Source of the DNA: an uncultured Bacteroidales bacterium
Lineage (GTDB): Bacteria; Bacteroidota; Bacteroidia; Bacteroidales; Bacteroidaceae
Assembly: GCA_945833885.1 (NCBI GenBank)
Contig: CAMAFY010000024.1
Coordinates: forward strand, 1-42,874
Length of the DNA: 42,874 nucleotides
Direction of reading: 5' to 3'
The notes under the pieces were generated by a model that did not search any database, was not told the DNA's origin, and worked only from the letters and a program-made list of their open reading frames with translations. Positions within the stretch are counted from its first letter, which is position 1. Every line of letters begins with the position of its first letter. A program made the translations under genes and the position numbers. Below, one piece after another: positions 1-42,874 of the stretch.

Positions 1-39
1 AAAAACGACTCAAATTACGATAAAACACACCAAAAAAGC

Positions 40-74
40 AGACGAGGGCAACCTCAGAAGGCATACCCTCGTCT
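40..74 (-). terminator. Hairpin with T-tract reading leftward
   Basis: The arms AGACGAGGG (40-48) and CCCTCGTCT (66-74) pair perfectly around a 17-nt loop. On the minus strand the stem is followed by GC and six T, as in a rho-independent terminator; on the plus strand no T run follows. No minus-strand gene is visible between here and the hydrolase at 310. It may therefore be a two-way terminator for a gene lying left of the window, or it may insulate the promoter at 250. Confidence 0.55.
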
Positions 75-249
75 ATAGTTATCGAATTCTTAGAATTAAA
101 CGACAATCCCTAAAATAAATATTGAAGCCTACCTGAGAATCTACGGAAACAAATTGTTGCGCCCACATTTTACGATATCCGCACCGCCGAACACCATGCC
201 ATCCGTCATTCTTCCCGAGGTTAGGGTATCGAATCTTCGTTTTTATACG

Positions 250-257
250 TATTTTTG
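250..257 (+). promoter_or_regulatory. Probable Bacteroidota -7 element TATTTTTG for the hydrolase operon
   Basis: TATTTTTG fits the Bacteroidota -7 consensus TAnnTTTG and lies about 53 bases before the chosen ATG at 310. No TTTG is seen at the expected -33 distance, so the call rests on the -7 box and its position alone. It would drive the hydrolase and the adjoining CMD/cupin gene. Confidence 0.4.
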
Positions 258-309
258 CACACGGAAACCTTCATCATCGACAATGGTTCACATACGGAAC
301 AACAGGACA

Positions 310-1380
310 ATGAAAAAAAACATACTTACCTTTTTACTTCTCCTCGCAATATGCAATACGGAGACAACGGCTAAAAACCAGACAGATATGAACGAAAATA
401 TTGAACTGACACAGGAGTGGGACAAGACGTTCCCGCAGAATGACAAAGTGAAACACGAGAAAGTGACGTTCCGCAACCGCTTCGGCATCGTGCTTGCCGC
501 CGACCTTTACATGCCGAAAGGCGCGGAAGGGAAGATGGCGGCCGTGGCAGTGAGCGGACCTTTCGGAGCGGTCAAGGAGCAGTCGAGCGGACTTTATGCA
601 CAGCATCTTGCGGAAGATGATTTCCTGACCATCGCTTTCGACCCCTCGTTTACGGGCGAAAGCGGCGGCGAACCCCGATATTCCTCATCGATGGACATCA
701 ACACCGAGGACTTTTGTGCCGCAGTGGACTACCTCTCCTGCCGCAAGGACGTCGACGCCGAGCGCATCGGCATCCTCGGCATCTGCGGTTGGGGAGGCAT
801 CGGCATCAATGCCGCCGCCCTCGATCCGCGCATCAAAGCCACCGTTTCCGTCACACTTTACAACCTCACACGCGTGACACAACAGGGTTATTTCGACGCG
901 ATGGACGAGGACGACCGCCACACATTGAAACGGCAACTTGCGGCACAACGCACCGAGGAATTCCGCAAGGGCGAGATCCTTCCGCAAGGCGGACTGCCCG
1001 ACAATCCCGCAGCCGATGCACCCGACTTCCTCAAACAGTATGTGGCTTACTACAAATCCCCTACGAGAGGCTACCATCCCCGGTCGCTCAACTCCAACAT
1101 GGGATGGAACATCACCTCGCCTCTCATGCGTCTCAACCAAAACCTGTGGATAGCGGCCCCGGAAGTCCGCACCCCCGTCCTCATTGTTCACGGCGAGAAA
1201 GCCCACAGCCGTTACTTCGGAGAGGAGGCATTCCAGAAACTGACGAGCGGCAAATATGCCGGCAACAAGCGGCTGCTCATCGTGCCCGGTGCCACACATT
1301 GTGACCTTTATGACGGAGGCGAGGGCAACTTCATCCCGTGGACTGAGATTACCGGTTTCCTGAATGACAACCTGAAATAA
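310..1380 (+). CDS. Exported alpha/beta hydrolase with a cysteine in the nucleophile elbow
   Basis: A predicted exported hydrolase of 356 residues. The ATG at 310 was chosen over an in-frame upstream start near 154 because it gives a typical signal peptide (MKKN followed by a Leu/Ile-rich core to about residue 21) and follows the TATTTTTG box at 250. The alpha/beta fold shows in the nucleophile elbow GICGWGG, with Cys159 where Ser is usual, and in the C-terminal GATHCD motif with His330. A Cys in this elbow is known from dienelactone-hydrolase-like enzymes, so the activity could be ester or lactone hydrolysis, but the substrate cannot be read from sequence. The next gene starts 6 bases downstream and encodes a CMD/cupin fusion, with an AraC regulator after that. 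The three probably form one small catabolic or detoxification module. The family is secure; the function is not. Confidence 0.85.
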   Translation: MKKNILTFLLLLAICNTETTAKNQTDMNENIELTQEWDKTFPQNDKVKHEKVTFRNRFGIVLAADLYMPKGAEGKMAAVAVSGPFGAVKEQSSGLYAQHLAEDDFLTIAFDPSFTGESGGEPRYSSSMDINTEDFCAAVDYLSCRKDVDAERIGILGICGWGGIGINAAALDPRIKATVSVTLYNLTRVTQQGYFDAMDEDDRHTLKRQLAAQRTEEFRKGEILPQGGLPDNPAADAPDFLKQYVAYYKSPTRGYHPRSLNSNMGWNITSPLMRLNQNLWIAAPEVRTPVLIVHGEKAHSRYFGEEAFQKLTSGKYAGNKRLLIVPGATHCDLYDGGEGNFIPWTEITGFLNDNLK

Positions 1381-1386
1381 CGTGTC

Positions 1387-2463
1387 ATGAAATGTGTTCT
1401 TTTTGTCTGTATGCTGTTCTCTATGGCCATGCAGGAGCAAAACTTCAACGATATGGATTCGAAAAACAGCCTGACTCCACGCCAACTGTCGTTAGCGGAA
1501 TGCGCAAGCCTTGAAGCCCAAGACAACATGACGGCACTCGACGCCGCCATCCGCCGGGCTCTCGACAACGGAGTCGCGGTGAACGAACTGAAAGAGGCGT
1601 TCTCCCAACTCTATGCCTACACGGGATTTCCGCGCTCCCTCAACGCTTTGAACCAACTGAAAGCGGTTCTCGAAGACCGGAAGGCGCAGGGCGTCGCCGA
1701 CAATGAGGGAGAACCATGGACAAAACCCGAGGTGTGGGACCATGCGGACGAGGCGTTGAAGCGGGGGACCGCGGTGCAATCGCGCCTCGTCGGCGGCAAG
1801 ACCTACCACTATGACTTCTGCCCGCAGGCCGACCATTACCTGAAAAGCCATCTTTTCGGCGACATCTTCGCCGGTAATCTGCTGTCGGAATCCGACCGCG
1901 AACTGGTGACCGTGGCGGCACTCTCGGCAATGAAGGGCGTAGAGTCCCAACTGGCGGCGCACAAACGCGGCGCAGTGGCCATGGGGAACAGTTCCGAACA
2001 GGTGGAAGCGCTGTGTTCCTGGCTCGATGCTGAGGGATTGACGCTGAAAAGTGACTTTGAAAAAGGCGCACCCAACGTGCATTATGCCCAATACTTCAAA
2101 GGAAACAGTTATCTTGCGCCGATGAGGGCGAAGAATCTTCCGGAAAACGCGGCGGGGATTCAAGGTTACAGCAACGTGACCTTCGAACCCGGATGCCGCA
2201 ACAACTGGCACATCCACCACGGTGCCCACCAGATTCTCATCTGCGTCAGCGGACGGGGATGGTACCAGGAATGGGGGAAGCCCGCCATTCCACTCCTGCC
2301 CGGCGACGTGATTGACATACCTGAGGGGGTGAAACATTGGCACGGCGCCCAACGCGACTCGTGGTTCCAGCACATCGCCACCCACGTAAAGACATCGGAA
2401 ACGGAAAACAACGAATGGCTCGAGGCCGTGAGCGACGAGGAATACGACGCCATCGCGCCATAA
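1387..2463 (+). CDS. Carboxymuconolactone decarboxylase-like / cupin fusion protein
   Basis: The product has 358 residues and follows the hydrolase with a 6-base gap, so the two are almost certainly cotranscribed. The N-terminus (MKCVLFVCMLFSMAM) resembles a short signal peptide, though an internal start at MDSKN (1453) is possible. Residues about 30-115 and 130-225 form two alpha-helical CMD/AhpD-type repeats; the second contains the family-like stretch SDRELVTVAALSAMKG. I see no CxxC redox pair, so AhpD-type peroxidase activity is unlikely. Residues about 240-335 form a cupin barrel with metal-ligand histidines in NNWHIHH and GVKHWHGA. Such fusions are common in Bacteroidota and are annotated only by family. 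A role in metabolising small cyclic or carboxylated compounds together with the hydrolase is inference. Confidence 0.85.
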   Translation: MKCVLFVCMLFSMAMQEQNFNDMDSKNSLTPRQLSLAECASLEAQDNMTALDAAIRRALDNGVAVNELKEAFSQLYAYTGFPRSLNALNQLKAVLEDRKAQGVADNEGEPWTKPEVWDHADEALKRGTAVQSRLVGGKTYHYDFCPQADHYLKSHLFGDIFAGNLLSESDRELVTVAALSAMKGVESQLAAHKRGAVAMGNSSEQVEALCSWLDAEGLTLKSDFEKGAPNVHYAQYFKGNSYLAPMRAKNLPENAAGIQGYSNVTFEPGCRNNWHIHHGAHQILICVSGRGWYQEWGKPAIPLLPGDVIDIPEGVKHWHGAQRDSWFQHIATHVKTSETENNEWLEAVSDEEYDAIAP

Positions 2464-2622
2464 GATTCCATGGGGATGCTGCTGATTTCACCCAAAATAT
2501 CCTTCCGGTTGCATTGCGGATGATGCTTCGTCATCCCGTTCATAGCCCCTCACCGTAGGGCGGATTCCACCAGATGACGCCGCGATGAAGAAAACACAGT
2601 GCTTAATATCATCACAGATTTT

Positions 2623-3519
2623 ATGGCAATAAAGGAAATAAATCTGGACACCGTCCAGCAGTTCAATGAGCAATATGGCTTCGAAACCCTGCACCCTCTC
2701 GTGAACGTTGTCCGCTTCGACAAGCCCCGCGAGGTGGAGGAACATCTCGTGCACTACGGTCTTTACGCCCTCTTTCTGAAAGAGAACAAGGGCTGCAAAC
2801 TCTCATACGGCCGCACAAAGTACGACTTCGACGAGATGACAGTCACCACCTTCGCCCCCGGACAGACCATTCACGTGCAGCCGATGCCCGGAGTCACCTA
2901 CCCCAAATGGACGGCACTCGTCTTCCATCCCGACCTGCTTGCACGCACATCATTGGGGAAAAACATCGGCCGATATGAGTTCTTCTCCTATTCAAGCAAC
3001 GAGGCGCTGCACCTCTCTCTGGGAGAAATCAACATTTTCCGCGGCGTGCTGGACATGATCGCACAGGAACTTCACCACGCCATCGACAAGCATAGCCGCG
3101 AACTCATCGTGTCGAACATCGAACTGCTGCTGAACTATTGCCTGCGTTTCTACGACCGGCAGTTCATCACCCGCGAGGAAATCAACCACGATGTCGTGAG
3201 AAAATTCGAGAAACTGCTGAAAGAGTACATCGAAAGCAAGGCCATCCGCGAGGGACTGCCCACGGTTGCCTACTTTGCCGACAAATGTTGCCTCTCAAAT
3301 GGTTACTTCGGAAGCCTCGTAAGAGTGGAGACCGGAAAGACGGCAAAGGACTTTATCGCCGGCTATCTGCTGAATGCCGCCAAGCAACTGCTCAACGACA
3401 GCACTTTGAGCATCCATTGTGTAAGCCGAAAACTCGGGTTCGAATATCCACAACATTTCGTGCGTTTCTTCAAGGCACACACGGGAAAGACTCCAAAACA
3501 GTTCAGGGAAGCCTCGTGA
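2623..3519 (+). CDS. AraC-family transcriptional regulator
   Basis: A predicted regulator of 298 residues. The ATG at 2623, preceded by an A-rich stretch, is preferred over an in-frame GTG at 2599. The first 200 or so residues form a cupin-like sensing region. The last 90 residues carry the two helix-turn-helix units of the AraC/XylS family: the first around VAYFADKCCLSNGYFGSLVR, the second ending in the typical GFEYPQHFVRFFKAHTGKTP. It lies 159 bases after the CMD/cupin gene in the same direction. In Bacteroidota, AraC regulators of this size often sit beside the hydrolase or reductase genes they control. Regulation of the two preceding genes is likely but inferred. The ligand is unknown. 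Confidence 0.88.
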   Translation: MAIKEINLDTVQQFNEQYGFETLHPLVNVVRFDKPREVEEHLVHYGLYALFLKENKGCKLSYGRTKYDFDEMTVTTFAPGQTIHVQPMPGVTYPKWTALVFHPDLLARTSLGKNIGRYEFFSYSSNEALHLSLGEINIFRGVLDMIAQELHHAIDKHSRELIVSNIELLLNYCLRFYDRQFITREEINHDVVRKFEKLLKEYIESKAIREGLPTVAYFADKCCLSNGYFGSLVRVETGKTAKDFIAGYLLNAAKQLLNDSTLSIHCVSRKLGFEYPQHFVRFFKAHTGKTPKQFREAS

Positions 3520-3607
3520 CATGCCGCCGTTGCTCCCGTCGGACACGGCGTTCCACCCTTCATCCTGCCGCTTTCCGCCTGTGAGGAAACGGCAATGCAC
3601 GGCCCGT
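3520..3607. repeat. Weak 22-nt phased degenerate repeat, about 4 units
   Basis: Starting directly after the AraC stop codon, four consecutive 22-base blocks (3520, 3542, 3564, 3586) keep GCCG or CGGC near block positions 4-8, and three keep a C-rich segment near 11-16. Similarity is low and phase-fitting bias is possible. It is listed because the same spacing occurs clearly elsewhere in the window. Confidence 0.3.
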
Positions 3608-3744
3608 AGAACTGCAAGAAAAAGGCGTTGCGGTGGACATTCATTAAATCCGTCGCAAGCGATAGAGCAGGAAAATATCGCCACGGAAAGGACAAGAAGC
3701 GCATTCTTATGCCCCGGCATGCCGCAGATTAAGCCCGAAAGCAT

Positions 3745-3752
3745 TATCTTTG
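3745..3752 (+). promoter_or_regulatory. Probable -7 element TATCTTTG for the acyltransferase gene
   Basis: TATCTTTG fits TAnnTTTG and lies 110 bases before the ATG at 3862, which would give a leader of about 100 nt. No clear -33 TTTG is present. The gap 3520-3861 holds otherwise only the weak repeat at its left end. Confidence 0.45.
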
Positions 3753-3861
3753 CAGACGTTTTTTGCCGTGGTTCAACGAAGACGTCCCGGCAAACCGAAA
3801 CGAATTTCCAAAATACTGTTCCGCGGTGGTGCCCCGCAATCCGCACCGTCTCCCCAAACCC

Positions 3862-5076
3862 ATGAATCAGAACAACGTCTATTTAGAACCGAAACCACGG
3901 TATGAAATCCTCGACGGACTGCGTGGTGTGGCGGCCATGATGGTGGTTGCCTTCCATCTTTTCGAGACATATTCGGCCGGACCTGCCCATCAAATCCTCA
4001 ACCATGGTTACCTTGCCGTCGACTTTTTCTTTGTCCTTTCGGGCTTCGTCATCGGATATGCCTATGACGACCGTTGGGACAAAATGTCGGCATGGAACTT
4101 CTGTAAGCGCCGTCTTATCCGCCTTCATCCCATGGTTGTCTTCGGTTCTTTCCTCGGTTTGCTCCTGTATTATTTCGGCGATTGCCCAACATTTGCCATC
4201 ATCGGACAGACAGAATGGTACAAGCCCCTCATACTTTTCCTGATAGGATGCACGATGATTCCCGTCGGGGCAAGCATGGATATCCGCGGATGGTCCGAAA
4301 CTTATCCGCTCAATGGTCCGGCATGGTCGCTGATGTTGGAGTATGTCGGCAACATCCTTTACGCCCTTTTCATTCGCCGCTTGCCGAAGATTGCCCTTGC
4401 CATACTGGTTGTTCTCTTTGCCGGCATGACCATCATGCTGTGCCTGAACGTCGACCCTTTGGGCGTACTTGCCCCTCATCACTATGCCGCCTTTACGGTC
4501 ATCGGAGGCTGGGGCATTGATGCCTGCCAGTTGTGGGTGGGCTTCACCCGCCTGCTTTTCCCGTTCTTCTGCGGTCTGCTCCTCGCACGCTGCAGGAAAT
4601 TCATCCGCGTCAAAGGCGCGTTCTGGCTGTGTTCCCTCATCATGATTGCCGTGCTGGCCATGCCGCGACTGGGCGCCGACCCTGTGGCATTCACGGATTC
4701 GGGCGTTGTCTTCAACGTTGCCGAGGGCATGAAGAACGGCATCTACGAGGCCATCTGCATACTGATAGTCTTCCCGTTAGTGGTGATGATGGGTGCCGGC
4801 AGCAGCATCAAGGGCAAGAAATCCTTTGCCTTTTGCAAGTGGCTGGGCGACATTTCCTTCCCCCTTTACATCACTCACTTCCCCCTTGTCTACATGCAGA
4901 TAGCCTGGAAGGCGGCACACGAGGACGCACCTTTGGGCACTCACATCTCCGCAGGTCTGGGCATCTGGATCTGCGCCATCATGCTTGCCTACGCTTCCTT
5001 GAAACTTTATGACGAGCCGGTACGGGAATGGCTCAAAGACAAACTGTTTGTACGGGCACCGAAAAAACCGGAATAA
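3862..5076 (+). CDS. Acyltransferase 3 family integral membrane protein
   Basis: The product has 404 residues and about ten hydrophobic segments. The ATG at 3862 (MNQNN) is used rather than an in-frame upstream start at 3763 because homology-like sequence begins at RYEILDGLRG and the longer start would leave almost no leader after the TATCTTTG box. The N-terminal RYEILDGLRGVAAMMVVAFH contains the family R-x10-H arrangement (Arg21, His32), which is needed for acyl transfer in this family. Members O-acetylate or O-succinylate extracytoplasmic sugars such as O-antigen, exopolysaccharide or peptidoglycan. Nothing nearby fixes the acceptor. The gene appears monocistronic and is followed by a long hairpin at 5113. 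Confidence 0.9.
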   Translation: MNQNNVYLEPKPRYEILDGLRGVAAMMVVAFHLFETYSAGPAHQILNHGYLAVDFFFVLSGFVIGYAYDDRWDKMSAWNFCKRRLIRLHPMVVFGSFLGLLLYYFGDCPTFAIIGQTEWYKPLILFLIGCTMIPVGASMDIRGWSETYPLNGPAWSLMLEYVGNILYALFIRRLPKIALAILVVLFAGMTIMLCLNVDPLGVLAPHHYAAFTVIGGWGIDACQLWVGFTRLLFPFFCGLLLARCRKFIRVKGAFWLCSLIMIAVLAMPRLGADPVAFTDSGVVFNVAEGMKNGIYEAICILIVFPLVVMMGAGSSIKGKKSFAFCKWLGDISFPLYITHFPLVYMQIAWKAAHEDAPLGTHISAGLGIWICAIMLAYASLKLYDEPVREWLKDKLFVRAPKKPE

Positions 5077-5112
5077 GGACCGGGAACACCGGACTTACAG
5101 CACCTACGCAAC

Positions 5113-5180
5113 GTGGGATGGAAGGGATTGCCAGACGTTCTCCGACGCCGTCAGCAATCGTTTCCATCCCACTTTCTTTT
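5113..5180 (+). terminator. Long-stem terminator after the acyltransferase gene
   Basis: GTGGGATGGAA (5113-5123) pairs with TTCCATCCCAC (5162-5172). Inside it GATTGC (5126-5131) pairs with GCAATC (5154-5159), and a short GACG/CGTC stem closes the tip. The sequence TTTCTTTT follows at 5173. Position 36 bases after the stop codon and the T-rich tail support a rho-independent terminator. Confidence 0.8.
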
Positions 5181-5299
5181 CCATCCGCATGAGATGTATG
5201 GCGGATACCGACGCGGCATTCAATTTTTCCTTAAACGTTTGATTTACAAGTATTTGAAAATTCACAGAAAAACAACATCTCCCACCTTGCAAATCCGCT

Positions 5300-5550
5300 G
5301 AAAATGTGCGGCACTTTCACTTGAAAAGTTCGGAACTTTCGGGTGGAAAGTGCCGCACTTTCGCATCGGAAATGCGGATGTTTTGAAGAGAGCGTTCCGA
5401 GGGATGGTTTCGGGACGCCGGAAAGGGCGGCATCAAACCGTCGAGGGGCTTCACGAACGTTCCCGGAAACACGGCCGCCGCGCGCCGGAAACCGGCACGG
5501 AAATGACGGAGGCATCTGTAAATCGCCACCACGGAAACGCTGAACTTCAC
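5300..5550. repeat. 22/23-nt phased degenerate repeat array with palindromic core
   Basis: Four clear units start at 5300, 5323, 5346 and 5368 (spacing 23, 23, 22). Each begins GAAA or GGAAA, carries a TGCGG- or TGCCG-like centre and most end ACTTTC; the third contains the perfect inverted repeat GAAAGTGC-C-GCACTTTC. The array continues less clearly as CGGAAA/CGAGG-type boxes at 5398, 5419, 5441, 5464, 5486, 5507 and 5532. The core is shared with the arrays at 16119-16206 and 27591-27678. Confidence 0.7.
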
Positions 5551-5857
5551 CCTTCGTCTTCGCGCCATGGCATCACACAAACCATTTCGAACCGCTTGCA
5601 TACCGCACATCTGGCTTGACGGAAACAGCGCTTTTTCGCGGACTTCGATTCCGCGTACCGGCGCTGAAATTCCTGCCTTCTTATGATGTTCCCTTATCCA
5701 ACCTCAACTGTTTTCTGTAAAAAGCATCCGAATTAAAAGCGGATTCGCGGTGACAAATCAACAGAATCGCTTGCCTTCCGAAAGATTTTTCGCGGGGAAA
5801 GACACGAAAATGCGCTGAAATAGGGCGGATTTCAAGAATGAACCGAAAAGAAATGCT
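5551..5857. other. Intergenic stretch with no recognised feature
   Basis: Between the repeat array and the promoter of the GH92 gene I see no credible ORF, RNA gene or strong hairpin. Short open frames here lack coding character. Confidence 0.5.
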
Positions 5858-5865
5858 TATATTTG
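5858..5865 (+). promoter_or_regulatory. Probable -7 element TATATTTG for the mannan locus
   Basis: TATATTTG matches TAnnTTTG exactly and predicts transcription starting near 5872. This falls after an in-frame upstream ATG at 5838 and before the ATG at 5928, and so decides the start of the GH92 gene. The -33 region is not clear. Confidence 0.55.
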
Positions 5866-5927
5866 CCACTGACTTGAACCCTTGTGCGCATGGCAAAGCA
5901 TCGTGCGCCAAACATTCAACATCATCT

Positions 5928-8900
5928 ATGAAATCACATTTTCCCCGTTTCCTTGCCTTTCCGCTACTGTTGTTGGCGGGAATTGTTCTGACCGGTTGCG
6001 ACAAATTCGGCGACACTTCCGATGAGCGTACGCCCTACGAATGCGTCGATCCCATGGTGGGAACCGGCTTCCACGGCCACACTTTCCCCGGCGCGACCAC
6101 GCCTTACGGAGCCGTTCAACTGAGCCCTGACACCCGATCTGGCAATTGGGATGCCGCAGCAGGCTATCATTTCTCCGACTCAGCCCTGTATGGTTTCAGC
6201 CATACGCACCTGAGTGGAACGGGATGTACCGACCTTGGCGACGTATTGCTCCGTCCAACGCGTGAAGACCTCGACCAACTCCTTGCGCCAAGCGAGGAAG
6301 ACCGCCGGCGTTCACCGGGAGATGAGATGCATCCTGCAACATTCAGCCACGAAAACGAACAGGCTTCGCCCGGATTCTACAGCGTAAGCCTCGACGAAGG
6401 CATACACTGTGAACTCACGGCAACCACACATTGCGGCCTGCACCGCTACACTTTCGGCACGAAAGGTGAGGGAACACCCAGCGTGGTCATCGACCTTGCG
6501 CACCTGCTCTCCGCAGACGACTGCATCAGTGAGATGGAGATGGAGCAGACGGCTCCCGATGAAGTGCAGGGATATCGCATCACTGAAGGCTGGAGTCCCG
6601 ACCGTCACACCTATTTTGTGGCGCGTTTTTCAAAGCCTGCCACGCAGATGACGGAGGGAAACGTCCGTGGAATCATGCAACTGACATTCGACAATGCCGA
6701 CACTTTGGTGGTGACCGTCGGCATATCGCAGGTAAGTATCGAGGGCGCAGCGCGCAATCTTGAGGCGGAAGTGGGGGCTCCCTCATCCGCAACCTTCGAC
6801 GTCGCCTGCAAGGCCGCCAAAGAAACGTGGAGCAAAGCATTGGAGAAAATCACCGTGAAAGGCGGCACGCGCGACGAACGCACCGTATTCTACACCTCGC
6901 TCTACCATACCATGATAGCGCCGAACCTGGTGAACGACGCCGATGGTCAGTACAGACGTGCCGACGGTACGGTGGCCACCGTCCCCGAAGGCCAACGTCG
7001 TTACAGCACACTTTCGACATGGGACACCTTCCGTGCCCTGCATCCCCTGCTGACACTCACGGATTCAGCCCTCGTCAGCGATGTTTGCTACTCAATGCTC
7101 GACTGGTTTGATGCCAAAGGTGAACTTCCGATATGGCCTTTGGCGGCAGGCGAGACGAAATGTATGATAGGTTATCACAGCGCAAGCATCATTGCCGATG
7201 CCTATCTTAAAGGTATATGGCCGGCAGAAGGCGACGAAACGTCGGCAAAACGTGCGCTGAACGCTATGGTACGTTCCTCGAACATCAACGAAAAGGGCAG
7301 CGATTACTACGTCCGCGATGGCTATATTCCCGCCGATAGGAAGCGCGAAAACGTGTCCTGTCTGTTGGAATATTCCTACGACGACTGGTGCATTTCCACC
7401 ATGGCGGAACGGATGGGCGAGACGGCGACTGCTGAAAAATACCGCCAGCGTGCCATGAACTTCGCCAACTGTTTCGACGGTGGTTCGCGCTTCTTCCGCG
7501 GACGTCGTTCCGACGGAAACTGGAGCGAGGGCTTCAATCCCTACGAGGCGGGACGCGACTACACCGAAGCAACGGCATGGCAATACCGCTTCGGTGCCCT
7601 CCACGATGTGCGCGGAATGGTGTCGCTCTTCGGAGGTCAGCAGCACTTCCGCGAGGCTCTCGACAGCCTTTTCTCGTTCGAGGCGAAAGTGGATGCCGAC
7701 ATTCAGGACATCACCGGCATTGTCGGGCAGTACGCACACGGCAATGAGCCGTCGCATCACATGGCATATCTCTACAATTACATCGGCATGCCGTGGGAAA
7801 CACAGCGCATAACGCGCCAACTGCTCCGCACTATGTACAGCCCGACGCCGGAAGGCATCTGCGGAAATGAGGACTGCGGACAGATGTCTGCCTGGTTTGT
7901 CCTCTCAGCACTCGGACTTTACAGCGTCACACCCGGCAGTCTTGAATACAATCTTACGCTGCCCCTGTTCGACGAGGCGGCAATTCAACTCGACAATGGC
8001 AGGAAACTCGTCATCAGAGTGAAGGAAGGCGGGGGAAAGACCTACATCAAACGTGTGGCATTCTCCGCCGATGCCGAAGCGCCGATGCCGGACGAGGAGG
8101 AGCACGAAGGCGACATCGCACAGAATTTCATCGGACATGCACGCCTGATGGCCGGCGGCGCACTCACCTTCTTCCCGTCAGACGAGCCGGAAGAGCAGCG
8201 CGGAACGGCGGAAAGCGACGCTCCCTTCAGCCTTTCATCCGAACTTTCCGCCAGCATCCCCTATGTCGACGGCGACCTGAGCCTGTTTATCGACAGCATA
8301 CCTCTGCAACTGGGATGTGCAACCGACGGGGCCGTCGTGCATTATACCCTCGATGGCACCGAACCCACCGAGGCTTCGCCGGCATACCGGCAGCCGATTG
8401 TCCTGAAAAACACCACCACAGTGCGCGCCATTGCCGTGAAAAAAGGCATGAAGTCCAGCGCACCCATGAGCATCCGCGCCACCCGTGCGGAATTTCTGCC
8501 GGCAATCAACGCCACAACCGGGGGAAACGGATGCCACTACCGCTATCTTGAAGGCGATTTCCACCGCACTTCCGACATCACGGAAGGGATAGAGAAGGAC
8601 TGTGGCGTGATGCCTGAACCCGGCATCGGCAATGCTTTGAGGGCGGATCATTTCGGATATATCTTCGAAGGCTTCATCGATGTGCCGGAAAAGGGCGTAT
8701 ATGTCTTCTCAACCGCTACGGACGACGGCAGCGTTCTCTACGTGGATGGACAACTGGTGGTCGACAACGATGGCAGCCATGCCGCGATTTCCGCCACCGG
8801 ACGCATCGCCCTTTCTCCCGGAAAACACCGCTACCGCATCCTGTACTTCGAGGATTACGAGGGAGAAGCCTTCTCCTGGGCATGGCAAACGCCCGGCAGC

Positions 8901-8948
8901 CGGAAGTTGGAACCCGTGCCTGCATCATGCCTTTATACGAAACAGTAG
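5928..8948 (+). CDS. GH92 alpha-mannosidase lipoprotein with chitobiase-C-like and PA14 domains
   Basis: A surface or periplasmic lipoprotein of 1006 residues. The start at 5928 gives a signal peptide ending in the lipobox LTGC. The GH92 region (about 40-740) shows the family landmarks GHTFPGATTPYGAVQLSPDTR-like and GFSHTHLSGTG near the N-terminus. Further on come GNEPSHHMAYLYNY (Asn606, Glu607) and GNEDCGQMSAWFVLSALG. GH92 enzymes are calcium-dependent exo-alpha-mannosidases, most often alpha-1,2, acting on N-glycans and yeast mannan. Residues about 780-855 resemble the chitobiase/hexosaminidase C-terminal beta domain (YTLDGTEPT). Residues about 868-1002 form a PA14 domain (TDDGSVLYVDGQLVVDNDGS), probably carbohydrate binding. 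It heads six plus-strand genes for glycan and phosphate release. Linkage specificity cannot be settled from sequence. Confidence 0.93.
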   Translation: MKSHFPRFLAFPLLLLAGIVLTGCDKFGDTSDERTPYECVDPMVGTGFHGHTFPGATTPYGAVQLSPDTRSGNWDAAAGYHFSDSALYGFSHTHLSGTGCTDLGDVLLRPTREDLDQLLAPSEEDRRRSPGDEMHPATFSHENEQASPGFYSVSLDEGIHCELTATTHCGLHRYTFGTKGEGTPSVVIDLAHLLSADDCISEMEMEQTAPDEVQGYRITEGWSPDRHTYFVARFSKPATQMTEGNVRGIMQLTFDNADTLVVTVGISQVSIEGAARNLEAEVGAPSSATFDVACKAAKETWSKALEKITVKGGTRDERTVFYTSLYHTMIAPNLVNDADGQYRRADGTVATVPEGQRRYSTLSTWDTFRALHPLLTLTDSALVSDVCYSMLDWFDAKGELPIWPLAAGETKCMIGYHSASIIADAYLKGIWPAEGDETSAKRALNAMVRSSNINEKGSDYYVRDGYIPADRKRENVSCLLEYSYDDWCISTMAERMGETATAEKYRQRAMNFANCFDGGSRFFRGRRSDGNWSEGFNPYEAGRDYTEATAWQYRFGALHDVRGMVSLFGGQQHFREALDSLFSFEAKVDADIQDITGIVGQYAHGNEPSHHMAYLYNYIGMPWETQRITRQLLRTMYSPTPEGICGNEDCGQMSAWFVLSALGLYSVTPGSLEYNLTLPLFDEAAIQLDNGRKLVIRVKEGGGKTYIKRVAFSADAEAPMPDEEEHEGDIAQNFIGHARLMAGGALTFFPSDEPEEQRGTAESDAPFSLSSELSASIPYVDGDLSLFIDSIPLQLGCATDGAVVHYTLDGTEPTEASPAYRQPIVLKNTTTVRAIAVKKGMKSSAPMSIRATRAEFLPAINATTGGNGCHYRYLEGDFHRTSDITEGIEKDCGVMPEPGIGNALRADHFGYIFEGFIDVPEKGVYVFSTATDDGSVLYVDGQLVVDNDGSHAAISATGRIALSPGKHRYRILYFEDYEGEAFSWAWQTPGSRKLEPVPASCLYTKQ

Positions 8949-9058
8949 CACCGGATCACAAGATAATCTCCACCGGATTACAAGACAATTCCGCTGATTT
9001 GTAAAGGTCTTCACGATGACTTATAAAGGACGTCACGATGTTTTTCAAGGCAATTCTG
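8949..9058. repeat. 22-nt tandem degenerate repeat, 5 units
   Basis: Five units of exactly 22 bases start at 8949, 8971, 8993, 9015 and 9037, the first base following the GH92 stop codon. Units 1 and 2 both begin CACCGGAT and share ACAAGA. Units 3 to 5 begin GCTGA, GATGA and GATGT and share a TAAAGG or CAAGG centre; units 3 and 4 end TCAC. It lies between two genes probably in one operon. Confidence 0.7.
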
Positions 9059-9168
9059 TGTGACGGACGTAAAAACAACACGCGGAGTGCGGAGTAACAC
9101 ATCCGCAAAGTCTGCCTGAATCCAACCATTTCAACATATTCACAACATTCAACAAGTATCATATCCCT

Positions 9169-10338
9169 ATGAAACCTCTGAAATCTCTGCTCACACTTTC
9201 CATAGTCCTTTTCTGTTTCAACGCAAACGCTGACACACGCACCGACAAATTGCAGACCTATGTGCTGGAAACGCCCTACGAAGTGAAGGACATCCAGGTG
9301 CCCGAAACGGCACGCCGACCCAAGAACGTCATACTGATGATTGGCGATGGTATGAGCCTTATGCACGTCTACACCGCATGGGTGGCAAACCGTGGCGCAC
9401 TTTACATCACAGACTGCCATCCTCACGTGGGACTTGCCAAGACCCTCTGCGCCGACAAACTCATTACCGACAGCGGTGCCGGCGGAACGTTCCTTGCCAC
9501 AGGTAAGATGACGCGCTACCATAGCATCGGTGTTGACGCCGAAGGACGCCCCGCACCCTCACTCGTTGACTTCGCGAAAGACAACGGAATGGGGGCAGGA
9601 ATGGCTTTCACCTGCCGCATTTGGGATGCCACACCATCGGACTTCAACTGCCATCAAGTGGACCGCGACAAGGAATTCGACGTTGCCGCTGACTATGCCG
9701 ACTGCAGAATGGACTACGTTTGTGGCGGAGGTTGGAAGAAATTGGTGGAACGTCCCGACGGAAGGAACATCATGAAGGAACTCGAAGCACGGGGCTACAA
9801 CCTGGCATATACGTGGGAAGACGCCCAGAAACTCGGACAACTCCCGATTTTTGCACTTACCGACGAGGTGGATACTCCCCTGCCCGCCGACCGCGGTGAC
9901 CGCCTGGCACAGTCGTCACTTAAAGGACTTGACCTGCTGAAAGCGCAGACTTCAAAGCAGACACCCAAAGACCAGCGCACGAAAGGCTTCTTCTTCATGA
10001 TTGAAGGTTCGCAACTCGATGACTACGGACACTTCAACGACCTGCCCATGTTGATGGAGGAAACGCACGACTTCGACCGCACTGTCGGCGCCGTCCTCGA
10101 ATGGGCGGCACGCGATGGTGAGACTCTCGTGGTGGTAACTGCCGACCATGAGACCGGAGGCCTCACACTTGTCGACGGAGACCTCGGACGTGGCGAGGTG
10201 CAATGCAAGTTCTCCACCACCGGACACAGCGGAATCATGGTGCCTGTCTACGCTTATGGACCCGGAGCAACCTGCTTCGACGGCGTATATACACAAGGTG
10301 AAGTGAATGAAAAAATCAAACAATTACTCTCGAAATGA
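9169..10338 (+). CDS. Exported alkaline phosphatase (PhoA superfamily)
   Basis: A phosphomonoesterase of 389 residues with a signal peptide (MKPLKSLLTLSIVLFCFNANA). Metal- and substrate-binding motifs of the alkaline phosphatase family are visible: MIGDGMS near residue 56; the nucleophile serine in TDSGAGGTFLATG (Ser102); TPSDFNCHQ; IEGSQLDDYGH; TADHETGG (Asp326, His327); and GHSGIMVPVYAYGP. It lies 220 bases after the GH92 gene and overlaps the next ORF by ATGA, so it belongs to the same locus. Substrate is not given by sequence. Next to mannosidases, phosphorylated mannans or sugar phosphates released from glycans are attractive candidates, but general phosphate scavenging is equally possible. 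Confidence 0.92.
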   Translation: MKPLKSLLTLSIVLFCFNANADTRTDKLQTYVLETPYEVKDIQVPETARRPKNVILMIGDGMSLMHVYTAWVANRGALYITDCHPHVGLAKTLCADKLITDSGAGGTFLATGKMTRYHSIGVDAEGRPAPSLVDFAKDNGMGAGMAFTCRIWDATPSDFNCHQVDRDKEFDVAADYADCRMDYVCGGGWKKLVERPDGRNIMKELEARGYNLAYTWEDAQKLGQLPIFALTDEVDTPLPADRGDRLAQSSLKGLDLLKAQTSKQTPKDQRTKGFFFMIEGSQLDDYGHFNDLPMLMEETHDFDRTVGAVLEWAARDGETLVVVTADHETGGLTLVDGDLGRGEVQCKFSTTGHSGIMVPVYAYGPGATCFDGVYTQGEVNEKIKQLLSK

Positions 10339-11942
10339 AGTTTCTTGGCATAATTTCACTGAGCATCGCCCTGCATTGCACGGCCGCCACGGCACAGACC
10401 ACCAGTGGAAACGACAGCATCTACAAACTTCCCTACAAGGACACCTACGTCCGCGATGCCCATGTGGCGGAAAATTCCTTCCGGACCATGAAACCCCGGA
10501 CCATGGACATCCCCACTTTCGACCAGGCGCGCGGCATTTTGCCCGAACCGATATGGAAAGGCCATGAGGAAGAACTGAACATGTACTGGCGGGCATGGGA
10601 AATCGGAGTGGGAAACATCCGCAATCCACAGCCCGGAAGCGGATTTGTGGCGCCATACTTCGACACTGCCTACAACGGAAACATCTTCATGTGGGACAGT
10701 TCCTTCATACTTATGTTCGCAAAGTACGGCACCCGGCTGTTCCCTTTCCAACTGACGCTTGACAATTTCTACGCCAAACAGCATCCCGACGGCTTCATCT
10801 GCCGCGAAATCAAGCGCGATGGCTCAGACTGTTTCGAGCGCTATGACCCCGTTTCCACCGGTCCTAACCTCATTCCATGGTGCGAAATGGAGTATTTCCG
10901 CCAATTCGGGGATACCGAACGTCTGCACAAGATATTCCCAGTCCTTGTAAGTTACAACAATTGGCTCCGTCTTAACCGCACGTGGCGCAACGGAACGTAC
11001 TGGTCTTCGGGGTGGGGAACGGGCATGGACAACATACCTCGACTGCCGGAAGGCTACAATCTCAACTTCAGTCACGGACATATGATATGGCTGGATACGA
11101 ACCTTCAGCAGATTTTCATTGACTATCAGATGCTACAGATGGGATTTTACATCGAAAGGTGGCAAGAAATCGAGCACATGGAGGACGAAGCCATCCGATT
11201 AAGCGGCTATATCCAGGACAATCTGTGGGACGAAACGACAGGATTCCTGTACGATCAGTATGCCGATGGCGCACTTGCAGGCGTAAAGACCATCAGTGCC
11301 TACTGGGCATTGCTGACCGACGGCCTGCTTTCGCGGAACCAGCAGGAACGATTGGTGGCACATCTGACGGATACTACGGAATTCTGCCGCCCAGGTATGG
11401 TACCCAGCATCGAAAAGAAGTGTCCAAAATACCGTCCGAACGGCAGATATTGGCAGGGAGGTGTGTGGCCCGGCACGAATTATATGGTGATGCGCGGCCT
11501 CGACCGCCAAGGTTTCCGTAAGGAAGCACGGGAGATTGCCGCCAAACATTACCACCAAGTGTTTGAGGTCTTCAAGCGCGACCACACCTTTTATGAGTAC
11601 TATTCCCCCGAAACTATGGACCCCGGATTCATGGCAAGGCGCGAATTCATCGGATGGACCGGGCTGGCCCCCATCGGTGTCTTCATAGAATACATCCTCG
11701 GCATCAAAGCCGACTACCCCGAAAACACCATCATTTGGGACTGTAACCTGACGGAAGAGCACGGCATCACCCGCTACCCTTACGGTCCGGAAGGGAACAT
11801 CAGTTTCAAGGCTGCGGCACGCAAGAACGCTTCGGCGCGTCCGCAACTCACCATCCACAGCAATGTGGCCTTCAAACTCCGCCTCCGCTATGGCGATAAG
11901 GAGGAGATGCTGGACGTCACTCCCGACAAAGCCACTTATTAA
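10335..11942 (+). CDS. Exported GH63-like (alpha/alpha)6-barrel glycoside hydrolase
   Basis: The product has 535 residues and a signal peptide ending near ATAQ. Its ATG overlaps the stop codon of the phosphatase as ATGA, indicating translational coupling. The sequence resembles the GH63/GH37-related toroid glycosidases: FMWDSSFILMF near residue 120; YWSSGWGTGMDNIPR (222-236), where Asp232 is the likely acid; YWQGGVWPGTNYMVMRGL; and YYSPET toward the C-terminus. GH63 includes processing alpha-glucosidase I of N-glycans and bacterial alpha-glycosidases. Next to GH92 and GH125, removal of the terminal glucose of high-mannose N-glycans, or of another alpha-linked cap, is an attractive inference. 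Exact family and specificity remain uncertain. Confidence 0.8.
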   Translation: MKFLGIISLSIALHCTAATAQTTSGNDSIYKLPYKDTYVRDAHVAENSFRTMKPRTMDIPTFDQARGILPEPIWKGHEEELNMYWRAWEIGVGNIRNPQPGSGFVAPYFDTAYNGNIFMWDSSFILMFAKYGTRLFPFQLTLDNFYAKQHPDGFICREIKRDGSDCFERYDPVSTGPNLIPWCEMEYFRQFGDTERLHKIFPVLVSYNNWLRLNRTWRNGTYWSSGWGTGMDNIPRLPEGYNLNFSHGHMIWLDTNLQQIFIDYQMLQMGFYIERWQEIEHMEDEAIRLSGYIQDNLWDETTGFLYDQYADGALAGVKTISAYWALLTDGLLSRNQQERLVAHLTDTTEFCRPGMVPSIEKKCPKYRPNGRYWQGGVWPGTNYMVMRGLDRQGFRKEAREIAAKHYHQVFEVFKRDHTFYEYYSPETMDPGFMARREFIGWTGLAPIGVFIEYILGIKADYPENTIIWDCNLTEEHGITRYPYGPEGNISFKAAARKNASARPQLTIHSNVAFKLRLRYGDKEEMLDVTPDKATY

Positions 11943-12206
11943 AACCCGAAGGAACTGCAACGAAGTCTGCGGGGACCTCAAAAAAACGGGGCATACGATG
12001 GTGGAAACTGCCAAACTCCCTGCCGCAAACAATGGCAGCACACGCCGGATTCCACGGAGGTTGCAAACGTATACAATCGCTATCCGGATGGGATCTTTCG
12101 GAATAACCAAAGATAGACATTGGCCATTCAAATAGGAATCCACGGCATTCTACCCTTCAATGTTCCGCCCCCCAGACTTCAAAGCACCATATTCTTTACC
12201 CTTATC
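11943..12206. other. 264-base gap inside the mannan locus
   Basis: I see no gene here. A short inverted repeat CTGCCA/TGGCAG lies near 12008-12037, but no T-run follows. A minus-strand TATCTTTG near 12108-12115 has no gene to serve. No convincing plus-strand promoter precedes the GH125 gene, so transcription probably reads through. Confidence 0.45.
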
Positions 12207-13622
12207 ATGAAAACATTCCTCAATATTCTTCTGGCCTTCTCCGCAGTAAGCGCCAACGCCTACTGCGCCGCACCCGCAGAGGTTGCCGACCAACGTCCGG
12301 CAAAATCGGAACGCGCCTTTGTCTCTGCCGAGGTGGAGCGCGTCATCACCGAGGTGGCGGAGCGCATCAAGGACCCCAAACTGCGGCAGATGTTCATCAA
12401 CTGCTTCCCGAACACCCTCGACACCACCGTACGTTTCAAGATGAAGGACGGCGTTCCCGACACGTTTGTCATCACCGGCGACATCCCAGCCATGTGGCTT
12501 CGCGACTCTTCTGCCCAGATTTGGCCCTACCTGAACCTTTGTCAAGACGACAAAGACCTGCAGATTATGATTGCAGGACTGATACGCCGACAGGCAGACT
12601 GCATCATTCTTGACCCCTATGCCAACGCTTTCAACGACGGACCTACGGGAAGTTTCTGGGAAACCGACTTCACTCAGCACATGGTGAAGGAACTTCATGA
12701 GAGGAAATGGGAGATCGATTCGCTCTGTTATCCCATACGCATCGCCTACAAATACTGGCAACTCACCGGCGATGCCAGCGTCTTCACCGACACTTGGCAC
12801 AAGGCCATGGAACTCGTCCTCCGCACTTTCCGCGAGCAACAGCGGAAGGACGGCCGCGGACCGTACAGTTTCTTCCGCGAATGTGAGCGTCCCACCGACT
12901 CGAACATCAATGGTGGCTTCGGCGCACCCGTGCGTCCTGTCGGTCTGATCTTCTCGGCTTTCCGTCCCAGCGACGACGCTACGCAGTACGGATTTCTGAT
13001 TCCCAGCAACATGTTTGCCGTGACTTCCCTCCGACAGTTGGCAGAAATCGAGTCAAAGGTCCTACATCACGACGAGTTTGCCCGCGATTGTCGCGAACTG
13101 GCCGGAGAAGTGGAGGCCGCACTGCTGAAGTATGCCATCGTAGACCACCCGAAATACGGAAAAATCTACGCTTACGAGGTCGACGGTTACGGCAATTACC
13201 TCATGATGGACGACGCTAACGTGCCCAGTCTTTTGGCTTTGCCGTACATGGGATGGAGAAACGCAGAAGATTCTCTGTACCGCAACACCCGAAACTTTGT
13301 ATGGAGCGAGGACAACCCCTACTTTTTCCGCGGAAAGGCCGGCGAGGGCATCGGAGGTCCCCACGTCGGACTGGACTATCCATGGCCCATGAGCATCATT
13401 CTGAAGGGACTTACCACCGAAAATGCCGATGAACTCCGCGAATGTCTTGCCATGCTGCGCGATACTGACGGAGATACGGGCTTCATGCACGAAAGTTTCC
13501 ATAAGGATGACGCGAAAAACTTCACACGTTCATGGTTCGCCTGGGCGAATACGCTGTTCGGCGAACTCATTCTGCACGTCGCCGACACCCATCCCGAGGT
13601 TCTTCAGACCGATTTCAATTGA
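12207..13622 (+). CDS. GH125 exo-alpha-1,6-mannosidase, exported
   Basis: An enzyme of 471 residues. The ATG at 12207 gives a signal peptide (MKTFLNILLAFSAVSANAYC); an in-frame TTG 87 bases upstream was rejected. Typical GH125 sequence follows: NTLDTTVRF, TGDIPAMWLRDSSAQIWPYL, DPYANAFNDGP, YSFFRECERPTD, FSAFRPSDDATQYGFLIPSN, GLDYPWPMSIILKGLT and FTRSWFAWANTLFGELI. Characterised GH125 enzymes remove alpha-1,6-linked mannose by an inverting mechanism and commonly occur with GH92 enzymes in Bacteroides mannan or N-glycan loci. Here it complements the GH92 protein, GH92 taking alpha-1,2 (or 1,3) caps and GH125 the alpha-1,6 backbone. This is one of the firmest assignments in the locus. Confidence 0.95.
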   Translation: MKTFLNILLAFSAVSANAYCAAPAEVADQRPAKSERAFVSAEVERVITEVAERIKDPKLRQMFINCFPNTLDTTVRFKMKDGVPDTFVITGDIPAMWLRDSSAQIWPYLNLCQDDKDLQIMIAGLIRRQADCIILDPYANAFNDGPTGSFWETDFTQHMVKELHERKWEIDSLCYPIRIAYKYWQLTGDASVFTDTWHKAMELVLRTFREQQRKDGRGPYSFFRECERPTDSNINGGFGAPVRPVGLIFSAFRPSDDATQYGFLIPSNMFAVTSLRQLAEIESKVLHHDEFARDCRELAGEVEAALLKYAIVDHPKYGKIYAYEVDGYGNYLMMDDANVPSLLALPYMGWRNAEDSLYRNTRNFVWSEDNPYFFRGKAGEGIGGPHVGLDYPWPMSIILKGLTTENADELRECLAMLRDTDGDTGFMHESFHKDDAKNFTRSWFAWANTLFGELILHVADTHPEVLQTDFN

Positions 13623-13638
13623 TGTTTCGCCCTCGTTT

Positions 13639-13697
13639 TTCCACGAAATTACACCCAATCTTCCACGAATTACCACCAATCATCCACAAAACCTGTC
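13639..13697. repeat. Short 22-nt phased repeat, about 3 units
   Basis: TTCCACGAA occurs at 13639 and 13661 (22 apart), and the related ATCCACAAA follows at 13682 (21 apart). The units fill the gap between the GH125 stop and the next ATG. Confidence 0.5.
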
Positions 13698-14564
13698 ATG
13701 TTCAAACATATTTTCCTATCCATTTCCGCCCTCTGCATGCTGGCTTTTGCCGCATGTACGAACAAGGAGGCCGACACCGTGAGCCTCAATTATGCGACCT
13801 TCAACATCCGTTATGACAATCCCGAGGACAGTTTGAACAACTGGAAATACCGCAAAGACTCCGTAGCGGCGTTCATCACTGCCCACAATCTCGACATCGT
13901 CGGCTGTCAGGAGGTGCTCTATCATCAGTTGACCGACCTGCAGGAACGCCTCCCCGACTACGGATATGTGGGTGTTTGCCGCGACGATGGCGACCGTGCC
14001 GGCGAGGCTGCCCCGATTTTCTATAAGAAAGACCGCTTCGAGGTGCTGGCAAACAGCACATTCTGGCTCTCGCAATACCCTGATTCCGTAGGATTCATCG
14101 GATGGGACGGCGCATGCTGCCGCATTGCCACATGGGCAAAACTGCGCGAGCGGAAGAGCGGACGAATCTTCATGGCCGTAAACACGCACTTCGACCACGT
14201 CGGGACCGAAGCACGCCGCAAGGCTGCGCTGCTGATCATCGACAGCATACGGAGCATTGTGGGCGAAGAACCCGCAATTCTCACCGGAGACTTCAATGTC
14301 AACGACGAAAGTGAGGCATACAAGACCATCACGACCAACGAGTTTGTCCTCAACGACGCCTTCAAGACCGCCGAAGAACGGGAAGGCGTGACGTGGACCT
14401 TCCATGATTGGGGAAAAATTCCCGAGGATGAGTGCGAGAAGATCGACTTCATCTTCGTCACCTCCGGCATCAGCGTGAAGAAAGCCCTGATTCCCCACCC
14501 CGGTACCGGCCCCACCGGCTACCTTTCGGACCACAATCCACACATTGCCCAACTGGAATTCTGA
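13698..14564 (+). CDS. Endonuclease/exonuclease/phosphatase-fold lipoprotein
   Basis: The product has 288 residues and a lipoprotein signal (lipobox FAAC). The fold landmarks of the EEP superfamily are present: TFNIRYDNPED near the N-terminus; metal-binding Glu72 in GCQEVL; VNTHFDH; LTGDFNVN; and catalytic SDHNP (Asp278, His279). The superfamily contains DNases, sphingomyelinases and inositol-polyphosphate phosphatases. Exported members beside mannosidase genes are common in Bacteroides-type genomes but their substrate is not established. The neighbouring alkaline phosphatase and PI-PLC suggest a phosphodiester such as mannosyl-phosphate or a GPI/phospholipid head group, as inference only. 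Nuclease activity cannot be excluded. Confidence 0.88.
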   Translation: MFKHIFLSISALCMLAFAACTNKEADTVSLNYATFNIRYDNPEDSLNNWKYRKDSVAAFITAHNLDIVGCQEVLYHQLTDLQERLPDYGYVGVCRDDGDRAGEAAPIFYKKDRFEVLANSTFWLSQYPDSVGFIGWDGACCRIATWAKLRERKSGRIFMAVNTHFDHVGTEARRKAALLIIDSIRSIVGEEPAILTGDFNVNDESEAYKTITTNEFVLNDAFKTAEEREGVTWTFHDWGKIPEDECEKIDFIFVTSGISVKKALIPHPGTGPTGYLSDHNPHIAQLEF

Positions 14565-14583
14565 GCAGACGGGGCGGCAACGC

Positions 14584-14638
14584 TCCGCACTGACCTACAC
14601 AACCTCCGCCTTTATTTTCCGACATTTCCGCCAACACC
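14584..14638. repeat. Very short 21/22-nt phased repeat, 3 boxes
   Basis: TCCGC boxes lie at 14584, 14605 and 14627 (spacing 21 and 22); the first two are preceded by CAACGC and CAACC. It is too short to be significant alone but matches the period of the other gaps. Confidence 0.3.
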
Positions 14639-15598
14639 ATGCGACGATTGTCCACCATTCTCCTCCTTCTCCTGGGATTCCTGCCGATGTCCGCACAGCA
14701 AAGCCCCGACCTTTCCGAATGGATGTCGGCATTGCCCGACGAAACACCCGTACATCGGATGTCAATCCCCGGAAGTCACGACAGCGGTGCCGTATGTGGC
14801 AACGTTTTCCTCAAAGTTCAGGACGCCGATATTCCGCGACAACTTGAACTGGGCGTGCGTTTCTTCGACATTCGTCTGAAAGCCGACCGCGAAAACGGCG
14901 TGACGGCCGACGACAACAGCGGCAAAGGGGCACGCATGCTCGGAGTCTACCACTCCGGACAGTTCATGAACCAGACGTGGGATGCCGATGTCCTGCCCGC
15001 CATGCGCCGCTTTCTCACCGAGCATCCACGGGAATTCCTCATCGTGCTGCTCAAGTGCGAGGGGGGCAACCGTGCGGCGTTCTCCAGGCTCCTCGGCCGC
15101 AGTCTGACCGCCGCCGAAGGGGTGGCGAAGGACTTTTCTGCCAATCTTTCGCTGGGAGAATGCCGCGGACGCATCCTCTTTCTCCTGCGCGACGAGGTGG
15201 AGGGCACGCCCACGGCATCGATGATTGCGGGATGGGACGACAACGTCACCTGCAACGTCACCATCCATCCCCGCAACGGCACGGCGGGAACAGCGTGCGT
15301 TGAGGACGAATATGGCTACGAAACCATCGCGGCGGCACGCTACAAGACGCTGACCACCCTGCGCAATATGGCCGCGGCGGCCCTGCAACGTCCGGCGGAC
15401 GACGGCGCTCCATGCTGGTACTTCTCCTATGCTTCGTGCCACGCCGTGCCGAACAATTCACCGGAACAGTTTGCCGATGTGGTCAATCCTGCCGTACTGG
15501 CGGCGCTGCCCACCATAGAAGGCCCCCTCGGCATCGTACTTATCGACTTCTGCGAACGCTACAAAACGCTCATCCAACGGATAGTAGAGCGCAACTAA
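14639..15598 (+). CDS. Exported phosphatidylinositol-specific phospholipase C-like protein
   Basis: The product has 319 residues with a signal peptide (MRRLSTILLLLLGFLPMSAQ). The PI-PLC X domain occupies most of the protein. It shows SIPGSHDSG with catalytic His47, ELGVRFFDIRLK, the second conserved histidine in YHSGQFMNQTW (His105), FLTEHPREFLIVLLK and GRILFLLRDE. The bacterial family cleaves phosphatidylinositol or GPI anchors by general acid-base chemistry with two histidines, without calcium. As the last gene of the locus it sits just before a strong terminator. With mannosidases upstream, release of GPI-anchored mannoproteins, from host or fungi, is plausible but inferred. Confidence 0.9.
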   Translation: MRRLSTILLLLLGFLPMSAQQSPDLSEWMSALPDETPVHRMSIPGSHDSGAVCGNVFLKVQDADIPRQLELGVRFFDIRLKADRENGVTADDNSGKGARMLGVYHSGQFMNQTWDADVLPAMRRFLTEHPREFLIVLLKCEGGNRAAFSRLLGRSLTAAEGVAKDFSANLSLGECRGRILFLLRDEVEGTPTASMIAGWDDNVTCNVTIHPRNGTAGTACVEDEYGYETIAAARYKTLTTLRNMAAAALQRPADDGAPCWYFSYASCHAVPNNSPEQFADVVNPAVLAALPTIEGPLGIVLIDFCERYKTLIQRIVERN

Positions 15599-15620
15599 GA
15601 CGCCGTTTCCTGCCTGCAAG

Positions 15621-15678
15621 ACACCGGAAAATCTCCCCAAAGGTCCATACCCGCCGCGAGATTTTCCGGTGTTTTTTG
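15621..15678 (+). terminator. Strong rho-independent terminator ending the mannan locus
   Basis: ACACCGGAAAATCTC (15621-15635) pairs perfectly with GAGATTTTCCGGTGT (15658-15672) and is followed by six T. It lies 22 bases after the PI-PLC stop codon. Confidence 0.9.
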
Positions 15679-15866
15679 TGTCACAGCGGCAGAGTCCGTC
15701 CCTTAGGGTTGCGGCGTCATCCGGCGATTTCCCGACACTTCCCCCCACCCTTTCTGCGCAGACGGGCAGCACTCGATGCGGCGCACACAGGCGGATTTTC
15801 AGCACAACGCCTCCACCGTTTCCCGCACCGGAAAACGGAGATGGGGAAAACGCGGACGGACCATGT
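15679..15866. other. Intergenic stretch with no recognised feature
   Basis: GC-rich sequence between the terminator and the repeat array. I see no gene, RNA or hairpin of note. Confidence 0.45.
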
Positions 15867-16206
15867 GGAGGTGGTAAACGGGAAACATGGAGGCAGGGAA
15901 GCCTGTGCACAGGCGTAATATAAGGAAAATATTGAGGATGGAAATGCGGACACGAAGGTCGGAGAATGCGGACACAGAGAATGGAAAATACAGACACGGA
16001 GGCTGTAAACGAATATCACGGAGACTGTAAACGGTTATCACAGAGGCCGGAAACGGGGAAAACCGAGATTGGGAGAAGCGAATGCGGAGGCCGGAAAAGC
16101 CACCTCGGAGAAGGGCGTGAGAAAGTGCCGCACTTCGCATCGGAAAGTGCCGCACTTCATCATCGGAAATTCCGTACTTTCCATCGCAAAATGCGGCACT
16201 TTTTCG
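15867..16206. repeat. 22-nt tandem degenerate repeat array, 12 or more units
   Basis: Seven consecutive units of exactly 22 bases start at 15961, 15983, 16005, 16027, 16049, 16071 and 16093. Most begin G(G/T)AAA and have GGAG, GAGG or CGAG near their end. After a 4-base slip the array continues with units at 16119, 16142, 16165 and 16186 (23, 23, 21 nt) whose core is AAAGTGCCGCACTT, close to the array at 5300. To the left, GGAG boxes at 15867 and 15889 are in step, with less regular sequence between. The palindrome GCCTGTGCACAGGC lies at 15901-15914. Confidence 0.8.
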
Positions 16207-16428
16207 GCGGCACCGCACGATGTGTTTCCGGCATTGTACGGACAACGCTGAACGGATGGACAGACCTGAGTCACAGCGTGTTCCGTAGCGGAAAGGCGGG
16301 AATGCTGCACCTGAATTTGAAATGTTCGGTATACATCCGCAGAGATTACGGCAGAACGGAGAATTGAAAAGGGAGGTTTTGAACAGTTTCTGTTTCATTT
16401 TGAACGTAAAAGAATGTGAAAACCGCCG
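16207..16428. other. Intergenic stretch upstream of the efflux operon promoter
   Basis: No supported gene. An open frame from 16322 to 16714 crosses the promoter box and has an atypical composition, so it is not called. Confidence 0.4.
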
Positions 16429-16436
16429 TAACTTTG
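16429..16436 (+). promoter_or_regulatory. Probable -7 element TAACTTTG for the efflux operon, with a long leader
   Basis: TAACTTTG matches TAnnTTTG. A TTTG at 16399 lies 26 bases upstream, longer than the usual spacing. The implied leader to the ATG at 16733 is about 290 nt. It holds a stem CCCCCTG/CAGGGGG (16591-16613) without a T-run, whose regulatory meaning is unknown. Confidence 0.5.
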
Positions 16437-16732
16437 CAGCCGAAAAAAGCAAATGGATAAGGAAAGGTAACGGAAAACGTCGGGAAAAGCCCGCCACAGG
16501 TTCCGCTACCGCCCTTCAGTTCCTCCCACATACTCACCCCCGAACAGCGCCGCCTGCCACAGCGGATGTGCCGCAAGCCGCGCCAATGTTCCCCCTGCCT
16601 CAACGACAGGGGGCGACGGTTGCGCCCGCCGATGCCGCAAATGCCGGCAAAGGGTGCGGAATACCGGGGATGGAAGCGGCGGAAGGGCATAACGCATCAT
16701 CCACACACCGATAACACATCTTCTATATTGAT

Positions 16733-18058
16733 ATGAGAAAAACATTGACAGCATTGATGCTGATGACCGGAAGTTTTTCGGTTTTGTCGGCTCAGGAAAC
16801 ACTGACCCTCGACGATTGTCTGCGCATAGGTCTGGAAAACAACCTGAACCTCAAGAGCAGTCGCAACGAAATCGCCAAAGGTAAGCACGGCATCAGCGAG
16901 AACCGTGCGAAACTGTTGCCGCAAATCAACGGCGTGGTTGGCTTCAACGACAACTTCGAACCTCCGGTGTCCGTCACCGACGGTTCGGCCTACGGCAACA
17001 AATACAACGTGACGAAGACCCTGCAATACAACGCTTCGGCAGGCTTTCAACTGCAAATGCCGCTCTATAACCAGATGCTTCTGACGGCAATGGACATAGC
17101 CCGTACCGTCGATGAACTGAACACACTGTCCTATGAAAAGGCACGCGAGGACCTGATGGTCCAAATCTGCAAGATGTATTATCTGGCACAGAACACAGCG
17201 GAACAGATACGCCTGGTGGAAGACAACATCAAACGCCTCGAGGAACTCCGCGACATCACCACGGCATTCTACGACAATGGCATGGTAATGGAGGTGGATG
17301 TGAAGCGCGTAAACCTGAACATCGAGAACCTGAGTGTGCAACGCGACAATGCGAACTCCATGCTCGAGCAGCAGTATAATATGCTGAAATACATCATCGA
17401 TTACCCTGTCGACGCGCAAATCTCCCTCACTCCCGTCAATCCGGGTCAGACCTCCGAAATCCAACTTACGGGACTCAGCACCGACCTTTACGAATTTCAA
17501 CTGCTGGAAAAGCAGCAGACGCTGGCTGAGCAACAGAAGAAACTCGTGCGCGACGGCTATCTTCCATCACTGAATCTTACGGCAAACTGGATGTTCACCG
17601 CCTATACCGACAAGGCAAGGAATTGGTTCAAGTCGGGGCCGTCGAGCCATTGGTACCGCTCCGATGGCGTAGGTCTTACCCTGAGGGTCCCCATTTTCGA
17701 CGGACTTGAAAAGCGTTCGAAGACGAGAAAGGCGCAGATCGACATCGAGAATGCGAACATCGCCTACGAGAATGCCATGAAAAGCATGACGACACAGTAC
17801 ATCAACGCCACCAATGACCTGAACAACAGCCTGCGGAACTACACCAAACAGTACGACAACTACCGCCTGGCTGAGGACGTATACAGCGTCACCGCCGACC
17901 AGTACCGCGAGGGTGTGGCATCGATGACCGATGTCCTGCAGGACGAGATGCGGATGAGCGAGGCACAAAACAACTATCTTACCGCACACTACAACCTGCA
18001 AGTGGCACAACTGACGCTGCTGAAACTTTCAGGACAACTTGACACCCTTACCAAATAA
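16733..18058 (+). CDS. TolC-family outer membrane efflux protein
   Basis: An outer-membrane factor of 441 residues with a signal peptide (ending SVLSAQ). It starts with the family-typical ETLTLDDCLRIGLENNLNLK, has two long coiled-coil-rich repeats, and ends GVASMTDVLQDEMRMSEAQNNYLTAHYNLQVAQLTLLKLSG, a usual OEP domain ending. Length agrees with TolC homologues. It is the first gene of an operon with an HlyD-type adaptor (77-base gap) and an MFS exporter, together forming an EmrAB-TolC-like pump spanning both membranes. Substrate is unknown. No TetR or MarR gene accompanies it; the AraC gene at 21964 is separated by a terminator. Confidence 0.92.
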   Translation: MRKTLTALMLMTGSFSVLSAQETLTLDDCLRIGLENNLNLKSSRNEIAKGKHGISENRAKLLPQINGVVGFNDNFEPPVSVTDGSAYGNKYNVTKTLQYNASAGFQLQMPLYNQMLLTAMDIARTVDELNTLSYEKAREDLMVQICKMYYLAQNTAEQIRLVEDNIKRLEELRDITTAFYDNGMVMEVDVKRVNLNIENLSVQRDNANSMLEQQYNMLKYIIDYPVDAQISLTPVNPGQTSEIQLTGLSTDLYEFQLLEKQQTLAEQQKKLVRDGYLPSLNLTANWMFTAYTDKARNWFKSGPSSHWYRSDGVGLTLRVPIFDGLEKRSKTRKAQIDIENANIAYENAMKSMTTQYINATNDLNNSLRNYTKQYDNYRLAEDVYSVTADQYREGVASMTDVLQDEMRMSEAQNNYLTAHYNLQVAQLTLLKLSGQLDTLTK

Positions 18059-18135
18059 GAGGGACGCCCGCCACGGAAACGTGGGGACTTCACCGATTTC
18101 AAACACGCATACAACATCATAATTTTCCGCATATC

Positions 18136-19251
18136 ATGGCAAGCAAAAAGAATAACGGCAACGCCGACAACAGCAAACAAAGCACAAACTACGAACGTCA
18201 GGCCAAGAAACTCAAGCGACAGCGTGGCAGACAACTCATTGCCAGCCTCCTCGGCATCGGCATTCTCATCTGGGGACTGGTGAAGGTGGTGTGCATCTTC
18301 CTCGACTATAAGAGCACCGAAACCTGCAACGACGCTCAGGTGGAACAGTACATCTCGCCCATCAACCTCCGCGCATCAGGATACATCAGCCGCATCTGCT
18401 TCACCGAACATCAGGACGTGAAGAAGGGCGACACCCTGCTTATACTCGACGACCGCGAATACCGCATACGCGTTATGGAGGCCGAGGCTGCCCTGAAAGA
18501 CGCAAAAGCCGGGGCACAGGTCATTGATGCCACACTGAATACTACGAAGACTTCGGCAACAGTCTACGATGCCGGCATCGCAGAGATTGAGGTTCGCCTG
18601 GCAAAACTCGAAAAAGACCGCCAACGCTATCAGAACCTTGTGGCGAAAAAGGCCGCGACTCCCATACAGTTGGAGCAGATTGAGACCGAATATGACGCGC
18701 TGAAAAAGAAACTCGAAGCCACACGCCGGCAGAAGAGCGCCGCACAATCGGGCGTCAATGAGGTGTCAACGCGCAAACTGAATACCGCTGCTGCCATCGA
18801 ACGTGCCGAGGCTGCGCTGGCAATGGCACGCCTCAACCTCTCCTATACCGTGGTGACGGCTCCCTGCGACGGCAAACTCGGACGCCGCGCACTTGAGGAA
18901 GGTCAGGCCGTAAATGCCGGACAAACCATCACTTACATCATGCCCGACAGCGAAAAATGGGTGATTGCCAACTTCAAAGAGACGCAGATGGAGAACATTT
19001 TTGTGGGACAAAACGTGAAAATGACCGTGGATGCCATCAAGGATAAGGAATTCTGCGGCAAGGTTACCGCCATTTCCGGTGCCACAGGTTCGAAATACTC
19101 ACTCATCCCCACCGACAATTCCGCCGGCAACTTCGTGAAAATCCAGCAGCGTGTCCCCGTCCGCATCGCATTTGAGGGGCTTTCCAAAGAAGATAATGAG
19201 CGACTTGCCGCCGGAATGATGGTCATCGTCAAGGCTGAACGCAAGAAGTAA
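18136..19251 (+). CDS. HlyD/EmrA-family membrane fusion protein
   Basis: The periplasmic adaptor of the tripartite pump, 371 residues. A Lys/Arg-rich cytoplasmic N-terminus is followed by one membrane segment (LIASLLGIGILIWGLVKVVC). A biotinyl-lipoyl-like half motif ASGYISRICFTEHQDVKKGD comes next, then a long alpha-helical hairpin (about 110-220). The second lipoyl half and beta-barrel include APCDGKLGRRALEEGQAVNAGQ and VIANFKETQMENIFVGQNVKM, the characteristic EmrA-type stretch. The pairing with an MFS transporter rather than an RND or ABC pump also points to EmrA. The start ATG at 18136 gives a normal topology. Confidence 0.92.
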   Translation: MASKKNNGNADNSKQSTNYERQAKKLKRQRGRQLIASLLGIGILIWGLVKVVCIFLDYKSTETCNDAQVEQYISPINLRASGYISRICFTEHQDVKKGDTLLILDDREYRIRVMEAEAALKDAKAGAQVIDATLNTTKTSATVYDAGIAEIEVRLAKLEKDRQRYQNLVAKKAATPIQLEQIETEYDALKKKLEATRRQKSAAQSGVNEVSTRKLNTAAAIERAEAALAMARLNLSYTVVTAPCDGKLGRRALEEGQAVNAGQTITYIMPDSEKWVIANFKETQMENIFVGQNVKMTVDAIKDKEFCGKVTAISGATGSKYSLIPTDNSAGNFVKIQQRVPVRIAFEGLSKEDNERLAAGMMVIVKAERKK

Positions 19252-19257
19252 CGCCAC

Positions 19258-19353
19258 GGAACCTCCGTTTCTGCCATGAGGAACACCGCAGCGTCCTCAT
19301 GGAACATTCCCCACAAGCGGGTACGGACTCCAAACAACCGCGCATACAGGTTC
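19258..19353. repeat. Weak roughly 22-nt phased repeat between hlyD-like and MFS genes
   Basis: GGAAC or GGAC boxes occur at 19258, 19280, 19301 and 19325, with a related AGGTTCC at 19348 (spacing about 22, 21, 24, 23). The period is loose and the call is tentative. Confidence 0.3.
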
Positions 19354-19416
19354 CGGAAACCGGACAGAAACACAGCGGAAACAACGGAGAGTACCCCCTA
19401 CAAATTATTGAAAACC

Positions 19417-21099
19417 ATGGCAAAAGTTCCAAAGAACTTCCCATTCTACGACTGGGTTCCTAAGCCTCTGGGCATCATTTTCCTCATATTCCTCTTCATC
19501 CCCATCCTGACCATCGGCGGCGTTTATTCCGCAAACAGCGGTGAGATGATGAGCGGACTCGGCATACAATCCGAGCACATCCAGTTCGTAGGATTTGTAA
19601 CCTCTGTCGGAATGGCGGCATTCTCGCCCTTCTTCTTCGACCTTGTGAGGGTGAGAAACGAGAAGATGATGTGCATCGTTGGCTTCAGTTTGATGTACAT
19701 TCTCAGTTATGTCTGTGCCAAGACTGACAGCATTTTCATCCTCGCACTATGCAGTCTCATCATGGGATTTATGCGAAACGTGCTGATGATGTGCAACCTT
19801 TTCACCCTCATCAAGTACGCCTTCGGCATAGAAGCCACGCGGAACATCACCCCCGGAAACGAACCTAAGACGGAAGAAGGATGGGACAAACTCGACAAGG
19901 AGAAGACGGCAAGCATGCCCACCATCTACCTTTTCTTCATGATTCTCGGACAGTTGGGAACGTGGCTCACGGCATGGCTGGCCTATGAATACGAATGGCA
20001 GTATGTCTATTACTTCATGATGGCTACCATGTTGGCGTCGATTCTCATCATCTTCGTCACCATGCCGTACCAGAAATATCAGACGAAACGATTCCCGATT
20101 ACGTTCAGCAAGTTCGGAAACGTCGTCATTTTCAGCGTCATGATGTGCTCGTTCATCTACGTTTGTGTCTATGGAAAGACCTACGACTGGTTTGATAACG
20201 AGAGCATTCGTCTGGCCACCGGCATCTGTGTTGCCTTCACCGCGCTGTTCATCTACATGGAGGCCAGCCGCCGTTCGCCGTACTTCCTGCTCGACGCCCT
20301 GAAACTCCGCAGCATCCAATACGGCATCGTGCTGTTCATGATGCTGATGATCCTCAATTCCAGCGCCATGTTCGTGAACGTCTTCACAGGACTTGGCATG
20401 AAAATCGACAACTGGCAGAACGCAATGTTGGGAAATTGGGTGCTGCCAGGCTACTTCATCGGATGCGTCATTGCCGTCATCGCCGGTGGCAAGGGCGTAC
20501 ATCTGAAATATCTTTTCTCGCTCGGTTTCATCCTTATCGGCGCGGCATCGCTCTTCATGTACTTCGAAGTGCAGACGGATGGTCTGTACGAACGCATGAA
20601 ATGGCCAGTCATCATCCGCGCAACCGGCATGATGCTCCTCTACACACTCACGGCTGTCCATGCCAATCAGCGGATGCCGTTCAAGTTTATGTCCACATGG
20701 GTCTGCATCATGCTCGCTGTTCGTATGGTCGTTGCTCCGGGAATCGGGTCGGCACTCTACAGCAATGTGCTGCAACATCGCCAACAATACTACGTCACAC
20801 GCTTCGCCCACGACTTCGACCGCACGGAGGCTTCCACCGCCAACACCTACGACCTCACCGTAAGAGGTATGATGGCGCAGGGGAAAAATCCCGCTGAAGC
20901 CCAGCACATGGCCGCGATATCGCTGAAAGGAAAGATGCAGGTTCAGGCCACCATCACCGCAGTAAAGGAGATGGCAGGATGGACCATCTACGGATGTATT
21001 GCCGCCGCTGCCATCACATTGCTCGTACCATGGAGGAAGCGGAAACTCGCTCCTGAGGAAATCGAAGCCGACGAAAAGGCAGAGGAAGCCACAGCATAA
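19417..21099 (+). CDS. MFS efflux transporter, inner-membrane pump of the tripartite system
   Basis: A polytopic membrane protein of 560 residues with roughly 14 hydrophobic segments. The ATG at 19417 (MAKVPKNFPFYDW) is preferred over an in-frame ATG at 19276, which would add a polar, arginine-rich tail made from intergenic repeat-like sequence. Segments such as PKPLGIIFLIFLFIPILTIG, FVGFVTSVGMAAFSPFFFDL and YLFFMILGQLGTWLTAWLAY are typical of the Bacteroidota MFS proteins paired with EmrA-type adaptors. The C-terminus is acidic (ADEKAEEATA). It would use the proton gradient to drive substrate out through the HlyD and TolC partners. Substrate is unknown. Family placement (DHA2-like) is by operon context and general pattern. 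Confidence 0.87.
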   Translation: MAKVPKNFPFYDWVPKPLGIIFLIFLFIPILTIGGVYSANSGEMMSGLGIQSEHIQFVGFVTSVGMAAFSPFFFDLVRVRNEKMMCIVGFSLMYILSYVCAKTDSIFILALCSLIMGFMRNVLMMCNLFTLIKYAFGIEATRNITPGNEPKTEEGWDKLDKEKTASMPTIYLFFMILGQLGTWLTAWLAYEYEWQYVYYFMMATMLASILIIFVTMPYQKYQTKRFPITFSKFGNVVIFSVMMCSFIYVCVYGKTYDWFDNESIRLATGICVAFTALFIYMEASRRSPYFLLDALKLRSIQYGIVLFMMLMILNSSAMFVNVFTGLGMKIDNWQNAMLGNWVLPGYFIGCVIAVIAGGKGVHLKYLFSLGFILIGAASLFMYFEVQTDGLYERMKWPVIIRATGMMLLYTLTAVHANQRMPFKFMSTWVCIMLAVRMVVAPGIGSALYSNVLQHRQQYYVTRFAHDFDRTEASTANTYDLTVRGMMAQGKNPAEAQHMAAISLKGKMQVQATITAVKEMAGWTIYGCIAAAAITLLVPWRKRKLAPEEIEADEKAEEATA

Positions 21100-21110
21100 C
21101 GACGGCGATA

Positions 21111-21220
21111 GGCAAGGATTTCGCAAGAAACAGCAAGGTCTTCTGCAAGGAAGAATGGGGATTCCGCAAGAAACAACAAGGTCTTCTGCAAGGAAAGACC
21201 TGCATTTCCTGCCTGAAAGC
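21111..21220. repeat. 22-nt phased repeat, 4 to 5 units, right after the efflux operon
   Basis: GCAAG boxes recur at 21123, 21145, 21166 and 21188 (22, 21, 22). They lie within alternating units containing TTTCGCAAGAAA or TTCCGCAAGAAA and GGTCTTCTGCAAGGAA, so a dimer of about 43 bases is repeated twice. A fifth, decayed unit follows. The array starts 12 bases after the MFS stop codon. Confidence 0.65.
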
Positions 21221-21243
21221 CTCGCCGCCGACAACAAGATCTA

Positions 21244-21268
21244 CGGGCGTTGAAAAGAGAAACGCCCG
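21244..21268. other. Hairpin CGGGCGTT/AACGCCCG
   Basis: A perfect 8-bp stem with a 9-nt loop at 21244-21251 and 21261-21268. It has no T-run, so it may be a weak terminator or RNA-end structure for the efflux mRNA. Confidence 0.5.
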
Positions 21269-21388
21269 AATTTGGAGAGGAGAAAACTGTTTACTTCTAC
21301 CCTGATTTTCCGATCCTTCAGCGGAAGGGTCCTGTAAAGGTTTTACACATCTTATCCTATTTGCTTGATATTGTCCTCCTCTCCATAA

Positions 21389-21431
21389 GCCGTTTCATAG
21401 GTAGTGATTACCGATGAAACGGCATTTTTTC
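21389..21431 (+). terminator. Rho-independent terminator downstream of the efflux operon
   Basis: GCCGTTTCAT (21389-21398) pairs with ATGAAACGGC (21414-21423), followed by ATTTTTTC. It separates the efflux operon from the AraC promoter at 21497. Confidence 0.85.
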
Positions 21432-21496
21432 ATGCCATGCCCCGAAAGCCTTGCGGAATCAGTGGGAAGAGAAGATGGATTTCGCAATAAATTCCG

Positions 21497-21504
21497 TAAA
21501 TTTG
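21497..21504 (+). promoter_or_regulatory. Probable -7 element TAAATTTG for the second AraC gene
   Basis: TAAATTTG matches the consensus and follows a terminator. No TTTG stands at the ideal -33 distance. If used, it gives a leader of about 450 nt that includes the whole 22-nt array at 21618-21882. Confidence 0.5.
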
Positions 21505-21617
21505 CACAAAGAAAACTCCACGTTTTCGTTGAACCAAATGGGCAGGACGACAACAGATGAAACCGGATTCCGTTGCTCCCTAACGGGAAAACAAAGGACA
21601 AGCCCCAACGCTTTTTC

Positions 21618-21882
21618 CAATATTTCCGGCATATCATACTGCAATTCCCGGTTATAATCATTGAGAATTCAGGATATTCCCGCCGTAATTCCCGGTTATT
21701 ATCATCGATGATTCCGGATATTCCCACCGTAATTCCCGGCTATTATCGTCGATGATTCCGGATATTCCCACCATAATTCCTGTTTATTATCATTGTAACT
21801 TGCGGTTATTTCCCCTGCACATTCCGGCATACAACACCTTGTTTTCCGGCTATCCTCACCGGACATTTCCACATTTTTCACC
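21618..21882. repeat. 22-nt tandem degenerate repeat array, 12 units
   Basis: After a 23-base first unit (21618), eleven units of exactly 22 bases start at 21641 and every 22 bases to 21861. Most have ATTCC or TTCC with CGG near position 5-11, followed by TAT(T), and an ending like CATC or CACC. Units starting at 21685 and 21729 are nearly alike, and those at 21707 and 21751 are identical, so a 44-base dimer was duplicated. Similarity decays toward the right. The array lies between a probable promoter and an AraC gene. Confidence 0.88.
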
Positions 21883-21963
21883 GCAAAACGCCTTGCCGCC
21901 GCCCGTCTTCCCCGATGGGTTCCGGCGGAGAAGCAGGGTAAGACCACTGAACTCATCAGAAGC

Positions 21964-22869
21964 ATGAAGACCGAAGACGAACGCATACTCCAACTCGAAA
22001 CGGCACTGAATGCCCACGCCACCGTCTGCTGTTCCGGCGGAAACCTGTCGCGACTGCCGGACATCCTCACCACTCCCTACGATGTCAACTACGTGGGTTT
22101 CCTCATTCTCAAACAGGGTTCGCTGTGCGCCACCCTACCGGAGACGACGATTCTGGTCAAAGGGGGCGAGACTATCTATTTCAGTCAGCGGACCACGCTG
22201 CGACTTCAGCAGACCAGTCAGCGGCTGAAATACGTACTGCTGCTCTTCAAGAGCGACACCATCCGCGAAATCATCGGAAACTCGCTGCTGAAAATGCGGC
22301 TCCACAGCCGCCATCACGCGGAAGGACTGACCGTACGCACCACAGAACAGCGCGACCAACTGGAGAATTTCGTCAGATTGCTCGACACGCTCGACGACGA
22401 GAATGCGGACTTCGTAGAGGAAGAACGGAGATTGCTGCTCATGACCCTCACCTATCGCATGTGCAACATCTTCAGCCGCAACCGAAAGGACGAATATCCG
22501 CAGCAAGGACGTCGGCTGGAAATCTTCGAACGTCTGCTGACGCTCATCGAAAAGCAGTTCATGCACCACCGCGATGTGGCATTCTATGCCAGCGAACTCT
22601 GTCTTTCGCCGAAATACCTCAGCACAATGACCAAGGAGATCTGCGGTTACTCACTCCATCATCTCATCTTCCGCGCGATTATACGGCGAAGCATCTTCCT
22701 TTTGACCACAACAAGCATGACAGTTCAGGAGATTTCCGATGCCATGCACTTCCCAAATGCCTCGGCTTTCGGGACATTCTTCAAGAAGCAGACGGGCGTT
22801 TCACCGAAAAACTACCATCATCTGCCATCGGAAGAACGGAGCCGCCACGCGGATTTCCCGGAATTCTGA
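21964..22869 (+). CDS. AraC-family transcriptional regulator
   Basis: A regulator of 301 residues unrelated in detail to the one at 2623. Residues about 1-170 form a cupin-like sensor region (GFLILKQGSLCATLPETTILVKGGETIYF). The C-terminal 100 residues form the AraC double helix-turn-helix, with VAFYASELCLSPKYLSTMTKE as the first unit and MTVQEISDAMHFPNASAFGTFFKKQTGVSPKNY spanning the second. It stands alone between the efflux operon terminator and the convergent ftsW gene. It could regulate the upstream efflux operon or a distant target; nothing in the sequence decides. Its mRNA probably carries the long repeat-containing leader. Confidence 0.9.
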   Translation: MKTEDERILQLETALNAHATVCCSGGNLSRLPDILTTPYDVNYVGFLILKQGSLCATLPETTILVKGGETIYFSQRTTLRLQQTSQRLKYVLLLFKSDTIREIIGNSLLKMRLHSRHHAEGLTVRTTEQRDQLENFVRLLDTLDDENADFVEEERRLLLMTLTYRMCNIFSRNRKDEYPQQGRRLEIFERLLTLIEKQFMHHRDVAFYASELCLSPKYLSTMTKEICGYSLHHLIFRAIIRRSIFLLTTTSMTVQEISDAMHFPNASAFGTFFKKQTGVSPKNYHHLPSEERSRHADFPEF

Positions 22870-22885
22870 ACCATCATCCACAACA

Positions 22886-22931
22886 AAGGGCGTTGCAGAA
22901 CACACAGAAATGTGCATTCCGCAACGCCCTT
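22886..22931. terminator. Bidirectional hairpin between convergent AraC gene and ftsW
   Basis: AAGGGCGTTGC (22886-22896) pairs perfectly with GCAACGCCCTT (22921-22931), and an inner CACA/TGTG stem closes the loop. It lies 17 bases after the AraC stop. T-runs are weak on both sides. Confidence 0.65.
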
Positions 22932-22959
22932 CTTCGGCTCGATGTGCGGGGATTTCAGC

Positions 22960-23158
22960 GGCAAACACCGAAAAAACGTGACGGCAAACGTTGGAAAACG
23001 TATCGTCAAACGTTGGAAAAAGTGACGCCAAACGCTGGAAAACGTGACGCCAAACGCTGGAAAACGTGACGCCAAACGCTGGAAAACGTATCGTCAAACG
23101 CTGGAAAAAGTGACGCCAAACGCTGGAAAATGTGACGTCGCCTCTTGTGGAAAAGGCT
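22960..23158. repeat. 22-nt tandem repeat array, 8 well-conserved units plus one decayed
   Basis: After a 23-base first unit at 22960, units of exactly 22 bases start at 22983, 23005, 23027, 23049, 23071, 23093 and 23115. All contain CAAACG(C/T)TGGAAAA followed by (A/C/T)GT and then GAC or ATC. Units at 23027 and 23049 are identical. A degraded ninth unit (TTGTGGAAAA) reaches 23158, inside the stop codon of ftsW. This is the least diverged and so probably the youngest array in the window. Because 22 is not a multiple of 3, it keeps several minus-strand frames open without encoding a real protein. Confidence 0.95.
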
Positions 23159-24398
23159 AATTCTTTTGGAAGTCATCACGAACTTCCGCGCTGACTTCGC
23201 GGGCAACGTTCGGCAATGTCTTCTTGCCATTGCTGCGTGCGTAGCGGCTGACTGAGAGCATCATACCGAAATAGCCCGCAGTGATGATGGTGGAAGTTCC
23301 GCCGCGCGACACCATGGGAAGCGTCTGTCCGGTGACGGGGAACAGACCTACCGCCACCATCATGTTGAGCAAGGCCTGCACCATCAGCAAGGTGGCGAGG
23401 CCCAAGATGAGGAAGGCCGGGAAGTTACTGTCGCACCGGCTGGCTATTCGTCCCGCCCTTATGAACAAAGTGATGTAGAGAAGGAGCACAATTATACAGC
23501 CCGCTATGCCCAATTCCTCGGCAATGATGGCGAAAATGAAGTCGGAAAACGACTGCGGAAGGAAGTCCCTCTGCACGGAATTTCCCGGCATCAAACCCTT
23601 CAACCCCGCATTCGCCACGGCGATTCGTGCGTGGACTTTCTGCCGGTTCTCATCGGTTACGACGAAAGAGTCCGCAGGAACACTCGTGTCCATGTTGTCG
23701 TCCGCCACACGATGATGCCATGTTGAGAAGCGTTCCGTCACCTTTGTCTGATAAAAAGGATGGTGACTGTCGTCGGGAAGACTGAGGAGAGTGAAATAGG
23801 CTGCGGCACAAAAAATGGCGATACCGACAACAAAGGGGTAGAACTGCCGTCCGGGAATGCGGCCAAGCCACATCATGAGGACGATGACACCGAAAATCAT
23901 CACCGCCGTGGACAGGTTTTGCGTAAAGATAAGCCCGCAAACGATGCAGGTGGCCACAAGGATTGTGGTGATGGCATTCTGGTCTGCGCCATCCTTTCGT
24001 TGCGAAGAACTGAGGACAAGCGACACAAAAGCGATAAGGGCTCCTTTGGACAATTCGCTCGGTTGGAAGGTGAATCCCAGGAAAGGAACCTGCAACCACC
24101 GTGCTCCACCATTGATGTCGACACCCTTAAACAGCACCCATATCAGCAGAATCACCGTGAGGGGATAGCCCGCGACGCCGACCAACTTGAAATAACGGCA
24201 CGGAATATGGTGGACAAAGACCGCAACAATGGTGGCAAAAACAAGCATTCCCGCCTGCTTGATAAAGGCAGAAAGGAAGTGGCTTTCGCCGTAAACCAAC
24301 TGACTTCCTGCGCTGAACACCTCGATAAGACTGATGCCTGAGAGCAGAAAGAAGATGGTCCAGATAACAAGGTCGCCCTTTAATACCGACTGTTTCAT
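23157..24398 (-). CDS. ftsW: FtsW, SEDS-family peptidoglycan glycosyltransferase of the divisome
   Basis: A polytopic protein of 413 residues with about ten membrane segments. SEDS landmarks are SGISLIEVFSAGSQLVYG at the first segments and GLFPVTGQTLPMVSRGGTSTIITAGYFGMML at the C-terminal end. FtsW polymerises lipid II at the septum with FtsI. It is the last gene of the minus-strand cluster, 33 bases after murD. In other Bacteroidota murG, murC, ftsQ, ftsA and ftsZ usually follow, but here the cluster stops and a convergent AraC gene begins. The C-terminal tail after the last membrane segment is short and polar, and its stop codon lies in the edge of the 22-nt repeat array. Confidence 0.93.
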   Translation of the reverse strand: MKQSVLKGDLVIWTIFFLLSGISLIEVFSAGSQLVYGESHFLSAFIKQAGMLVFATIVAVFVHHIPCRYFKLVGVAGYPLTVILLIWVLFKGVDINGGARWLQVPFLGFTFQPSELSKGALIAFVSLVLSSSQRKDGADQNAITTILVATCIVCGLIFTQNLSTAVMIFGVIVLMMWLGRIPGRQFYPFVVGIAIFCAAAYFTLLSLPDDSHHPFYQTKVTERFSTWHHRVADDNMDTSVPADSFVVTDENRQKVHARIAVANAGLKGLMPGNSVQRDFLPQSFSDFIFAIIAEELGIAGCIIVLLLYITLFIRAGRIASRCDSNFPAFLILGLATLLMVQALLNMMVAVGLFPVTGQTLPMVSRGGTSTIITAGYFGMMLSVSRYARSNGKKTLPNVAREVSAEVRDDFQKN

Positions 24399-24431
24399 GG
24401 AAATCCGGATTGAAGATATCAGAGAAAACGA

Positions 24432-25823
24432 TTAAAGTTTGCGGGTCTCCTCCTTGAAAAGCCGCCCACGGTGTCCCATATTCTGGAAGAGATCGAAACT
24501 GGCACAGCAAGGACTGAGGAGAACCGTGTCGCCCTCCTGCGCCAACTGTGCGGAAGCCTTGACGCAATCGACCATGGAATGGGTGTCGGCAAGCGCGATT
24601 CCGTGTTCCGAAGCAAAGGCATCGAAGGCACGGTGAAGCGTGGAATTGTCGGCTCCGAGGAAGACAATGGCACGGCATTTACGGGCAATGAGGGGGAAAA
24701 GCGTGGTGTAGTCGTTGCCCTTGTCGGTGCCTCCGACGATGAGGACCACGGGTGTTGTCTGCGCCTCGAGCGCCACATGACAGGCGTCGACATTGGTGGC
24801 TTTGGAGTCGTTGACGTAACGAACGCCATGCGACTCGCAGACATATTCAAGGCGATGTTCCACACCGGGGAAGGTGCGGAGACACTCTTTGACGGTGTCG
24901 GCATCGACTCCCGCCGCCAAAGCCGCCATGGCAGCGGCCAGACAGTTCCGCACATTGTGGCGTCCGGGTATGGAAAGTTCACCCTCGGGAATGGAGAGTT
25001 GGGCACCGTCTTCGAGGCGCGGTGTCAGGCCTTCCGGCACATCGATGCGCATCATGCCGTCGCGGCTGTAACCAAGACTGCCGCTTTGGGGCTCGTCGGT
25101 GAAGGGAAGTGCGGTGACAACGTTGCCTTCGGCGCGGCGTTTGCCGAGATCCGCCTCGGCATATTCGTCATCACGCCAGTAGATGAAGCAGTCCTGACGA
25201 CGCTGGTTGCGGATGATCCGCATCTTGGAATCCACATATCGCTGCATGACGTAGCCATAACGGTCGAGATGGTCGGGCGTGATGTTGAGGAGAATGCTGA
25301 TGTCGGCACGGAAATCGTACATGGTGTCGAGTTGGAAGGACGACACTTCGAGCACCGTCCATTCGTGTTCCTCGCCCTGAGCCACCTGAAGTGCGAGGCT
25401 TTTTCCGATGTTTCCACCCAGTCCGACCTGAAATCCGGCCTTCTGAAGGATGTAGTAGACGAGCGATGTCGTGGTGGTTTTTCCGTTCGACCCCGTGATG
25501 CAGATGGTCTGCCCCTTGAGGTATCGGGCGGCGAATTCCAATTCTCCGATGATGGGAACACCGCGTTCCGCGAGTGCCTGCACAACGGGTGCCGTCTCGG
25601 GAATGCCGGGACTCTTCACGCATTCGTGGGCATCGAGGATGCGTTCCATGGTGTGCTGACCCTCCTCCCACGGCAGATGATGCTCGTCGAGCATGGTCTT
25701 GTAGGCGTCCTTGATGGTTCCGGCGTCGGAAACAAAGACATCGTAACCCTTCTGCTGCGCCAAAATGGCTGCGCCGACTCCGCTTTCGCCGGCTCCGAGT
25801 ACAACAATTTTATGCTTTTCCAT
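24432..25823 (-). CDS. murD: UDP-N-acetylmuramoylalanine--D-glutamate ligase (MurD)
   Basis: An enzyme of 463 residues, usual for MurD. It adds D-glutamate to UDP-MurNAc-L-Ala in the cytoplasm, using ATP. An N-terminal Rossmann region (KIVVLGAGESGVGAAILA) and the domain junction SPGIPETAPVV are typical of MurD. The Mur ligase P-loop is GSNGKTTTT (residues 111-119). HNVRNCLAAAMAALAAG and the C-terminal domain start VEHRLEYVCESHGVRYVNDSKATN are further MurD marks. It is preceded by mraY with an 8-base gap and followed by ftsW, so the three are cotranscribed. Confidence 0.96.
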   Translation of the reverse strand: MEKHKIVVLGAGESGVGAAILAQQKGYDVFVSDAGTIKDAYKTMLDEHHLPWEEGQHTMERILDAHECVKSPGIPETAPVVQALAERGVPIIGELEFAARYLKGQTICITGSNGKTTTTSLVYYILQKAGFQVGLGGNIGKSLALQVAQGEEHEWTVLEVSSFQLDTMYDFRADISILLNITPDHLDRYGYVMQRYVDSKMRIIRNQRRQDCFIYWRDDEYAEADLGKRRAEGNVVTALPFTDEPQSGSLGYSRDGMMRIDVPEGLTPRLEDGAQLSIPEGELSIPGRHNVRNCLAAAMAALAAGVDADTVKECLRTFPGVEHRLEYVCESHGVRYVNDSKATNVDACHVALEAQTTPVVLIVGGTDKGNDYTTLFPLIARKCRAIVFLGADNSTLHRAFDAFASEHGIALADTHSMVDCVKASAQLAQEGDTVLLSPCCASFDLFQNMGHRGRLFKEETRKL

Positions 25824-25831
25824 GGTTCTTA

Positions 25832-27103
25832 TTACCGGATTTTGAGGGTGATGATGGTGAGTGCTGCAAGGAGAATGGTGGTAATCCAGAAGCGAACGGT
25901 GATCTTACTTTCGTGCCAGGCGCCCTTAGGCCAGTTACGCACGACGTAAGTGCTCGTAGGATCGAGTTGCGAATCGAGGCGTCGGAAGGCATCGTGTATG
26001 GGAGTGCTCTTGAAGAACCTCACACGTCGGCCACGGCGTTTGTAGAACTTGAAGACCTGGGTCTGGACAATCACGCTGACACTTTCAAAGAGGAAGATGC
26101 CGCAGAGCAGGGGAACGAGCAGTTCCTTGTGGATGATGCAGGCCATGACACCAATGGTTCCACCGATGGCAAGGCTGCCGGTGTCGCCCATGAACACCTG
26201 TGCCGGATAGGCATTGTACCACAGAAAACCGATGAGGGCGCCGACCATCGCACAGATGAACACCACCAATTCCTGCGCCCCCGGCACGTACATGATGTTC
26301 AGATAACCGGCATATTCTATGTGACTGGACACGTAGGCGAGTATGCCGAGAGCGATACATATTACGGCAGAGTTCCCCGCCGCCATGCCGTCCATGCCGT
26401 CGTTGAGGTTGGCACCGTTGCTGACAGAGGTGATAACCAGCACGACCATGATGACAAATATCCCCCATCCGATGGCCTGACTGTGGTCTCCCGCCCAAGA
26501 AGCAAGGGAGGCGTAGTCGAAATTGTTGTTCTTCAGGAAGGGAATGGTGGTCTTAGTGCTCTTCACCGCCTCACTTTTGTAGACAACCTCCGTGGTGGTG
26601 CCCACACGTTGCGTCTCGATGTTCTCGCGAATGACGGCATCCGGACTCAGATAGAGCGTCAATCCGACAAGAAGTCCCATGAAAGCCTGGCCAAGGAGTT
26701 TCCAACGGCCTGCCAGACCTTCCTTGTTTTTCTTGAAAATCTTGATGTAGTCATCAAGAAATCCCAAGGCTCCGAACCAAACGGTCGTGACAATCATGAT
26801 GAGAAGATAGATGTTGCGCAGACGTCCGAGGAGGATGACGGGAACAAGTGTGGCGACAAGGATGATGATTCCGCCCATTGAGGGCACGCCGACCTTGTCG
26901 ACGCCGAAAGGATCGATGGAGGCATCGCGCGCCGTTTCCCCAATATTGAGGCGGCGCATGCGCTTGATATACTTCTCACCGAACCACATTGAGATGACAA
27001 GTCCGAGGATGAGCGCCAGCAAAGAGCGGAAGGAGATGTAACCCCACATGGCGGAACCGGGGATGCCGAACGATTCAAGGAATCTGAAAAGATAGTACAA
27101 CAT
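25832..27103 (-). CDS. mraY: Phospho-N-acetylmuramoyl-pentapeptide transferase (MraY)
   Basis: An integral membrane enzyme of 423 residues that links phospho-MurNAc-pentapeptide to undecaprenyl phosphate, forming lipid I. Active-site sequence is present: PSMGGIIIL, GFLDDYIKIFKKNKEGL (Asp117, Asp118), and NLNDGMDGMAAG (about 233-242). It is about 60 residues longer than the E. coli enzyme because of an inserted periplasmic or loop segment at about 155-212, as commonly seen in Bacteroidota. It is separated from the upstream murE by 678 bases filled with 22-nt repeats, so transcription from murE must cross the array or a local promoter must exist. I see no clear TAnnTTTG just before its start. 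Confidence 0.96.
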   Translation of the reverse strand: MLYYLFRFLESFGIPGSAMWGYISFRSLLALILGLVISMWFGEKYIKRMRRLNIGETARDASIDPFGVDKVGVPSMGGIIILVATLVPVILLGRLRNIYLLIMIVTTVWFGALGFLDDYIKIFKKNKEGLAGRWKLLGQAFMGLLVGLTLYLSPDAVIRENIETQRVGTTTEVVYKSEAVKSTKTTIPFLKNNNFDYASLASWAGDHSQAIGWGIFVIMVVLVITSVSNGANLNDGMDGMAAGNSAVICIALGILAYVSSHIEYAGYLNIMYVPGAQELVVFICAMVGALIGFLWYNAYPAQVFMGDTGSLAIGGTIGVMACIIHKELLVPLLCGIFLFESVSVIVQTQVFKFYKRRGRRVRFFKSTPIHDAFRRLDSQLDPTSTYVVRNWPKGAWHESKITVRFWITTILLAALTIITLKIR

Positions 27104-27215
27104 ACAAGGAATTTCGGATGTTTCCGATGGCTTCTACCGACCTACCACCGGGAAAGTTCAAAGGGGAAATTGGTTTTTAGCGAAAAAAAGCAAGTATAAA
27201 TACCTGCCTTCTAAA

Positions 27216-27781
27216 ATGGGTTCATTGGGGAAACGGGGGTGTTTACCCGGGGATGCCGGAGGTTGGCGCCGGAGAATGGCGCGACACTCCTGGGAAAAAG
27301 TGGGGCGATGCTTCGGAACAAGATGTGGTTTCCTCGGGAAAGAGGGGGTGGCTCTTTCGGGGGAGGACGAGGGGATCACGCCAAATTCCGGGGATGGACT
27401 TCTGAACAACGAGGGGGAAAAACCTGGAGAAAAGGATAGGGAAACGGACGTGCTGAACGCAATGTGCGGAGGTTCAATGCGCAATGTCGCGAAGTCTTTC
27501 ATCAGACATCCGGAGGTTGCTGATGGAATGTCCGGAGGTTACTGATGATAATTGCGGACGCTACTGATAAAACGTGCGGAAAATGCTGATGGAAAGTTCC
27601 GATGTTTCCGGCAAAAAGTTCCGATGTTTCTGACGGAAAGTGCGGAACTTTCAAGTGTAAAATGCGGCACTTCCGGACGCGGAATGCGGCGCTTTCTACG
27701 TCGGGGTTCCGTGGCTTCCAGTCCCTTTCCCGAAGTTTTTCCCCGTGTTCTCAAAGTTTTCGGCTCCGTAAGGCGATGCCC
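27216..27781. repeat. Very long 22-nt degenerate tandem array (about 26 units) between murE and mraY
   Basis: Blocks of 22 bases can be laid end to end from 27216 to the murE stop, with one 23-base unit at 27480. In the first part (27216-27391) most blocks carry a TTC or TCC box near 5-9 followed by CGGGAA, CGGAA or GGGGA near 11-16. From 27458 blocks carry TGTCCGGAGGTT or TGCGGAGGTT, and four successive units (from 27503) end CTGAT. From 27591 the boxes are AAAGTTCCGATGTTT and then AAAGTGCGGAACTTTC and AAAATGCGGCACTT. The final blocks (27701-27766) keep only the period and a T-rich right half. The consensus therefore drifts stepwise along one array. Early blocks are the least certain. Confidence 0.88.
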
Positions 27782-29251
27782 TTAGATGCCGAATGCCTTG
27801 CGGATTTCCTCATGGTCGTCAAAATGATGCTTCACACCCTTGACTTCCTGATAAGGTTCGTGGCCCTTTCCCGCCACAAGGATGACATCTCCGGGCTGCG
27901 CCATCATGGCTGCGCAACGGATAGCCTCGCGACGGTCGACGATGCTGATGGTCTTCTGCATGTCGTCCTCCGAAAGTCCGGCAAGCATATCATTGATGAT
28001 GGCCTGGGGTTCCTCAAAGCGCGGGTTGTCACTTGTGATGATTACGCGGTCAGAACGCCGTGCCGCCTCCTGAGCCATCAAAGGTCGTTTGCCCTTATCG
28101 CGGTTGCCGCCGGCACCACATACGGTGATGACCTTGCCGCGTCCGGCCACAATCTCGTTGATGCTCGTCAGAACATTCTCCAAAGCGTCGGGAGTGTGGG
28201 CATAATCCACAATGGCGCTGAAACCTTTCGGGCTGCGAATGGCCTCGAAACGCCCGTTTACGGGACGCAAGGACGACATCAGGCGCAACACTTCGCCGGA
28301 CTCCATGCCCAAAGACACGGCGGCACCGTAGACGGCAAGGAGGTTGCTGACATTGAAACGTCCGACGAACGCCACGCTCACCTCCGTGCCGTTGATTTCG
28401 AGGAGCATGCCTTCGATGCTCTCCTCCACGATGTGTCCGCGCAAATCCGCCATGGAACGTGTGGAATAGGTCAACTGTCGGGCCTGGCAATTCTGGAGCA
28501 TGAAGAGACCGTTGCGGTCATCGATGTTCGTCACCGCAAAGGCTTCGGGTGCCAAAGCATCGAAGAAGGCCTTCTTGGCATCACGATAGTTCTCGAAGGT
28601 TTTGTGGTAATCGAGGTGGTCGCGTGTAAGGTTTGTGAAGACGCCTCCCGCAAATTTGAGGCCTCCGATACGCTTCTGGTGGATGGCATGTGAGGAACAT
28701 TCCATGAAGGCATACTCGCATCCGTCGGCCACCATTTCGGCAAGCAGACGGTTAAGCGTGATGGGATCGGGGGTGGTGTGCGTGGCTTCGACGGCACGTT
28801 CTCCGATATAGTTGCAGACCGTGGAGCACAATCCGGCACGATGTCCGGCAGCCATGAAGAGTTCGTAGAGGACTGTGGCGATGGTTGTCTTGCCGTTGGT
28901 GCCGGTGACACCCACAAGTTTGAGTTTTTCCGTGGGATTTCCATAGAAAGCCGTCGCGGTAGGACCTACGGCAGCCTCGGTGTCGGCGACACGGACAACG
29001 GTGATTTCCGCCGGAACGCCGGCATCGCCGAAGATTTCCTCCACGGAAGCGGACACAAGGAGCGCCTTTGCTCCCTGCTCGATGGCGCGGGGAATGTAGG
29101 AATGTCCGTCAGCCTGGGTTCCTTTGACGGCAACGAAGAGGTCGCCTTCCTTAACAAGGCGGCTGTCCATATTGATGCCGGTGACTTCAAGGTCGGCATT
29201 GCCATGAACCTCCATCGGATTCAGGCAATTGATTATTGCAGAGATTTTCAT
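27782..29251 (-). CDS. murE: UDP-MurNAc-L-Ala-D-Glu ligase adding the third residue (MurE, meso-diaminopimelate type)
   Basis: A cytoplasmic ligase of 489 residues, usual length for MurE. The N-terminal uracil-binding domain includes [20 protein letters not shown]. The ATP loop is [12 protein letters not shown] (GTNGKTT at 117-123). [13 protein letters not shown] and [10 protein letters not shown] are MurE landmarks, and the C-terminal domain contains SDNPRFEEP with DNPR at 408-411. DNPR marks enzymes that use meso-diaminopimelate rather than lysine, as expected in Bacteroidota. The gene is downstream of ftsI across a 257-base gap and upstream of mraY across a 678-base gap; both gaps contain 22-nt arrays. 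Confidence 0.96.
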
Positions 29252-29345
29252 TGTTTATTCCTTTATCTCTTTGTTTTGGTGTGGATTTTTCGTGCCTCCA
29301 CCTTTGCTGTTTCAGGTAGGTACGACAAAATGCCATCGTATGTTT

Positions 29346-29521
29346 TTGGGTTGTTTTGCGGGATATGTTCTGCCATTTTGTGCCGGATGTTGGGGGCTGC
29401 CCCGCATTCGGTCCGTGACTCTGGCACGGAATGCTCCGGCCCTTATGGCAAAATCCTCAGTACATTGTGCTTGATTCCTCCGCACGATGTGGAAACGTCC
29501 TCGGAACGTTATGGATGCGGC
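29346..29521. repeat. 22-nt phased array between ftsI and murE, running into the ftsI 3' end
   Basis: Eight blocks of exactly 22 bases start at 29346 and every 22 bases up to 29500. Blocks at 29434, 29456, 29478 and 29500 all begin CTC; those at 29434 and 29500 share TTATGG at block positions 10-15. Earlier blocks share CATTTTGTGCCGG-like or CTCTGGCACGG-like centres. The ftsI stop codon is at 29509, so the last block is partly coding. Confidence 0.65.
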
Positions 29522-31836
29522 TTCGCGGAATCCTGCTTTTTCACGACGGCAGCCGTCGGCTTCTGTTCCGCAGGCTTTGCCTCATCCTCAGGCTTCTTTG
29601 CCACGGTTTTGGGCTGTGTCTTCACCTTTTTCTCCAATCCCGTGGCAAGGACGAGGGCGACGGTCTGCCCGCGATGTATGGCAGTTCCCGGCGCGATGCT
29701 CTGCTGTTTCACCGCACCGCTGCCCTGCACCTTCACCTTCAGGCCGAGGAGTTCGAGGCGATATACCGCATCGCGGAGTCCGTAGCCCTTGACGTCGGGC
29801 ATCCGTTCCTTGGAGGTCCTGTCGGTGCGGAGTTGGGGTTGCGCGGTGATGTCCGCCGCATTGCCACCCCATTCCAGGGTGTTCCCGGAGATTTGTCCGG
29901 AATAATCGATGCTCAATTCGTTGAGGACGTGTTCCGTTGCTTGGAGGTTTCCGCCCTTGATGCGTGGCGCCGCCGTCCGATATGCCGTGGTATCGCACGC
30001 CTGTTTGAGGTCTGCCCTGACATTTCGCGCCCAAATGGTCTCGGCAACGCGCTTGAATACGGGGGCACATGCGGAACCTCCATAGAGTCCGGGCCCTTCA
30101 ATGCAGACAATCATGCTGTAAAGCGGCTTGTCGGCAGGGAAGTATCCGACGAAAGTCACAAAGCGCGAGCCCGTATTTCCCGCTTTACTCCACACCTGGG
30201 CCGTACCCGTCTTGCCGGCAATGCGGAACTTTTTCGTGTAAGCGTCCTTACCCGTACCCTTATTCTTCTGCACTACGCGCCCAAGACACGTCTGGATTTG
30301 CCGCAATGTTGAGGGCGAACACATCATGTGGTCCTTGCGGTTCGGGTGGACATAAGCAACAGGAAAGGTCTTCACCACCTCGTTCCCGCGACGCAATTCC
30401 GTGACGAATCGGGGCTTTAACATCACACCTCCGTTGGCGATTCCATTGTAGAACGCAAGGGTCTGTATGGGCGAAATCTGGGTCTCGTATCCGATACTCA
30501 TCCACGGTAATGCCGTAGCCGACCAGTTGGTCCATTGTCCCCGCTCGTTCACCTTCGGCAATCTGATGTTCGGTTTCTTGTAAAGCGAGATGGGAACCTC
30601 AAGGTCCGCCTTGATGCCTGTGCGGTAAAGCGCATTGACAAATTCCTCGGGATGATCGTGATAATGGCGGTCAATGAGCAGGGAAGTTCCGACGTTCGAG
30701 GAATGTTCTATGACCTCCGCCACGTTGATGAGCGAAGGAAATATCTGGTGAGAGTCGGACATTCGCGCACGACCGAAGTAACATTCGCCCCGACCTACGT
30801 CAATCGTACTGTTGATGTCCAGTTTTCCGTCCTCGATTGCCGCCATGAACGAGACGGTTTTGAACACGGAACCGGGACTGTGATACGACGTAATGGCACG
30901 GTTCTCGTACTCATTGTAGCCCGTTCCAAAGGGGTTCGACATCGAAGCGATGGCTTTCACGTCGCCCGTCTTCACCTCCATGAGGATGCAAAGTCCGATT
31001 TCCTTTTGGAGTTCCTCCATACGTTCCCGCAGGGCAGAGGCGACAATGTCCTGCATTCCTACGTCGATTGTGGTCACAACATCGCAACCATTGATGGCGT
31101 TTGTATCGACAAGGTTGAGGTATTTATCCTGTATTTTCTGCCGGCGACCCATGCCATCGCGACCGCTAAGTTCGGTATTGAAGTGTTCCTCAAGCCCTTG
31201 CATCTTATGGTCAGCGTTGTCCGGATTGTAGTATCCTATGGTACTTGTCGCCAGATTTCCAAAAGGTTTCTTACGCTTTGGTTCGGGGGGCGCATGAACA
31301 CCTGTGAGGGAAAAGGGCTCGCGGAAGAAGGGAAGTTCCAGCAAAGTGCAGTATTCCAGATAGGTGATGCGCCGTGGTGTTACACGGAAGTGCTTTTCCT
31401 GGCTGTACCTTCCTGTGAGGATTCTCTCCTTAAACTCCGCAGGCGTCACCTCGGGGAACAAAGTATGGAGGCCGTTACACATGCTGTCGAGTTTGAGAAA
31501 CAGAATCCTGTCGCGCCTCAACTGGTACTTTTGCGTAAGATATTCCGTCTTTTCCTTGACGGTAAAGTCGATGTATACATGGTATTCCGGCAATGTTGTT
31601 GCCAGCACCTGCCCATCGGCGGATATGATGTTTCCGCGTTTTGCATACAAAGGGACGCCACTTTTCTTGAAGCGTTTGCTGACATCGAGCCAGTATTGCT
31701 GCTGCTCTCCGTGCATCATCATGAAGGTTTTACCTATAATTGCCGCGCCAACGACAATGAAAATGCCCGTCAGGATGAGGTAACGTATCTTGATTGCTTC
31801 ATAATTAAAGCGCAGGTATTTCTTTTTACTTGCCAT
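29509..31836 (-). CDS. ftsI: FtsI / PBP3-type division transpeptidase with one PASTA domain
   Basis: A class B penicillin-binding protein of 775 residues that crosslinks septal peptidoglycan with FtsW. The ATG at 31836 (MASKKK) is used; an in-frame TTG 21 bases upstream is less likely. One membrane anchor lies at about 18-40. The transpeptidase motifs are SVFK (Ser323), SSN (379-381) and KTGT (542-545). One PASTA domain follows at about 685-735 (MPDVKGYGLRDAVYRLELLG). The last 45 residues are a Lys/Pro/Ala-rich low-complexity tail. Sporulation-type or Spo5D PBPs also carry PASTA, but the position between ftsL and murE fixes this as FtsI. The 3' end lies inside a 22-nt repeat array. Confidence 0.94.
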   Translation of the reverse strand: MASKKKYLRFNYEAIKIRYLILTGIFIVVGAAIIGKTFMMMHGEQQQYWLDVSKRFKKSGVPLYAKRGNIISADGQVLATTLPEYHVYIDFTVKEKTEYLTQKYQLRRDRILFLKLDSMCNGLHTLFPEVTPAEFKERILTGRYSQEKHFRVTPRRITYLEYCTLLELPFFREPFSLTGVHAPPEPKRKKPFGNLATSTIGYYNPDNADHKMQGLEEHFNTELSGRDGMGRRQKIQDKYLNLVDTNAINGCDVVTTIDVGMQDIVASALRERMEELQKEIGLCILMEVKTGDVKAIASMSNPFGTGYNEYENRAITSYHSPGSVFKTVSFMAAIEDGKLDINSTIDVGRGECYFGRARMSDSHQIFPSLINVAEVIEHSSNVGTSLLIDRHYHDHPEEFVNALYRTGIKADLEVPISLYKKPNIRLPKVNERGQWTNWSATALPWMSIGYETQISPIQTLAFYNGIANGGVMLKPRFVTELRRGNEVVKTFPVAYVHPNRKDHMMCSPSTLRQIQTCLGRVVQKNKGTGKDAYTKKFRIAGKTGTAQVWSKAGNTGSRFVTFVGYFPADKPLYSMIVCIEGPGLYGGSACAPVFKRVAETIWARNVRADLKQACDTTAYRTAAPRIKGGNLQATEHVLNELSIDYSGQISGNTLEWGGNAADITAQPQLRTDRTSKERMPDVKGYGLRDAVYRLELLGLKVKVQGSGAVKQQSIAPGTAIHRGQTVALVLATGLEKKVKTQPKTVAKKPEDEAKPAEQKPTAAVVKKQDSAKPHP

Positions 31837-31939
31837 GTTTCGAATGTTTTTTGGCAATTCTTCTGTTGCTTTCAGTCAAAAAAAATCAGTAATGCTCAAG
31901 GCGTTTCGGACGGGAAACATGCGTTTTCCGACGTTTCCT

Positions 31940-32578
31940 TCACTCCGCAACTTTCAGCGAATACGCCTGTTCCGTGGGAATATGTATGGTGGTGTCGCGC
32001 AACAATCCCTCAATATGGGTGCTCAACGTCATTTCCTTCACCTTACTTTCTACGGACAAAGCCTTGTATTGCCGGTCAATCAGCATCTTGTTGTACCGGT
32101 CATTCTCCATCCGGGCCTCCTCCATCATGTAACGTAATGACGTGTTCACAAGGGAGAAGACAACGATGACGAGGATCAGCATCAGATTCCGCCTGACGAT
32201 TCCCAGGAGGCTGTCGCCTCCGAAGATGGCCTGCACGGAGAAGTTCAGGGGGATATCCTCGTCGCTGTTGACGTAATCGTTGAGCATCTGCGCAAAGGAT
32301 TTCTTCTTTCCGTCCGCAGTCTCCTCATCACCATTTCCGTAGTCGTCGCCCTCTTCATCGGTTGTTCCGGCGGCCGTGTCCGATGTTTTTGAGGCTGTGT
32401 CCGATGTTTGGTCGGCCTTTTTCGCCGCTTTTCCGCCGCTTTTCCGCAGTTTTCCGTCCGTTTCGGCGCTCTCTGTTCCGCCAACCTCCGCAGCCGGGGT
32501 GGCTTCCGCGCCATCAAGGCCTACGGATTCCGCAACATTTTCGGCGGCGTCTATGATGTTCTTTTCGTTTTCTTCCAT
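31940..32578 (-). CDS. ftsL: FtsL-like divisome protein with a long acidic N-terminal extension
   Basis: The product has 212 residues and lies where ftsL is expected, between rsmH and ftsI. The ATG at 32578 (MEENEKN) is preferred to an in-frame TTG at 32614, which would overlap rsmH. A disordered, charged region (about 1-100, rich in Ala, Glu, Asp, Lys and Thr) is followed by SFAQMLNDYVNSDEDIPLNFSVQAIFGGD. One membrane segment (LMLILVIVVFSLVNTSLRYM) and a short coiled-coil-like periplasmic tail follow. E. coli FtsL is about 120 residues, so the extension is long; some lengthening is usual in Bacteroidota. The call depends mainly on position and topology, since FtsL sequences are poorly conserved. 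The extension DNA carries 21/22-nt repeats. Confidence 0.78.
   Translation of the reverse strand: MEENEKNIIDAAENVAESVGLDGAEATPAAEVGGTESAETDGKLRKSGGKAAKKADQTSDTASKTSDTAAGTTDEEGDDYGNGDEETADGKKKSFAQMLNDYVNSDEDIPLNFSVQAIFGGDSLLGIVRRNLMLILVIVVFSLVNTSLRYMMEEARMENDRYNKMLIDRQYKALSVESKVKEMTLSTHIEGLLRDTTIHIPTEQAYSLKVAE
32379..32485. repeat. 21/22-nt and 11-nt phased repeats inside the ftsL coding region
   Basis: GTCCGATGTTT occurs at 32379 and 32400 (21 apart). Next come three boxes of 11-nt period, TTTTTCGCCGC, TTTTCCGCCGC and TTTTCCGCAGT (32418-32450), then the looser TTTCCGTCCG and TTTCGGCGCT. The stretch encodes part of the disordered acidic/basic extension of FtsL (region KLRKSGGKAAKKADQTSDT). 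Two 11-nt steps equal the 22-nt period of the intergenic arrays. Confidence 0.5.
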
Positions 32579-32597
32579 AATTTCTTCTATTTCGGGT

Positions 32598-33509
32598 TCA
32601 ACATTTCTCGGCAATCCTCAGTTTCGCGCTTCGGCTTCTGGGGTTTTCCGCCTGCTCTTTCTCGCCAGGAACAATCATTTTTCCCACAGTCCTCATGGGG
32701 CAAAGGCGGTTTCCGTAGAAGTCAGTCTCGACCTTTCCCTCGACATTTCCGCTCTTCATGAAGTTCTTCACCATGCGGTCTTCGAGGCTATGATAGGTAA
32801 GGACCACCAGACGTCCCCCAGGTTTGAGGGTCTTTACTGCGCCGTTCAGCATCTCTTCAAGGGCATCCATCTCATGATTCACCTCGATACGCAATGCTTG
32901 AAACACCTTTGCCATCTCCTTCTTCTCGCGCTCTCTGGGCAGGAAAGGCCGCACCACATCGAGCAAGGATGCAATGCTTCCGTAGTCCGCACGCTGGCGG
33001 TTCTTGACGATAGCCGCCGCAAGTTTCCGCGCGTTCTTCAATTCTCCGTAGACGAAGAGCAGCCTTGCGAGTTCCTCCTCGCTGTAACTGTTCAGCACAT
33101 CAGCCGCAGTTGCCCCTCCCCGACCGTTCATCCTCATATCCAAAGGTGCGTCGAAACGGAAGGAGAATCCGCGTTCCTCGGCATCGAAATGGTGGCTCGA
33201 CACCCCGAGGTCGGCAAGAATACCATCCACCTTTCCCAAGACATCGTAATAGCGCATCCAGTTGGTCAGGTAGCGGAAATTTGAGCGTACGAACGTCAGG
33301 CGCCGCTCTCCCTCCGGCACATTGGCCTCGGCATCGGCGTCCTGGTCAAAACTATACAGGCGGCCGCCCTGACCTATTCGCCGGAGAACCTCGCGGCTGT
33401 GGCCGCCACCGCCGAAGGTTACGTCCACAAAAATGCCATCTTCAGTAGGCAACAGCCCGTCCACCGCTTCGTTTAGCAGGACGGGGACATGATAAGTAGG
33501 GCAAATCAC
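32598..33509 (-). CDS. rsmH: 16S rRNA (cytosine1402-N4)-methyltransferase RsmH (MraW)
   Basis: An SAM-dependent enzyme of 303 residues that methylates C1402 of 16S rRNA. It shows YHVPVLLNEAVDGL at the N-terminus, the SAM loop VDVTFGGGGHSREVL (about 29-43), LADLGVSSHHFD, DMRMNGRGGATAADVLN, VNHEMDALEEML, and the ending GRLVVLTYHSLEDRMVKNFMK. The start is a GTG at 33509; no ATG stands close enough in frame to replace it. It opens the minus-strand cell-wall cluster. In most Bacteroidota mraZ precedes it, but here a divergent promoter region and gpmI are found instead. ftsL starts 19 bases after its stop. Confidence 0.95.
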   Translation of the reverse strand: MICPTYHVPVLLNEAVDGLLPTEDGIFVDVTFGGGGHSREVLRRIGQGGRLYSFDQDADAEANVPEGERRLTFVRSNFRYLTNWMRYYDVLGKVDGILADLGVSSHHFDAEERGFSFRFDAPLDMRMNGRGGATAADVLNSYSEEELARLLFVYGELKNARKLAAAIVKNRQRADYGSIASLLDVVRPFLPREREKKEMAKVFQALRIEVNHEMDALEEMLNGAVKTLKPGGRLVVLTYHSLEDRMVKNFMKSGNVEGKVETDFYGNRLCPMRTVGKMIVPGEKEQAENPRSRSAKLRIAEKC

Positions 33510-33568
33510 AGCGCACTGATTTATTGATAGTTAAGTAAAAATTGTTGAAGCAATGGTTAATTCGCCCG

Positions 33569-33576
33569 CAAATATA
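33569..33576 (-). promoter_or_regulatory. Probable -7 element TATATTTG for the rsmH-ftsW cluster
   Basis: Read on the minus strand the sequence is TATATTTG, a full match to TAnnTTTG, 60 bases before the rsmH GTG. T-rich sequence lies at the -33 distance. It is back to back with the gpmI promoter at 33616-33646. Confidence 0.65.
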
Positions 33577-33615
33577 GTCAATATTTGGCGTTCTGAGTAA
33601 AAAAAAACTCTTTTT

Positions 33616-33646
33616 TTTGTAAAGAGTAAAAAAAAGTGTAACTTTG
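33616..33646 (+). promoter_or_regulatory. gpmI promoter: TTTG, 19 bases, TAACTTTG
   Basis: TTTG at 33616-33619 and TAACTTTG at 33639-33646 are 19 bases apart, the best match to the Bacteroidota -33/-7 promoter in this window. The -33 box sits in the loop of an inverted repeat ACTCTTT/AAAGAGT (33607-33613, 33621-33627), and GAGTAAAAAAA occurs on both sides (33594 and 33624), suggesting a possible operator. The start of transcription would be near 33653, giving a leader of about 315 nt to the ATG at 33971. Confidence 0.75.
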
Positions 33647-33672
33647 CGGCTGGAACAAAGGATGAAAAGGCA

Positions 33673-33892
33673 CAATGCTTTCCGCCACGGACCTCCGTCC
33701 CCGTCTTCCGCTCCGCGGCATTCCGCCCTCCGGACGCCGGATTCCGCCATGTCCTTCCCCGGAAGTCCGCCTCGGGACACCGGCTTCCGGACACCGCATC
33801 CCCGGTGTTTCCCGCCGCATTCCACGGCTCCCGGAAGGGCATTTTCCGCGGTTCCGCAACCCCCGTTTCCGACCTTCGGACGGACAGGCATG
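33673..33892. repeat. 22-nt phased degenerate repeat in the gpmI leader, about 10 blocks
   Basis: Blocks of 22 bases from 33673 mostly keep TTCCGCC, TTCCGG or TCCCGCC within a few bases of the same block position and a C-rich right half. The positions drift by one or two bases, so decay or bias is possible. The sequence is extremely pyrimidine/G-rich and lies downstream of the likely transcription start. Confidence 0.5.
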
Positions 33893-33970
33893 GGGAAACG
33901 GCTCCATTGCGGGGGCAAAAGGCCTTACCAACCTCCTTCCACGATTATAAAAACATTCTAAATATTTATT

Positions 33971-35491
33971 ATGGCACACAAAGCACTTCTCATGATTCTC
34001 GACGGTTGGGGAATCGGAAACGAGGGAAAAGGCGATGTCATCTTCCAGACTCCGACGCCCTACCTCGACTATCTCAATGCAAACTATCCGCATTCTGCCC
34101 TCCAGGCCAGCGGTGAAAACGTTGGACTTCCCGATGGACAGATGGGAAACTCCGAAGTGGGTCACCTCAATATCGGTGCCGGCCGCATCGTATATCAGGA
34201 CCTTGTAAAGATCAACCGCGCATGTGCTGACGGCAGCATTCTGCAAAATCCCGAAATCGTTGCCGCATACTCCTATGCCCGCGACAACGGAAAGGCCGTC
34301 CATCTTATGGGTCTCACCTCCACCGGTGGCGTACATTCCAGTTTCGAACATATCCTCCGTCTTGTCGACATCTCCAAGGAATACGGCGTTGAAGGCCGCA
34401 CCTTCGTACACTGTTTCATGGACGGTCGCGACACCGACCCCAAGAGCGGCAAGGGATTCATCGCCGACCTTCAGGCACATTGCCAGAAGCAGGGGGCACA
34501 CATCGCCAGCATTGTCGGCCGATTCTACGCCATGGACCGCGACAAACGTTGGGAGCGCGTCAAGGTGGCCTACGACCTTCTCGTGAAGGGCGAGGGCAAA
34601 AACGCCGAGGACATGGTGCAGGCCATGCAGGAAAGTTACGATGATGGCGTCACGGACGAGTTCGTCCTCCCCATCCACAACGCCACAGTTGACGGCACAA
34701 TCAAGGAAGGCGACGTCGTCATCTTCTTCAATTTCCGCAACGACCGTGCGAAGGAACTCACCATTGTCCTCACACAACAGGACATGCCCGACGCAGGAAT
34801 GACCACCATTCCCGGGCTGAAATTCTTCAGCATGACGCCCTACGACGCAAGTTTCACCGGTGTTCACGTCCTCTTCCCCAAAGAAAACGTCACCAACACC
34901 CTCGGTGAGTACATCGCTTCCAAAGGTCTCCGCCAACTCCATACGGCAGAAACGGAGAAATATGCCCACGTCACCTTCTTCTTCAACGGCGGACGCGAGA
35001 CGCCCTTCGAAGGTGAGGACCGCATTCTTGTGGCAAGTCCGAAGGTGGCCACCTACGACCTCAAGCCCGAAATGAGCGCATACGAGGTGAAAGACAAACT
35101 CGTCGAGGCCATCGGCACGGGAAAATACGACTGGATTGTCGTGAATTTCGCCAACGGAGATATGGTAGGCCACACCGGAATCTACGAGGCTATCGAAAAG
35201 GCTGTCACGGCTGTCGACAACTGTGTCCGCGATGTTGTGGAGGCTGCTAAGGCAAACGACTATGAAACCATCATCATTGCCGACCACGGAAACGCTGATA
35301 ACGCCGTGAACGCCGACGGTTCGCCCAACACCGCCCACTCTCTCAACCCCGTTCCCTTCATCTATGTCACCGAAAACAAGGCTGCCAAAGTGAAGGACGG
35401 CGTTCTTGCCGACGTGGCTCCCTCCATTCTCCACATCATGGGTCTGGAACAGCCTGCCGAAATGACCGGCGAATGCCTCATCGAGGACTGA
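33971..35491 (+). CDS. gpmI: 2,3-bisphosphoglycerate-independent phosphoglycerate mutase
   Basis: A glycolytic/gluconeogenic enzyme of 506 residues that interconverts 3- and 2-phosphoglycerate, a member of the alkaline phosphatase superfamily with two metal ions. It shows [10 protein letters not shown] with a metal-binding Asp, [17 protein letters not shown] with the phosphorylated Ser61, [40 protein letters not shown] and the C-terminal metal site [11 protein letters not shown]. Length is normal. The gene is single, has its own promoter with a long repeat-filled leader, and ends in a strong terminator. Confidence 0.97.
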
Positions 35492-35584
35492 TTCCATGAC
35501 TTCGGAACATCGCTCCCGGAGATGGGGAAGGCGGTGAAATCCACCTCTTTCCCGCCCTGAACGGCGATGAAACCACTGATATCC

Positions 35585-35619
35585 GTTGCCTGGTCCGCAA
35601 AAGACCGGGCAACTTTTTT
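35585..35619 (+). terminator. Rho-independent terminator of gpmI
   Basis: GTTGCCTGGTC (35585-35595) pairs along its full length with GACCGGGCAAC (35603-35613; one G-T pair), and six T follow. It lies 94 bases after the stop codon. Confidence 0.92.
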
Positions 35620-35630
35620 GTGTCCTCACA

Positions 35631-35784
35631 AAAAGATGCGGAGGTTCATCACGGAAAGCACGGAGGTTTTCGATGAGAAACGCGGAACTTTCAACGATAA
35701 ACATCGGAGGTTCTTAGCCAAAAGCACGGAGGTTTACAATGGAAAATACAGCGTTTTCCACGATGAATCCGTCGTTTTTTGTCG
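35631..35784. repeat. 22-nt tandem degenerate repeat, 7 units
   Basis: Units of exactly 22 bases start at 35631, 35653, 35675, 35697, 35719, 35741 and 35763. The first five carry AAA with CGGAGGTT or CGGAACTTT at the same position; the last two have decayed (ACAGCGTTTTCC, CCGTCGTTTTTT). The array begins 11 bases after the T-run of the gpmI terminator, so it is outside the gpmI message. Confidence 0.85.
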
Positions 35785-36138
35785 TTTTCCATCATATCAT
35801 AAGGACTATTCAAGAAAGATTTTCCGCCTTTTGACAGGATTCTTCAGGCAGACATCTTGAAAAAAAACACTGAAATCCACGATGAAACCGTTGGAAATGG
35901 CAGGGAATCCACGTAAGGAACAACACCATACGTTGCCATAATCCATACAGGTCCGTCCAAAGAAACGGTCACCACAAGGCAAATTCCCCCTTGAAACCGG
36001 CAAATATGCGGCACTTCGCACCGCCGATTCCTGCCGAGGGAAGGCGGATTGGCGGAATCTCCAGCCCCCCTTTTCCGGCATCGTCCGCCACAGCGGCAAA
36101 GGAAAATCACACGCGGATTGCAAAAAACATCCGTTTTT
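35785..36138. other. Intergenic stretch with no recognised gene
   Basis: No credible ORF or RNA gene. A segment near 36004 (ATATGCGGCACTTCGCACC) resembles units of the 5300 and 16119 arrays but is not tandemly repeated here. Confidence 0.45.
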
Positions 36139-36172
36139 CTTGCGGCTTTCTCTAACGAATTGCGTAAATTTG
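36139..36172 (+). promoter_or_regulatory. Promoter of the metallophosphoesterase gene
   Basis: TAAATTTG (36165-36172) is a full -7 match, with CTTG at 36139-36142 as a possible -33 box, 22 bases apart. Transcription would start about 20 bases before the ATG at 36198. Confidence 0.6.
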
Positions 36173-36197
36173 CCGAAAAATTCACCCTTACCTTACC

Positions 36198-37691
36198 ATG
36201 AAAAACCTGCATCATCTTATCGCATGGCTCCTTTTCCTATGCCTTTCCGCGGCATTCTGCGGATGCAAGAAGGAGAAAGTTGTTGAAAACAACCTTACCC
36301 TGCGCTACCAGGACGGGAAATTCCGCATCGCACAACTGACGGATATCCACTGGGGCGACGAGGGTTCCGACACAGTTCTCAACTGTATGCTCATCGAAGC
36401 CGTGGCAAACGAGCAGAAACCCCAACTGTTTGTCCTCACAGGCGACATCGTCACCAGCGGCGATGCCCGCAAAGGCTGGCAAAGGTTGCTCGCCATTCTC
36501 GAGACAACCAAGATTCCCTATGCCGTCTGCCTGGGCAACCACGATGGCGAAGCACAGCCCGGCTTCCCCGCCGACAGCGTAATGGCATGGCTCCGACTTT
36601 GGGGAAAACACTGCGTAACCCTCAATCCCGCACCCGACGTCCACGGTTTCAACACCTCGCTACCTGTGGTCGGCGCCACCGATGACAGCGTAAGAAACGT
36701 CATCTATTGCATCGATTCCAACTCCTATCCTGCCGACAGCGCGCTGCTCAGATACAGCGATTACGACTGGATTCATCCCGACCAAATAGACTGGTATACG
36801 GAGGAAAGCCGGAAATATGCCGAGGCTAACGGCGGAAAGCCCGTGCCTTCGCTGGCCTATTTCCACATCTGCGTGCCGGAATTTACGGAAATCGTCAAGC
36901 AGCCGCTCACGTATGGCCGCTACGGAGAGTCCTGTTGTCCCGCCGGAGTGAACAGCGGTTTCTTTGCAAGAGCCTTCATGCAGAAGGACATTATGGGCAT
37001 GTTTGTAGGCCACGACCACAGCAACGACTTTATCGGACAACGGGCAGGCATCTGCTTAGGATACGGACGTCAGTCGGGCGTTATGGCGAACTCTCCCAGC
37101 GCTCCCATGGGATGCCGCCTCGTGGAACTCAGCGAAGGCCGCCGCGCCTTCCGCACTTGGATTGTCACACTGCAAGGCGAGGAGCCGGCATATTACTATC
37201 CCATGGGTTACCGGAACGGACAATGCCGCGAGACACTCCCCGCCGTGGCCTTCACACCTCAGAAACAGGGCGTGGCATACACCATGTACAGCGACCCGAC
37301 CGCCAAGGATGTGAAGACGATGTTCGAACGCGGAGGCATCATAGGACGGGGAGTCTGGAGCAATTTCGACCGTTGGACGAAGGTGCCTGAGGACCATTTC
37401 GGCCTCGTCTTCCACACTATGATCCGCATTGACGAGACCGCTCCGTACCGTTTCACCCTGACTTCCGACGACGGCAGCAAACTTTACATCGACGAACAAC
37501 TGGTGGTGGACAACGACGGTTCGCACAGCGTACGCGAACGCTCGGGATTCGTGCGCCTCGAAAAGGGATTCCACCGCGTACGACTGGAGTACTTCGAGGA
37601 CACGATGGGCAGCACCCTCTCCCTGAAATACTGCACTCCGACGATGGATGAGTGCCGCGTTCCCGACAGCGTGCTCTACCTTCCCGAATGA
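36198..37691 (+). CDS. Metallophosphoesterase lipoprotein with C-terminal PA14 domain
   Basis: The product has 497 residues and a lipoprotein signal (lipobox FCGC, Cys23). The calcineurin-like phosphoesterase domain (about 40-330) has all metal motifs: LTDIHWGDE (Asp49, His51), LTGDIVTSGD (Asp83), LGNHDGE (113-118), YFHICVPE and FVGHDHSND. It resembles the Dcr2 / purple-acid-phosphatase-like branch. The C-terminal 130 residues form a PA14 domain (TSDDGSKLYIDEQLVVDNDGSHS) nearly matching the PA14 core of the GH92 protein at 5928-8948. This suggests binding to a carbohydrate surface while hydrolysing phosphomono- or diesters. It has its own promoter and terminator-like hairpin, so it is likely monocistronic. 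Substrate is unknown. Confidence 0.88.
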   Translation: MKNLHHLIAWLLFLCLSAAFCGCKKEKVVENNLTLRYQDGKFRIAQLTDIHWGDEGSDTVLNCMLIEAVANEQKPQLFVLTGDIVTSGDARKGWQRLLAILETTKIPYAVCLGNHDGEAQPGFPADSVMAWLRLWGKHCVTLNPAPDVHGFNTSLPVVGATDDSVRNVIYCIDSNSYPADSALLRYSDYDWIHPDQIDWYTEESRKYAEANGGKPVPSLAYFHICVPEFTEIVKQPLTYGRYGESCCPAGVNSGFFARAFMQKDIMGMFVGHDHSNDFIGQRAGICLGYGRQSGVMANSPSAPMGCRLVELSEGRRAFRTWIVTLQGEEPAYYYPMGYRNGQCRETLPAVAFTPQKQGVAYTMYSDPTAKDVKTMFERGGIIGRGVWSNFDRWTKVPEDHFGLVFHTMIRIDETAPYRFTLTSDDGSKLYIDEQLVVDNDGSHSVRERSGFVRLEKGFHRVRLEYFEDTMGSTLSLKYCTPTMDECRVPDSVLYLPE

Positions 37692-37750
37692 CACCACGGC
37701 ATTCCGTGCCGAAAACCTGCCGCCCCACACCCGTGAAGCGCCGCACTCCG

Positions 37751-37790
37751 ACACCCGGTCCTCCATCCCTCGCGACGGAGAACCGGGTGT
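37751..37790 (+). terminator. Hairpin after the metallophosphoesterase gene
   Basis: ACACCCGGT (37751-37759) pairs with ACCGGGTGT (37782-37790), extended inward by CTCC/GGAG with one mismatch. Only TT follows, so it is a weak or rho-assisted terminator. Confidence 0.6.
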
Positions 37791-37905
37791 TTGCCGTAAA
37801 ACAGAGCCGACGAAACACCCCCTTCGCAGAAACAAAAAACGCCGTTCTGCGGACGGATTGTTTACTTTTACACCTATATTATAGCGATTTTCCCGTGAAA
37901 AACAC

Positions 37906-37913
37906 TAAATTTG
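37906..37913 (+). promoter_or_regulatory. Probable -7 element TAAATTTG for the acyl-CoA synthetase gene
   Basis: TAAATTTG is an exact consensus match 56 bases before the ATG at 37969, with T-rich sequence (GATTTT) about 20 bases upstream. It probably also serves prfB, which starts 8 bases after the synthetase stop. Confidence 0.58.
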
Positions 37914-37968
37914 TCGGCATAACCAACCGGACACCCCAATACGGAATGCCCATTTCATCCTCAATACC

Positions 37969-39780
37969 ATGAAAATCAACCCACACCTTGCCCACCTCAT
38001 CCACGAGTCGGCAAAAATCTATGGCGACCGTACCGCACTGAAATATAAGGATTATGACAGCGGAAAATGGCTTGATGTCAGTTGGAAACAGTTCGACAAC
38101 AACGTCCGGAGAACAAGCCTTGCCATGCTGGGAATCGGCATCAAGGCACAGGAAAACATTGCAGTCTTCTCCCAGAACAAGCCCGAATTCCTATACGCGG
38201 AGTTCGCAACGATGGGCATACGTGCCGTCACCATACCCTTTTATGCCACCACAAGCGCGGCACAGGTCACATATATGGTCAACGATGCACAGATACGCCT
38301 CATCTTCGTTGGCGAACAACAGCAGTACGACACCGTGTTTTCGGTTCTCGCACTCTGCCACTCCCTGGAGCATATCGTCATCTTTGACCGAAAGGTGAAA
38401 CGCGCGGAGAACGACCATCTGTCGGTGTATTTCAACGATTTCATCAAACAAGGCGCGGGAAACGACGCACTGATAGCGGAATTTCACCGGCGCCAGAACG
38501 ACGCCAACAACGAGGATACGGCAAACATCCTCTACACTTCCGGCACGACAGGCGTGTCAAAGGGCGTGATCATCACGCATTCGCAGTACCATCATGCCCT
38601 GGCGGCACACCACAAGACCCTCGACCTCGGGGATAAAGACCTGGTCATGAACTTCCTTCCCTACACACATGTATTCGAAGGAGCCTGGACAAAACTCAGC
38701 ATTACCTGCGGTGCCACGCTGGCCGTGAACGAACGTCCGCAGGACATCCTCCAATCCTTGCAGGAAGTCCGCCCCACTTGTATGTGCTCCGTGCCGCGCT
38801 TTTGGGAGAAAGTGTACCATGCCGTACTCGAAAAGGCGGAGAAAAGCAGCCCCATCCAGCGCAAACTCATTCTCGATGCCTTGAAGACCGGCGGGGAATA
38901 TTGGGAGAAATACAAGTCGAAAGGCGTTCCCGCACCCATCGGACTGCGGTTGAAGCATGAGATGTATGAGCGCACCATCGTCAAACTCCTCCGCAAAACG
39001 CTGGGCTTCGACCGGCCGAACTTCTTCCCGGTTGCGGGAGCCGCGGTGATGCCGAACATCGAACGCTTCGGACATGCCGCAGGATTCAACCTCGTTGTGG
39101 GGTACGGACTCACCGAAACATGCGCTTCCGTGTCGTTCGACCGCGCCGGCGAACGCGTATCGCTCGGCTCCATCGGACGCCCGTTGCCGGGAGTAGAGGT
39201 GAAAATCAGCGAGGAAGGCGAGATTCTCGTCAAAGGTCCCACCGTCACACCGGGGTACTACAACAAGGCTTTCGAGACACAAGCATCCTTCACCGCCGAC
39301 GGTTGGTTCAAGACAGGTGACGCAGGTTACATCAAAAACGGCGAACTCTACATCACCGAACGTATCAAGGATCTCTTCAAAACATCCAACGGGAAATACA
39401 TCGCGCCCCAACTCATCGAGGGTAAACTCACCATAGACCGCCACTTCGAGCAGGCAGTAATCGTTGCCGACCAGCGGAAGTTTGTCTCTGCACTCATCGT
39501 CCCCAACTTCGCCGCACTCGAGGAATGGGCTGCCGAACAGGGCATCAACGGACTCTCGCGAGAGGAACTTTGCCGCGACAAGCGCGTCAACCTGTTCATC
39601 AAAGAGCGCATCGACACCCTGCAACAGGACCTTGCCAACTACGAACGCATCAAAAGATTCACACTCCTGCCACGACCATTCAGTATGGAAAATGGCGAAC
39701 TTACCAATACGCTGAAAATAAAACGCCGCGTCGTTTATGCGAACTTTGCCGCCATTATCGATGCGATGTACTCTGACTAA
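37969..39780 (+). CDS. Long-chain fatty acid--CoA ligase (AMP-forming)
   Basis: An adenylate-forming enzyme of 603 residues that activates fatty acids to acyl-CoA with ATP. Family motifs: the P-loop YTSGTTGVSKGVIITHSQ (from about residue 189), NFLPYTHVFEGAWT, VPRFWEKVYHAVLEKA typical of the long-chain (FAA1/FadD15-like) branch, VGYGLTETCASVSF, GWFKTGDAGYIKNGELYITERIKDLFKTSNGKYIAPQ and the C-terminal lysine region NTLKIKRRVV. No signal peptide. It directly precedes prfB (8-base gap), an arrangement without obvious functional meaning. Exact chain length is not readable from sequence. Confidence 0.94.
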   Translation: MKINPHLAHLIHESAKIYGDRTALKYKDYDSGKWLDVSWKQFDNNVRRTSLAMLGIGIKAQENIAVFSQNKPEFLYAEFATMGIRAVTIPFYATTSAAQVTYMVNDAQIRLIFVGEQQQYDTVFSVLALCHSLEHIVIFDRKVKRAENDHLSVYFNDFIKQGAGNDALIAEFHRRQNDANNEDTANILYTSGTTGVSKGVIITHSQYHHALAAHHKTLDLGDKDLVMNFLPYTHVFEGAWTKLSITCGATLAVNERPQDILQSLQEVRPTCMCSVPRFWEKVYHAVLEKAEKSSPIQRKLILDALKTGGEYWEKYKSKGVPAPIGLRLKHEMYERTIVKLLRKTLGFDRPNFFPVAGAAVMPNIERFGHAAGFNLVVGYGLTETCASVSFDRAGERVSLGSIGRPLPGVEVKISEEGEILVKGPTVTPGYYNKAFETQASFTADGWFKTGDAGYIKNGELYITERIKDLFKTSNGKYIAPQLIEGKLTIDRHFEQAVIVADQRKFVSALIVPNFAALEEWAAEQGINGLSREELCRDKRVNLFIKERIDTLQQDLANYERIKRFTLLPRPFSMENGELTNTLKIKRRVVYANFAAIIDAMYSD

Positions 39781-39788
39781 TTCAACAA

Positions 39789-40910
39789 ATGATTACACAA
39801 GAACAATACAAAGGACTCCAAGAACGCGTAGCACAGTTGCACCGCTACCTCGATATCGACGCGAAAATCATGCAGCATGAGGAGGAACAAATCCGCACTC
39901 AGGACCCCGAATTCTGGAATGACCGCGAACGTGCCGAGGAACAAATGAAACTCGTCAAAGGACTTGAGAAGTGGATTAACGGATACAACGAGGTCTGCAC
40001 ACTGACCGAAGAGGTGGAACTCTCCCTGGAATTCTACCGGAATGAGATGGTCAGCGAGGAGGAAGTTGACGAAAGTTATGCCAAAGCACTCGACGCTATC
40101 GAGGCCCTGGAACTGAAAAACATGCTCCGCGAAGAGGAGGATTCCATGGCATGTGTGCTGAAAATCAACTCCGGAGCCGGAGGAACCGAGGCACAGGATT
40201 GGGCACAAATGCTCATGCGCATGTATCTCCGCTATGCCGAACAGCACGGCTACAAGACCACAATCGCCAACCTTATCGACGGCGACGAGGCTGGAATCAA
40301 GACCGTCACTATGGAGATTGAGGGCGATATGGCCTATGGTTACCTGAAAAGTGAGAACGGTGTGCACCGTCTTGTCCGCGTAAGCCCCTACAATGCTCAG
40401 GGAAAACGCATGACATCCTTTGCCAGCGTCTTCGTAACTCCCCTTGTTGACGACACCATAGAGGTGTATGTCGACCCCGCACGCATCAGTTGGGACACCT
40501 TCAGGTCCAGCGGTGCGGGAGGACAAAATGTGAACAAAGTGGAGACGGGTGTCCGCCTTCGCTACCAATATGTCGACCCTGAGACCGGCGAAGAAGAGGA
40601 AATCCTCATCGAAAACACCGAAAGCCGTAAGCAACTTCAGAACAGAGAGAATGCCATGCGTCTGCTCCGTTCGAACCTTTATGACCGGGAAATGAAGCGA
40701 AGACAGGCGGCTCAGGCCAAGATAGAGGCGGGGAAAAAGAAGATTGAATGGGGCTCGCAGATCCGATCCTACGTCTTCGACGACCGCCGTGTCAAGGATC
40801 ACCGCACGAACTTCCAGACTTCCGACGTCGGAGGTGTGATGGACGGAAAAATTGACGGGTTCATCAAGGCCTATCTTATGGAGTTCGCCGGAACGGAAAA
40901 CGAAGGTTAA
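39789..40910 (+). CDS. prfB: Peptide chain release factor 2, without the autoregulatory frameshift
   Basis: A translation terminator of 373 residues that recognises UGA and UAA. The catalytic SSGAGGQNVNKVETG loop has GGQ at 244-246. The codon-recognition tripeptide, SPF in E. coli RF2, reads SPY (199-201) within VSPYNAQGKRMTSFASVFV. The later WGSQIRSYVFDDRRVKDHRT is the usual RF2 ending. In many bacteria prfB has an in-frame UGA with a +1 frameshift at about codon 25. Here the equivalent site (HRYL-DIDAK) reads CTC GAT (codons 21-22), so translation is uninterrupted. The gene follows the acyl-CoA synthetase closely. Confidence 0.95.
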   Translation: MITQEQYKGLQERVAQLHRYLDIDAKIMQHEEEQIRTQDPEFWNDRERAEEQMKLVKGLEKWINGYNEVCTLTEEVELSLEFYRNEMVSEEEVDESYAKALDAIEALELKNMLREEEDSMACVLKINSGAGGTEAQDWAQMLMRMYLRYAEQHGYKTTIANLIDGDEAGIKTVTMEIEGDMAYGYLKSENGVHRLVRVSPYNAQGKRMTSFASVFVTPLVDDTIEVYVDPARISWDTFRSSGAGGQNVNKVETGVRLRYQYVDPETGEEEEILIENTESRKQLQNRENAMRLLRSNLYDREMKRRQAAQAKIEAGKKKIEWGSQIRSYVFDDRRVKDHRTNFQTSDVGGVMDGKIDGFIKAYLMEFAGTENEG

Positions 40911-40923
40911 GACCTCAACCTGC

Positions 40924-41033
40924 CGGAAATCCCATAACACCCCGTCGGATAATCCACAACATTTTGCCGAGAAGTCCTCAACGCCTCGCCGGGAATACAC
41001 CCCGAAACGACGCAGTTCCAGCCAAAGGCTTGC
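40924..41033. repeat. 22-nt tandem degenerate repeat, 4 clear units plus one decayed
   Basis: Units of exactly 22 bases start at 40924, 40946, 40968 and 40990. Each begins CGG or CGAG, has AATCC, AGTCC or ATACA near the middle, and a C-rich ACACCCC- or CAACGCC-like right half. A fifth, decayed block runs to 41033. It starts 14 bases after the prfB stop codon. Confidence 0.65.
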
Positions 41034-41134
41034 GGATTACAGACCCGTGAAGATGCGCCACATCACACCACGGTAAGGACAGAAAGAACGATATTCAACA
41101 AAACATTTACCATAAAAATCTAAACAACAATACT

Positions 41135-41290
41135 ATGTCACGCAAATCTCCCAAGAAATACGACCGTCAGTCAAACCCGAAAGTTACGGCAGCCGAAGAG
41201 CGCCAGGCCCGTCGTGTCATCAACGGAATCGTCATCGCTCTGCTGGCCATCATGGTCATCACCGTGCTCGTGTACAAACTTATTGATTGA
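41135..41290 (+). CDS. Small single-span membrane protein, 51 residues
   Basis: A short gene between prfB and the CYTH gene, starting ATG at 41135 after the A-rich stretch AAACAACAATACT and ending TGA at 41290. The protein has a basic, hydrophilic N-terminal half (MSRKSPKKYDRQSN and so on) and one membrane segment (VIALLAIMVITVLVYKL), with the N-terminus probably cytoplasmic. The CYTH gene begins two bases after its stop, so the two are very likely cotranscribed and possibly coupled. Codon use and the clean start-stop frame support a real gene. I do not recognise a characterised family; small basic single-span proteins next to CYTH genes occur in other Bacteroidota from general memory. Confidence 0.8.
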   Translation: MSRKSPKKYDRQSNPKVTAAEERQARRVINGIVIALLAIMVITVLVYKLID

Positions 41291-41292
41291 CA

Positions 41293-41790
41293 ATGGCCAC
41301 GGAAATTGAACGGAAATTCCTCGTTACGGGGGATTTCCGCCCGTTTGCCGCATCAAAACACCACATTGTCCAAGGCTACATCTCCGCACAAAGCGGACGC
41401 ACTGTCCGTATACGCCTCTACGACAACAAGGCTTTCCTGACCATCAAAGGTCCATCGTTCGATGGTGGACTCTCGCGAAATGAATACGAATATGCCGTCC
41501 CCATGGCCGACGCCCCTGGACTCCTCGCACTCTGCGAGGGCGGCATCATCGACAAAACACGCTGGCTCGTAAACGTAGAGGGCCACACTTTTGAGGTCGA
41601 TGAGTTTCATGGCGACAACGAAGGACTGGAAGTGGCGGAGATAGAACTTGGGAAGGCCGACGAGGACTTTCCACGACCGGAATGGCTGGGAACGGAAGTC
41701 ACCGGACAGCGACGCTACTACAACTCACAACTTCGCGAGCATCCGTACTGCCAATGGACGGACGCCACGCGGAAAGATGACGCTATATGA
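41293..41790 (+). CDS. CYTH-domain triphosphatase-like protein
   Basis: The product has 165 residues with the CYTH signature EIERKFLV at residues 4-11 (ExExK) that binds metal and phosphate. Alternating basic and acidic strands follow: GYISAQSGRTVRIRLYDNKAFLTIKG, SRNEYEYAVPMADA, KTRWLVNVEGHTFEVDEFHGDNEGLEVAEIEL and the family-like DEDFPRPEWLGTEVTGQRRYYNSQL. Bacterial short CYTH proteins are mainly inorganic triphosphatases; adenylyl cyclase activity is rare. The ATG at 41293 fits the conserved N-terminus better than a TTG 6 bases earlier. It is probably cotranscribed with the small membrane protein in front and the kinase-like gene behind. Confidence 0.93.
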   Translation: MATEIERKFLVTGDFRPFAASKHHIVQGYISAQSGRTVRIRLYDNKAFLTIKGPSFDGGLSRNEYEYAVPMADAPGLLALCEGGIIDKTRWLVNVEGHTFEVDEFHGDNEGLEVAEIELGKADEDFPRPEWLGTEVTGQRRYYNSQLREHPYCQWTDATRKDDAI

Positions 41791-41896
41791 CCGCCGCACT
41801 CGCCACAGTTTCCACACGACATTGCGGAACATGGTGTCCGGAACCGCTGAACCTCCACCACAAATCTACTACCAAAACACAACCAGAATCCCCACT

Positions 41897-42628
41897 ATGC
41901 GCATCATAATCAACCCACGTTATGCCTATTTGAGGGATTACCTTGAACATATTGAAGAGCACTTTGACCGCGAAGGTCACGAGATTCACCGCGACAGAAA
42001 CGTGATTCGCACCCTGCAAGTGCAGGGACTTACCCTCTGTGTCAAGCGCTATGGCAAGGTATCAATTACGGCACGCGTGGCGACAAAACTCCGTGTCCGC
42101 ACCTCCCGGGCCCGCAAAGCCTACGTCAGTCCGTTGCTCTTGAAGGAGCGGGGCTTTGAAAGTCCGGAGCCCGTTGCCTTTATCCGATACAACCGAGGAC
42201 TGATCGATTCGGTCAGTTATTTTGTCTGCCTGCACTCCAACTACCGATATTCCATGGCAGACATCATGACACTCGATGCGGAAAAGCGGCATGAGGTGAC
42301 CGAAGCCTTTGCAAAATATGCGGCGAACCTGCATACTGACGGATTCCTACACCGCGACTTTTCGGCAGACAACATCCTCTTCGACTTCGTGGACGACGCT
42401 CTTTCCTCACGCATTCATTTCTCATTGGTCGACACAAATTCCATGCGCTGCGGCAGAAGCGTTGGACTTAAAAAGGGTTGTGCCAACTTTGCACGTCTGG
42501 TTGGTGACGAGAAATTCTTCAGACATCTTGCGGAATGCTATGCAAAAGCCCGAGGTGCCGACATCGAGGAATGCACGGAAAACATACTCAAAGCACACCG
42601 GAACTACCTGCAACGCACGGGAAAATAA
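41897..42628 (+). CDS. Lipopolysaccharide (Kdo/heptose) kinase family protein
   Basis: A kinase-like protein of 243 residues. The ATG at 41897 (MRIIINPRY) is chosen because upstream in-frame starts lie inside or close to the end of the CYTH gene. Sequence features of the eukaryotic-like LPS kinase fold are visible: LCVKRYGK with the ATP-binding lysine; the catalytic loop LHTDGFLHRDFSADNILFD (His152, Asp154, Asn159); and the metal-binding SLVDTNSMR. WaaP/KdkA-type enzymes phosphorylate inner-core sugars of LPS. A Kdo kinase role fits the Bacteroidota lipid A-core, but acceptor specificity cannot be seen. It is the last gene before a terminator. Confidence 0.85.
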   Translation: MRIIINPRYAYLRDYLEHIEEHFDREGHEIHRDRNVIRTLQVQGLTLCVKRYGKVSITARVATKLRVRTSRARKAYVSPLLLKERGFESPEPVAFIRYNRGLIDSVSYFVCLHSNYRYSMADIMTLDAEKRHEVTEAFAKYAANLHTDGFLHRDFSADNILFDFVDDALSSRIHFSLVDTNSMRCGRSVGLKKGCANFARLVGDEKFFRHLAECYAKARGADIEECTENILKAHRNYLQRTGK

Positions 42629-42652
42629 GACGTACAGCAGAAGAAAACACAG

Positions 42653-42695
42653 ACAAAGCCCGCCATCACGCACTGAAGCTGATGGCGGGCTTTGT
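42653..42695 (+). terminator. Terminator after the LPS-kinase-like gene
   Basis: ACAAAGCCCGCCATCA (42653-42668) pairs perfectly with TGATGGCGGGCTTTGT (42680-42695), a 16-bp stem with an 11-nt loop. The T-run is only the TTTGT within the stem plus ATTATAT after it; such AT-rich tails are common in this phylum. Confidence 0.85.
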
Positions 42696-42791
42696 ATTAT
42701 ATATTTGTATTATAAGATAACGTGAGTTCGATGAATATACTTTAGAATAAAGTAGGGATGCTCGCAAATTAATCAAAACAAATCTAACGAA

Positions 42792-42826
42792 TTGATTGTC
42801 AGTGTCATATAATTTTTGCACCTTTG
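42792..42826 (+). promoter_or_regulatory. Possible promoter for a gene right of the window
   Basis: ATTG at about 42795-42798 and CACCTTTG at 42819-42826 are spaced as -33 and -7 boxes (20 bases); the second deviates from TAnnTTTG at its first base. No gene follows within the 48 bases left in the window. Confidence 0.4.
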
Positions 42827-42874
42827 CATAAAACAACAAAAAATCCCCCAAACTGCTGTGCAAGGCCTGTTTTG

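Follow-up and report, generated by a model that had tools for sequence, protein, structure and literature searches.

Intergenic DNA in the genome of an uncultured Bacteroidales bacterium (Bacteroidaceae; GCA_945833885.1, hereafter G000) carries a pervasive 22-bp period. We give a probability of roughly one half to an explanation in two linked layers: phased dyad arrays under a spacing constraint, and a 22-bp register that outlives its sequence. Bacterial intergenic DNA is usually regarded as short and chiefly regulatory. In G000, one repeat length leaves its mark on over half of the longer gaps: 301 of 561 gaps of at least 120 bp score above all 39 of their shuffles. The window, meaning the whole 42,874-nt stretch analysed from contig CAMAFY010000024.1, belongs to a draft bin of 89 contigs that is 87% complete. 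Our main genome sample covered 1,237,048 bp (1.24 Mb, 40% of G000) and a smaller one 442,874 bp, with genes called by our own simple codon-usage caller rather than a published one.

Across the 1.24 Mb, intergenic identity at lag 22 was 0.312 compared with a background of 0.257, with further peaks at 44, 66 and 88, and no comparable lag-22 peak was found in the coding DNA of this sample. In the 442,874-bp sample, lag-22 identity was 0.313 in intergenic and 0.248 in coding DNA, and 30 dinucleotide shuffles of the intergenic part gave a mean of 0.257 (sd 0.0014) and a maximum of 0.2596. A sequence-only reading of the window had predicted such a peak with harmonics, confined to intergenic DNA and above dinucleotide-shuffled controls, and had named autocorrelation as the test; both samples bore out the peak, and the smaller one its excess over shuffles. 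Within the window alone, intergenic identity at lags 22, 44 and 66 was 0.338, 0.340 and 0.326, and other lags averaged 0.261. Arrays in the 1,237,048 bp numbered 208 at lag 22, 27 at 21, 20 at 23 and 7 at 20, with 0–5 at each of the other 12 lags tested. An Escherichia coli K-12 control (100 kb, 14,314 intergenic bases) gave a lag-22 z of −1.5, whereas size-matched subsets of G000 (n = 200) always reached at least 3.9. Even outside detected arrays, G000 DNA retained an identity of 0.280 versus 0.256 at lag 22. Base identity was also raised within the G/C class (0.529 at lag 22 compared with about 0.502 at lags 23–24), so the residual signal is more than A/T phasing, and helical A/T phasing of about 11 bp was rejected as its sole cause. 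Separately, agreement within the A/T class was slightly elevated near lags 10–11.

Twelve sites in the window had been listed as stepping by 22 nt, sometimes 21 or 23. Using 500 dinucleotide shuffles per site, we found p ≤ 0.004 for ten of them and p = 0.016 for site 27216; site 33673 did not reach significance at lag 22 (p = 0.064). Site 21111 scored slightly better at 21 and site 13639 about equally at 21 and 22 (Table 1). When we searched the rest of the genome for close copies of the strongest array, a single match with 3 mismatches was found. The murE–mraY gap, 678 bp in G000, spans 3–158 bp in 20 congeners.

Table 1. Periodic arrays and related features in the window (TRF, period called by TRF).
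Feature	Coordinates	Details
22-bp array, main dyad family	5289–5375	Dyads at 5325–5339 and 5347–5361; family-scoring stretch 5296–5377; p = 0.002 at lag 22
22-bp array, non-family sequence	8949–9040	Clear core 8995–9040; p = 0.002
Period-21 array (TRF), non-family	13639–13691	p = 0.004 at lag 22, 0.006 at lag 21
22-bp array, non-family	15943–16067	Site 15867, p = 0.002
22-bp array scoring as main dyad family	16121–16201	Shares its gap with array 15943–16067
Period-21 array (TRF), non-family	21113–21181	p = 0.002 at lag 21, 0.004 at lag 22
Higher-order array, 44-bp unit (87% match), weaker 22-bp period beneath	21643–21793	Site 21618, p = 0.004
Strongest array of the window, 7.5 × 22-bp units (88% match), non-family	22973–23137	Gap between AraC-family gene and ftsW
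22-bp array, non-family units passing into family dyads without register change	27509–27694	Clear array in the gap of site 27216; dyads at 27593, 27615, 27637; family-scoring stretch 27586–27641
murE–mraY gap	27104–27781	Contains array 27509–27694
Weak 22-bp periodicity	29421–29541	murE / ftsI gap; site 29346, p = 0.002
Identical dyad pair, 66 bp (3 × 22) apart	35655–35735	Starts 35655 and 35721; site 35631, p = 0.004
Weak 22-bp periodicity	40906–41006	Starts inside called gene prfB, at its 3′ end, and extends into the gap; site 40924, p = 0.002

In G000, a single dyad family, split into two sequence communities, accounts for 89 of 185 arrays, and the rest are unrelated. The view that each site has its own sequence was therefore about half right, and the view that arrays have nothing but the step length in common does not hold, as about half of the arrays form one dispersed family. 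Each family unit joins a 15-bp dyad, AAASNNCSGNNSTTT, to a variable 7-nt spacer; the dyad skeleton, AAA...C.G...TTT, comprises two inverted half-sites. Genome-wide there are 528 copies, compared with 17 for a reversed-pattern control. The genome sample holds 243 intergenic and 6 coding copies, and eight variant patterns have 0–12 intergenic copies each. Within 110 bp, the spacing between two dyads is an exact multiple of 22 in 204 of 205 pairs; when the partner may carry one mismatch, 454 of 459 pairs within 75 bp are spaced by a multiple of 22. These counts rest on intact dyads, and units with indels inside the dyad escape them. Of 16 dyad spacings longer than 110 bp, only 7 fit a multiple of 22. 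TRF alignments contain one or more indels in 36% of the family rows versus 47% of non-family rows (in this and all other TRF counts, for G000 and congeners, rows can overlap, so that one array may occupy two).

Conservation within the unit is uneven. Between family arrays, the eight skeleton positions (AAA, C, G and TTT) are 0.73–0.91 identical and the spacer columns 0.26–0.39. Family units are 0.67 identical within an array, 0.70 when adjacent and 0.55 between arrays, demonstrating concerted evolution, and between consecutive exact dyads 0.60 of the spacer bases agree (36 comparisons). A skeleton and spacing that are kept while the rest drifts fit the recognition of phased sites by a dimeric factor. 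Among the candidates offered by the sequence-only reading, phasing of a DNA-binding protein (here putative) near two helical turns suits the dyad family best. The first layer of our explanation is a species-specific, dispersed dyad with a 7-nt spacer of free sequence, set in tandem between genes at exactly 22 bp, or about two helical turns; a putative dimeric DNA-binding factor would recognise it as phased sites.

Neutral satellite turnover of one ancestral 22-bp unit, free of constraint and with the dyad skeleton simply its best-preserved part, is a doubtful alternative; concerted evolution, higher-order units and arrays in every degree of decay speak for it. Arrays are also unevenly placed, occurring in 32 of 69 convergent, 119 of 474 tandem and 14 of 70 divergent gaps, and the avoidance of divergent gaps suits neutrality. 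No fixed array-to-gene distance was found in G000; together with the convergent excess, this is as compatible with function as with accumulation that is neutral or selfish. Against turnover without constraint speak the contrast between skeleton and spacer, a family period stricter than that of non-family arrays, and a similar period in other species with other dyads.

The half-sites on both sides of the dyad come from one common pool, and perfect dyads make up 8.2% compared with 13.4% expected. Pairing is below expectation at two of three variable position pairs and slightly above it at the third (0.412 versus 0.376 expected). That perfect dyads are not favoured, and that there is a single half-site pool, argues against a conserved hairpin. 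An RNA hairpin was rejected as the main reading, given half-sites that show no pairing covariation and a window with no Rfam match at gathering score. A weak palindrome test at the consensus level (p ≤ 0.05) was positive for 9 of the 86 family rows, for 1 of the 150 non-family rows, for 14 of the 79 arrays in other genomes and for none of the 77 coding arrays; a column test (z > 2) was positive for 55 of the 116 clustered arrays and for 5 of the remaining 69.

The non-family arrays have a period in common, at 20–23 bp, and no sequence. TRF assigned a period of exactly 22 to 84 of 86 family rows and 74 of 100 non-family rows (3 at 20, 19 at 21 and 4 at 23), a difference in strictness with Fisher p = 2.4e-6 and an excess of 21 over 23 with p = 0.0026. 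The 344 gaps lacking the main family keep a lag-22 identity of 0.305 (z = 35), so the earlier proposal of a shared intergenic step, often with unshared sequence, holds. Among clean non-family intergenic rows with a period of at least 15, 41 of 49 lie at exact multiples of 22; there are 22 rows at 22, 4 at 21, 1 at 20 and none at 15–19 or 23–42. Duplication units of 44, 66, 88 and 110 bp also occur, as do units of 20, 21, 43 and 86 bp. Of the longer units that were measured, almost all resemble themselves at a shift near 22 bp; in a related pair of 88-bp tandem units the 22-bp period is absent from the interior (0.16 and 0.18). In 8 of 12 low-copy rows, 3–7 extra bases match at the end, a count that omits five rows with a matching run shorter than the period minus one and arrays above 2.4 run lengths, and includes one array twice. 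Such extra matches are the expected leftover of misalignment between short repeats. In-phase, 22-periodic remnants lie beside clean arrays, and several clean two-copy duplications of 22 or 21 bp have flanks without visible periodicity.

These data bear on the mechanism originally favoured from the sequence, in which some process copies local intergenic sequence in 22-nt steps and the copies then decay. An enzyme could do so irrespective of the sequence, through staggered nicking with fill-in, as an integrase or by a polymerase jump. The sharp period of clean non-family rows speaks for it, as do two- to three-copy cases with non-periodic flanks (C1 14741, C3 57186, C6 8499, L202 13541 and C3 100832). 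We nevertheless consider it unlikely. Units of 44, 66, 88, 110, 43 and 86 bp also duplicate cleanly, nearly all measured ones being self-similar inside at about lag 22; the extra matching bases and the in-phase residue around clean arrays speak against a dedicated 22-nt copying step; and non-family periods spread over 20–23. The shared step and its intergenic location survive from that interpretation.

In the second layer of the phased-dyad explanation, arrays would lose their dyads and leave behind 22-bp self-similarity. Replication slippage or unequal exchange, which we infer as the copying step, would then re-duplicate local sequence by one inherited period, or a multiple of it, at a time. 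The register may outlive the sequence because repeats misalign in register; it would drift slowly, to 21 more often than 23, leaving intergenic DNA cryptically 22-periodic. Non-family arrays would accordingly descend from older dyad arrays. G000 offers a small, testable system for how a repeat period outlasts repeat sequence in inheritance, and bears on whether bacteria employ phased site arrays at chromosome scale.

Comparing one genome per species, we found the strongest intergenic lag at 21 or 22 in 13 of 22 sampled congeners, a scan in which lag-21 peaks may gain from uncalled coding DNA, as 21 is a multiple of three. Several congeners have dyad families of their own, and periods in the genus range over 21–23. 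An AGGAAG-5N-CTTCCT dyad with five variable central bases occurs in G015, G019, G038 and G040, and 30 of 30 successive intervals below 100 bp among the matches listed fall at multiples of 22. The strongest lag of G003, a single 2.76-Mb contig, is 21. In other species, the 21–23-bp period could be inherited from a shared ancestral repeat rather than imposed by the helix. We entertain, tentatively and at less than even odds by some distance, a genus-wide and possibly order-wide class of phased dyad arrays with lineage-specific dyads spaced near two helical turns. A fast-evolving, putative DNA-binding factor would read them and organise or insulate intergenic DNA; the period would be inherited while sequence turns over, and much intergenic DNA would consist of old arrays. 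Related genomes that differ in their dyads and repeat at 21, 22 or 23 bp provide a ready comparative series.

The dyads are dispersed, intergenic, palindromic, species-specific and high-copy, as expected if a transposase (RAYT or other) moved REP-like or MITE-like palindromes and tandem arrays were a by-product. In G053, moreover, a 23-bp array lies within an element of about 400 bp bounded by inverted repeats, as in BrickBuilt (PMC4596501). For G000 this origin is very improbable. Flanks of the 89 family arrays gave 10 flank–flank matches involving 9 of 163 flanks, and a larger mobile vehicle is unsupported save for about seven arrays near dispersed elements. A Y1 transposase family is present in 28 of 58 genus genomes and absent from G003, G006 and G044, all with a strongest lag of 21; G000 has one partial match (C39:6593-6823), the nearest AAAGT-type exact match among those listed being at 17767. 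RAYT has little support as the cause, and mobile palindromes leave the non-family arrays unexplained. We also discarded a viral origin: GAAAGTNCCGNACTTT occurs in at least 120 viral-contig stretches, and its one match in each of the 80 listed was taken as chance. The draft state of the G000 bin and the small k-mers of short-read assemblers speak for an assembly or binning artefact, but this reading deserves almost no credence: the units are rich in substitutions, coding DNA lacks the period, and many genomes, including single-contig G003 at lag 21, repeat the pattern with different units.

A literature search with few subscription papers within reach found no published account of this pattern. 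Like the G000 arrays, bacterial minisatellites and VNTRs are intergenic tandem repeats that evolve in concert and form higher-order units of the slippage type; the G000 arrays also have their tandem units of 10–100 bp. Ordinary VNTR loci, however, have many unit lengths within one genome, whereas nearly all G000 intergenic arrays of period at least 15 have one. In plasmid iterons and partition-site arrays, too, a dimeric protein that recognises a specific sequence, putative in G000, has tandem sites about two helical turns apart, but these lie at one or a few replicon loci rather than across the chromosome. Eukaryotic satellite DNA resembles G000 in its common period, internal homogenisation and replacement of families between species; the G000 arrays differ in being bacterial, short, of few units and between genes. 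CRISPR repeats of about 24–48 bp with unique spacers of similar size do not match a 15-bp dyad and 7-nt spacers that are partly alike within arrays.

REPs measure 20–40 bp, form hairpins and carry GTAG or CGTC tags (PMC3733652), and REPs, BIMEs and REPINs are short extragenic palindromes in many lineage-specific copies, sometimes tandem (PMC3116915, PMC3733652). The G000 dyad is likewise short, extragenic, lineage-specific and repeated, but is imperfect, lacks the hairpin palindrome and its covariation, sits on a strict 22-bp lattice amid a sequence-free register, and has no clearly matching transposase pattern; the AAASNNCSGNNSTTT consensus, taken alone, carries neither tag. BrickBuilt, a MITE of Porphyromonas gingivalis, forms intergenic, imperfect 23-nt tandem arrays with strain-variable unit number at 19 sites, with one consensus and a conserved leader and tail, and repeats of 22 and 41 nt are noted for strain W83 in the same paper (PMC4596501). 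It belongs to the same bacterial order, and the 23-bp array of G053, where a leader, tail and inverted repeats of this type appear to be present, is very similar. By contrast, G000 has hundreds of arrays, about half of unrelated sequence, and family flanks that are mostly unique. Coding rows, which were excluded from use, were in excess at period 21 (17 rows in G000 and 23 in congeners) and may reflect protein heptads.

The window is an entire contig of a 3.11-Mb draft genome (89 contigs, 87% complete) and carries part of the dcw cell-wall cluster (rsmH, ftsI, murE, mraY, murD and ftsW). Its intergenic DNA has a real 22-bp period, confirming the sequence-only reading. In self-comparison at a fixed offset (lag), the fraction of identical intergenic bases in the window was 0.338 at lag 22, 0.340 at lag 44 and 0.326 at lag 66, compared with 0.261, and 10 of the 12 sites listed in that reading showed the 22-nt step at P ≤ 0.004. 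In a 442,874-bp sample of the genome, intergenic identity at lag 22 was 0.313 versus 0.257 (s.d. 0.0014) in 30 shuffles; in a larger sample (1,237,048 bp, 40% of the genome) it was 0.312. The larger sample contained 208 self-matching segments at lag 22, 27 at 21, 20 at 23 and 7 at 20, and 0–5 at each of 12 further lags. Intergenic tandem-repeat rows called by TRF peaked likewise at periods of 22 bp (199 rows), 44 (47), 21 (27), 66 (12), 23 (10), 43 (7) and 88 (6); no other period of 14 bp or longer had more than 3 rows. TRF found no row of period 22 in the coding DNA of this genome, and an E. coli control was flat.

The repeat sequence had also been said to differ at each site, which held for roughly half of the arrays; about half fall into one family. 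Of the 185 arrays scoring at least 14, 47 and 42 belonged to two communities whose units are related, 33 formed seven small groups and 63 were singletons. The family is a dispersed 15-bp dyad (skeleton AAA...C.G...TTT) with a 7-nt variable spacer. Its skeleton, AAASNNCSGNNSTTT, occurs 528 times in the genome versus 17 for the reversed pattern (243 intergenic and 6 coding copies in the sample), and family-array flanks are mostly unique. The narrower form GAAAGTNCCGNACTTT has 67 copies here and one in G014, and is absent from the remaining 56 genomes of the genus. Elsewhere in the genus, AAASNNCSGNNSTTT has 0–19 copies per genome, mostly fewer than the control pattern; some copies in the congener G003, where one pair lies 21 bp apart, look like a related family.

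Each family dyad consists of two half-sites rather than a hairpin. Left and right half-sites come from one pool (AAAGTGC, AAAGTTC, AAACATC, AAAGTAC, AAACCTC and others), and perfect dyads make up 8.2% of 318 units versus 13.4% expected (P = 0.0025, assuming independent units). Of 205 exact-dyad pairs up to 110 bp apart, 100 were spaced at 22 bp, 61 at 44, 35 at 66, 7 at 88 and 1 at 110; the sole off-lattice pair was at 67 bp. Among pairs no more than 75 bp apart, exact multiples of 22 made up 454 of 459 when one mismatch was allowed in the partner and 566 of 591 when two were allowed; above 110 bp, they made up only 7 of 16 exact-dyad spacings. Between arrays, agreement was 0.73–0.91 in the AAA, C, G and TTT columns and 0.26–0.39 in spacer columns; successive spacers shared 0.60 of their bases (36 comparisons). 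These counts detect intact dyads only, and 36% of family rows contain an indel in the TRF alignment, so the evidence for a spacing constraint is good but short of proof.

The step is nevertheless shared without shared sequence, as originally claimed: in the 344 of 641 gaps negative for the family, lag-22 identity was still 0.305. Outside all detected arrays it was 0.280 versus 0.256, and 301 of 561 gaps of at least 120 bp exceeded all 39 shuffles. TRF periods were 20 (3 rows), 21 (19), 22 (74) and 23 (4) for non-family rows and 22 (84) and 23 (2) for family rows; 41 of 49 clean non-family rows of period ≥15 were exact multiples of 22. Flanking 26 clean rows, in-phase identity decayed with distance (about 0.39, 0.33, 0.30 and 0.26), compared with 0.23–0.27 out of phase, and some clean copies sit in flanks without visible period. 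Low-copy non-family rows had 3–7 extra matching bases at the end in 8 of 12 cases, and some family arrays contain non-family units in register.

These arrays add a new form to the intergenic palindromic tandem repeats, unusual in that their register is independent of sequence. The interpretation first put forward is partly supported; a cellular process that amplifies local sequence in 22-nt steps is the less likely part of it. For the family, the arrangement of half-sites in dyads, the strict spacing and the conserved skeleton point to phased recognition; the sequence-free register, its multiples, the short homologies at array ends and the decayed flanks point to re-amplification of arrays by misalignment in an inherited register. 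Neutral accumulation is possible. Because arrays lie at no fixed distance from genes in this genome and occupy 32 of 69 gaps of the convergent type, 119 of 474 of the tandem type and 14 of 70 of the divergent type, they are unlikely to act in regulation at promoters. Y1 transposase presence did not track the repeat pattern.

Relatives differ in gap length and period. The murE–mraY gap is 678 bp here versus 3–158 bp in 20 congeners; other dcw gaps are not consistently longer. The ftsI–murE gap is 369 bp in G053, and 2513 bp in G019 (locus L231) versus −4 to 369 bp across the other 19 congeners. Across 22 congeners (20–299 kb each, lags 13 to 200), the strongest intergenic lag was 22 in 4 and 21 in 9; their intergenic TRF rows had periods of 21 (39), 22 (37), 23 (6), 20 (2) and 24 (3). 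Species dyads occur elsewhere in congeners in small numbers. The habit may extend beyond the genus, as at 80 named Bacteroidales ftsW loci, part of them congeneric, intergenic TRF rows of period ≥18 were at 22 (6), 21 (4), 44 (2) and one each at 20, 23, 28, 32, 42 and 48. Whole-genome counts in G056 (143 matches to the reversed control TTTSNNGSCNNSAAA versus 10 to the pattern itself) hint at a mirrored-type dyad family; the 40 kb of G056 examined held no TTTSNNGSCNNSAAA.

Repeat features of the window, its genome (contigs C5, C8 and C16) and congeners (G numbers; L, sampled loci)
Feature	Location	Spacing, copies or identity
GGTTANTAACC dyad	G053	23 and 46 bp
GGAAGNNNNNCTTCC dyad	G019	22 and 44
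AARTGNNCAYTT dyad	G045	22 and 44
AGGAAGNNNNNCTTCCT	G015, G019, G038, G040, G002	26, 13, 12, 4, 3 copies; remaining genomes 0–1
TTCTGCANNNNNTGCAGAA	G023, G017	41, 27 copies; two genomes 1 each, 54 genomes 0
Element with ends TTCTATAAATTA / TAATTTATAGAA	L216 13130–13380 (G045)	
Element with ends TTCTATAAATTA / TAATTTATAGAA	L207 8105–8534 (G053)	
Mixed family array	C5 76275	
Mixed family array	C8 30367	
Related 88-bp tandem units, no internal 22-bp period	C8 8061–8246; C16 15247–15434	
Piece resembling the 88-bp units, judged by eye	window about 21500–21570	
First 112 bases, found again at three other places in the genome	window 1–112	94–97%
129 bases near the right end, found again on C5	window 42629–42874	91%
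11-bp array CTTTTCCGCCG within called open frame adjoining rsmH	window 32415–32470	
Apparent break of dcw cluster	window 22870–24398	

The dcw cluster seems to break at ftsW: beyond it comes an array, followed by an AraC-family gene in the opposite orientation. The element with ends TTCTATAAATTA / TAATTTATAGAA is dispersed: copies of about 190 bp lie in several G045 gaps at 94–99% identity, a 23-bp dyad array of G053 sits within one such element, and copies of the end motif number 22 in the G045 sample and 11 in that of the window's genome.
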